Source: Candidatus Sulfotelmatobacter sp.
GTDB lineage: Bacteria > Acidobacteriota > Terriglobia > Terriglobales > Acidobacteriaceae
DNA length: 40,309 bases
Reading direction: 5' to 3'
Assembly: GCA_030041415.1 (NCBI GenBank)
Contig: JASHNX010000057.1
Location: 1-40,309 of the forward strand
Shown in pieces: positions 1-40,309 of this stretch. The position numbers were made by a program, and so were the translations under genes. Each line of letters opens with the position of its first letter. Within the stretch, counting starts at the first letter, position 1. The notes beneath the pieces were generated by a model. That model had not been told where the DNA came from and did no database searches. It saw only the letters and a program-made list of their open reading frames with translations.

Positions 1-1383
1 TGCCACGCTAACCGTCGCGGCCAGCAAAGTTCCCACGATTCCGTACAACCAACGATCATCTGTGGGCAGTGACGGCACCGACGGGGCTTCGGCAACCGTA
101 ACGTTAAGTATCCGCTGCGCGTCCAAAGCATCGGTCATGCGGGCTTCTTCACGCTTGTGCAGGTAAAGCAAATAGTTGTCTTCGTCCGTTTTCGCGGTGC
201 GGGTCAGATCCTGTTGAGCGATATCTTTTTCTTCCAGCTGCACGGTGTCCTGCTGATACACGTTCACAATGGCTTGTAAGGCTGCCTCGCGGGCTTTCAG
301 CGAACTGTAATCCGATTTGGCTCGCGCCAGCTCAGTGCCGATCCAAGCGTACGTCGGATTCTGATCAGTCACCTGCTCCTTCAACGGCTTGCTCTCTTCG
401 GCGGCAATTGAAGTCCGCGTGTCAGCGATCTCTTTATCAACCTCTTGCACCAGCCGATAACTGGGTTGATACTTCGTCAGTAATTCAGTGCGCTTGAGTT
501 CCAAAGTCAGCAGTGTGCTCTTGAGTTGCTGGAGTACGGTAGCGTCGTCTGCCTCTTTGACCTGAGTGGTGAGGCGGTTGGGCGTTGAGCCTTCCTGCTT
601 CTGGAGATCTTGGATGCGCTCCGCTGTCGCAGCCAGATCGGCCCGCGTCTGCTGGAGATTGGCGTTAAAGTCATTCAGCTTTTGCAGGGCGATGTCGCGG
701 GCCACCTTTGGAGCTACCCCTCCCTGCTCCTTGGCAAACTGCCGAAGCTGGTTCTCTGTGTTCTCCAGATCCTTGCGGTAGCGCTCAGTCTCCTGTTCAA
801 AAAATTGAAGTTGCCCCGGGGCTCTATAAACGTCGAGATGCTTTTGGATATACGCATTGTCCAGCGCAGACAAAACCTGCGCGGCTTGTTTCGGATCGGT
901 CGAGGTGTAGGAAATACTGATCAGATTGCTTTTGCGAATCGGGTCGATCTTGAGCTTGGATCTGAGACGCAAAACCGCTTTCGCGATCTTCTCGTTTTCA
1001 GTCACGGTCCAGGGCAGGTAGGATGAGAGACTGCTCCTGTGTTGCAAGCCACAGGCGGTCACGGTCTGGCGCAGCACGTCGTCACTCTCGATAAGCGCGA
1101 TCTCTGAGTTGAGTTCTTCCTCACTGATTTCGTCCCGAATCTGTACCTGCGTGGTTTGCTCGGGCGACACTACCGGGTCGACGCGTTCGCGCTTCACCAA
1201 AACATTGGTCTGAGCTTTGTATTCGGCGGGCATGAAGAGCACGGTAAGCAACGTACCCAGCAACATTCCGCCGAAACATAACGTCAAAATACCCTTATGG
1301 CGAAAGCCGACTGCGGCTAGGTCGCGCAAAGTGACTGACTGCGGCCGTGCTGCATTGATCTGATCGAAATCTTGATTGCTCAC
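1..1383 (-). CDS. GumC/Wzz-like polysaccharide chain-length protein (3' end beyond window)
   Basis: Inner-membrane co-polymerase that in Wzx/Wzy-type systems sets polymer length and links periplasmic polymerisation to the outer-membrane export channel. The visible 461 residues start at a GTG at 1383 with the SD GAGGAGG five bases upstream. They show a membrane segment at about residues 37-58, a Wzz-type periplasmic domain, and a long coiled-coil-rich stretch with many Gln, Glu, Lys and Leu residues. A second membrane segment begins at the very end of the window sequence (WLYGIVGTLLAA). Whether a C-terminal tyrosine-kinase domain follows cannot be seen; a separate CpsD-like gene at 17631 makes a kinase-less GumC form more likely. 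It lies 60 bp after the GumB/Wza-like gene, the usual order for such pairs. Family call is firm; substrate is unknown. Confidence 0.88.
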   Translation of the reverse strand, partial: MSNQDFDQINAARPQSVTLRDLAAVGFRHKGILTLCFGGMLLGTLLTVLFMPAEYKAQTNVLVKRERVDPVVSPEQTTQVQIRDEISEEELNSEIALIESDDVLRQTVTACGLQHRSSLSSYLPWTVTENEKIAKAVLRLRSKLKIDPIRKSNLISISYTSTDPKQAAQVLSALDNAYIQKHLDVYRAPGQLQFFEQETERYRKDLENTENQLRQFAKEQGGVAPKVARDIALQKLNDFNANLQQTRADLAATAERIQDLQKQEGSTPNRLTTQVKEADDATVLQQLKSTLLTLELKRTELLTKYQPSYRLVQEVDKEIADTRTSIAAEESKPLKEQVTDQNPTYAWIGTELARAKSDYSSLKAREAALQAIVNVYQQDTVQLEEKDIAQQDLTRTAKTDEDNYLLYLHKREEARMTDALDAQRILNVTVAEAPSVPSLPTDDRWLYGIVGTLLAATVSVA

Positions 1384-1443
1384 AATAGCCTCCTCGGTGC
1401 CTGCCCACCGAACAGCAATTTGCAACAGCTTTCCGGCATTCGT

Positions 1444-2151
1444 CTACCGGGTGATCGGCACGTACGCGCCCAAGCCGGAGTTGGGTATGTAGGGCTTAAT
1501 CTTGGACAACGTGTTCTGCGGCACGTACACCAAGTCTCCCGGATGCAAACGTGGATCTTCGTGAAGGTTGCCTGCTTTCAACATTTCCTTCACGTTGTAA
1601 ATCTTGGCATGAAGCCAATCGTCATTTACGCGCCGGAACAGTACAACCTGAGAATGCTTGGCGCTCTCGCTGAAACCGCCGGCAATGGCGACCGCTTCCG
1701 TCAGGGTCACATCGCCCCGAAGATCATATTTCCCGGGATGATTCAATTGGCCGATCGCCGTGAAATAAGGTTTCTCAAAATCCTTCATCACTACCGAGAC
1801 CGGCGGGTCGTTCAGGATTTTGTCGTAAGCGTCATGCAGAGTCTTAGTCAGCTCCGGCACAGTCTCGCCGGCAACGTGGATGTCCCCAACACTCTTAAGA
1901 GTTACGAAACCGTCCGGCTGAACTACCACTCCCGGCTGGTTAAACTCAGGGCTAAGTTCAAAGTTGATATCGAAGCTGTCGCCGGCGCGGATGGCGTAGC
2001 GGGGATTCCGCTCTTGAAATTGGATATCATTCGCATTATCGGCCGGCGAACTGGTGGTCTTCGCACTGGCAGGTGTCGGAGCGTTCTGCGCCACGCTGAG
2101 CGTAGCCGTCGCCAGCAATCCAACCATCATTCCTAGCAGCATCTGTTTCAT
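1444..2151 (-). CDS. GumB/Wza-like polysaccharide export protein (Poly_export + SLBB)
   Basis: Periplasmic/outer-membrane export protein, 235 aa from ATG 2151; an upstream in-frame ATG at 2319 would place non-membrane sequence before the signal peptide and is rejected. Residues 1-21 form a signal peptide (MKQMLLGMMVGLLATATLSVA). A Poly_export region follows (RYAIRAGDSFDINF, then VVQPDGFVTLKSVGDIHVAG), then an SLBB domain (FTAIGQLNHPGKYDL ... LTEAVAIAGGF). The length is close to GumB (about 210-230 aa) rather than to the roughly 370-aa E. coli Wza. There is no lipobox cysteine, so unlike Wza it is probably not acylated. The GumC/Wzz-like partner follows directly. Upstream is a 338-bp gap after the C-A-PCP-TE gene, so it may have its own promoter. 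Confidence 0.9.
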   Translation of the reverse strand: MKQMLLGMMVGLLATATLSVAQNAPTPASAKTTSSPADNANDIQFQERNPRYAIRAGDSFDINFELSPEFNQPGVVVQPDGFVTLKSVGDIHVAGETVPELTKTLHDAYDKILNDPPVSVVMKDFEKPYFTAIGQLNHPGKYDLRGDVTLTEAVAIAGGFSESAKHSQVVLFRRVNDDWLHAKIYNVKEMLKAGNLHEDPRLHPGDLVYVPQNTLSKIKPYIPNSGLGAYVPITR

Positions 2152-2489
2152 GATGAATTTTCCCTTTAGCCCACGCCGGGCAAATGCTCGATTTTTAGTC
2201 CATTTCTCAATCGATCGCAAGCCTAAAATAGCCGGCATCACAGAAAGCTCCGCCGTCTCAGTCCCATTTCTCAAGGAACCAGGAGGAGCCAGAGCCAGGG
2301 AGGAACGAGTAATGCCCACTATGTCTGCGGGGGATCACGCCGTAGCCTTCCATGGCGTGACGGATGACTTTCATCGGAGTCTACGTGGCCCCACCACCTG
2401 CCGCAAGAGTCAAATGCCTCAGTGACTAATTTCTCTATTCCACCCAAAATGCGAGAACAAAGCTCCCTGCCCACCCCTGCAAGTGCTTG
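2152..2489. other. 338-bp gap upstream of the export gene, with an inverted repeat
   Basis: No credible gene on either strand. The one clear element is a perfect 7-bp inverted repeat (see 2335-2360). No convincing -35/-10 pair was found for the minus-strand export gene. A TGAC...TTGC pattern near 2480 has wrong sigma-54 spacing. Confidence 0.6.
2335..2360. promoter_or_regulatory. Inverted repeat TCACGCC-N12-GGCGTGA
   Basis: TCACGCC at 2335-2341 is the exact reverse complement of GGCGTGA at 2354-2360. It sits about 185 bp before the GumB/Wza-like start and about 130 bp after the NRPS stop. It could be an operator, or an RNA hairpin acting as an intra-operon pause or attenuation site. There is no T-run on either side, so it is not a standard terminator. 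Confidence 0.35.
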
Positions 2490-5400
2490 TCATGCTTCAT
2501 GTAGCAATTTCGCCGGTTTTTCATGATCGGCAGCCTGTCTTACCGCATGGAACAGATGATCTGTGAGCTTTGCGGCCAGCAGGTTTACGTTCGGCTCTTT
2601 AAACATTGATGGATGGTCTCCGGGTATGCGTTGAAAAACGATGCCATCCCGAACCAGATCCTTCCAGCCCAGCTCAAAATTGAAGTATTCGCCACTTGGC
2701 CAGTCGCTGGACTGGAATAAAACCATGTTTCCTGGATAAGCGGTCGGCTCGTAGCGGTGAAACGCCGGGTGAACCACCGAATCCGTGTTGCGCAATTTTC
2801 CATTTTGGCCCTGATCGCCTGACAGCCGCCACATGGTGCGCTCCAGCTTCCTCCGCGCTTCTTCGAACCGGTCCGCAATGTAGGCAGAACTCTCACGCAA
2901 GTCGAGCTGCAGCAGATTGGCCAGATGATATTTGATCCGGCCCGTGTATCGCCCGTCTCGCAACGGGCTCTTGTAATAGGCGTGGTTATGTCCATCGAAC
3001 ATTGCAAGGAGTCCCACTTGATCGCCTTGCATCCGGAGCTGGCGGGCCACCTCATAAGCGATCACCGCATTCACGCAGAGCCCCGCTAAGTGATATGGAC
3101 CCTCGGGCTGAACTTCGCGCATCGCCCGCACCATGAATGCCGCAATGTCCTCGACGCGGTAGGGACTGGGCAGCTTGATCGCGTCAGAGTATGGAATATC
3201 GAGTCCGAGCAGAGGCTGGTCCGGGCCTAGTTTACTGGCCAGCAGCCGGAATCTCGGTCCAGCGCGAACCACAAATAAAGGTGGGCGCGATCCATTGGGT
3301 TGAATCGCGACAATGGCACGCGCCGCCAGACTACGATCCGGACTGCGCAGCCAATCGGCCATCAATTCGATAGTGGGGGCCTGGAATACAAAAGCCAAAG
3401 AGAGCGACTGCTCGAATTCTTGCTCGATCCGGTACAACAGTTTGGCGGCGAGCAGAGAGTGTCCGCCCAGCTCGAAGAAATTCGCGGTAACGTCGTCACT
3501 CTCAGTTTCCAGAACTTCTTTCCAAATTGTCACCAGCCGAGCTTCCAGCGAATCGCGCGCAGCAATCGCTCCAACCGGGGTGGAATTCGCAAGGCCGACC
3601 GACCTCGACGATAAAGCCTGGCGATCAACTTTTCCATTGGGCGTGCGCGGCAGCGCGGAAACAAACACAAAGCTGGATGGCACCATGGAGGCGGGCAATC
3701 GCAATTTGAGTGACGCGCTCATCTCAGCCGCGGAAGTTGCATATTGCTCGCGTGCTACTACATAAGCCACCAGAAGTGGCTTACCGGAATTTTCTTCCAC
3801 TACCACCGCGGCCTCTCGTACTTCCGGATGTTCGTTAAGCGCTGACTCAATCTCGCCCAACTCTATTCGCACACCGCGAATCTTCACTTGTTCATCGATT
3901 CGGCCAAGAAAAACCAGATTGCTGTCGGGAAGGCAGCGAACCAAATCTCCGGTCCGGTAAATTCGGCTATCCGCAGCTTCGGGGAAAGTCTCTGCGAACG
4001 GATTGGCCAGGAATTTCGATCGGGTGAGCTCCGCCTGATTCCGGTATCCGCGCGCTACTCCTTCTCCCGCGACATACAGTTCGCCTTGCACTCCAGGAGG
4101 AACCGGTTGCATACTCCGGTCGAGAACATACGTCTGAGTGTTGGCGATTGGCCGGCCAATAGGCACGGCGCTCTGCTGCTCCTCTGGCCGGCATTTGTAC
4201 ACCGTGCTCCACACTGTTGCTTCGGTTGGCCCGTATTCGTTGAATAACTCGACGTCGGGCAGCAGCCGGTAATGCAACGCTACCAACTGCCTTGGACAAA
4301 CTTCACCCGCGACGATCACCTGACGAAGCGAGACCAGTTGGTGCGCGCCGGCAGTCTCCAGCAGTTCGCTGTAAAGCAAGGGAATGCACAATAGGTTCGA
4401 GATCCGGTTCTGGGCAATCAGACTGGCAATCTGACGGGCTTCCCAGTTGAAATCCGGCACTGGCAGGATCAATGCTCCGCCCGAACAGAGAGCGTGGAAA
4501 ATAACCGCGACCGAGCTATCGAACGCAAACGACGACAGGAGCAGGAAATCCTTTCCGGCATCGGCGTAGTAATCGAGTCGAGCGGCAGTCGATTGTGCGA
4601 GATTTTGTTGTGTAACCTCCACGCCTTTGGCTCCGCCGGTTGAGCCGGAGGTATAAATCACATATGCCAGATTTTCTGGTTTGACGTCTTCGGTCATCAA
4701 AGACGAAGGTTGCTTCTCAATATCCTTCCACTCCGAGTCCAGGCAGACGACTCGACACTGCTTGCGGCGTTGCTCGCTTCTCAGCAGGGATTGCTGAGTA
4801 AGCAGAACCGGCGCCTGGCAGTCCGCCAGCATAAAATCCAGGCGCTCCTCGGGGTACGCGGGATCAAGGGGCACGTAAGCGCCGCCAGCCTTCAGAATTC
4901 CCAGGATACCGATCACCATTTCAAGCGAGCGCTCCACGCACAGAGCGACCGGGACCTCAGCGCGCACTCCGACGGTTCTTAGATAATTCGCCAGTTGGCT
5001 GGCTCGCCTGTCCAGCTCGATGTAGCTCAACGTCTGCGATCCGCACTTTACTGCGATGGCATCCGGTGACTTCTCGGCGTGCACTTCAAACCGTCGCGTT
5101 ACCAACTCCACCGGATAATGCTTCCGCGTATCGTTCCACTCAACGAGAAGTTGGCGTCGTTTTTCATCGCTCAGAATCGGAACCTGGCTGATGCGTTGGC
5201 CGGGGTTGGCTACAATTGCTTCCAATAGCGTCTCCCAGCAATCGATGAGTTGTGTAATGGTCGCGGGAGCAAACAAATCGCTGCTGTAGATGACGCGCCC
5301 CATCAGTCCGTCGGTTCGGTCATCGAGCACAAAACACAGGTCAAACTTTGCAGTGCCGGTTTCGACGTCAATCGGCGTTAAATCCCATCCCGGCTGTACC

Positions 5401-6596
5401 TCAGAAAGCCCGGGTTCGAGCGACAGAAGCACACGGAACAACGGATTGCGGCCAGCATTGCGGTCGGGATGCAAATCCTCGATGATCTGATTCAACGGCA
5501 CATCGTCGTGGCCAAGCGCTTCGATCGTAGTAATGCGCACGCGCTCTAGCAGCTCGAGAAAAGTAGGATCTCCCGCGAGATCGCTGCGCAGAACCACAGT
5601 GTTCAGGAAGAAGCCGAGCAGTTTTTCTGTCCCGCGATGATTGCGGCCGGAGGTGATGCTTCCGACCAGGATGTCCTCCTGCCCCGAATAGCGGTAGAGC
5701 AGCGTATCCAAAGCCGCCAGAACGGTCATGAAGAGAGTTACGCCTTGCTTCCGGCTCAAACTATGGAGAGCTTCGCGGAGCGAGCGGGGCAGCGCGAAAG
5801 ATTGCATTGCTCCACGAAAAGATCCTCCGCCGCCGGTCACTGCATCGGTAGGCAATTGCAAGGCGGGCAGAGTACCGCCCAACTGCTTGCGCCAATAATC
5901 GACATGGCCTTTGAGCGATTCGCGCTTCTGCGATTCGCGTTGCCACACGGCATAGTCTCCGTACTGAAATGGCAACTCCTCTAACGGCGATGGTTGGGAG
6001 TTTGCGAAAGCCTCGTACAGGCTCACCAACTCTGGCAGAAACACCTGATATCCGGTCACGCCGTCAAAGATGAGGTGATGACAGTTGACGAACAGCCGGT
6101 ATTCTTCGTCCGCCAACCGGACCAAATGCGCCCGGACTAGCGGTCCTTTGGCAAGGTCGAAGGGCTGGCGTGCATCTTCTGTAGCTAGACGCAGAGCGGC
6201 TGAAGTGCGCTCGGACTCGGGAAGACCTCGCAAATCCACAACCGGAAGCTTGATTTCAAATGGGGGATGCACCATCTGTACAGGCTGGCCATCGCGCATC
6301 GGGAAGGTGGTTCGCCAGGCCTCGTGCCTGCGAACGATTTCTGTGAAGCTGCGTTCCAGAGCCGCGACATCGAGCCGCCCCTTACGATGCACGGTGAAGG
6401 GTTCGTTGTAGAGCGGAGTGCCAAGTGCGAGTTGAGCGTGCAGCCAGATTTGCTCCTGCGCAAACGTAAGCGGAATTATGCTTTCGGGCGAGCGGCGGCC
6501 AATCGCCGATGGAGCAATCGCTTCCTTTCCACGCTGGTCGAGATACTGCTCCAGCAGTTTGCGCTTTTGGTCCGAGATTTCCAGGGTCTCAACCAT
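2490..6596 (-). CDS. NRPS module C-A-PCP-TE with a cysteine-type thioesterase
   Basis: Complete NRPS module, 1368 aa from ATG 6596, which overlaps the deacetylase stop by 8 bases (ATGGTTGA), suggesting translational coupling. It is the only protein here with a condensation domain (about 40-470; HHLIFDG at 173-179). The A domain (about 500-1000) has YTSGSTG, NEYGPTE and NGKVDR. My manual code is D-S-A-C-I-A-E-V-W-K, which I do not recognise; small residues at positions 236 and 239 suggest a roomy pocket. The PCP has FFELGGHSL. The TE (about 1100-1340) shows A-G-L-C-V-N-A, so Cys1174 sits where the usual GxSxG serine would be, with a candidate Asp in MFDGH and His in GDHPSMF. As the only C-bearing module it is the likely peptide-bond former and release point, taking donors from the free carrier proteins upstream in the operon. 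Confidence 0.92.
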   Translation of the reverse strand: MVETLEISDQKRKLLEQYLDQRGKEAIAPSAIGRRSPESIIPLTFAQEQIWLHAQLALGTPLYNEPFTVHRKGRLDVAALERSFTEIVRRHEAWRTTFPMRDGQPVQMVHPPFEIKLPVVDLRGLPESERTSAALRLATEDARQPFDLAKGPLVRAHLVRLADEEYRLFVNCHHLIFDGVTGYQVFLPELVSLYEAFANSQPSPLEELPFQYGDYAVWQRESQKRESLKGHVDYWRKQLGGTLPALQLPTDAVTGGGGSFRGAMQSFALPRSLREALHSLSRKQGVTLFMTVLAALDTLLYRYSGQEDILVGSITSGRNHRGTEKLLGFFLNTVVLRSDLAGDPTFLELLERVRITTIEALGHDDVPLNQIIEDLHPDRNAGRNPLFRVLLSLEPGLSEVQPGWDLTPIDVETGTAKFDLCFVLDDRTDGLMGRVIYSSDLFAPATITQLIDCWETLLEAIVANPGQRISQVPILSDEKRRQLLVEWNDTRKHYPVELVTRRFEVHAEKSPDAIAVKCGSQTLSYIELDRRASQLANYLRTVGVRAEVPVALCVERSLEMVIGILGILKAGGAYVPLDPAYPEERLDFMLADCQAPVLLTQQSLLRSEQRRKQCRVVCLDSEWKDIEKQPSSLMTEDVKPENLAYVIYTSGSTGGAKGVEVTQQNLAQSTAARLDYYADAGKDFLLLSSFAFDSSVAVIFHALCSGGALILPVPDFNWEARQIASLIAQNRISNLLCIPLLYSELLETAGAHQLVSLRQVIVAGEVCPRQLVALHYRLLPDVELFNEYGPTEATVWSTVYKCRPEEQQSAVPIGRPIANTQTYVLDRSMQPVPPGVQGELYVAGEGVARGYRNQAELTRSKFLANPFAETFPEAADSRIYRTGDLVRCLPDSNLVFLGRIDEQVKIRGVRIELGEIESALNEHPEVREAAVVVEENSGKPLLVAYVVAREQYATSAAEMSASLKLRLPASMVPSSFVFVSALPRTPNGKVDRQALSSRSVGLANSTPVGAIAARDSLEARLVTIWKEVLETESDDVTANFFELGGHSLLAAKLLYRIEQEFEQSLSLAFVFQAPTIELMADWLRSPDRSLAARAIVAIQPNGSRPPLFVVRAGPRFRLLASKLGPDQPLLGLDIPYSDAIKLPSPYRVEDIAAFMVRAMREVQPEGPYHLAGLCVNAVIAYEVARQLRMQGDQVGLLAMFDGHNHAYYKSPLRDGRYTGRIKYHLANLLQLDLRESSAYIADRFEEARRKLERTMWRLSGDQGQNGKLRNTDSVVHPAFHRYEPTAYPGNMVLFQSSDWPSGEYFNFELGWKDLVRDGIVFQRIPGDHPSMFKEPNVNLLAAKLTDHLFHAVRQAADHEKPAKLLHEA

Positions 6597-7398
6597 GACT
6601 GATCGGCGACGCGCTGGCTTCGCCTGCGGCGAGCGTTCCCGATCCGGCCGACGTTTCTCCGTACAGCAAGGCCAACAGCTGGCCATTCGTCACATACTGA
6701 ACGCCGGTCTGATTGCTAACATATTCGAGCATTTGCCGCAGTTGCGGCCATAGCTGGAGTTGTTCTAACTCCCACGGGTGCCCCGACAAATGCCAAACTC
6801 CGCCCTGCCGCCGAACCCGGTCAAATAATGTCTTGCCGAGACTGAGCCAGTCCTTGAAGTGAATCAGATCCCATGACGATTTCATCAAGGCACCGACCGC
6901 TCCATACCGAAGCAGATTGCGCACGTAGTTCGATCGGCCATGCGGGTACGCTTGCACGGTGATTGGCATGGCGAAGGGGTGGAACCTGGCGCTGCAAGAA
7001 AGCATCTGCGTGCCACGGGCCCCGCGATAACCGCAGCGTTTCACCGCACTCATCAACTGAGCGTTCAAGCGACCTTTGGGATAACAGAACATGGTCACTT
7101 CCCTTCCCAGTATTTGCTGCAGGGTGCTCTTGCATGCGCTGATTTCGCGGGCTTGTTGGCCGGCGCCAACTTGGGTAAGAACGGCGTGTGTTACCGTGTG
7201 CCCGCCAATCTCGAAACCGGCAGCGGAAAGAGTGCGCAGGTCGCTCACGCTAAACAGCGAATCGCGGCCTAATCTTCCCGTGGGTACGTAAAAGGTACCG
7301 GGCAGCCGATGGACACTGAGCAGTTCGGCCAGCTTCAGGCCGCTGCGATCGTCATCATCCCAGCTCGTGGTTACGAAAACCGGCGGCATGGCTGGCAT
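6589..7398 (-). CDS. NodB-type polysaccharide deacetylase (CE4)
   Basis: Metal-dependent deacetylase removing N- or O-acetyl groups from a sugar or glycan. From ATG 7398 (269 aa, GGGA five bases upstream) the CE4 motifs are SWDDDD (residues 12-17; catalytic Asp and metal Asp), HTVTH (67-71; metal His pair) and FCYPKGRLN (104-112). In-frame ATGs at 7431 and 7389, and an open frame up to 7536, make the start uncertain. A start at 7536 would overlap the flippase stop (7451) and add basic, unconserved sequence. No signal peptide is apparent, so a cytoplasmic substrate (lipid-linked or nucleotide sugar) or non-classical placement is possible. It sits between flippase and NRPS, fitting polymer tailoring. 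Confidence 0.85.
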   Translation of the reverse strand: MPAMPPVFVTTSWDDDDRSGLKLAELLSVHRLPGTFYVPTGRLGRDSLFSVSDLRTLSAAGFEIGGHTVTHAVLTQVGAGQQAREISACKSTLQQILGREVTMFCYPKGRLNAQLMSAVKRCGYRGARGTQMLSCSARFHPFAMPITVQAYPHGRSNYVRNLLRYGAVGALMKSSWDLIHFKDWLSLGKTLFDRVRRQGGVWHLSGHPWELEQLQLWPQLRQMLEYVSNQTGVQYVTNGQLLALLYGETSAGSGTLAAGEASASPISHG

Positions 7399-7450
7399 TC
7401 TAATCCCAGAACCCGACCCGCTTCCTCCCATTTGCGACGCAGAAACTGCT

Positions 7451-8842
7451 TCAGTCCGCCGGAACCGGACGCGCGAGCGGAACGCTACCCGCTTTCGACT
7501 CCGACAGCTTACGTCCGAACAGGATGAACGCCACAACTACATAAAGGAAATTGGCTGCAATCATGCTGCAGATAACTCCTTGCAACCCGAAGAAGCGGGT
7601 CACAGGAATACCAATCAATACCGCAACCCCACTCGCGGCACCGTTGGCAATGAACAAGGATCGTGGAGATTCCATCGCTCGCAGAAGAATTGCTGGACCC
7701 AGGCTGGCGCTCCAAATAGTCGTTTCCAGCGCAAATAGAGGAATGAGATAAGCCGATTCGACATACTTGCCGGCATAAAGAAGATGAAAGATTGGATACT
7801 TCAGCGGTATGAGAACGGCCCAATAAACAACTGATCCAGCCACAAACAGCGCTGCTAAGCGCCGATTCAGACGCGATGTCTCTTCAGGGGTGCTCTCGCC
7901 CTGTACTCGCGCTGCATAAGGCAGAAACAACATTGAGAGCGCAGCGTAGGTCTGCAGAACCGGAGCAGCCAGATTCATCAAAGCGCGCAATTCGCCCGCC
8001 GCGGCCATGCCGGAAAAACTGCTGACCAGTGGAATGTATATGTAGTTGGGAATCCAGCCTACCACGCAGGTACCCAACGCCCAGCGCCCATACTCCCAAT
8101 GCTTACCCCAGGTCTGTCGCAGATTGGGATGTCCCGTTGCTGGCGCCAGGGCAGCATTGAGTTGCACCACCATGACCACACAACTCACCAAGGCGGCAAG
8201 CCCCATTATGAGGAATGCGGTGAATGGCGAGAGCCGGCCCCAACGGTAGGCGAGGAAGACCCCGCCAACCACTAGCGCGCAGTAGAAGATCGATGCGAAG
8301 GCGGCCGGTCCAGGCGACAGTTTCAGGTAAAAGCTGCGTCGCCCCATTCCGTGTGCCAGGACGAACGGAGTTGAAATGGTCATCCCGGCGAAAGCGATTG
8401 CTAATATCGGAGAGTGTCCGAACACGAGCGTGACCACAGCCCCGCCGCCAATCACGAGGCACATCACCAAACTAATCACCCAGTGGATCGACAGCGTGGT
8501 TTTGAGGTAGCCCCGAAGATTTTCTTGGAAAAGCGTTCCGGAGAAAACTGACAGAGGCTCCAGCAAGAGTGACTGGTACAGAAAACCAATCAGGATGAAC
8601 AGGCTCGAAGCCAGGGCATAAGCGCCGTATTCCCGTGGAGACAGCCAGCGCGCGAGCAAAACTCCCAGCAAAAAATTGGAGCCCGAGATCAGTCCGTAGT
8701 CGACGACTGCCAATCCACCCTTCGTCATCCAGGGAAGCAGCTTCGTCAGGAGCGACCCGCGGCTAGCCGCCTTGTCCCCCTGCTGCGTGCTATTTTCTTC
8801 AACCACGGCGGTCGTCGACGATTGTTCTTTCGATGGATTCAT
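7451..8842 (-). CDS. Wzx-like polysaccharide flippase (MOP superfamily)
   Basis: Polytopic membrane protein of 463 aa with about 12-14 hydrophobic segments and a hydrophilic N-terminus of about 40 residues. Features typical of O-antigen/EPS flippases are LARWLSPREYGAYALASSLFILIGFLY near the first helices and YAGKYVESAYLIPLFAL in the second half. It probably moves undecaprenyl-linked repeat units to the periplasm. It starts 25 bp after the A-PCP-TE stop and ends just before the deacetylase, so it is co-transcribed with NRPS genes. Export of the peptide product or a peptide-decorated glycolipid is an alternative role. Subfamily was judged by eye only. Confidence 0.82.
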   Translation of the reverse strand: MNPSKEQSSTTAVVEENSTQQGDKAASRGSLLTKLLPWMTKGGLAVVDYGLISGSNFLLGVLLARWLSPREYGAYALASSLFILIGFLYQSLLLEPLSVFSGTLFQENLRGYLKTTLSIHWVISLVMCLVIGGGAVVTLVFGHSPILAIAFAGMTISTPFVLAHGMGRRSFYLKLSPGPAAFASIFYCALVVGGVFLAYRWGRLSPFTAFLIMGLAALVSCVVMVVQLNAALAPATGHPNLRQTWGKHWEYGRWALGTCVVGWIPNYIYIPLVSSFSGMAAAGELRALMNLAAPVLQTYAALSMLFLPYAARVQGESTPEETSRLNRRLAALFVAGSVVYWAVLIPLKYPIFHLLYAGKYVESAYLIPLFALETTIWSASLGPAILLRAMESPRSLFIANGAASGVAVLIGIPVTRFFGLQGVICSMIAANFLYVVVAFILFGRKLSESKAGSVPLARPVPAD

Positions 8843-8867
8843 CTTTGAATAAGGAAACGTTATCAGG

Positions 8868-11555
8868 TTAATGTAACTGCGAGTCCGAGCCTAAGAGATC
8901 CGGCTGAGAGACGAACTCCGGCTGCATCTGCGCGCCATCCAGACATGCACGAAGCTTGGCGGCAAGAGACCGCACGCCGGGTTCATTCAGGATGTTGCCG
9001 TGATCGCCATCGAGTTCGTGCACCTCAACACCGCCCAACGCATATTTTTCCCATCCAGCGCCCGGGTCTTCCAGGCCGCGCAATCCTCTTTCCGCGGCCC
9101 GAAACAGAAGAATCTTTCCGGCATAGGGCTGCACACGGTAGTTAGTTTCCGCCAGAGCACAGGAACGTCGCACCTGTTTTACGGCAGGCGGCAGAAACAG
9201 AAATTGAATTCTATGCTTGAGTCCCAGGCGATAGCGTCGTGCTCTCTTTTTCAAATAAGTAATTTTCTGACGGACGGAAAGCGAGAGAAATCTTTCGACA
9301 ATCGATTGCGCAATCTCGGCATAGGTATCGACAAATGCCAGTACGCGAATGTCCTCTCCTTCGGCCAGAAGCATTCGTGCCATCTCCAAAGCCACATATC
9401 CGCCGAAAGAATAACCTCCGAGATAGTAAGGTCCCTCCGGCTGCATCCCTCGCAAATCCCTTAGGTAGACTTTGGCCATTTCTTCCACCCGGCGCAAAAC
9501 CGGCTGGCTGCCGTCCAGTCCCTGCGCCTGCAGGCCGTAGAAAGGCTGGTCGGGCGTCATGTAGCGCGTCAGATCCCGGAAACGCATGACGGTGCCACCC
9601 AACCCATGAACAAAAAAGAAAGGCGGCTTGGACCCAAGCGGCTGCATGGGGATTACCGAAGATTGCACGGCAGACGAATCCTGCTGCAACGTCGCCGCGA
9701 GTTGTTCGACGGTCGGCGCTTGCAAAAGCGCGGTCAACAACAGCTTTTTGCCGAACTCTTTTTCGACGCGCTGCATCAGTCGCACTGCCGCAAGCGAGTG
9801 TCCGCCTAATTCGAAGAAATTCTCCCGCGCGCCGATTGGCCGCTTCCCTAGCACCTGCTCCCAGAGCCCTGCCAGCCGGTTCTCGACGTCACCTCGAGGA
9901 GCCACAAAATCCGCTCCATGCTCGAGCTCTCTCACTTTCGGGACCGGTAGGGCGCGGCGATCCACCTTGCCGTTCGGCGTCAGAGGAAACGACTCCAGAA
10001 AAACGAAATCGGCGGGCACCATGTATTCAGGAAGACGCTCACGAAGAAATTTTCGCAGCTCGTTTTCCTGCGGTCTTGGCCGCGATGCAACGACATATCC
10101 GGTCAGCCGTTTTTCGCCATCCACCTCGCGGGCGACGACCACGCCTTCGGCGACCCCTTCGTGTTTCTCAAGCGCTGCTTCAATCTCCCCCAGTTCGACG
10201 CGAAATCCTCGAATCTTGACCTGAAAGTCTGTTCGGCCGAGGAATTCGATGTTCCCGTCCGGTAGATAGCGGACCAGGTCGCCAGTTTTGTAGAGCTTGC
10301 TTCCGGGCTCGGTACAGAACGGATCCGTGATGAATTTCTGCTCGGTGAGCTCAGGACGACGCAAGTAACCCCTTGCGACCCCCGGACCGCCGACGTGCAG
10401 TTCCCCCGGCGTCCCTGCGGGAACAGGCTGTAACTTCTCGTCCAGGATGTACAAGCGGATGTTGGCGATGGGGCGGCCGATGGGCAAGTTTTCAGGAATA
10501 GGCTGAGAGGCATCCGGTTCGTACGAACTCACGATGATGCTCGCCTCGGTCGGCCCATAGGTATTGATCCAGCGCACGCGGCTTCCGCCGCACTTCAGCC
10601 ACGCTCCGTAAGCCGAGGCCGAAGCTTTCTCGCCGCCCACAATCAATAATCGCAGTGTTTTCGGCAGAGCCGCCCCCGCTTCGGTTAGCGCCCGCACCAG
10701 TTCGTGCCAGTATGCCGTCGGAAGATCCAGGACCGTAACGCCGTGCTGACCGATCCAGCGAAGAAAATCTTCGCCTGACAACGGCATCTCTTCGGTCCGC
10801 AGCACGACGCAGCCGCCGGCAATCCAAGTCGGAAAGATTTCTTCAACCGCAATATCGAAGCTGATCGAAGAGAACTGCAGAGTGCGGTCGGAGGGTCCCA
10901 GATCGTAAAGCCGGACTGCAGCGAAGTGATGATTCACGAGGCCGCGGTGCGACAGCAGAACTCCGCGGGGTTTTCCCGTGGATCCGGACGTGTAAATGAT
11001 ATAGGCAAGGTTTTCGGGGCTCACCGCGCTGGCGGTATTCTCTGAGCAAAAGCCCTCAAGAATCTTCCAGTCCGAATGCAGGTGCAACACTTCCGCCTGC
11101 CCGTTGCCCAGCCCAGGCATCAAGCCCGGTTGGGTAATCAGCAGCGGAGCCTGCGAATCCTCCAGCATGTAAGCCAGCCGCTCGGCTGGATAATCTGGAT
11201 CCAGAGGAAGGCACGCCGCGCCGGACTTCATTACTCCCAGAAGCGCCACTGCGAGTTCCAGCGAGCGCCGCAGGCAGATCGCAACTGGAGCATCTGTTCC
11301 AACCCACGCACTCTTCTTGCGCAGGCAATCAGCTAATTGGTTAGCCCGATGATCGAGTTCCCGAAAAGTAAGCTGCCGATTCCCCTGAACGACCGCAATC
11401 GCATCCGGCGTCCGCCTGGCTTGTTCGGCGACCAATTCGTGCACACACTTGTCGGAAGGATACTCAGCCCGCGTGTCGTTCCACTCCACAACGAGACGCC
11501 GGCGTTCGTCTTCCGTCATCTGCACAGAGTTTTCAACTGGTCGATTTTCAGGCAT
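8868..11555 (-). CDS. NRPS A-PCP-TE lacking a condensation domain; acidic, Lys-like pocket
   Basis: About 895 aa. The open frame allows a TTG at 11564; the first ATG is 11555. The A domain (about 25-520) has YTSGSTG, NTYGPTE and NGKVDR; the PCP has FFELGGHSL; the TE (about 640-860) has G-Y-S-F-G-G with normal serine, and His in DGDHGN. Manual code: D-I-E-D-I-G-T-I-I-K. Glu239 and Asp278 suggest a basic amino acid, and the pattern resembles codes I recall for lysine domains. The protein begins at the linker normally joining C to A (MTEDERRRLVVEWNDTRAEYP), matching the internal linker of the 2490-6596 protein. It therefore looks like a C-A-PCP-TE module without its C domain. It carries the second TE of the operon, with Ser where the other has Cys. 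Confidence 0.9.
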   Translation of the reverse strand: MPENRPVENSVQMTEDERRRLVVEWNDTRAEYPSDKCVHELVAEQARRTPDAIAVVQGNRQLTFRELDHRANQLADCLRKKSAWVGTDAPVAICLRRSLELAVALLGVMKSGAACLPLDPDYPAERLAYMLEDSQAPLLITQPGLMPGLGNGQAEVLHLHSDWKILEGFCSENTASAVSPENLAYIIYTSGSTGKPRGVLLSHRGLVNHHFAAVRLYDLGPSDRTLQFSSISFDIAVEEIFPTWIAGGCVVLRTEEMPLSGEDFLRWIGQHGVTVLDLPTAYWHELVRALTEAGAALPKTLRLLIVGGEKASASAYGAWLKCGGSRVRWINTYGPTEASIIVSSYEPDASQPIPENLPIGRPIANIRLYILDEKLQPVPAGTPGELHVGGPGVARGYLRRPELTEQKFITDPFCTEPGSKLYKTGDLVRYLPDGNIEFLGRTDFQVKIRGFRVELGEIEAALEKHEGVAEGVVVAREVDGEKRLTGYVVASRPRPQENELRKFLRERLPEYMVPADFVFLESFPLTPNGKVDRRALPVPKVRELEHGADFVAPRGDVENRLAGLWEQVLGKRPIGARENFFELGGHSLAAVRLMQRVEKEFGKKLLLTALLQAPTVEQLAATLQQDSSAVQSSVIPMQPLGSKPPFFFVHGLGGTVMRFRDLTRYMTPDQPFYGLQAQGLDGSQPVLRRVEEMAKVYLRDLRGMQPEGPYYLGGYSFGGYVALEMARMLLAEGEDIRVLAFVDTYAEIAQSIVERFLSLSVRQKITYLKKRARRYRLGLKHRIQFLFLPPAVKQVRRSCALAETNYRVQPYAGKILLFRAAERGLRGLEDPGAGWEKYALGGVEVHELDGDHGNILNEPGVRSLAAKLRACLDGAQMQPEFVSQPDLLGSDSQLH

Positions 11556-11832
11556 GGCATTCAATTGGTTTCGAGCTGTAGGCTGATCGCCTGGCCGGCG
11601 ACGCGAGGGATCGCGAAACCTTCGGGGTTCAGAAGATGAGCAGAGGCTGAGAACGGCTCCAGCCCTCTCAAACCGGCAGCGGCTTGACTGTCTCGTAGCA
11701 TTCCGACTTCTTTTACCCTATTGGAAGCGGCTTTGAACAGTGGTCCGGGCTAGGTACTGGACTATTAGCGAGCGGAGAGGTGAGAAGGAAGCGTGAAAAG
11801 GAGACTCGATACTGCTGGAGGAATAGGCGACA
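11556..11832. other. 277-bp gap between two NRPS genes
   Basis: No gene and no recognisable condensation-domain remnant in the minus-strand frames. This bears on the C-domain loss in the next protein. No clear promoter or terminator was seen. Confidence 0.5.
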
Positions 11833-13755
11833 TCAGGCCACAGACTGATTCGTTCCTGTCGCACTGGAGTTCGTCGGATTCGATCGTTCAATCTTGTCAA
11901 GAATCAATTTTTCGACTTCGTGTGATATCTCGGCGACGGTTGGATGATCGAATAATTGAAGGAGGGCCAATTCGACGCCAAACGATTCGTTGATTCTGGT
12001 AATCAGTTGTGTTCCCAGCAGCGAATGCCCGCCAAGAAGAAAGAAGTTGTCGTTGGCGCCCACCCGTTGCATGTGCAAAAGGGAGGCAATGATAACCGCC
12101 AGACGCTCCTGCACGATTCCCGCGGGAGCGACGAACTCTTCCTCCTGCAGCATATTGCCAGGGTTCGGAAATGGTAGTGCCGCGCGGTCGATCTTGCCAT
12201 TTGTAGTCAGCGGCAGAGATTCAATCCGTACAAACCCCGCCGGAATCATGTAATCCGGAAGGGACACGCGCAGATGTTGACGCAGAGCGGCGGCGCTGGG
12301 CTCTATTCCCGGTGCGAGCACGATGTAGGCAACCAGCCGTTTCTCGCCGTCCTGATTTTCCCTTGCCAATACCGTCGAGGTTTCTACCTGAGGATGCTCG
12401 CGCAAAGCCTTGATTATTTCATTCGGCTCAATTCGAAAACCGCGGATCTTGATCTGATCATCCACCCGGCCCAGGAACTCAATCTCCCCGTTCTCAAGAT
12501 AACGAGCCAAATCCCCGGTTCTGAAGAGACGATCACCCGGCAGAGATCCAAAAGGGTTTGCGACAAACCTGCGCGCGGTCAACTCAGGGTGGTTGTGATA
12601 ACCGCGGGCCAGTCCGGCCCCTGCAATGCAAAGTTCTCCTGCGATTCCTACCGCGACCTGCTGCATCTGCTCGTCCACGATGTACGCCTGAGCATTGTCA
12701 ATGGGCCGCCCAATTGATGGTTGGATCGAATCATCTCCCGGCAGAACAGTGCCCGACGTTGCCACCACAGTGCACTCGGTCGGACCGTAATTGTTAACCA
12801 GAATGAACGGCAGGTCGGAAGACGGTCGGCGGTGCAACGTGTCTGCACCGGTTAAGAGGATACGGAGAGAACATGGACGCGGCCACTCCAGCGCGAGCAT
12901 CTGTTCCGCCAGGGGCGAAGCCAGAAACGTGATGCTTATTTTTTCGGCCAATAACCAATCTCGCAGCGCTTTAGGATCGCGGCTCAGAGACTGCTCTGGC
13001 ATATGCACGCTGGCACCGGCCGCCAGATACGGCCAAACTTCCCACACCGCGGCATCGAATCCCACAGCCGCTTGATGGCTGGCCCGATCCTGCGGCTTCA
13101 CCTGAAACGCTTTGCAGTGCCAGGACACCAGGTTAGAAAGACCTGCATGAGTAATCTCGACCCCATTCGGTTGCCCCGTCGAACCCGAGGTGTAAATCAC
13201 ATAAGACAGGTTCTCTCCTTGAATCACGCAGTCGATCTCGCCGGATGAACAGGCAGCGATCTGCTCCGCATGCCTGTCCAAATCCATCACAATCCAACCG
13301 CCCGTCGACACTTTCTGTGCGTCGTGGCCTCGTGTAACCAGTACTCCGGCGCCGGCATCCTGCAGCATGAAGTTCAGCCGCTCGGCAGGCATCGAAGAGT
13401 CCAGCGGAACATAGGCTCCGCCCGCTTTGAGAATGGCCAATGCCGCCACCACCATGGATGGCGATCGCTCCATGCACAGGCCAACCGGCTGATCGGTGGC
13501 AACACCAACTGACATTAAGTGGTGGGCGAGTTGATTCGAGCGCCGTTCCAGGTCCGCAAACGAAAGCACTTCTTCGCCCGCAGCCAACGCGACGGCATGA
13601 GGTCTTGCGGCAGCCTGTGCCGTCACAAGCCTCACCACACAGTTCCACGCAGAGTCATGCTCCGCACTCTCGCTTGGAGATTTGGAGCTGCAGTCAGCGA
13701 ACACTTCTGCCTTCGTCTGCAAGGAAGCTTGTGCCATCTGCGACTGCTTAAGCAT
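11833..13755 (-). CDS. NRPS A-PCP protein with a leucine specificity code
   Basis: 640 aa. The A domain (about 45-535) has YTSGSTGQPNG, FDAAVWEVW, NNYGPTE and NGKIDR; the PCP (about 550-625) has FLLGGHSLLG. Read at the GrsA positions the code is D-A-W-F-L-G-N-V-V-K, identical to the leucine code I recall from surfactin/lichenysin-type modules. It should therefore make leucyl-AMP and load Leu on its own PCP. It has neither C nor TE, so the leucyl thioester must be passed in trans, most plausibly to the C domain of the 2490-6596 protein. The stretch before the A domain (residues 1-45) has no recognisable domain. It follows the free PCP gene by 72 bp; an AACACA...TGTGTT dyad with a 15-base loop (13792-13818) lies in that gap. 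Confidence 0.92.
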   Translation of the reverse strand: MLKQSQMAQASLQTKAEVFADCSSKSPSESAEHDSAWNCVVRLVTAQAAARPHAVALAAGEEVLSFADLERRSNQLAHHLMSVGVATDQPVGLCMERSPSMVVAALAILKAGGAYVPLDSSMPAERLNFMLQDAGAGVLVTRGHDAQKVSTGGWIVMDLDRHAEQIAACSSGEIDCVIQGENLSYVIYTSGSTGQPNGVEITHAGLSNLVSWHCKAFQVKPQDRASHQAAVGFDAAVWEVWPYLAAGASVHMPEQSLSRDPKALRDWLLAEKISITFLASPLAEQMLALEWPRPCSLRILLTGADTLHRRPSSDLPFILVNNYGPTECTVVATSGTVLPGDDSIQPSIGRPIDNAQAYIVDEQMQQVAVGIAGELCIAGAGLARGYHNHPELTARRFVANPFGSLPGDRLFRTGDLARYLENGEIEFLGRVDDQIKIRGFRIEPNEIIKALREHPQVETSTVLARENQDGEKRLVAYIVLAPGIEPSAAALRQHLRVSLPDYMIPAGFVRIESLPLTTNGKIDRAALPFPNPGNMLQEEEFVAPAGIVQERLAVIIASLLHMQRVGANDNFFLLGGHSLLGTQLITRINESFGVELALLQLFDHPTVAEISHEVEKLILDKIERSNPTNSSATGTNQSVA

Positions 13756-13827
13756 AGGAAACTGAAAAGGCGATTCGATCCAACCGATCAGAACACACTC
13801 TCAGGTGGGCCCTGTGTTGAGGTTCTG

Positions 13828-14094
13828 CTATTTCTTGGACTTGCGCACTACCAACTGCTCGATTGTGTCCACGCTCTGAAGGTTATCGGCAGTGATCTCT
13901 TCATCACCGACTCTTACGCCGAAATTCTCCTCAAGGAAGGTTACGAGACGGAAAACGCCCAGAGAATCGATTACCCCATTTTCCATGAGCGATTCATCGT
14001 CGCTGAACTGGCTGATCCCCTTGGCACTGGCGAGTTCCTCAAGGATGAACTGGCGAAGTTGATCTTTAACGCTGGCCTCTTTTGCGGTGCTCAT
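13828..14094 (-). CDS. Free-standing peptidyl carrier protein
   Basis: Small carrier protein, 88 aa, with the phosphopantetheine site at Ser44 in GVIDSLGVF. Its acidic helical composition and length are typical of PltL/RedO/AnaD-like carriers. It starts at ATG 14094 with GGGAGGA about ten bases upstream. It lies directly downstream of the proline-code adenylation enzyme and two genes from the dehydrogenase, so it is the expected carrier on which the prolyl group is loaded and oxidised. No phosphopantetheinyl transferase is visible in the window. Confidence 0.92.
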   Translation of the reverse strand: MSTAKEASVKDQLRQFILEELASAKGISQFSDDESLMENGVIDSLGVFRLVTFLEENFGVRVGDEEITADNLQSVDTIEQLVVRKSKK

Positions 14095-14150
14095 TAGCAG
14101 TTGGTCCTCCCGGACTTGAGATAAAGTTATTGCGAAATCGTTCCCGCGCG

Positions 14151-15743
14151 CTATTGCGTTACCGCCACACCCTCCTGGCTCTCACGCGACAACTGCACAC
14201 GGTCCACCTTCCCGGTGGAAGTCTTGGGCAAGCTCTCGCGAAATTCAATCAGCTCAGGAATCATGTATTTGGGAATTCGGGTGGCGCAATGTTGCTGTAG
14301 TTCCGCCGCTTTTACAGACTCTGCTACATGCGCGGCGACAATCGCCTTAATGCGATTGCCGACCAGGTTGTCGGCGATGGCGATGGCGGCGGCCTCGCGT
14401 ACCCCAGGATGGCTAAGCAGCGCGCATTCGATCTCTCCGAGTTCGATGCGGTAGCCTCGGCTCTTGATCATACTGTCGCGCCGTCCCACAAAATAGTAAT
14501 TTCCATCTTCTGCTAGCGTGACAATGTCCCCGGTCCGGTACATCTTTTCCTCAAAGTTCTTCTGGAAACGATTCGGTATAACCATCTTGTTGGTTTTTTC
14601 GATGTCGCCCCAGTACCCGCAGGTCACGGACGGGCCGCGAACATACAATTCTCCGCTCTCTCCCGGCGAGGTGACGATTTCGTCCCGGTCATTCACGGCA
14701 AATACTTCGGTGTTCTCGCATGCAATGCCGATGGGAAGCTTATCCATGCTGGCCAGGCGCCCGCGGTCGACTTTGTAGAACGTGCAAACATTGGTTTCAG
14801 TAGGGCCGTAAAGATTGTCCAATTCCACATCCGGCAAGAGTTCAGCCAGTTGCTTGAGGTACTTCATGGGAAATACTTCGCCCGCGAACAGGATGGTGCG
14901 CAGGTTCGCCAGTTTTTCGGCTTTTAAATCCGCGTGCAGCAGCAACAGCACCAGTGCCGACGGCACCGAATACCACACCGAAATCTTATGATTTTCGATG
15001 AACTTGGCAAGAGTGGTTGGGAACAGCGCTAGCTCTTCCGTAATCAGGTAGACTGTCGCACCCGCCTCGATCGCGTTGTATACATCGAAGACCGACAGGT
15101 CGAAATGCAACGGTGCATGATTTGAGAGACGATCTTCGTGCGTGATCTGAAATTTGACAGCGCACCATTCCACGAAGGTCAAAGCGTTCTGGTGAGACAG
15201 CATCACGCCCTTCGGCCGGCCGGTTGAACCCGACGTGTACAGGATGTACGCGAGATCGGTTTCCGTCAGAGTCACCAAAGGCGGATGGGAAGCCGGATAG
15301 TCCGATAATGCAGACCACGGAAGCACACCCGTTCCGTTGCCCGATTCAGTTGCTTGATCGATGACTACGCACCGAGCAAGCGACTCGCGCGTAGCAAGAT
15401 CCAGGGAACGTCGCCTTTCATCCTGGGTTATCAGAACCTTGATGCCGCAATTGCCAATGATGTAGCCGATCCGCTCCACTGGCGCCTGCGGGTCTAGGGG
15501 CACATAGACGCCACCCGCTTTTAGAACCGCAAACATGCTGATGACCGATTCCACGCATTTCGGAAAAAACAGTCCGACGCGATCGCCCTTTTTCACTCCG
15601 CACTGCTGCAAGAGGTGCGCAAGCTGATTGGACCGGGTCTCCAACTCGCGATAGGTAATGGATCGCCCGCGAGCCCAAACTGCTTCTCTCTCAGGAAAAC
15701 GGGCTGCGCTACTGGTCAGCAGTTGTTGAAGCATGTAAGCCAT
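14151..15743 (-). CDS. Free-standing adenylation enzyme with a proline code (PltF/RedM/AnaC-like)
   Basis: 530-aa stand-alone adenylation enzyme with no carrier domain. Motifs in order: YTSGSTGRPKG, APLHFDLSVFD, NLYGPTE, GELYVRGPSVTCGYWGD, YRTGD, SRGYRIELGEIE and STGKVDR (catalytic Lys). The manual code is D-L-F-Y-L-A-L-V-C-K, the same as, or one residue from, the code I recall for proline-specific free ligases of pyoluteorin, prodigiosin and anatoxin pathways. The expected reaction is ATP + L-proline to prolyl-AMP, then transfer to the 88-aa carrier encoded next. ATG 15743 has AGAGG seven bases upstream. The dehydrogenase gene ends 41 bp upstream. An acyl-CoA ligase role, as in some exosortase-associated EPS loci, is less likely because Asp235 and the full proline pocket are present. 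Confidence 0.9.
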   Translation of the reverse strand: MAYMLQQLLTSSAARFPEREAVWARGRSITYRELETRSNQLAHLLQQCGVKKGDRVGLFFPKCVESVISMFAVLKAGGVYVPLDPQAPVERIGYIIGNCGIKVLITQDERRRSLDLATRESLARCVVIDQATESGNGTGVLPWSALSDYPASHPPLVTLTETDLAYILYTSGSTGRPKGVMLSHQNALTFVEWCAVKFQITHEDRLSNHAPLHFDLSVFDVYNAIEAGATVYLITEELALFPTTLAKFIENHKISVWYSVPSALVLLLLHADLKAEKLANLRTILFAGEVFPMKYLKQLAELLPDVELDNLYGPTETNVCTFYKVDRGRLASMDKLPIGIACENTEVFAVNDRDEIVTSPGESGELYVRGPSVTCGYWGDIEKTNKMVIPNRFQKNFEEKMYRTGDIVTLAEDGNYYFVGRRDSMIKSRGYRIELGEIECALLSHPGVREAAAIAIADNLVGNRIKAIVAAHVAESVKAAELQQHCATRIPKYMIPELIEFRESLPKTSTGKVDRVQLSRESQEGVAVTQ

Positions 15744-15784
15744 AGGATCGCCTCTTGCGAAGAAGTTGAGGATGGAGCTTCGTA

Positions 15785-16930
15785 CTAGAAGCCGTGCATT
15801 CCCGCGATGATGACCTTTTGAATCTCAGACGTGCCGGAATAAATTTTCCCGGCGATCGCGTCACGCAGTTCGCGCTCGATCTGGTACTCGGTCATATATC
15901 CGTAGCCTCCGTGGATCTGAATTGCATCGAGGCAACTCTGGATGCAGGCTTCACTGATGTACAGCTTGGCGATCGAGGACTCGCGTAAGGGATGCCGGCC
16001 TTGGCTCTTCAGCCACGCCGCTTTGTACAGCAGCAGACGACCGGTCTCGAGGCGCACTTCCATATCGGCAATCTTGTTGCCGATCGCGGAGAACTTTCCG
16101 ATCGGTTGGCCGAACTGATTGCGTTCGCGCGCATATTTCACGGAATTCTCCAGCATTCGTTGCATCATGCCTAAATGGCTGGCCAGAATACAGGTACGCT
16201 CCCATTCCATCGACGTGGTAAAGATGGCTTGCCCGCTACCCTCTTTATCCAACAAATTCTCCGCAGGAATCTCGCAATCGACCAGGGCCACCTCGCACAT
16301 TGGCGAGGTGCGCAAACCCATTTTGTGCAGCTTCTTGCCGACTTCGAGACCTGGGGTGTCGCGCTCTACAAGGAAGGCGCTGACGCCATTGGCGCCCTTG
16401 GACGGATCAACGTTGGCAAAAATAATGAAAAGATGGGCCTGCTGCGCGTTAGTAATAAATGTCTTTGTGCCATTCAACACGTAGCAGTTGCCATGGCGTT
16501 CCGCCCGGGTGCGCAGGCTGTAAGCGTCTGAACCCGACATCGGTTCGGTCATCGCGTGCAGGCCGATCCATTCGCCGCTAATCAGTTTCGGAAGGTAGCG
16601 TCGTTTCTGCTCGTTGGTCCCAAACGTGGTCAACGGTATTTCCGTCGTCCACATGTGGGCGTTCAAGGAAAACAGGAATCCATTGTCGCGGCAACCGTAC
16701 CCTAAAGCTTCCAGCGCGCATACCGTTGTCAGTGTGTCCGCACCCCCGCCGCCGTATTCCTGCGGCACGGGTAATCCCTGAATGCCGAACTCGGCACACT
16801 TTTTCCAGTGGTCCCAGGAAAATTCTTCTTCTCGATCTCTGTGAATGAGATCGTCGTCCAGCTCTGTCTTGGCGAAGCGTATGACTTCCTTACGAAAGGC
16901 GGCCTGCTCTTCTGTCCACGCGAAATCCAA
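15785..16930 (-). CDS. Acyl-CoA dehydrogenase family, probable prolyl-PCP dehydrogenase/oxidase (PltE/RedW/AnaB-like)
   Basis: FAD flavoprotein of the acyl-CoA dehydrogenase fold. In the PltE/RedW/AnaB group the substrate is prolyl-S-carrier, oxidised to dehydroprolyl or pyrrole-2-carboxyl thioester. Seen: LHAMTEPMSGSDA (flavin region), GTKTFITNA, RNQFGQPIG, QIHGGYGYM and IYSGTSEIQ. The MCAD-type catalytic Glu of that last motif is Ser here, but a Glu lies in the alternative site used by isovaleryl-CoA dehydrogenase (MEWERTCILAS). I chose TTG 16930: GGGAGAG lies seven bases upstream, it gives 381 aa (normal length), it removes a 61-bp overlap with the acetyltransferase gene, and it places this Glu at 244, the number I recall for AnaB's catalytic Glu. 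An in-frame ATG at 17014 is the alternative. The adjacent proline ligase and carrier support the call. Confidence 0.88.
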   Translation of the reverse strand: MDFAWTEEQAAFRKEVIRFAKTELDDDLIHRDREEEFSWDHWKKCAEFGIQGLPVPQEYGGGGADTLTTVCALEALGYGCRDNGFLFSLNAHMWTTEIPLTTFGTNEQKRRYLPKLISGEWIGLHAMTEPMSGSDAYSLRTRAERHGNCYVLNGTKTFITNAQQAHLFIIFANVDPSKGANGVSAFLVERDTPGLEVGKKLHKMGLRTSPMCEVALVDCEIPAENLLDKEGSGQAIFTTSMEWERTCILASHLGMMQRMLENSVKYARERNQFGQPIGKFSAIGNKIADMEVRLETGRLLLYKAAWLKSQGRHPLRESSIAKLYISEACIQSCLDAIQIHGGYGYMTEYQIERELRDAIAGKIYSGTSEIQKVIIAGMHGF

Positions 16931-16953
16931 AATTTCACTCTCCCAATGCAGGT

Positions 16954-17544
16954 CTAAGCGGTAACCTTTTGATCTTGCGGTTTCCCGTTGTTCTTGGAGT
17001 CGAGGGTCTTCCATGGCATCTTACGGAGGCGGCCGCCAGGCAGCCGGATACGCGCCGGAACGCCCATCACAGTCGTATTATCGGGGACATCGGTAAGCAC
17101 CACGCTGTTGGCGACCACAAGCACGTTGTTGCCAATCTTGACTTCGCCGATGATCTTGCAACCGGGCCCAAAGTAGCAGTTGTCTCCGATGCTTTTGACT
17201 CCGGTTCCGATCAACACGTCGGTGTTGAACGTGCATCCTGATCCGATCTTGGTGGGAGAAATCTGCAAATGATAGGCGGTATGAAGAATCATTCCTGGGC
17301 CGATCTCTGCGTCCGGCGAAATCAAAACTCCACAGAGCACAATCTGGTTCCAGCGTTGCCAAAACAAAGCAACCAGCATCAGAATCTGGCGAACGACCGG
17401 AATGTGAACCCTCTGATGCACCCAGTACGAAAAGCGATATTGCAAGATCACCTTGGTTTCCCGGCGGATGAGCACTCGCCACGGCCGTTCGAGCCTGCGG
17501 TGAGTGGCGGCCGCCTTGAAATCACCTCGCAAATTTTCAAACAT
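16954..17544 (-). CDS. Left-handed beta-helix (hexapeptide) O-acetyltransferase, CysE-like
   Basis: 196 aa from ATG 17544, with AAGGA seven bases upstream. It has an N-terminal hydrophobic region (residues 45-75) and then hexapeptide repeats (ISPDAEIGPGMIL, ISPTKIGSGCTF, IGDNCYFGPGCKIIGEVKIGNNVLVVANSVV), ending in the typical VMGVPARI. It resembles serine-acetyltransferase-like enzymes found in capsule and EPS clusters, which acetylate sugars with acetyl-CoA. A true serine acetyltransferase for cysteine synthesis is unlikely in this setting. It could provide the acetyl groups that the NodB-type deacetylase of the same operon edits; that link is inference. It precedes the dehydrogenase gene by 23 bp. 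Confidence 0.85.
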   Translation of the reverse strand: MFENLRGDFKAAATHRRLERPWRVLIRRETKVILQYRFSYWVHQRVHIPVVRQILMLVALFWQRWNQIVLCGVLISPDAEIGPGMILHTAYHLQISPTKIGSGCTFNTDVLIGTGVKSIGDNCYFGPGCKIIGEVKIGNNVLVVANSVVLTDVPDNTTVMGVPARIRLPGGRLRKMPWKTLDSKNNGKPQDQKVTA

Positions 17545-17598
17545 TTTTATTTCCTTCTGGTGTTGGGAATCACAGAATCCACGCTTTTGCCGTCTTCC

Positions 17599-17617
17599 GC
17601 TGCGAAACTTTCGCAGC
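17599..17617. promoter_or_regulatory. 19-bp perfect palindrome between the CpsD-like and acetyltransferase genes
   Basis: GCTGCGAAACTTTCGCAGC has 9-bp arms around a single central base. It is 13 bp past the CpsD-like stop and 55 bp before the acetyltransferase start. As RNA it gives an 8-bp stem with a 3-base loop but no U-run follows, so it is not a classic intrinsic terminator. Candidates are an intra-operon pause or processing hairpin or a dimeric repressor site. Confidence 0.5.
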
Positions 17618-17630
17618 TGGGGCTCGCTGC

Positions 17631-18413
17631 CTACAGCATCTGATAAATCACTTCAGGAATCGGAAACGTTCGCTGATTCAGCACTGCACCCAGGATGCGC
17701 ACGTTAGCCGCATGCAAATCTTCGACCGCCTGCCGGGCAGTTTCGCGCCTGGAGGAGTTTGCCTTTAGCACCAACACTACTCCGTCCGCGGCAGCCCCAA
17801 GCACCGCCACGTCAGGCGAAGCCGTCACAGACGGAGCATCCAGCAAAATGTAATCAGCCTCCGCCCGCAATTCCCTTACCTTCTGTCGCACGCGTTCAGA
17901 GCCGAGGTTCGGCAAGTTGGTCTCCAGAGCAGACCCACAACTCACCAGCCGGAGATTCGGGCGGGCCAGACTGCGCGCAAAGTTGCTTATCGGGGCTGGC
18001 CCACGCAAGGCTTCGGCGAAGCCCTCTTGGCTTTCAACCTCGAATTCATTGTGCAGCTGAGGGTTCTTGAGATTGGCGTCGATCAGGCAAACTGTCCCGC
18101 TCACTTGGGCTGCCAAAGTCTCAGCCGCTCGGGCGGCGATCCACGTGGAGCCGTTTCCGGGTTCGCTGGCTGTAAAGACTACGACGCGAGGAGCCTCGGC
18201 GCCCGGTAGCAGAAAAACCCGCTGCACCAGCTTGCTAAGTTGCTCTTGTTCCGCGGGCTCCAACCGGAGCAGCGGTTCGGTCGCCTGAAACGGCTCACAG
18301 GGGCTGCGCTCCGCAGAAGGCGTGGGCTCCGCAGAGGGAAAATCGGCAGCAGCTACTCCCAGCACTTCCTGATCTTTACCCAGTTGGTGCAAAAGCTCAT
18401 AGATGCGACTCAT
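17631..18413 (-). CDS. CpsD/CapB-like BY-kinase homologue with degenerate Walker A
   Basis: 260-aa MinD/BY-kinase fold protein. Such proteins phosphorylate tyrosines and, with the Wzz/GumC partner, control polymer assembly. Seen: a Walker A-like loop at 81-91 (TASEPGNGSTW), a Walker A'-like LIDANLKNP (110-118), and a Walker B-like YILLDAPSV (about 196-204). Usual members have PGEGKS/T; here the nucleotide-binding Lys is replaced by Ser. The A' motif also departs from the usual DADxRxP (Asn and Lys instead of Asp and Arg). The C-terminus has one Tyr (YQML) rather than a tyrosine cluster. It is therefore probably a pseudokinase or a scaffold for the GumC-like protein. The N-terminal 50 residues are low-complexity and Pro/Glu/Ala-rich. 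It is 76 bp downstream of the Fis-like gene. Confidence 0.82.
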   Translation of the reverse strand: MSRIYELLHQLGKDQEVLGVAAADFPSAEPTPSAERSPCEPFQATEPLLRLEPAEQEQLSKLVQRVFLLPGAEAPRVVVFTASEPGNGSTWIAARAAETLAAQVSGTVCLIDANLKNPQLHNEFEVESQEGFAEALRGPAPISNFARSLARPNLRLVSCGSALETNLPNLGSERVRQKVRELRAEADYILLDAPSVTASPDVAVLGAAADGVVLVLKANSSRRETARQAVEDLHAANVRILGAVLNQRTFPIPEVIYQML

Positions 18414-18489
18414 TCTCCCCTTTTCCTTTCTTTCATTTCAATCGTTTACCTACGCCTTATTCGTGTCGGAGTTCCTGCCGTCAACGCCT

Positions 18490-18783
18490 TTACTCTTTGC
18501 GCTCAAGTGGAACCAGCGGACCGCTTGATTGAGCCGTGATATTGTGCTGTCGAATTTTGTACAGCAATCCACGATAGCTGATGCTCAACAGTTTCGCAGC
18601 CCGTTTTCGATTCCATCCGGTCTCTTGCAGGGCGCAATGGATTGCGGTCACCTCAGCCACAGCGCGCACACTCCGCAGGCTCATGTCGCGTCGCTGCTGA
18701 GAGTCGTCCTGTACCGGCTCGACTCCAGGGCTTTGGCGGTTAGTTTGGGCGGTGTGGCCGGGAGAATCGAGGTTAGTATTCAT
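18490..18783 (-). CDS. Orphan Fis-type helix-turn-helix protein
   Basis: 97-aa DNA-binding protein. Residues about 40-82 match the C-terminal HTH of NtrC-family regulators (AIHCALQETGWNRKRAAKLL then SYRGLLYKIRQ). There is no receiver and no AAA+ sigma-54-activating domain, so it could bind DNA but not open sigma-54 promoters itself. ATG 18783 is preceded by AGAGGAG with a three-base gap. The N-terminal 35 residues look disordered. It is placed first in a short run with the CpsD-like and acetyltransferase genes after a 371-bp gap, so it may be a local regulator of the EPS/peptide operon. Known analogues are the Fis-like ends of EPS regulators such as the PEP-CTERM-locus PrsR; this one may be a stand-alone derivative. 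Confidence 0.8.
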   Translation of the reverse strand: MNTNLDSPGHTAQTNRQSPGVEPVQDDSQQRRDMSLRSVRAVAEVTAIHCALQETGWNRKRAAKLLSISYRGLLYKIRQHNITAQSSGPLVPLERKE

Positions 18784-19154
18784 AAGCTCCTCTGATCCGA
18801 AAATCTATTAACTTAGAAAACTCAGTGGCTGTGCTAGTTCGGGAGATGCGTGAAGCGCACGCGGATCACAGCTCCGCTTTCTGAGTCACATTTTGCGCGT
18901 GACCCTAAGCATCGAAAGCGAAAACTTCACCCGTAAGCTGCTTCGCTTGTTCCGGTTGCCGCCACAGACGCAACTGGGTCTTGCGGGAGTTGTTTTTGGG
19001 GGGCCCACCCTGCGTTTCTCTTCGGCCAGGCGGGAATACAGCAAAATGAAAGTGCCCTAAGGCTACGAGAGGCCGCAAAATCGTGCAAGTGGCCTAATAA
19101 CTTAGAGACTAAGGTCTCTATCGATAGCGCTCGAGTTTGGGTCACCAGCCCGTG
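18784..19154. other. 371-bp intergenic region before the Fis-like gene
   Basis: No gene seen. It holds a hairpin-like repeat at 19104-19119 just after the secreted-protein gene, and CTGAGTCACATTT at 18881-18893, which is repeated at 26281-26293. GTCAC...GTGAC arms flank a nine-base spacer at 18885-18903. It probably contains a promoter for the Fis-like gene, but I could not place a convincing -35/-10 pair. Two sigma-54-like patterns fail on spacing. Confidence 0.5.
19104..19119 (-). terminator. Possible terminator hairpin AGAGAC-N4-GTCTCT
   Basis: Perfect 6-bp arms with the loop TAAG, about 35 bp past the stop of the 19155-20879 gene. On the minus strand the following sequence (AAGTTATTAGG) is AT-rich but not a clean T-run, so termination is a weak call. 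The adjoining CTATCGATAG (19118-19127) is a second palindrome. Confidence 0.3.
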
Positions 19155-20879
19155 TCAATCGCAAACCGCCGAGGTTGGACCAAACACATTAAGTTCCCCG
19201 CGGGTACTCGTGCTGTCGGTTGGGTCCATCGTGCCCAGGTAAACAAGTCCGTTGGCGATTGTGGGCACAACAAACTTGGTCGCGTTGCCCGTCTGGTCGC
19301 GGGTGGGACATTGAGAACTGTTCCATAACTCCGGAATCACGTGAGCAGTCACGTGCTGCGCATCGTAAGCATAAAGCACTACCGGCTCCGGGGTGGCAAC
19401 CCCCTGCGCAGGCCAGCCGTTCCCATCCACCACCCATACGATTGCCGTTCCATTGTTAGTGCCGGAAGAAGAAATCGACAGACTCGGGCCGTATTCAAAG
19501 CTTACCGCGCTTTTCGCCGTCTGGTTCTGGCAAACCGGATAAGGATGACATGTCGGCGGGCTGGTGACGCTTACGCCATATTTCAAAAGAGGAGAATACA
19601 TCGGGGAATAAAACAGCGCCGAATTCCAATACCCCGCGGTTGTGTAAAACGCCTTGGGAGAAGCCTTAAAGTACTCCTGATTGGCGTTCGTGCCCGTCGC
19701 TGGGCAGGTACTATTTGTCGGAGGAGTGTAGCCCCCGGGGTTAGCACGATTCATCGCGTAAATGTTCCCATCTTTTCCCGCCGCGATGGCCCAATAGGTC
19801 GAACCGCTGTCAGGAATCAGCATGGTCCCGCCCGACCCGAAATCCTCATCTTCCACATCCATGCACTCTTGGCCAAACGGAGTGAAATATCCGTTCGGTA
19901 TGGTACTGAGGCTGGTCGTGAGCTTAACGAAGCTGTCCCCATAATCCGAACCACCGGTATTCACCGTGAAGTCGCCGTCTCCAGTGACGACATAAAGATA
20001 GGTGTCCCCGCCAGGCGAATCAGGCCCTGCCGCCAAACCGGCTCCAGACATCCATACACCCCCGCCTTCGAGAGCCGGCGTGCTGCTCCAGACAATTGGA
20101 GCGTTGGCCAGATTGTAGGCATCGTAGGCGAAAACCCAACCGCGGGGAATGCTTACCCCAACGACTCCCGTGCCATCCATCTCCGAGAAGCCGATATACA
20201 CGGTGCTATCCCCGTTCGACCAGGTGTTCGGCAACAGGAGCAGTCCCGGCCGTTGAATATGGTTGTACGCGCTAAATGCAACCTTTTGGTATGAACCGGC
20301 TATATCGACGGGGCCGCCAAATTTCTCAGCCAGAGTCGTCAGGTCGAGCGCGTGGAGCCGGTGCGTGAAGCACGAACTATTGTTGCCTGTGGCACAAGTT
20401 CCCGCGGTTGACTCCGTCTCGGTAACCAGAAAAATCGTATTCGTCGTGGAATCGATTACCGGAGTTCCAAGAATTCCAATGATGGGCTTTAGTGCGTAAC
20501 AGTGTACGCCACCCACCTTGGCACAGCCCACGGCAGTCTCATTAGCTTCAAGTAAAGAGACCTGGGCGATCTGGCTGCAATTGCTTCCGTTGATCTCGTA
20601 GACGCTATCGTTCATCGTCACGATGTAGACGGTGTTGTTCCCCCCGCTCGAGACCACTAAGGGCTGGGCATAAATCTGACCATCGACCACGGCCTGGCAA
20701 ACTTTGCCAAATTGAGTCGAGTTGACATTACTTTGATTGAGCACGGTTTCAGTTGCGTTCAGGCCATCGCGCCCATTGTCATTGTGCCAGGTGAGAACGT
20801 TGGTCTGGCCCGTCATCAGGGCTGCCGTGCAGACGACAAAACCACAGAGCAGTGGTAAGCGGCGAAACGATTTATTCAT
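19155..20879 (-). CDS. Secreted beta-propeller-like (PQQ-repeat-type) protein
   Basis: 574 aa from ATG 20879, with GGAG four bases upstream; an upstream ATG at 20966 would add 29 residues before the signal peptide. Residues 1-24 are a signal peptide (SFRRLPLLCGFVVCTAALMTGQ). The mature part has repeated blades of the pattern VYIVTMNDSVYEINGS, LLPNTWSNGDSTVYIGF, YLYVVTGDGDF, YWAIAAGKDGNIYAMN, VPTIANGLVYLGTMD, as in PQQ-dehydrogenase-like beta-propellers. It has about 14 cysteines, which suggests disulfides outside the cytoplasm. There is no PEP-CTERM or other sorting tail. No PQQ-enzyme catalytic residues were identified, so a binding or scaffold role is as likely as catalysis. It follows the beta-helix gene by 260 bp in the same direction. 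Confidence 0.75.
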   Translation of the reverse strand: MNKSFRRLPLLCGFVVCTAALMTGQTNVLTWHNDNGRDGLNATETVLNQSNVNSTQFGKVCQAVVDGQIYAQPLVVSSGGNNTVYIVTMNDSVYEINGSNCSQIAQVSLLEANETAVGCAKVGGVHCYALKPIIGILGTPVIDSTTNTIFLVTETESTAGTCATGNNSSCFTHRLHALDLTTLAEKFGGPVDIAGSYQKVAFSAYNHIQRPGLLLLPNTWSNGDSTVYIGFSEMDGTGVVGVSIPRGWVFAYDAYNLANAPIVWSSTPALEGGGVWMSGAGLAAGPDSPGGDTYLYVVTGDGDFTVNTGGSDYGDSFVKLTTSLSTIPNGYFTPFGQECMDVEDEDFGSGGTMLIPDSGSTYWAIAAGKDGNIYAMNRANPGGYTPPTNSTCPATGTNANQEYFKASPKAFYTTAGYWNSALFYSPMYSPLLKYGVSVTSPPTCHPYPVCQNQTAKSAVSFEYGPSLSISSSGTNNGTAIVWVVDGNGWPAQGVATPEPVVLYAYDAQHVTAHVIPELWNSSQCPTRDQTGNATKFVVPTIANGLVYLGTMDPTDSTSTRGELNVFGPTSAVCD

Positions 20880-21139
20880 AATTCTCCATCCTTTGTGTAG
20901 CGACTCAAACGCTTGGCTTCCCGAGCGAGCCGAAGAGATGCAAATTGCGGAGCAGAGCATCGGCAAGGCCGAGCTACTCCGAAAACGTGTTCCAGCGAAA
21001 ACGGTTCGTAACTATCAATCAGGGTTTCCACAACTGAAGGGGAGTCGTCAGCGCAGAGATCGGAGCTGTCCGGGGGAGGAATTGGTTCTTGCGCAAAAAG
21101 CTACCCTCTTGCGCAAAACGTTCAGACTTTATGATCAGG
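20880..21139. other. 260-bp gap with two TTGCGCAA palindromes 20 bp apart
   Basis: No gene. TCTTGCGCAAAA occurs twice, at 21087-21098 and 21107-21118, each containing the 8-bp palindrome TTGCGCAA (21089-21096 and 21109-21116). The spacing is exactly 20 bp, about two helical turns, which suits paired regulator sites. They lie about 210-240 bp upstream of the secreted propeller-like gene and 20-55 bp past the beta-helix gene. Confidence 0.45.
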
Positions 21140-24100
21140 CTATTGCGTCACTGTCTGGTTCACTACATTCGAGGTGCTGCCTGAAACATCGTGGTCGCCG
21201 GCGTACGTTGCAGTGACCGAATACTTGCCCGGGCTCAGAGTCTTCGTCTGGAGTACAGCGACGCCATTATTAAGGGAATGGGTCCCAAGAACCGTACTGC
21301 CTGCCTGGAACGTAACTTGTCCCGTTGGAGTGCTGGACGTGGAGCTGACCGTCGCTGTAAAAGTTACCGTCTGACCCGACGTTGATGGATTGGGACTAGC
21401 AGTCAGAACTGTAGCGCTCGCATCCTGACCGATCGTTTCGTTCAATGTGGGAGATGCGCTGTTGAGAAAGTTCGTGTCTCCCGAATATTTCGCGCTAATC
21501 TGCCATTCTCCCAATGGAAACGCGGAGGTCGTAAACGTAGCCACACCGTCATTGAGCGGCACCGTGCCGAGGGGCGCGCCCTTACTGAAAGTAACTGTTC
21601 CCGTCGGAGTACCCACCGGAGAGCTCACTCTCGCAGTGAACGTGACCGCCTGACCATACGCGGCCGGATTCACATTCGACTGTACTGCGGTCGTACTGCT
21701 GGCCCGGTCGACCCATTGCGAAAACGCGTTCGAAGTTGTCGCAAGCCAGAATGCATTTGCAGGAAAACTCGCGGTGATGAGATTTTGACCTACCGCCAGT
21801 CCGGAAACCTGAAGATTCGCGGCGCCTTGGACCGTGTCGCTTGTCCCCAAAACCTGTCCGTTCTCGGTGAAAGTAACTTGTGTTCCGTCGGGCGGAGGTC
21901 CGTAATTCGAACTGGCAGTCGCGGTCAGTATGACTGGTTCACCGTAAACCGCGGGGCTAGCATTTGATGTGATCGCCAGCGTCGAGGTGGTGATGTAGGA
22001 GCCCGTGGGGAAGGTCGCGGCTATGGCTGGCGGTTCCATGCATTGCGAGGCGCACCCCGGTGCATTGACATTAAAAGCCACGAACCCCACTTCCCCAGCC
22101 GGCGAACCGCTCTGCAGCGCAAAATTGTCCGTCGGATAATAAGGATCCACAAAGAGCGGGTCGGACTGCACGCTGTCCGCATCCTCACCCAAACCCTGCC
22201 AATCAGACCAGGTCAGCTGATGCACTATTTGGCAAGCGGCGTTTGTGGTGCGAAATGGGGTTGAGGTCAAAGCACAGCCGGAATTCGCCAGGTCGCAGTA
22301 CATATTGCTCGTGTACTTTTGCACCGTTGGTAAGCCGGCCTCGCCTCCTGGAGAATAAGCGCAGCCAATCTGAATTTCCGATTGGCTGAAAAAAACCAGA
22401 TTATTGCTGAACTCGAATTGGCTAACGCCAGAAGGAGCAGAGGAGACGACTCCTTCGATCTCCGTGCCGGTATACGAGAACACGTTGTTTTTGATCGTGT
22501 TCGGGGCCTGCGGTATTTGCGGCCCATCCGTTTGTGACATGGAATGGTCGGTGGTGCGATACACGAGGTTGTTCTCAACGATCACCTTCCCCGTGTCGTA
22601 GTCGAGCTTTACGCCATAGCCGCCATAACCATCCGTATCAAGTACGCTGGCGTCCGTCACATCGTGAATCTTGTTATTTAGGACTGTGTTTCCCGAGGCG
22701 GTGAAAGTCGGCGTTCCGGTGCTAAAGTACAGAGCCCCGGTGTCACTCAGGATCCCTTGCATCAGGTCATACACGTGGTTAAACGAAATAGCGATGTTGA
22801 AGGTGCCGTTCGAATCCGAGGTTCCTGGTGCACACCCCGACTCGCAGATGCCGATGGCAGAATGATAACTATCGTAGATGGTGTTGTGAGTATAAGTATT
22901 GTTGTTGCCGCTGCCCTGCGCGATTCCATAAACCGAGGGAAAAGCGCGCCCAACACCTTCAATCACATTGTTCTGAACAGTTACATTGTTTGGAACATTC
23001 GCGTCCGTATCCATGGTGCTGGAACCCGAACCCACGCGAACGCCCTCGCCACCGGTGTCGTAAAACGCTCCGTTCTGGATGGTGTCTTGACTCGTGCTCC
23101 CGTTGGAGGGCAAGCTAACGCACCAGGTCGGCGAGAAAGTGTTGACGCAGGTAACAAGTTCCAAACCTCCACCCGAGGTCTGCGTCACAACATCACTGTC
23201 AAAATTGACATTGTTGCAATTCTGGCAGGAAACGGCCGCGGGAATTCCGTAATCGCCCTGATTGGATTGGTATCCCGCCGCCGGCACCACAAAATCGTCG
23301 TGTTCAAACGAAAGCCCTTGAAAAGTGACGTACTGGATCTGAGAAGCAACCAGCACTTGCGTCGCCTGCGGGACAATTACTGGACTAGTGTTGGGATCCT
23401 CTCCTGAGTTGGCTAAGTATGTGAGCACCCACGGCGTGGTAGAGCGATTCAGAAACCATTGTCCCGGCTCCAGAAGTTCGTTCTGAACATTTTCAACCAG
23501 GTAGCGGTGGTTCGGAATGAATCCGTGCGCGGTGGGCTCGTAAGTACTGCTGGTCGGCCCAGTCATATAGATGATCTGGTTAGCGGTGTCAACGCAACTG
23601 ATCCTGAGCCTTGAAACTGTCCAGAACTCAAAATCGATCAACTGAATGTCACCCACCAAGTTGGAGTTCCCTGCGGGTTGGCCGCACGGGTTTCCGGCAG
23701 GCGGCGCAAGGTTCGTCCAAGTATCCGAAATGGGATCTGACGGGCTGTACTGAAAACGGTCAAAGCATTCCCATCCGCTTCCGTTCACGTAAACCGAGCA
23801 GTTTGGATCCGGCGGTGAATTCGGCGGAGGAGCGCCGTTGAGGAAAACTGTTGCCAGTACCCGATAGTAGGTACCGACGTTGGTTGTAGATGATCCCAAT
23901 CGGGGTCTCAACCTTCGCTGGCCGTTATAGAACAACTGCTCAAAATATTGCGTGCTGGTCGGCAAAGTTTTTTGCCACTCGTTGCCGCTGACTTTAGTCC
24001 AGCCTGTCAACTGCAGGCCGCCGCTGATCACAGGGCTCTCGTCAGGATAATTTTCCCAGATTACGTGGAGCTGAGAGGTTCCGGAATCAGCGCTGGTAAA

Positions 24101-24379
24101 CTCGAGCGTCTGCGACTGCCAATAAATGCCCTTCCGCAGCATGACTGTGATGGGAGCAGTGCGCCCATTCGGATTCGAGAGGATCTGGCGCACGGCTGTT
24201 TGTGCGCGCGAAACGGTTGCGAATGGCCCATCGGTATCACTTGAATTCGGCGCGGCCAGAGTACCGCTCCACGCATCATTGCCATCCGTCGCGACGTAGT
24301 AATCCGCAGTCTGAGCCTTGGCTGCAGTACTTCCGAAGACACCGAGAAAAAGGCATACGAATATTGTGCGTAACGACAC
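21140..24379 (-). CDS. Secreted right-handed parallel beta-helix protein with three C-terminal Ig-like repeats
   Basis: 1079 aa from GTG 24379: GGAG lies eight bases upstream and the start gives a clean signal peptide (SLRTIFVCLFLGVFGSTAAKA). An in-frame ATG at 24430 would put 17 residues in front of it. The mature protein opens with YYVATDGNDAWSGTLAAPN, typical of beta-helix lyase/epimerase-like proteins. Then come beta-helix coils rich in N-N and V-x-N-N-V (NVTVQNNVIEGVG, NNTYTHNTIYDSYHSA, GNTVLNNKIHDV). The last ~290 residues are three Ig-like repeats (SNASPAVYGEPVILTATA; NVNPAAYGQAVTFTARV; SPNPSTSGQTVTFTATV). The fold fits polysaccharide lyases, epimerases or glycan-binding proteins, so trimming or remodelling of the exported polymer is a fair inference. 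Catalytic residues were not identified. Confidence 0.8.
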   Translation of the reverse strand: MSLRTIFVCLFLGVFGSTAAKAQTADYYVATDGNDAWSGTLAAPNSSDTDGPFATVSRAQTAVRQILSNPNGRTAPITVMLRKGIYWQSQTLEFTSADSGTSQLHVIWENYPDESPVISGGLQLTGWTKVSGNEWQKTLPTSTQYFEQLFYNGQRRLRPRLGSSTTNVGTYYRVLATVFLNGAPPPNSPPDPNCSVYVNGSGWECFDRFQYSPSDPISDTWTNLAPPAGNPCGQPAGNSNLVGDIQLIDFEFWTVSRLRISCVDTANQIIYMTGPTSSTYEPTAHGFIPNHRYLVENVQNELLEPGQWFLNRSTTPWVLTYLANSGEDPNTSPVIVPQATQVLVASQIQYVTFQGLSFEHDDFVVPAAGYQSNQGDYGIPAAVSCQNCNNVNFDSDVVTQTSGGGLELVTCVNTFSPTWCVSLPSNGSTSQDTIQNGAFYDTGGEGVRVGSGSSTMDTDANVPNNVTVQNNVIEGVGRAFPSVYGIAQGSGNNNTYTHNTIYDSYHSAIGICESGCAPGTSDSNGTFNIAISFNHVYDLMQGILSDTGALYFSTGTPTFTASGNTVLNNKIHDVTDASVLDTDGYGGYGVKLDYDTGKVIVENNLVYRTTDHSMSQTDGPQIPQAPNTIKNNVFSYTGTEIEGVVSSAPSGVSQFEFSNNLVFFSQSEIQIGCAYSPGGEAGLPTVQKYTSNMYCDLANSGCALTSTPFRTTNAACQIVHQLTWSDWQGLGEDADSVQSDPLFVDPYYPTDNFALQSGSPAGEVGFVAFNVNAPGCASQCMEPPAIAATFPTGSYITTSTLAITSNASPAVYGEPVILTATASSNYGPPPDGTQVTFTENGQVLGTSDTVQGAANLQVSGLAVGQNLITASFPANAFWLATTSNAFSQWVDRASSTTAVQSNVNPAAYGQAVTFTARVSSPVGTPTGTVTFSKGAPLGTVPLNDGVATFTTSAFPLGEWQISAKYSGDTNFLNSASPTLNETIGQDASATVLTASPNPSTSGQTVTFTATVSSTSSTPTGQVTFQAGSTVLGTHSLNNGVAVLQTKTLSPGKYSVTATYAGDHDVSGSTSNVVNQTVTQ

Positions 24380-24688
24380 AGGTCCATCTCCAAGCGGCCA
24401 ATGTAGTCGGCACGAAGGGGGATCGTTCACCCGCCCCGGCGAGCTTGTGAAGTTTATAGAGGCTCATGGGCGACAAGTCAAAACTCAGAAGTGCAAGCCG
24501 AACCACGCGACTGGCGGCCATTCTGAGGCAATTGGACCGGTGCTGCTAGACACCAAAAGAGGGGGCGGGATCGACCGTACGTCACGTCGAGAATTGAGGA
24601 AAACTGGACCTGGGAAGTTCCAGGGCGAAGATTCGAAGCCCTGCCTGCAGGCGCTCCTGTGGATTTTATAGGGATTTTCTGGCTGCCC
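24380..24688. other. 309-bp gap between the ATPase and beta-helix genes
   Basis: No gene supported. On the minus strand, CCTGGAACTTCCCAGG (24609-24624; 5-bp arms) is followed five bases later by TTTTCC, a weak terminator-like element behind the ATPase gene. A 10-bp palindrome GCCTGCAGGC lies at 24643-24652. A CTATAAAAT box at about 24665-24673 has no matching -35. Confidence 0.45.
24609..24624 (-). terminator. Weak terminator-like hairpin after the ATPase gene
   Basis: CCTGG-AACTTC-CCAGG, then TCCAG and TTTTCC on the minus strand, about 65-80 bp after the ATPase stop. The stem is short and the T-run is offset. It might be an attenuation point that the NusG-like protein overrides. Confidence 0.3.
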
Positions 24689-25660
24689 TCATGCCTGGGG
24701 TTTACGCTTCCAGGCGCTTAATTGCCCGGTGAGCTCCCGCATGTACGCCTTTGCGTCATCCGGACTGAGGCTCTCCTCCGATGGATTCGCCGCGGGCTGC
24801 ACGCCAGACAGGCCAAAAGGCGAGGGCTGCGCGATCGGCAACTCCGTTAGATGTTTCTTCATATCCAGATCGCCGATCACTTCTTCTACCAAGTCAGGAC
24901 CAATCAGCTTTTGCCGCATAGCGCAACCTAGCGACATCGCGTTAAAACAGAAGTTGTTGAGGTTACGCGGAATGCCTTCTGTGAACTCGGTGACCAGATG
25001 CATCGCTTCCGGCGTAAACAGCGGATCACCCGAATACCCTGCGATGCGTAGGCGATGATTTACGTAACTGCTGGACTCCTCGACTGACAATGGCGCCAGG
25101 CCGCTGAGCGAAGATATGCGCTGCTTCAGTTGCGAAAGCTGGCGGCTCGCGAGTTTATCGGCCAATTCCGGTTGTCCCGACAGGACTATCTGCAACAGCT
25201 TGGCGCGCGGGGTTTCGAAATCGGAAAGCAGTCGGATGGTTTCCAGCACCGACCGATCCAGATTTTGCGCCTCGTCGACGACAATAATGAAACGCCTGCC
25301 CGCGCTGGCTTCCTGCAAGAGCAACTTGTTGAATTCGTCGTGCATGCGCACAAAATCATGCCCCACCGTTTCACACCCCAGTTCGGTGAGCAGGAAGCGC
25401 ATGAACTCCCTTGAGTCGCATTGCGTCTGAAAAATAAATGCGGTGCGCGCCGCGCCGCGAAACTTCTCCATCAAATGAAACAGCAAGGTCGTTTTTCCCG
25501 TACCCGGCTTGCCAATCAACGCCAGGAAGCCGCGCTCGGAATCGATGCCGTAATACAGTGACGCCAGCGCCTCCCGATACCCGCGGCTTAAATAGAGAAA
25601 ACGAGGATCGGGAGTTACCCCGAATGGTTGTTCTCGCAATCCGTAGAATTTCAAAAACAT
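24689..25660 (-). CDS. ExeA/GspA-like AAA ATPase (EPS/exosortase-locus type)
   Basis: 323-aa AAA ATPase. It opens with MFLKFYGLREQPFGVTPDPRFLYLSRGYREAL, the signature of ExeA-like proteins that accompany XrtA/PEP-CTERM and EPS loci. Walker A is GKPGTGKTT, Walker B is FIIVVDEAQNL, and arginine-rich sensor regions follow (SGQPELADKL; EGIPRNLNNFC). The C-terminal 50 residues are Pro/Ser-rich and unconserved, and there is no membrane segment. ATG 25660 has AAGGA six bases upstream. The role in polymer export is unproven; it probably uses ATP to assemble or regulate an envelope complex. It is 48 bp after the NusG-like gene, so the two should be co-transcribed. No exosortase or PEP-CTERM tail was found in the window. 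Confidence 0.88.
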   Translation of the reverse strand: MFLKFYGLREQPFGVTPDPRFLYLSRGYREALASLYYGIDSERGFLALIGKPGTGKTTLLFHLMEKFRGAARTAFIFQTQCDSREFMRFLLTELGCETVGHDFVRMHDEFNKLLLQEASAGRRFIIVVDEAQNLDRSVLETIRLLSDFETPRAKLLQIVLSGQPELADKLASRQLSQLKQRISSLSGLAPLSVEESSSYVNHRLRIAGYSGDPLFTPEAMHLVTEFTEGIPRNLNNFCFNAMSLGCAMRQKLIGPDLVEEVIGDLDMKKHLTELPIAQPSPFGLSGVQPAANPSEESLSPDDAKAYMRELTGQLSAWKRKPQA

Positions 25661-25679
25661 TTGCAGTCCTTATGACTCA

Positions 25680-25696
25680 GCCAGACGTCGACTGGC
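25680..25696. promoter_or_regulatory. Inverted repeat GCCAG-N7-CTGGC between the NusG-like and ATPase genes
   Basis: 5-bp perfect arms in the 48-bp gap. Its right part, TCGACTGGC (25688-25696), recurs at 26320-26328 in a second hairpin on the other side of the NusG-like gene. Confidence 0.3.
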
Positions 25697-25708
25697 GCGA
25701 TGAGAAGC

Positions 25709-26269
25709 TTAGGCAACTTCTAGAGCATACCCCTGTATTCGAATCGACAACGAGCGTTGAATCGGCTCAATCGAAATGGAGAGGCTCTGATCTCCATTGT
25801 GCGCCGCCAGAACGCCCTCGACTCCGTCCAGACATCCGCCCCGGATACGAACCCGTTGCCCCACCTTCGGAAACGGGTGTTCCTCGAAGGGGACGTTGCT
25901 TTGTAGTAGCGTCTGGATATCACGAATTTGACTATCGGGAATCGCTGTTCCTGCGCCGTTAATACCCACAAATCCCGCGACTCCGTGAGCCTGCAAGACT
26001 CGCAACCGATCCCGTGACGACAAGACAATGCGCACAAAGCTATATCCGGAAAAAAGCGGCACCTCAACTTCCTTCATCCGGTCGCTCCATTTGTGAGTGC
26101 GTTTTACCAAGGGAAGGAAGTTTTCAATTCCTTGTAGCTTCAACTGTTCGGAAACCATTTTCTCGTGGCGGGAACGGGTTCGAACTGCATACCACTCCGG
26201 GTGGGAAGGAAACGGAATCGTTCGTGGTGCTGCCAGATCGATTGCGATTTGCGCGCAACTGCTGCTCAT
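25709..26269 (-). CDS. NusG-family antiterminator (UpxY/RfaH/LoaP-type paralogue)
   Basis: 186 aa with an N-terminal NGN domain (about 24-120: EWYAVRTRSRHEKMVSEQL ... FLPLVKRTHKWSDR ... VPLFSGYSFVRI) and a C-terminal KOW domain (about 130-180: PFPKVGQRVRIRGGCLDGVEGVL). Housekeeping NusG normally lies with secE and ribosomal genes. A paralogue heading a long polysaccharide or secondary-metabolite operon is typical of UpxY, RfaH and LoaP, which load onto RNA polymerase and suppress termination across the operon. Here it is the first gene behind the predicted promoter at 26421-26449, and about 25 kb of minus-strand genes follow. The first 22 residues are extra to the NGN core. ATG 26269 has no strong SD (GAGGGCGAAGCT). 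Its target element is not identified. Confidence 0.88.
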   Translation of the reverse strand: MSSSCAQIAIDLAAPRTIPFPSHPEWYAVRTRSRHEKMVSEQLKLQGIENFLPLVKRTHKWSDRMKEVEVPLFSGYSFVRIVLSSRDRLRVLQAHGVAGFVGINGAGTAIPDSQIRDIQTLLQSNVPFEEHPFPKVGQRVRIRGGCLDGVEGVLAAHNGDQSLSISIEPIQRSLSIRIQGYALEVA

Positions 26270-26280
26270 AGCTTCGCCCT

Positions 26281-26293
26281 CTGAGTCACATTT
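26281..26293. repeat. CTGAGTCACATTT, second copy of a 13-mer also at 18881
   Basis: Identical to 18881-18893. Read on the minus strand (AAATGTGACTCAG) it lies 12-24 bases before the NusG-like start; the other copy lies about 100 bases before the Fis-like start. The shorter CTGAGTCAC recurs at 36986-36994 in the PilZ/pilin divergent gap. Confidence 0.4.
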
Positions 26294-26321
26294 GACTTCG
26301 CAGACATAGACTGCGGACCTC

Positions 26322-26339
26322 GACTGGCAAAAACCAGTC
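26322..26339 (-). promoter_or_regulatory. Leader hairpin GACTGG-N6-CCAGTC upstream of the NusG-like gene
   Basis: Perfect 6-bp arms inside the predicted leader, 53-70 bases before the start codon. An overlapping alternative pairing exists: AGACTG (26308-26313) with CAGTCT (26335-26340). It could be a recruitment or attenuation element for the NusG-like protein. Confidence 0.4.
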
Positions 26340-26387
26340 TGGGATAAAGTTAAAGTTAAGGGGAGAACAGCTGCTTAAGACTACAAA

Positions 26388-26409
26388 ATTGGGTTGATCG
26401 GCTCCCAAT
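26388..26409 (-). terminator. Attenuator-like hairpin ATTGGG-N10-CCCAAT followed by TTTG
   Basis: Read on the minus strand, 6-bp arms are followed at once by Ts (CCCAATTTTG), a short intrinsic-terminator pattern. It starts only about five bases after the predicted start of the NusG-led transcript. Its stem is AT-rich and would be weak. Confidence 0.35.
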
Positions 26410-26420
26410 ATGTTCCCGCG

Positions 26421-26449
26421 ATTCTATGCCGCTATGCAAATTCCTGCAA
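26421..26449 (-). promoter_or_regulatory. Predicted sigma-70-type promoter of the NusG-led operon
   Basis: Minus strand: TTGCAG (26449-26444), a 17-base spacer, then TAGAAT (26426-26421). The -10 matches five of six consensus bases, the -35 three of six, and the spacing is ideal. Start would be near 26414, leaving a leader of about 145 bases before the NusG-like ATG. Confidence 0.5.
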
Positions 26450-26484
26450 GAGGAGAAAGTGGAGAGACAAAAGACCCAATCAGG

Positions 26485-26504
26485 CTTGAGTGTTCGGGCT
26501 CAAG
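26485..26504 (-). terminator. Possible terminator after the GAF-TonB gene (CTTGAG-N8-CTCAAG)
   Basis: Perfect 6-bp arms starting 3 bases past the TAA stop at 26508. A T-rich TCTTTTG follows about ten bases later rather than directly, so efficiency is doubtful. It would separate this gene from the NusG-led operon. Confidence 0.4.
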
Positions 26505-26507
26505 GGC

Positions 26508-28001
26508 TTAGCGGGGCGTTTCGAACACCAGCGTGATCCGGGTTTGCGTCTCAACTGGCTGGCCGTTAACCAGATGTGGCTTGAACTGCCATTGCTTCAC
26601 AGCCGCCATCGCTGCCTCAACCAGCAATGGCTGGCCACCCACTAATTTCACGTCTCGTACCCGGCCGTCGCGCCTTGCGCGAACCCTCATCACGACGATC
26701 CCTTCGACTCCCTGCTCGCGCGCTTGCTCCGGATATACCGGTTCCACGCGAAGCAGAAGTTCGCGCTGGGCCTCTTCAGGTGACAACTCATAAATTCGTG
26801 GCGCCTGCGCAGCAGAGACTGATTTATCCGCCACGCTTTCTCCACTGGCGACTGCCCCATTACTATCATGCTTCTCAGTCGCGGCTGGAAGGTGAAACAC
26901 TTCTTTCCCATTCTCGTAGACCGTCAGGCTTCCCGCTTCTATTGCTGAATTGCCGGCAGTAGCGTTCTCGCTGGGCCTGTCTCCTGTCCGTCCGCTTGCC
27001 GCGGCCCCTTGATTTTCGTTGTCTCGATTTTCATTGCTTTGACTCGCCAGATCACCCTGAGGTTGGGATTGTCCGGGTACGTTTCTACGAGTTGTTTTTC
27101 CTCCAAAAAACCGTTGGCTCGCAACCACGGTCAAGAACACCGCAAAAAGCAGCACCACTCCAGTCAAAACCCACGTTGCGATCTTGAACTCCTTACGCTC
27201 CTCGACCGGTACGTTCTCCGGCAAAGGTCCGAGTCGATCCCGCGGCTCAATAGCAATAACCTTCTCTTGCAATTTGTTTTCGATAGCAGGATTTCCCACT
27301 GCTGGAGTCTGAGCGCCAATTTGCTTCACCCCGGTACGCTCAGGAGCTGGCATCTTTTCGGTTTTCTCCTCTATCGATGGCGGTGGCTCGGAGGTCAGCT
27401 CGAGGCTTCTGATCACATCACTTGAAAGAAGTCGCAAGTCGCGCTCCTGCTCCTCCCCGAACGCGGAGACGCGCGGAGAAAACGCCGCAAACACGCCGAT
27501 CAGCTTTCCTGCTTGCAATATCGGAAGCATGATGAGCGAGCGCACTCCCAGCCTCCGGCAAGCTTCGATATCCACCCTCGAGTCTTTTTCTGTGTCGTCG
27601 CAACGCTGCACGCGACGCGTCTTTATGCACTCTGCAGTCAACCCCGAATCGCCGCTCAGCCGAGCATCTAATTCCGGCACGCCCGTGCCGCTGCTGGCGC
27701 GGCACACCCATTCGCCGTCGCGCTCCAGAATCACCGCCGCTCCGCTCGCATCCGCTGTGATGCACGCGCGTTGCACAATTTCGTTGAGGATAACCTCTAA
27801 TGCAAGGTTGGCGGAGAGCTCCGCCGATAGTTGTCCCCCTTCGTCCGAAGAGAATTTTGTAGTGAGCTCGATCAGCTCCTGTTCGAGGTGTTGCGGTTCC
27901 GGCTTCGGACCACGGGAAAAAACCTCCCCCGATCGGTTTGTGGCAGAAGGTTCGACATCGAAACCATCAGGGTCCGGCTCGGCAATGGGATAGTGAGCCA
28001 T
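26508..28001 (-). CDS. GAF-transmembrane-TonB fusion protein
   Basis: 497 aa with three parts. A cytoplasmic GAF-like sensor (about 60-205: EVILNEIVQRACITADASGAAVIL ... LGVRSLIMLPILQAGKLIGVFAAFS) is followed by one membrane helix (274-295). A periplasmic linker rich in Asn, Gly and Gln leads to a C-terminal TonB domain (about 395-497: YPEQAREQGVEGIVVMRVRARRDGRV ... AAMAAVKQWQFKPHLVNGQPV). Standard TonB has only a very short cytoplasmic tail, so a GAF domain there could let a ligand or redox cue influence outer-membrane energisation. No ExbB/ExbD or TonB-dependent receptor is in the window. The start ATG at 28001 has no clear SD. The start and the 28156 lipoprotein gene are divergent. Confidence 0.88.
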   Translation of the reverse strand: MAHYPIAEPDPDGFDVEPSATNRSGEVFSRGPKPEPQHLEQELIELTTKFSSDEGGQLSAELSANLALEVILNEIVQRACITADASGAAVILERDGEWVCRASSGTGVPELDARLSGDSGLTAECIKTRRVQRCDDTEKDSRVDIEACRRLGVRSLIMLPILQAGKLIGVFAAFSPRVSAFGEEQERDLRLLSSDVIRSLELTSEPPPSIEEKTEKMPAPERTGVKQIGAQTPAVGNPAIENKLQEKVIAIEPRDRLGPLPENVPVEERKEFKIATWVLTGVVLLFAVFLTVVASQRFFGGKTTRRNVPGQSQPQGDLASQSNENRDNENQGAAASGRTGDRPSENATAGNSAIEAGSLTVYENGKEVFHLPAATEKHDSNGAVASGESVADKSVSAAQAPRIYELSPEEAQRELLLRVEPVYPEQAREQGVEGIVVMRVRARRDGRVRDVKLVGGQPLLVEAAMAAVKQWQFKPHLVNGQPVETQTRITLVFETPR

Positions 28002-28116
28002 GGCAGACGAAGTCTCAGCGTTGCAGCGGAGTTTCTCCCCAAATCACCGCCTTGTCAATGTGCAAAAATTTGCCGGTAACGCCACGAACGGGCCATCCGC
28101 AAGATTTGCTCTCCGA

Positions 28117-28125
28117 TGGTATGAT
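28117..28125 (+). promoter_or_regulatory. Extended -10 promoter of the Ig-repeat lipoprotein gene
   Basis: TGG followed by TATGAT (28120-28125) fits an extended -10 (TGN-TATAAT, five of six). There is no good -35 (CCGCAA at the right spacing), as expected for this class. Start would be near 28132, giving a leader of about 24 bases. Confidence 0.45.
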
Positions 28126-28155
28126 GTTCTCCACTGTACCCCCACCCGCGGCCCT

Positions 28156-30516
28156 ATGAATCACCAAAAGACGAAATTTCTAGGCCTTATTTTCTCTCTG
28201 ACCGTTATCGTTTCAGGCTGCGGCAGCAGTTCGGTGAGTGGCTCGTTGTCCGGTGCGCCGACCGCGACCCTGACAGCAAGTCCCGCAGCCATCGCCATCG
28301 GTCCAGCCCAGTATTCAACCCTGACCTTCAGTTCCACAAACGCGGACACCGGCAGCATCAGTGGCGGAGTGGGTGCCGTGGGGTTGAAGGGCAGCGTCAA
28401 AGTCTCGCCGACCACCACGACCACCTATACCTACACTGCCACGGGGCCGAGCGGAACAGCAACGGCTCAAGCTACCGTCACTGTTTCCAGTCCCGCAGTC
28501 ACAATGACGGCAAGTGCGAACCCGATCGCCTCAGGAGCCTCTACGACCCTGACGGTAACCGCAACCAACGCGAGTCAAGTCGTTATCACGGATAACTCCG
28601 ATTCGAATACCTACACCTTGCCCGGTTCTGGCGGACAACAGGTTGTCAAACCGACTACCGGCACCACCTACATGGCTACCGCAACTGGCGCGAACGGCTC
28701 CACCGCGACCGCAACCCTGACCGTAACGATTATCCCCACCGCAACCATATCCGCGAGTGCCCCGGCCACGTTCGCCTATCAGCCGGTGACCATTACTTTT
28801 TCATCCACCAATGCCACCGGTGCAACTCTCAATGGTGACTCTGTGCCGATCAGCGGCAGCCTCGTGGAATACCAAAATCAGACCACCACTTATACCTTGA
28901 CGGTTTCAGGCACGGGCGGAAGTGCCACAGCCAGCACCACAGTCAGCGTTCCAGGCTTGACTGCCGATACCTCCAATCTCGGGCAGGGCAATCAACAAGG
29001 AGCTCTCGCCCTCGCCCAGCAAGACGCAGATCCGAACGGCTCGGTCGGAACCAAGCAGTTCATGGAATACATTAATATTCAGTATCAGGCTTATGACAAG
29101 ACCACGCTTTTACCGGTGTGGCCGTCGCCTCAGATGATCGGGACGCCTTGGTTGAACACCTTAAATCAGGGGGATATATCAAACTGCGATGGGCATGCCC
29201 TGCCGGATGGCACACTCAGCGGCATTCACCTGGACGCCGTAATCGACTTCGATCGCTTGGCCAGCCGCTGGGTCGTCATGGGGAGAGCGGATTTCTCCAA
29301 CGCGTACTACCTCTGTCTGGCAGTCTCCAATACCGATGACCTGAGTTCACCCACTCTGGGTTGGTACGGCTATATCCTGCCTTTACCAGAAAGCCTCCTC
29401 GGGCAAAACGCAAACACTCAAGGCCAAGAGTTTACGAACTTCCCCGACTGGCCCAAGCTCGGGATTTGGTCCGACGGATATTACGTCACCATGGATCTCG
29501 AAGATATCCCCAACGCGTATTCAGAAATCGGCATCGCCGCCTGTGTATTTGACCGCAACGATATTCTCCTGCAAGGCACAGCTTCGCCCCCACCAGTGCT
29601 TAACCCCGCATGTTCCGCTCCTTTGGTTAACCTCGACCCGACCTTCGGAACATATCTGGGTCATAGTTTGATTCCTGCCGATATTGACGGCACCACGGCT
29701 CCCCCCTCGGGGCGGCCCGAGTACATGATCGCTATTCAAAACCCGAGTGGGACCGCAACGACCTGTGCCAGCGGATCGATTTGCTCCACTCTGCTCAACC
29801 TTTGGCAGGCAACCACGACGTGGAGTGGGACCCCAAGCCTTGTGCTGACCGCAACGCAGCCCACGGTCGATTCCTACACTCCGGGATGCTACCTTTACAA
29901 CCCAGCAGCTCCCGCCTACACCAACTGCGTCCAGGAGCCACCAGTTACCGGGCAGATACAACTTACCGATTCGGTCGGCGATCGCCTGATGCCCCGTTTC
30001 GCCTACCGAAATTTTGGCACTTACGAGTCATACCTGGTTAGCCACACAGTTCAAAGTTTTACAGGCACCAATTCCAGCGGATATCAGACCGGAATCCGCT
30101 GGTACGAATTTCGCGATAATGGAACCGGAAATCCCTCCCTCTATCAGTCAAACACGATCGCTCCCACCGATTCCCTTTACCGTTTTCTGCCCAGCATTGC
30201 GCAAGATCAAAATGGAAATGCAGCCGTGGGCTACAGCTCCTCCGATGGTAACAGCGATCCCGGAGTCGCTTATTCTTACTGGAGTTTGGCAACGACGAAC
30301 GCGACTCCAACCGAGATCACGCTCCTCAGCGGCACCGGAGAGGAACTCACGGACATTGCAAGCGGGATCCCCGGTGAATGGGGAACTTATTCGAGCATGA
30401 CCGTCGATCCTGTGGATAATTGCACTTTCTGGTACGTGAACGAATTTTACCCGGCTAATTCTCTCAACGCTTGGTCGACCTTCATCGGCAACTTCCAGGT
30501 TCCCGGCTGCCAGTAA
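28156..30516 (+). CDS. Surface lipoprotein with tandem Ig-like repeats
   Basis: 786 aa from ATG 28156; an upstream in-frame ATG at 28000 would put 52 residues before a clean lipoprotein signal. Residues 1-21 are the signal and Cys22 the acylation site (TVIVSGC). Three Ig-like repeats fill about 30-270 (ATLTASPAAIAIG; VTMTASANPIASG; ATISASAPATFAYQ), each ending in a Thr-rich strand such as TTTTTYTYTATG. The remaining ~500 residues are an extracellular domain with several Cys and Trp/Tyr-rich strands (GTPWLNTLNQGDISNCDGHALPDG; YRFLPSIAQDQNGNAAVGYSSSDG) that look beta-propeller-like; I do not recognise the family. No EPS function is shown. It is divergent from the GAF-TonB gene. Confidence 0.78.
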   Translation: MNHQKTKFLGLIFSLTVIVSGCGSSSVSGSLSGAPTATLTASPAAIAIGPAQYSTLTFSSTNADTGSISGGVGAVGLKGSVKVSPTTTTTYTYTATGPSGTATAQATVTVSSPAVTMTASANPIASGASTTLTVTATNASQVVITDNSDSNTYTLPGSGGQQVVKPTTGTTYMATATGANGSTATATLTVTIIPTATISASAPATFAYQPVTITFSSTNATGATLNGDSVPISGSLVEYQNQTTTYTLTVSGTGGSATASTTVSVPGLTADTSNLGQGNQQGALALAQQDADPNGSVGTKQFMEYINIQYQAYDKTTLLPVWPSPQMIGTPWLNTLNQGDISNCDGHALPDGTLSGIHLDAVIDFDRLASRWVVMGRADFSNAYYLCLAVSNTDDLSSPTLGWYGYILPLPESLLGQNANTQGQEFTNFPDWPKLGIWSDGYYVTMDLEDIPNAYSEIGIAACVFDRNDILLQGTASPPPVLNPACSAPLVNLDPTFGTYLGHSLIPADIDGTTAPPSGRPEYMIAIQNPSGTATTCASGSICSTLLNLWQATTTWSGTPSLVLTATQPTVDSYTPGCYLYNPAAPAYTNCVQEPPVTGQIQLTDSVGDRLMPRFAYRNFGTYESYLVSHTVQSFTGTNSSGYQTGIRWYEFRDNGTGNPSLYQSNTIAPTDSLYRFLPSIAQDQNGNAAVGYSSSDGNSDPGVAYSYWSLATTNATPTEITLLSGTGEELTDIASGIPGEWGTYSSMTVDPVDNCTFWYVNEFYPANSLNAWSTFIGNFQVPGCQ

Positions 30517-30751
30517 AACTGCGTCGAGCTAAAGACGACACCCGCGAGCCATTCCCCGAATCGGCACGATTGTGCTAGAAATCACCACTGGAATGTTTGC
30601 TTTACCTGGTATCCGTGGCAAAAAGACAGCTAGAATAAGCGGGTGGAACAGCGGGTTCTTCCTCGAGCTCGATTGCTCCTTCAATGGTTTCAGTTTGAAA
30701 TTATCTGAAAACGTAGGCGCAGCAATATCTCTCATCCAGGGAGTTTGAAAC
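30517..30751. other. 235-bp gap before the UDP-sugar genes
   Basis: No gene. A TAGAAT box (about 30633) lacks a good -35. The only firm element is the SD AGGGAG nine bases before the ATG at 30752. Confidence 0.4.
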
Positions 30752-32176
30752 ATGCGGATCGCTGTGGTTGGTTCCGGATATGTGGGATTGGTGGCAGGCG
30801 CCTGTTTTGCCGACCTTGGCCACGAGGTCATTCTTGTCGACAACGACAATCGCAAGCTTGCGGCCCTCAAAAACGGCGAAACGCCGATTCACGAAAAATT
30901 TCTGCCTGAACTGTTGGAACGGCATCGCGGCCGCCGCCTGCAGTTTTCCGACGATCTGCATGAAGCCGTCCGCGCCAGCTCCGCCATCTTTGTGGCCGTC
31001 GGCACTCCGCCCACCGAGTCTGGCGACGCCGATCTTTCTTACGTTGAGTCGGTGGCGCGCGAAATCTCGGGAGCCATTAACGATTACAAGGTTGTTGTCG
31101 AAAAAAGCACCGTCCCGGTTTACACCAGCGAGTGGGTAAGGCGAATTATTCTCCGCAATGGCGCCGACCCGGAATCCTTCGCTGTGGCTTCCAACCCTGA
31201 ATTTCTGCGCGAAGGCACCGGCGTCACCGATTTTCTTTTTCCCGATCGCATCGTGATCGGCTGCGATAGCGAGCGCTCAGCGGAGGTGCTGCGCGAAATC
31301 TATGAACCGCTCACCGGCGGTGCTTATTATCAGCGCGCCGATGCCATCCCTGCTCCCGACCGCGCTTCGGTTCCTCCGCCGATCATCGTCACCAGCAGCA
31401 AGAGCGCGGAACTGATTAAGCATGCTTCCAACGCCTTCCTGGCAATGAAGATTTCATTCATCAACGCGGTCGCATCGGTCTGCGAATCGGTCGGCGCCGA
31501 CGTGAATCAGGTCTGTCGCGGCATAGGAACCGATACGCGCATCGGCCCGCGCTTCCTGAATCCCGGCATCGGCTATGGTGGCTCGTGCTTTCCCAAAGAT
31601 GTGATGGCGTTCCGCGCCGTCGCCCGCGAGTCCGGCTACGATTTTCGCCTGCTCGATGAAGTCATGCGCATCAACGAAGAGCAGCGCCAGCGCTTCCTGC
31701 GTAAGGTGAGGAGCGCGCTCTGGACCCTTCGCGGCAAGCACCTCGGAGTTCTTGGCCTCGCGTTCAAAGGAGGCACCGATGACATACGCGAATCGCCGGC
31801 TCTTTTCCTGGTTCAGGCGCTGCTGCAGGAAGGCTGCAAGATCACAGCCTACGATCCCGCAGCCATGGAGCGCACCCAGGAAGTCATGAACTCGAATCTG
31901 AAATACGCGAACTCACCATACGAGGCTGCCCACGGCGCAGACGCTTTGCTGATTCTCACCGAGTGGGAAGAGTTTGCCACTCTCGATCTCGACCGCCTGA
32001 CCGGCGAGTTGAAATATCCCATCGTGATCGACGGCCGCAATCTCTATGATCCTGATTTGATGGCCGCGCACGGCATCACTTATTACAGCGTTGGCCGTGC
32101 CGCTTCTCATCCGGATGGCGTTCCAGCCGGCGCTTTGAAAAATGGCGTCATAAAGAACGGCCTCCCGAAAGCATGA
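30752..32176 (+). CDS. ugd: UDP-glucose 6-dehydrogenase
   Basis: 474 aa. It oxidises UDP-glucose to UDP-glucuronate with 2 NAD+. The N-terminal Rossmann motif is VVGSGYVGLVAGACFADLGH. Catalytic features are VEKSTVPV, NPEFLREG and GYGGSCFPKD (nucleophilic Cys), then LGLAFKGGTDDIRESPA in the UDP-binding domain. Length is near the usual 430-470, with about 20 extra C-terminal residues. SD AGGGAG precedes ATG 30752 by nine bases. The UDP-glucuronate decarboxylase gene follows after 38 bp, so the pair converts UDP-glucose to UDP-xylose. It is on the opposite strand from the polymer operon and may supply uronate or xylose precursors to it; that link is inference. Confidence 0.96.
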   Translation: MRIAVVGSGYVGLVAGACFADLGHEVILVDNDNRKLAALKNGETPIHEKFLPELLERHRGRRLQFSDDLHEAVRASSAIFVAVGTPPTESGDADLSYVESVAREISGAINDYKVVVEKSTVPVYTSEWVRRIILRNGADPESFAVASNPEFLREGTGVTDFLFPDRIVIGCDSERSAEVLREIYEPLTGGAYYQRADAIPAPDRASVPPPIIVTSSKSAELIKHASNAFLAMKISFINAVASVCESVGADVNQVCRGIGTDTRIGPRFLNPGIGYGGSCFPKDVMAFRAVARESGYDFRLLDEVMRINEEQRQRFLRKVRSALWTLRGKHLGVLGLAFKGGTDDIRESPALFLVQALLQEGCKITAYDPAAMERTQEVMNSNLKYANSPYEAAHGADALLILTEWEEFATLDLDRLTGELKYPIVIDGRNLYDPDLMAAHGITYYSVGRAASHPDGVPAGALKNGVIKNGLPKA

Positions 32177-32214
32177 GCTGGGATAATTGAAATAAGCCAA
32201 AACGAATAAACTAA

Positions 32215-33174
32215 ATGAACAAGCAACGTGCGCTGGTCACCGGCGGCGCCGGTTTCCTCGGGTCCCATCTCTGCGATGCCCTGCTCGGCGAAGGCTGGAG
32301 CGTGGTTGTCGTCGACAATCTGCTCACTGGCCGCCGTGCAAACCTTGAGCACCTCCGTAACGAAGCAGCTTTCGAGTTTGTAGAAAAAGACATTTGCCGG
32401 CCCTTCGATGTTGGCCGCGTCGATTACGTTTTCCACTTCGCCAGCCCCGCCAGCCCCGTCGACTACACCGAGCACGGAATCGAAACCCTGAAGGTCGGTT
32501 CGCTCGGCACTTTTCACGCGCTCGACGTCGCCAAAAAATACAATGCGAAATATCTCGTATCTTCCACTTCCGAGTGCTATGGCGACCCGCTCGAACATCC
32601 ACAAAAAGAGACCTACTGGGGCAACGTAAATTCGATTGGTCCGCGGTCGGTTTACGACGAAGCCAAACGCTTCACCGAAGCTGTCACCATGGCCTATCAC
32701 CGCTATTACAAGGTCGATACCCGCATCGCGCGCATCTTCAACACCTACGGACCGCGCATGCAGCTCAACGACGGCCGAGTCGTTCCCAACTTCATCAGGC
32801 AAGCTCTACGCGGCGAGCCGCTCACTGTTTATGGCGATGGCAGCCAGACCCGCAGCTTCTGCTATGTGAGCGACGAAATCGATGGCTTCATTCGCCTGTC
32901 AAAATCGAACGAGCACCTCCCGGTTAATATTGGCAACCCCAACGAATTTACGATTCTCGAGTGCGCGCAACTCGTCCTGAAAATTACAGGCTCGAAAAGC
33001 AAAATTGCCTACGAGCCATTGCCGCAAGACGATCCCAAGCAGCGCCAGCCCGACATCACCAAAGCACGTACGCTGCTTGGCTGGGAGCCGAAGATTCAGC
33101 TCGAAGAAGGCTTGCTTCTCTCCCTCGATTACTTCCACAAAGCAGTCGCGGCCGAAGTTTCGCCCGCAAGATAG
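32215..33174 (+). CDS. uxs: UDP-glucuronate decarboxylase (UDP-xylose synthase)
   Basis: 319-aa extended short-chain dehydrogenase. The NAD site is [11 protein letters not shown], the active site is SSTSE with YDEAK (Tyr/Lys), and typical Uxs sequences follow: [50 protein letters not shown]. The reaction is UDP-glucuronate to UDP-xylose plus CO2 with enzyme-bound NAD+. The close ugd gene upstream strongly supports this over epimerase families of the same fold. ATG 32215 has no strong SD (AACTAA before it). An inverted repeat GGGTCA-N11-TGACCC (33200-33222) lies behind it. Confidence 0.94.
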
Positions 33175-33199
33175 CGCCTTCTCTGGTTGATTCCTCCAC

Positions 33200-33222
33200 G
33201 GGTCAACGTGTTACCCTGACCC
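33200..33222. promoter_or_regulatory. Inverted repeat GGGTCA-N11-TGACCC before the S10 peptidase gene
   Basis: Perfect 6-bp arms in the 115-bp gap between the Uxs stop and the peptidase start. Possible operator; there is no T-run on the plus strand, so it is not a standard terminator. Confidence 0.3.
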
Positions 33223-33289
33223 TCGCGTCTTAATCCGCCACCTTGTTCCGCTTCGGCGTGGAATCCAACAACGGAGAAAAAAACATTCA

Positions 33290-34921
33290 ATGCGAACGCT
33301 GATCCTGAAGGTCGTCGCACTCGTGACTGTAACGCTGGCGCTGCCTTTGTTTTTGATTCATGCCCAGTCCAAAGAGGAAACTTCCTCTGTCAAAGTCGAA
33401 GCCTCGAAGACCGAAACTCCGAAAGCCCAGGAGTTCAAACCCGAGCAACAGACAAGCAAAGGTTCGGTCACCATCGGTGGGAACGCAATTAATTACGACG
33501 CGATCGCCGGCACGCTGGTCGTGCATCCCAAAGATTGGGACGATGTCCCGCAGAATGCCGACCCCGACCCCAAGAACAAAACGCCCGAAGCCAGCATGTT
33601 TTACGTCGCCTATTTCAAGTCCGACAACAAAGGCGCGCCACGTCCAGTGACTTTTCTCTACAACGGTGGCCCCGGATCCTCGACCGTGTGGCTGCACATG
33701 GGCGCATTCGGGCCTAGACGCGTTGTCACCGCAGACGACACACACACGCCCGCTGCACCGTATTCCGTTGTCAACAACGAATACAGTCTGCTCGACGTCA
33801 CCGATCTCGTCTTCGTCGACGCGCCCGGAACCGGCTTCAGCCGCCTTGGCGGAAAAGACAAAGAAAAAGCTTTTTACGGCGTCGACCAGGATGCCTGGGC
33901 GTTTTCCGATTTCATCGTGCAGTTCCTGTCGAAATATGGCCGCTGGAACTCGCCCAAATACTTGTTCGGCGAAAGCTACGGCACCACGCGATCGGCTGTG
34001 CTGAGCAATATTCTTGAGACCGAGCGCGACGTCGACTTCAACGGCGTTATTCTGCTGTCGCAGATCCTCAACTTCTCGCTCGATTCGGATTTCCCCGATG
34101 CCAATCCAGGCGTCGATATCGCCTATCAGCTCAATCTCCCGACTTACGCCGCAACCGCGTGGTACCACCACAAGCTTCCGGAGCAGCATCCCGACCTCAC
34201 CTCGCTCCTCACTGAAGTCGAGCACTTCGCGATGAACGAATACGCGCTCGCGCTAGAGGCCGGTTCTTCTCTGTCAACAGACCAACGCAATGCCATCGCC
34301 GAGAAGCTCCATCAGTACACCGGCCTTCCGGTCGCATACATCTTGAAAGCTAACCTGCGCATCAACGGTGGAGAATTCGAGAAGAACCTGCAGGATGAAA
34401 ACGACCTGACCACTGGCCGTCTCGACACGCGCTTCTCCGGACCAACGATCGATCCGCTCAGCAAGGAAGCCGACTACGATCCGCAATCGGCCGCGATTTC
34501 TTCTGCCTACGTTTCTGCGTTCAACGAATACGTGCGCAAAGATCTCAAGTACGGCGAAGACAAAGAATACAAGCCCGAGATCGAAGTCTTTCGCTGGTGG
34601 AGTTTTTCCCACAAGCTCCCAGGTTCTCCTTTTGCTTTCCCTGGATCGACCAATGTGATGCACGATCTCGCCGTCGCCATGAAGCAAAACCCACAGCTGA
34701 AGGTTCTTTTAAATGCCGGCTATTTCGATCTCGCCACTCCGTTCTACCAGGGCGTCTACGAAATGCAGCATCTGCCGATTCCTCAAACTCTGAACAAGAA
34801 TATCGAGTTCCGTTTTTACGAATCCGGACACATGGTCTACGCACACGAAGCGTCATTGAAAGCGATTCACGACAACGTCGCTCAGTTCATTCGCGACAGC
34901 GACAATTTGAAAGGAAAGTGA
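33290..34921 (+). CDS. Secreted S10 serine carboxypeptidase
   Basis: 543 aa. Signal peptide at 1-26 (LILKVVALVTVTLALPLFLIHAQ), then a Lys/Glu/Ser-rich linker. S10 motifs are present: YNGGPGSSTVWLHMGAFGPRR (oxyanion region), FGESYGTTRSA (catalytic Ser), NAGYFDLATPF (Asp) and ESGHMVYAHE (His). It removes C-terminal amino acids from peptides in the periplasm or outside. Bacterial S10 proteins are scattered and recurrent in Acidobacteria. It has no clear tie to the UDP-sugar genes. Processing of a peptide-bearing polymer is possible but speculative. Confidence 0.9.
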   Translation: MRTLILKVVALVTVTLALPLFLIHAQSKEETSSVKVEASKTETPKAQEFKPEQQTSKGSVTIGGNAINYDAIAGTLVVHPKDWDDVPQNADPDPKNKTPEASMFYVAYFKSDNKGAPRPVTFLYNGGPGSSTVWLHMGAFGPRRVVTADDTHTPAAPYSVVNNEYSLLDVTDLVFVDAPGTGFSRLGGKDKEKAFYGVDQDAWAFSDFIVQFLSKYGRWNSPKYLFGESYGTTRSAVLSNILETERDVDFNGVILLSQILNFSLDSDFPDANPGVDIAYQLNLPTYAATAWYHHKLPEQHPDLTSLLTEVEHFAMNEYALALEAGSSLSTDQRNAIAEKLHQYTGLPVAYILKANLRINGGEFEKNLQDENDLTTGRLDTRFSGPTIDPLSKEADYDPQSAAISSAYVSAFNEYVRKDLKYGEDKEYKPEIEVFRWWSFSHKLPGSPFAFPGSTNVMHDLAVAMKQNPQLKVLLNAGYFDLATPFYQGVYEMQHLPIPQTLNKNIEFRFYESGHMVYAHEASLKAIHDNVAQFIRDSDNLKGK

Positions 34922-34925
34922 TCTT

Positions 34926-34990
34926 CCGCAGGGACGCGAAGGAAAAATCGAAGTAAAGAGTAGGGACAATCGAACGATCTCGTCCTGCGG
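34926..34990. terminator. Long-loop inverted repeat in the convergent gap
   Basis: CCGCAGGGACG (34926-34936) pairs with CGTCCTGCGG (34981-34990) with one bulged G and a 44-base loop, between the converging S10 and zinc-ribbon genes. Weak bidirectional terminator candidate; the loop is long and there is no T-run. Confidence 0.3.
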
Positions 34991-35017
34991 CTTTACGAAA
35001 GATGAGCCGCCGACGCG

Positions 35018-35626
35018 CTACTGATAGTACGTCAGCTTTGCTTCTACGTGAATCGTCTTTGGACTAAGCAAGGAAAACTTGTTGTTGAAGACCAGGTAAT
35101 ACGTTCCGGGGCCCGAAGGCAAATTTGCGTCCATCCGATCCATGCTCACCCTGCCGCTGCTATAGAAGGGATCGGCATTCTGCTGCCTTTGCCAGCTTGC
35201 ATATCCGTTCTCGGAAAATAGAAACGCCTCGATCATATTCCCCGCTCCTCCGCTCGCAGTGAAGTTGCCGTGAAATTCAACGCCGCTCGCCTTGGTCGGG
35301 ACCTGGAACTTGTAATAGGAGTAACCGAGTTGATTGATCGTGAGCCCTTCGCTCGCAACCGGAATGCTGTGCGGTTTTTTCGTCAATCTGTCAAACGACC
35401 GGTCGAGAGTATCGATGGCGGAAGCCGCCTCGTGCATCTGACTGTTTCTGTAGAGGTAATAACCGAGAGCTGAAAGCAGAAGAACTCCGGCAAGCGCAAA
35501 TAGGGCGCGCGACCAGTTAAGCCCCATGACGCCCGGCCGGTTTGGCGACACAAGAAAACTGTCCCCGCACATCTTGCAAAACCGCGAATCGTGGGGAATG
35601 TCGGCGCCGCAATTGTTACAAAACAC
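35018..35626 (-). CDS. Zinc-ribbon single-pass membrane protein
   Basis: 202 aa from GTG 35626, with AAGGAG about seven bases upstream. An N-terminal zinc ribbon (C3-N-N-C6 ... C17-K-M-C20) is followed by a membrane helix at about 38-60 (SRALFALAGVLLLSALGYYLY). An outer domain (about 75-202) follows, with beta-strand pattern and no family I recognise (SYYKFQVPTKASGVEFHGNF; GTYYLVFNNKFSLLSPKTIHV). The pattern is that of a membrane-anchored sensor or binding protein. It is 98 bp from the PilZ-type gene, same strand, so co-transcription is possible. Confidence 0.85.
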   Translation of the reverse strand: MFCNNCGADIPHDSRFCKMCGDSFLVSPNRPGVMGLNWSRALFALAGVLLLSALGYYLYRNSQMHEAASAIDTLDRSFDRLTKKPHSIPVASEGLTINQLGYSYYKFQVPTKASGVEFHGNFTASGGAGNMIEAFLFSENGYASWQRQQNADPFYSSGRVSMDRMDANLPSGPGTYYLVFNNKFSLLSPKTIHVEAKLTYYQ

Positions 35627-35724
35627 GAAAAACTCCTTGGAGCACTAAAATCGCCGAATACTGAAATCCTGCGTAGCCTTAGCCATAGATTCTCGCGCCG
35701 GCTTGCCGCTAGCTTGCGGCTTCT

Positions 35725-36873
35725 CTAGGTGCTTTCTGTCGTGGCCGCAACGAAATCGATCAACTGCTGCACGCCCAGCCGCTCTTCTTTTGTATTCAAC
35801 TTGAACGAGATTCCCATCCCGTATCCGGGATGCGAAGCGCGCACTTCCCCGCCCAGCCGCAGCTTGATATCGAACGTCCGCACGATTATCTCGACCGTGG
35901 TGCCTCGCGGAAAGGCGACCGGCATTTCCAGATAGCACCCGCCCGGGCTCAAATCGCTCAGGTGGCAATAATTCCGCACCGGACTTCCCTTCTGGTAAAC
36001 CTCTGCTCCCAAACGGCAGGCGTAGCGCGTCTGCCCGCGACGGTTGCCGGGTTCGGAACGTAACCGCGCCACTGCTTCCCGGTCATGCTCTTTCGATTCC
36101 GGCTTTTCTCCCGCCCAGTCTGCCCGCACGATTTGCCCCTCCGGCTTGACCGGCGCTTCTGGTTTCACCGGCTCGGAAGGCGTTTCGGGCTTCGCAGGCT
36201 CATTGAGATTTCTTTCCAGCCATTCGCTTAAGAGTCGCCGCGAAGATGGCGGCACATCGGCAAACTGCACCCCCGCGCGGCCGCTCCAGTCCTGCCAGAT
36301 CACCAGCCCGGACAGCCGGATTGTCTTGGCTTGCCCAGGCAATTGAAACTGAAAATACACTTTGCAAGTCGGCGGCAGATGCTGCCCGAAGTTCACCGCC
36401 ATGCCGTCCTCCGCCACATCCACGAGTGTGGCTTTCGACTGTTGAGCGCCCGCATAATCGATGGTCGCCTGGGTATGCACATTGACCCGCGACTTGCGCC
36501 GCTTGTCCCGGTAGAGAACAGTTTGCGCAGCCTGCAGTGTGCTCAGCGCCCGCTCCCGTGTGATCGGCTTGTACACTACAAAGTTCACCCCGAGCGTGAA
36601 CATCTCCCGGATTTTTTCCTGCCCGCTCACCACCACAATCGCAAGCGTCGCGCCCGATCCACGCGAAGAGTGGCTTTCGCTGAGCAGATTTTTCACATCG
36701 GATTGCTTTTCGCAGTCGGCTATTAACAGGTCAAAGTGATCCTGCGCCAGCCTCACGCCTGCGCGCACTGCGTCCGTGCAGGATTCCACTCGGATGCCCA
36801 GTTCCTCGAGAACTCCGCGCAGAACTTGCGCCGACGCTTCATCGGCGCAGACTAATAGCGATGAAAACTTCAT
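35725..36873 (-). CDS. REC-like/double PilZ protein (c-di-GMP effector)
   Basis: 382 aa from ATG 36873; a GTG at 36894 would add seven residues. An N-terminal receiver-like domain (1-120) has Asp53 (LLIAD) at the usual phosphorylation place and Lys102 (VVYKP). Two PilZ domains follow. The first has RRKSR (125-129) and DVAEDG (152-157), the second RGQTR (279-283) and DLSPGG (307-312), i.e. the RxxxR and [DN]xSxxG c-di-GMP motifs. The first has Ala in place of Ser. A Pro/Glu/Lys linker (about 225-265) separates them. It probably acts as a c-di-GMP-dependent adaptor. It is divergent from the prepilin operon, fitting a role in pilus or secretion control; the target is unknown. Confidence 0.88.
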   Translation of the reverse strand: MKFSSLLVCADEASAQVLRGVLEELGIRVESCTDAVRAGVRLAQDHFDLLIADCEKQSDVKNLLSESHSSRGSGATLAIVVVSGQEKIREMFTLGVNFVVYKPITRERALSTLQAAQTVLYRDKRRKSRVNVHTQATIDYAGAQQSKATLVDVAEDGMAVNFGQHLPPTCKVYFQFQLPGQAKTIRLSGLVIWQDWSGRAGVQFADVPPSSRRLLSEWLERNLNEPAKPETPSEPVKPEAPVKPEGQIVRADWAGEKPESKEHDREAVARLRSEPGNRRGQTRYACRLGAEVYQKGSPVRNYCHLSDLSPGGCYLEMPVAFPRGTTVEIIVRTFDIKLRLGGEVRASHPGYGMGISFKLNTKEERLGVQQLIDFVAATTEST

Positions 36874-37041
36874 ACTTTCGCATCGTAGGGTCACCCCAGT
36901 TCGCCCTACAAGTTACCGGAGTCATCCCAATTCCCGTATTCGCCGGTAAGTTTTCTTCTAACTCCACTGTCCTCAACCGCGTGACCTGAGTCACCTCCGC
37001 CGTTACAAAGGACCAATGCTCTTGCGTTGCACCGTGGTGCT

Positions 37042-37070
37042 TTGACGCTCTCCCACACCCTCCCTACGAT
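37042..37070 (+). promoter_or_regulatory. Predicted sigma-70-type promoter of the prepilin operon
   Basis: TTGACG (37042-37047), exactly 17 bases, then TACGAT (37065-37070). The -35 matches five of six and the -10 four of six. Start near 37077 gives a leader of about 100 bases. Confidence 0.55.
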
Positions 37071-37075
37071 GGTCA

Positions 37076-37162
37076 GGAGTGCAGGATAAACGCCGGTTTC
37101 GCCTGCTGATGCGGGTGGCGTTCTGGCGTCGTCCCAATCCTGCAACGCACGTAAGGCACTCC
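37076..37162 (+). promoter_or_regulatory. Structured 5' leader of the prepilin operon (riboswitch-like)
   Basis: Nested perfect pairings: TGCAGGAT (37080-37087) with ATCCTGCA (37137-37144); AACGCC (37089-37094) with GGCGTT (37117-37122); CCTGC (37102-37106) with GCGGG (37111-37115, one G-U). A competing helix pairs GGAGTGC (37076-37082) with GCACTCC (37156-37162), only four bases before the SD (AGAAGGA, 37167-37173). The shared bases 37080-37082 make the outer and inner helices partly exclusive, as in a switch. It does not fit the c-di-GMP-I (GEMM) core I know. Confidence 0.45.
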
Positions 37163-37176
37163 CCTTAGAAGGACAT

Positions 37177-37785
37177 ATGGCAACCACGAAACAACGCGGC
37201 TTCTCTTTGCTGGAAACCTTGGCGGTGGTTTCGTTCTCGCTCATTCTGGCTGCGATTACCGATATTGCCTTTCAGTCGGCGATGAAGCAGGACCACGTAA
37301 ATCAGGCCTATAACACCACCTTGCTGGCGTTGCGCCGCGCCCGCGATGCCGCGGCTGCAGACATGCGCATTTATGAAGTGACTTTCACGGGTCCCGTTGC
37401 GGGAGTCAATGGCGGCACGATTACCGTAACGCAGGATGTTCCCACGGCTCCGGTGCTTTTTACGGCGACTCTTCCTCCGGACGTTACCTTCAACAACACC
37501 GGGCTGCCTGCCGTTACCGCTCCCGACGGATTTGGAATAGAGGGGAATACGTTCGATTTTGATCAGATTACTGGCGGCGGCGGCAACACGATCTACTTTT
37601 ACCCTGACGGATCGGCACAGGATGCCGGCCCCAACGGCGGAAACCCCAACAACGGCGTCGTCTACCTGGGCATGACGGGACACCTCCCCACGTACCGCGC
37701 CGTCACCTTGTGGGGTTACACGGGTCGTATTCGCGGTTGGCAGTTGAACAACGTTGGAGGCGCGTGGAGCTGGGGTCAGATATGA
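37177..37785 (+). CDS. FimT/GspH-like type IV prepilin
   Basis: 202-aa minor pseudopilin. The prepilin peptidase site is QRG|FSLLE, followed by a hydrophobic helix (about 8-33, ending in AFQSA), with the +5 Glu present. The C-terminal part is beta-rich with FimT-like length (YFYPDGSAQDAGPNG; GWQLNNVGGAWSWGQ). SD AGAAGGA lies three bases before ATG 37177. It is first in a prepilin run whose next gene starts in an ATGA overlap. Such minor pilins prime type IV pilus assembly or a type II secretion/competence-like system. No ATPase, platform protein or peptidase is in the window. Confidence 0.9.
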   Translation: MATTKQRGFSLLETLAVVSFSLILAAITDIAFQSAMKQDHVNQAYNTTLLALRRARDAAAADMRIYEVTFTGPVAGVNGGTITVTQDVPTAPVLFTATLPPDVTFNNTGLPAVTAPDGFGIEGNTFDFDQITGGGGNTIYFYPDGSAQDAGPNGGNPNNGVVYLGMTGHLPTYRAVTLWGYTGRIRGWQLNNVGGAWSWGQI

Positions 37786-38390
37786 AGGCTAACTATTCAA
37801 AATTCGCGCGTCATGCGGAGCAGTCGGGCTTCTCGCTGATCGAAGTAATGATCTCCATGCTCGTCCTCACCGGCGGGCTGATGGCTCTGCTGGCCGCTCT
37901 CGGCATCAGCATGGCGGCCACCCAGACCTCGCAGCAAGACCTTATCGCCCGCCAGGTTGCATCCGAGGTGATGGAAAGCATTTTCAACGCCCGCAACACT
38001 TCGCAAATCGGCTTCTCGGCGATCGCAAATACGGGAACGCCTCCCGGCATTTTCCTCCCCAACGCTCTTCCCTTGCTGTGCGCCGGACCGGATGGCATTC
38101 TCGACACGGCCGACGATACTTCTTGCTTGACCGCTTCAGGAACGGTTTGCCCCAACGGCGGCGTTGAGTGCCTCACTGAGCCCGGCCCTGACGGCATCTT
38201 AGGTACCGCCGATGATGTGATCGTGTCGCTCAATAATTACACGCGCACCGTGGCCATCACTCCTCTGCTGGAGAACGGTAACACCGATCCCACGCTGGTT
38301 CAGGTCACCATCACCATCGCCTACACCGTCCCCAACGTCGGACACACCAAGACATACACGCTTGTCGACTACATCTCTGCCTATCACTAG
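37782..38390 (+). CDS. pilV: PilV-like prepilin with two GPDGIL-TADD motifs
   Basis: 202 aa from ATG 37782, whose ATGA overlaps the FimT-like stop. The prepilin site is SG|FSLIEVMISMLVLTGGLMALLA, a typical PilV N-terminus with +5 Glu. The C-terminal part contains GPDGILDTADD (about 101-111) and GPDGILGTADD (about 134-144), near-identical Asp-rich motifs separated by a Cys-containing segment. These resemble short acidic calcium-binding loops; metal binding is inference. Four cysteines in this middle region may form disulfides. It continues the minor-pilin operon (FimT, PilV, PilW, PilX order). Confidence 0.87.
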   Translation: MKANYSKFARHAEQSGFSLIEVMISMLVLTGGLMALLAALGISMAATQTSQQDLIARQVASEVMESIFNARNTSQIGFSAIANTGTPPGIFLPNALPLLCAGPDGILDTADDTSCLTASGTVCPNGGVECLTEPGPDGILGTADDVIVSLNNYTRTVAITPLLENGNTDPTLVQVTITIAYTVPNVGHTKTYTLVDYISAYH

Positions 38391-38400
38391 AAAGGGAGCC

Positions 38401-39606
38401 ATGCGACGCACATCCAATCCGAGTCGAGGTTTTACCTTCGTCGAGATGATGATCTCTGCGGCCATTGGATTGGCGCTGATCGCGGCTGCCGCACAGTTGT
38501 TCAGCAAGGCCCTGAACGTGAATCTGGTCACTTCGCAGAAGGCGCAGCTGCAGCAGGATTTCCGCGCAGCCGCCAACTTGATGCAACGGGATATCAGCAT
38601 GGCCGGCGCCGGCGCTCTGGGTCAGCAGGGTCTTTCCACCAGCGCCGTCGGACTGCCTGCCAGCACCGGCACCTTGCCCGTTTATCCTTGCACGGCTTTG
38701 GCGACCTGCAATTACATTAATAACTTGCCCGTCGCCTACCCGGTGAATCCCACCGGATCGACGGTTCCGTTTCTTTACTCGATCATTCCCGGATACGACC
38801 TCGGCATTACCGTCAACGCAGCCCAAGGCGCTACGGACATTATCACCGTTATCGCCGCCGATCCGGCGCTCTCTTTGAACTGCTACTCGGGAACGATGAA
38901 TTCCACCGGAACCGCGGTCACGTTCCAGTTGCCGACGCCGCTGCCTTCGACGTGCATTCTGCCCACAAATGTTGTCGCCCCCGCTGCCCTGAACGCAGCC
39001 GCTCCCGTAGGTTTGCAGATCGGCGACATGGTGCTGTTCGGCACCAATGCCGTCGGTGTGGTTACTGGGCCCGTCACCAGTTGCGCCCCGTCCAGCGTTG
39101 CCTACACCGCGTGCTATCTGGTTCCGTTTGCCGGACCGGGGGAAGATCCCGGACACATTAATCAGCCGGCCGCTGCCAGCGGCAGCCTTTCGCAGTATGA
39201 CAGCGCCGCTACGCCTTCCGCCGTGCGTTTGCAGATGGTGACCTACTACCTCACCATCCCGGCGACAACCGGGCTTCCGACGCTGATGCGCATCCAGAAC
39301 GGACAGGTGCCCGCGCCGGTGGCCGAGAACGTGGTCTATCTCAAATTCAGCTACGACGTGAATAACGCCGGAACCATAACCACCAACCAGGCCAGTCTCC
39401 CCGCCGGCACCACCCCCGCCATGATCACGAAGGTCAACATCCTTCACATGAGCATGCGCAGCCAGGCGCGCGACACATGGTCCAGAAGCTCGCTTTCGCT
39501 TTATGGCGGTTATGAAGGGCTCGATCTGCAGACGTCGATCGCGGCCCGCAACCTGACTTCGCAGCAGGAATATCCGATGTCGTGTTCTACGCCCCCGTGT
39601 TATTGA
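38401..39606 (+). CDS. pilW: PilW-like prepilin
   Basis: 401 aa from ATG 38401, with AAAGGGAG three to five bases upstream; an in-frame ATG at 38362 overlaps the PilV gene end and is less likely. The prepilin site is SRG|FTFVEMMISAAIGLALIAAAAQLF, with +5 Glu. The large C-terminal domain has Cys-containing loops (LALNCYSG; ITSCAPSS), features of PilW-type minor pilins. It ends LTSQQEYPMSCSTPPCY, with Cys near the C-terminus. It starts 10 bp after the PilV-like gene. Expected to act with the other minor pilins at the fibre tip or in assembly priming. Confidence 0.87.
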   Translation: MRRTSNPSRGFTFVEMMISAAIGLALIAAAAQLFSKALNVNLVTSQKAQLQQDFRAAANLMQRDISMAGAGALGQQGLSTSAVGLPASTGTLPVYPCTALATCNYINNLPVAYPVNPTGSTVPFLYSIIPGYDLGITVNAAQGATDIITVIAADPALSLNCYSGTMNSTGTAVTFQLPTPLPSTCILPTNVVAPAALNAAAPVGLQIGDMVLFGTNAVGVVTGPVTSCAPSSVAYTACYLVPFAGPGEDPGHINQPAAASGSLSQYDSAATPSAVRLQMVTYYLTIPATTGLPTLMRIQNGQVPAPVAENVVYLKFSYDVNNAGTITTNQASLPAGTTPAMITKVNILHMSMRSQARDTWSRSSLSLYGGYEGLDLQTSIAARNLTSQQEYPMSCSTPPCY

Positions 39607-39662
39607 TTTGCCTGTTTTACGAGATGAAAGAAAGCTCTGACTGAAGAATGAGGAGAAAAGAA

Positions 39663-40309
39663 ATGCTTTCGGCCAAATTGAGTTCACGAGGCTTTACCCT
39701 GGTCGCCTCCCTGTTACTGACGGTGCTTTTATCGGGAGTCGCCATCGCTCTGCTCATGATGGTCACCACCGAGCAGCGCAGCGGCGGCACCGATCTCAGC
39801 AATAACTACACCTATCGGTCCGCTGAAGGCGCCATGGAGAAGATGACCTCCGACCTGGCCAACAGTTTCCAGAGCATTCAATCGCCAACGGCCGCCCAAA
39901 TCTGCGCGTTGAGCGCGAACGCCCCCACTTGGGACCCAACCGTTAGCTATCCGACTTATAGCGTCGCTCCGAACGGCGCAACCAGCTCTAACCCTTGCCC
40001 GGCCCTGACCTATTACTACGGGCAGATCAATGCCGGCCCGGACACCGGTCTCTACGCCCAGATCATGCCGGTCACGCTTAACGTGATGGCGCAGCGCATC
40101 AATGGCCAGGAAACCGTCAGCATGACCCGCACGGCTGAAGTCGCCTTGATCCCGGTCTTCCAATTCGGCGTGTTTTCCGATTCTGATCTTTTCTACGGAC
40201 AAAGCCCCAACCTGGGTTTCGCCGGCCGCGTTCACACCAATGCCGATCTTTATCTTGGCGTCGCGAACGGTGATTATCTGGTCTTCGGCGACAAACTCAG
40301 CGCCTTCGG
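39663..40309 (+). CDS. PilX-like prepilin (3' end beyond window)
   Basis: Starts at ATG 39663 with AGGAG seven bases upstream; the frame is open to the window end (215 residues visible). The N-terminus is RG|FTLVASLLLTVLLSGVAIALLMMV, a prepilin-type site and helix, but residue +5 is Ala instead of the usual Glu, which is common in PilX-like minor pilins. TEQRSGGTDLSNNYTYRSAEGAMEKM follows and resembles the PilX N-terminal domain, where the chain turns into repeated acquired adducts and A-E-G/A. It is fourth in the prepilin run. The C-terminal domain is not visible. Confidence 0.82.
   Translation, partial: MLSAKLSSRGFTLVASLLLTVLLSGVAIALLMMVTTEQRSGGTDLSNNYTYRSAEGAMEKMTSDLANSFQSIQSPTAAQICALSANAPTWDPTVSYPTYSVAPNGATSSNPCPALTYYYGQINAGPDTGLYAQIMPVTLNVMAQRINGQETVSMTRTAEVALIPVFQFGVFSDSDLFYGQSPNLGFAGRVHTNADLYLGVANGDYLVFGDKLSAF

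Follow-up and report, generated by a model that had tools for sequence, protein, structure and literature searches.

In the prevailing view, nonribosomal peptides are free metabolites, and a bacterial polysaccharide consists of sugars that carry simple substituents. In D-alanylation by DltA/DltC, a carrier-bound amino acid is put on a surface polymer, and the pyrrole-2-carboxyl cassettes of the clorobiocin, prodigiosin and pyoluteorin types contain a stand-alone prolyl adenylation (A) domain, a carrier protein (PCP) and a flavin dehydrogenase. Excerpts of PMC4351081 describe, for lincosamide synthetase and streptothricin, an NRPS-type A domain and carrier that activate an amino acid joined to an amino sugar, the joining being credited to a condensation (C) domain in streptothricin; unlike the product proposed here, those presented there are small antibiotics and not polymers, made without Wzx/Wzy export. 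NRPS clusters with MacB pumps are reported for Ca. Angelobacter in an excerpt of PMC9723581, the main text of which contains neither “polysaccharide” nor “flippase”. Among the matches listed from the open-licence literature (titles and abstract starts), there was no description of NRPS genes in an exopolysaccharide (EPS) operon.

The window, the whole stretch of DNA analysed here, is a complete 40.3-kb contig of an acidobacterial genome with a single co-directional gene run. As in Wzx/Wzy (Gum-like) EPS loci, export and chain-length proteins, a priming transferase, a Wzx-like protein, a Wzy-type protein, a deacetylase and an acyltransferase were found, but the window adds four NRPS A domains, one C domain and two thioesterases (TE). 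Its stand-alone prolyl A domain, PCP and flavin dehydrogenase resemble the pyrrole-2-carboxyl cassettes, whereas their position inside EPS genes beside a hexapeptide acyltransferase and their scores under equivalog cutoffs set them apart. The transfer of a carrier-bound amino acid to a surface polymer that we propose would be similar to D-alanylation, although the DltA models scored far below cutoff and the window has several A domains together with C and TE domains. The XrtA/PEP-CTERM EPS loci (PMC1569441) share with the window an ATPase, a tyrosine-kinase-like protein and GumB/GumC relatives of XrtA-named families, and the acyl ligase family TIGR03098, named for that system, matched the proline-activating domain, A(Pro), with 362 bits. 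However, the reported XrtA-named models were all below their cutoffs for window proteins, and no exosortase was found in the operon stretch covered, the single PF09721 match of the genome lying on another contig (C296). With moderate confidence, we regard the locus as an exopolysaccharide operon of the Wzx/Wzy type into which an NRPS module for decorating the polymer is built. If true, such an operon would offer a new route to surface polymers that are charged or hydrophobic, and some NRPS clusters of soil Acidobacteriota now classed as orphan metabolite clusters would be glycan clusters; the reading also yields a directly testable chemical prediction.

Gene content and layout of the operon

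The genes of the operon, in their order of reading, were as follows.

25709..26269, minus strand: UpxY-family NusG antiterminator (NF033644 120.5 bits, cutoff 100)
24689..25660, minus strand: XrtA/PEP-CTERM-associated ATPase-like protein (TIGR03015 251 bits, cutoff 324.5)
21140..24430, minus strand: large protein containing three Ig-like domains of the Big_3_5 family (Pfam), beta-helix by eye only
19155..20966, minus strand: protein, propeller-like by eye, with no family match in the Pfam search
18490..18783, minus strand: Fis-type HTH protein (PF02954 40.5 bits)
17631..18413, minus strand: CpsD-like (BY-kinase-like) protein with a degenerate Walker A (TIGR03018 87.5 bits, below cutoff)
16954..17544, minus strand: hexapeptide acyltransferase, serine-acetyltransferase-like (PF00132 43.5 bits; NF041874 71.6 bits, cutoff 150)
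15785..17014, minus strand: prolyl-carrier-protein dehydrogenase, ProDH (NF045652 434 bits, cutoff 650)
14151..15743, minus strand: stand-alone adenylation domain, probably for proline (TIGR01733; prolyl ligase PDB 6o6e 387 bits)
13828..14094, minus strand: stand-alone carrier protein (PF00550 23.5 bits, cutoff 20.8)
11833..13755, minus strand: A-T didomain with the Leu-type code DAWFLGNVVK (Pfam)
8868..11564, minus strand: A-T-TE with the code DIEDIGTIIK and a GxSxG motif in the TE (Pfam)
7451..8842, minus strand: Wzx-type MOP flippase (AlphaFold2 fold, mean pLDDT 84)
6589..7536 (start may lie nearer 7392), minus strand: polysaccharide deacetylase (PF01522 65.8 bits)
2490..6686, minus strand: C-A-T-TE, with the TE motif GLCVN (Cys at the place of the nucleophile) (Pfam)
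1444..2319, minus strand: GumB-like polysaccharide export protein (PF02563 58 bits, over cutoff)
1..1425, minus strand: GumC-like chain-length protein, truncated at the contig end (TIGR03007 111 bits, cutoff 278.85)

The UpxY antiterminator is likely the head of this long operon. It is followed by the XrtA-type ATPase, the CpsD-like protein, the hexapeptide acyltransferase and the proline-activating cassette, and then by the A-T, the A-T-TE, the Wzx-type flippase, the deacetylase, the C-A-T-TE, GumB and GumC; the gaps at the 17 junctions range from -98 to 371 bp, and every gene is on the minus strand. The gene set, order and direction of the original prediction were borne out by gene calls and Pfam/NCBIfam matches, with the exception of the flippase, and so was the interleaving of NRPS and EPS genes, with the acyltransferase on one side and the flippase and deacetylase inside. 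Model support for the XrtA-type ATPase, the CpsD-like protein and the prolyl dehydrogenase was mostly under equivalog cutoffs; the other family matches in the operon covered the Fis-type HTH, the hexapeptide repeats, A, PCP, A-T, A-T-TE, C-A-T-TE, the deacetylase and Poly_export. The two proteins once labelled beta-helix and propeller are present, but the propeller has no family support and the former is firmly a protein with three Big_3_5 domains; neither is constant among related loci. The P-loop of the XrtA-type ATPase is of the GMGKT/GTGKT type in aligned relatives, and the P-loop Lys of the CpsD-like protein was found in none of the 30 aligned loci (window counted).

The operon runs past position 1 of the window and continues on contig C103. 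This contig overlaps the start of the window by 353 bp and completes to 544 aa the GumC-like protein, whose part in the window matched Wzz PF02706 weakly (22.7 bits, cutoff 25.5). Beyond GumC it carries a priming polyprenyl-phosphate sugar transferase (TIGR03025 418 bits, cutoff 295.55), a Wzy_C protein (PF04932 51.6 bits, a family named for O-antigen ligase that does not separate polymerase from ligase) and a sulfotransferase. The marks of a Wzx/Wzy-dependent EPS system were thus found: priming transferase, Wzx (by fold only), Wzy-type protein, and outer-membrane export and chain-length proteins. The flippase had zero Pfam matches at E<=1, and the earlier label is upheld by its predicted Wzx-like fold, the model being closest to the lipid III flippase WzxE (9g9p, TM 0.76/0.85).

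NRPS enzymes and proline cassette

The substrate codes were read at the specificity-code positions in an alignment made in this analysis. The code of the A-T didomain, identical in 22 of 24 aligned sequences, is one that we take to specify Leu, and that of the A-T-TE presumably specifies a basic residue; the code for the last residue is DSA-x-[I/V]-AEVWK. The C-A-T-TE holds the sole PF00668 match (E<=0.001) of the 95.6%-complete genome assembly, and a long peptide made by C domains alone is therefore unlikely. With one C domain, this route can form a single amide bond, which agrees better with mono- or di-aminoacyl groups; of the “peptidyl or aminoacyl” groups originally envisaged, the aminoacyl ones are favoured, while “peptide” is probably too strong. 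No dedicated aminoacyl-to-sugar transferase for the NRPS part was identified at the locus. A P450 lies within 3.5 kb of A(Leu) in 22 of the 23 listed A(Leu) loci; the window is the exception, an ortholog in its genome being on other contigs.

Candidates for all three parts of a pyrrolyl-PCP pathway, a prolyl A domain, a PCP and a 4-electron prolyl dehydrogenase, are present, but the dehydrogenase, at 434 bits, falls short of the model cutoff of 650. The A(Pro) code is DLF(S/Y)LALVCK, in which one position depends on the alignment (S in one, Y for G162 in another). Among solved structures, the dehydrogenase is most closely related to the prolyl-ACP dehydrogenase 4irn (491 bits); the L-prolyl-PCP dehydrogenase 5zw0 scored lower (307 bits). 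The “pyrrole” of the original prediction could accordingly be dehydroproline. The hexapeptide acyltransferase was found in 24 of the 28 ProDH loci read, within 300 bp in 22 of them, the set excluding G162:C14 (ProDH end at its edge) and hits in G167, G172 (two), G162:C312 and G188. By comparison, it was absent from all seven EPS loci without ProDH of which at least 27 kb was read (G022, G077, G045, G126, G135, G054 and G165). We propose that it may be the transferase for the proline-derived group.

Linkage of EPS and NRPS genes in relatives

The flippase loci read numbered 39 (all 37 hits of one search plus G161 and G171, leaving out G057 at 41%, G127 at 26%, G045:C4 at 27% and the 90-residue fragment G073:C30). 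In 31 of the 33 loci with a flippase at least 40% identical, an A, C or TE domain of the NRPS core lay on the strand of the flippase and no more than 10 kb from it, at distances of 60 to 1785 bp. This held for none of the six with a flippase at most 38% identical; the identity cut was chosen after seeing the data. The cut is not clean, because NRPS genes were not found near the flippase in G152 (58% identical, none in 20 kb) or G169 (high identity, NRPS 36 kb away) and were found at 9.4 kb in G073 (36-37%). At least three gene orders occur among the linked loci, with the NRPS genes still between EPS genes. In G006, G168, G171 and G154, EPS-locus or NRPS queries matched every ORF of at least 200 aa in the stretch that begins with GumB and ends with the second sulfotransferase, opposite-strand ORFs excepted.

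The proposed search for joint conservation of both gene sets was mostly favourable, with linkage in many genomes and several orders but not in loci with a distant flippase. An EPS part without the NRPS block, named beforehand as evidence against the prediction, was found only with such a flippase, in the stretches read of G135, G054, G105 (where the proline cassette lies about 11 kb away), G297 (10 kb) and G414 (7 kb). The A(Leu) module of G054 and of G135 is in a separate locus of glycan type, which in G054 is a further EPS-type locus holding A(Leu) NRPS genes. Hits in the flippase search of the phylum sample numbered 3 of 396, the window's genome among them, and those of both samples all fall within one family, so that shared ancestry explains part of the linkage. 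The conserved linkage, with the flippase as the only transporter seen among the operon genes of the window, favours a polymer with aminoacyl groups, and relatives that keep NRPS and EPS genes together suggest that the polymer may be decorated with amino acids.

The A(Leu) module in other contexts

The family sample contained 20 stand-alone A-T loci at >=47% identity, with at most 8 candidates scored per genome and a G077 fragment left out. Glycan loci hold fourteen of them by context: nine belong to the main type, one is in G073 with its distant flippase, and those of G054, G135, G029 and G023 are of other types, as judged by Pfam for G054 and G023 and by similar layout for G135 and G029. In the EPS-type locus of G023, another Wzx family (PF13440) directly precedes the A-T gene with A(Leu). 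Four (G082 twice, G051 and G112) are laid out like NRPS clusters that carry ABC-2 transporters, for which Pfam was run on G082:C2 only and on G168:C71, outside the 20; the remaining two (G072 and G090) are unassigned. Outside this operon type, A(Leu)-P450-C accompanies ABC-2 transporters in G168:C71 and G082:C2 and lies near glycolysis genes in G160; the module is therefore not restricted to glycans. An exclusive tie of the A(Leu)-P450 pair to glycan loci was rejected, the pair being found also in the ABC-2 type of NRPS cluster. A plasmid collection searched with the C-A-T-TE gave 449 records, all <60% identical, and the regions read for three of the five matches listed (H2, H4 and H5) show NRPS genes without any annotated EPS gene. 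An enzyme of this type is therefore no sign of EPS by itself.

Proposed mechanism and alternatives

In our best reading, the repeat unit would be acylated before flipping by short NRPS products (Leu/hydroxy-Leu, a basic residue, pyrrole/dehydroproline). Observed gene content, conserved linkage, flippase fold and motifs are its starting point, and every chemical step, the sugar attachment and the step order are our inferences from them. The priming transferase and glycosyltransferases would build sugars on a lipid carrier, while cytoplasmic NRPS enzymes would charge carrier domains with Leu (hydroxylated by the P450 in most relatives), the basic residue and a third residue; two of these residues could be joined by the single C domain. 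The TE domains would then pass the group to a hydroxyl or amine on the lipid-linked sugar rather than to water, and the deacetylase may free an amine on the sugar. Separately, the proline cassette would yield a pyrrole- or dehydroproline-2-carboxyl carrier thioester, from which the hexapeptide acyltransferase would move the proline-derived group to the sugar. The decorated unit would be moved out by the flippase, polymerised by Wzy and exported by GumB/GumC. Our wider proposal, to which we give slightly less than an even chance, is that one acidobacterial family makes a class of exopolysaccharides acylated by NRPS: aminoacyl or dipeptidyl and pyrrole-type groups would be placed on lipid-linked repeats and co-exported by a matched Wzx, and the hexapeptide protein would transfer a pyrrolyl (or dehydroprolyl) group from a carrier protein to a polysaccharide.

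One version of the main reading, counted within its probability, has the proline-derived group and the amino acids modify the sugar separately, without any longer peptide; it is a serious possibility, though we lean against it. The hexapeptide enzyme would move the pyrrole-type group, the A-T-TE would transfer the basic residue alone, and the C-A-T-TE would add a dipeptide. This version fits the one C domain against four A domains and the loci without a separate C-A-T-TE, where the basic-residue module includes the C domain, but repeated action of a C domain is conceivable. A free diffusible small molecule, co-regulated with EPS in a shared operon without a chemical link and perhaps matrix-associated, is an unlikely product. 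Homologous A(Leu)-P450-C modules do occur in the ABC-2 clusters, and thioesterases normally release free products; yet no exporter or resistance gene of a free-metabolite NRPS cluster was recognised among the window's operon genes or in the four EPS-linked loci read through (G006, G168, G171 and G154), the linkage outlasts changes in gene order, and the NRPS genes lie between EPS genes.

We find it quite improbable that the MOP protein exports the NRPS product in a MATE-like manner while EPS uses another flippase. Its gene is 25 bp downstream of the A-T-TE and MATE transporters are among its next structural matches, but WzxE is the best match, a Wzy-type protein and a priming transferase are present, and no second Wzx was recognised in the superoperons, where Wzx models were run on part of the ORFs. 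A chance neighbourhood from one insertion, without functional meaning, would agree with flippase hits confined to one family in the samples but is hardly credible when the linkage is kept across many species, several gene orders and flippase identities down to 40%.

Flanking genes

Three genes flank the operon.

26508..28001, minus strand: protein with GAF and TonB C-terminal domains (Pfam)
30752..32176, plus strand: UDP-glucose 6-dehydrogenase-type enzyme, divergent flank (TIGR03026 441 bits, cutoff 189.8)
32215..33174, plus strand: UDP-glucuronate decarboxylase-like enzyme, divergent flank (PDB 4gll 371 bits)

The two divergent enzymes together likely form a UDP-xylose route; the first also scored 496 bits, below cutoff, against the TuaD model. 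The GAF and TonB C-terminal protein is frequently retained near the locus in the neighbourhoods of relatives.

Organization of the operon

The contig under study (G000:C147, the window in its entirety) belonged to a 4.8 Mb genome of 350 contigs that is 95.6% complete. Between position 28001, at the GAF/TonB gene, and position 1, its genes all lay on one strand and were separated by -98 to 371 bp. In family searches, the first part of the run comprised UpxY, an XrtA-type ATPase, a Big_3_5 protein, an unassigned protein, a Fis-type HTH protein and a CpsD-like protein; the middle comprised a hexapeptide acyltransferase, a prolyl dehydrogenase (ProDH), a proline-type A domain, a PCP, an A-T protein and an A-T-TE protein; and the last part held the flippase, a deacetylase, a C-A-T-TE protein, GumB and GumC. 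The only PF00668 match in the genome assembly lay inside the window. Three of the proteins recur in the comparisons with relatives below:

7451..8842, minus strand: flippase, a Wzx-type MOP protein
11833..13755, minus strand: A-T protein, labelled A(Leu) from its Leu-type code
15785..17014, minus strand: ProDH, predicted to act on the prolyl carrier protein

The flippase had no match in the family searches, and its structural model (mean pLDDT 84) was matched best in the PDB by WzxE, followed closely by MATE and MurJ structures. The CpsD-like protein (17631-18413) carried GNGST, without the P-loop lysine. This lysine was absent from all 30 aligned loci, most of which had GxGCS or similar, so the protein may be a pseudo-kinase.

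Beyond the window, contig C103 overlapped its first 353 bases, matching at both overlap ends and not identical throughout. C103 completed GumC to 544 aa. Next came genes for a priming sugar transferase (scoring over the TIGR03025 cutoff), a Wzy_C protein, a sulfotransferase and an NHL-repeat protein, and then the first part of a carbamoyltransferase gene. Also outside the window, contigs C162 and C349 carried a P450 ortholog (71%) at their edges; the closest solved relative of the P450 was P450 BioI, which acts on carrier-bound acyl chains. Divergent from the operon were genes for a UDP-glucose dehydrogenase-type enzyme and for a relative of UDP-glucuronate decarboxylase, which together likely constitute a UDP-xylose route. 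A large protein without a firm family match (28000-30516) was also divergent, and by eye a protein at the end of the locus in genome G006 resembled it.

Linkage of the flippase to NRPS genes

The surroundings of the flippase were read at 37 loci from the order search and at two reached through ProDH (G161 and G171). With an identity cut picked after the list was seen, an NRPS domain (A, C or TE) lay on the flippase strand no more than 10 kb away in 31 of the 33 loci with a flippase of at least 40% identity and in none of the six at 38% or below, among which G069 had an NRPS domain 17 kb away. The two exceptions were G169, with NRPS genes 36 kb from the flippase, and G152, whose ortholog (58%) had no EPS or NRPS neighbor recognized by our queries within 20 kb (locus L133). 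In G073, read afterwards, A(Leu) was 9.4 kb from a flippase of 36-37% identity. Several contigs were short, and the complete EPS gene set was thus not scorable at every locus. At least three kinds of gene order were found:

Kind 1 (e.g. G006, G168): single P450-C-A-T-TE protein and proline cassette
Kind 2 (G123, G158 and, without P450, the window): P450-A-T-TE, separate C-A-T-TE and proline cassette
Kind 3 (G022, G077, G045): A-T-TE, flippase, then A-T, P450 and C-A-T-TE; no proline cassette

ProDH was detected at E 1e-100 or better in 11/150 family and 25/45 genus genomes, and the flippase in 37/397 order genomes at E 1e-60, all within the window's family, and in 3/396 phylum genomes at E 1e-50, the window's own genome being included in every count.

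The gene content and the conserved linkage are solid. They are best read, with somewhat better than even confidence, as a decorated exopolysaccharide, to which the parts would likely be attached separately. The component parts are of known kinds; none of the papers listed in our literature searches described NRPS genes combined with an EPS operon in this way. Several loci, L027 (G006) and L098 (G154) among them, encoded two sulfotransferases together with a GH10 xylanase-type enzyme and a relative of GDP-mannose 3,5-epimerase, a hint that the polymer may be sulfated and contain xylose and L-galactose.

Conservation of the NRPS enzymes

Of the A-T domains that were aligned, 22 of 24 had the Leu-type code DAWFLGNVVK. 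A DIEDIGTVIK-like code was shared by 26 of the 30 domains that most resembled the A-T-TE query (G069, G165, G092 and G112 differed), and the 14 codes closest to C-A-T-TE all read DSA-x-[I/V]-AEVWK. The C-domain motif HHxxxDG was kept in 25/29. Thioesterases nearest to A-T-TE had GxSxG throughout (28/28), and those nearest to C-A-T-TE had Cys in the nucleophile place (15/15), within GLCVN in 14/15, window included, and GICAG in G165. In the window's last thioesterase (in 2490-6686), Asn of GLCVN replaced the second Gly and Cys occupied the nucleophile position.

The proline cassette

The hexapeptide gene was present in 24 of the 28 ProDH loci read, within 300 bp in 22, and had no match in seven EPS loci lacking ProDH, each read over at least 27 kb. 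The ProDH loci without it were G069, an EPS region (ProDH at 74%), and G092, G075 and G112 (ProDH at most 61%), where no EPS neighbors were seen beyond epimerase-like matches. In G049 and G105, the cassette adjoined an EPS gene set that was encoded on the opposite strand. The hexapeptide protein could possibly be an ordinary O-acetyltransferase. Its gene tracks ProDH across loci, which points to a four-gene cassette including the hexapeptide protein and to this protein as the candidate transferase of the proline-derived group; such a role would explain why that group needs no C domain.

Other contexts of the A-T protein

As an independent approach, 20 stand-alone A-T loci were examined starting from the A-T protein rather than the flippase. 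Fourteen were in glycan loci, other glycan kinds included:

G054: GT2, two priming transferases, epimerase, GHMP kinase, deacetylase and PPTase
G023: Wzc-like protein, GT1, Wzy_C and Asn-synthase, with Wzx immediately before the A-T gene

Four had the layout of NRPS clusters with ABC-2 transporters (one of the four was Pfam-checked), and two were assigned to neither layout. Since it occurs in both glycan loci and ABC-2-type layouts, the A-T module is recruited from, or common to, ordinary NRPS clusters. The family also held another type of NRPS (L181, L173, L174, L176 and L179), which combined A(Leu)-P450 with a domain of code VDWVSSIADK, whose substrate is perhaps not an amino acid because the code starts with V. 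ABC-2 transporters adjoined this type in L181 and L173.
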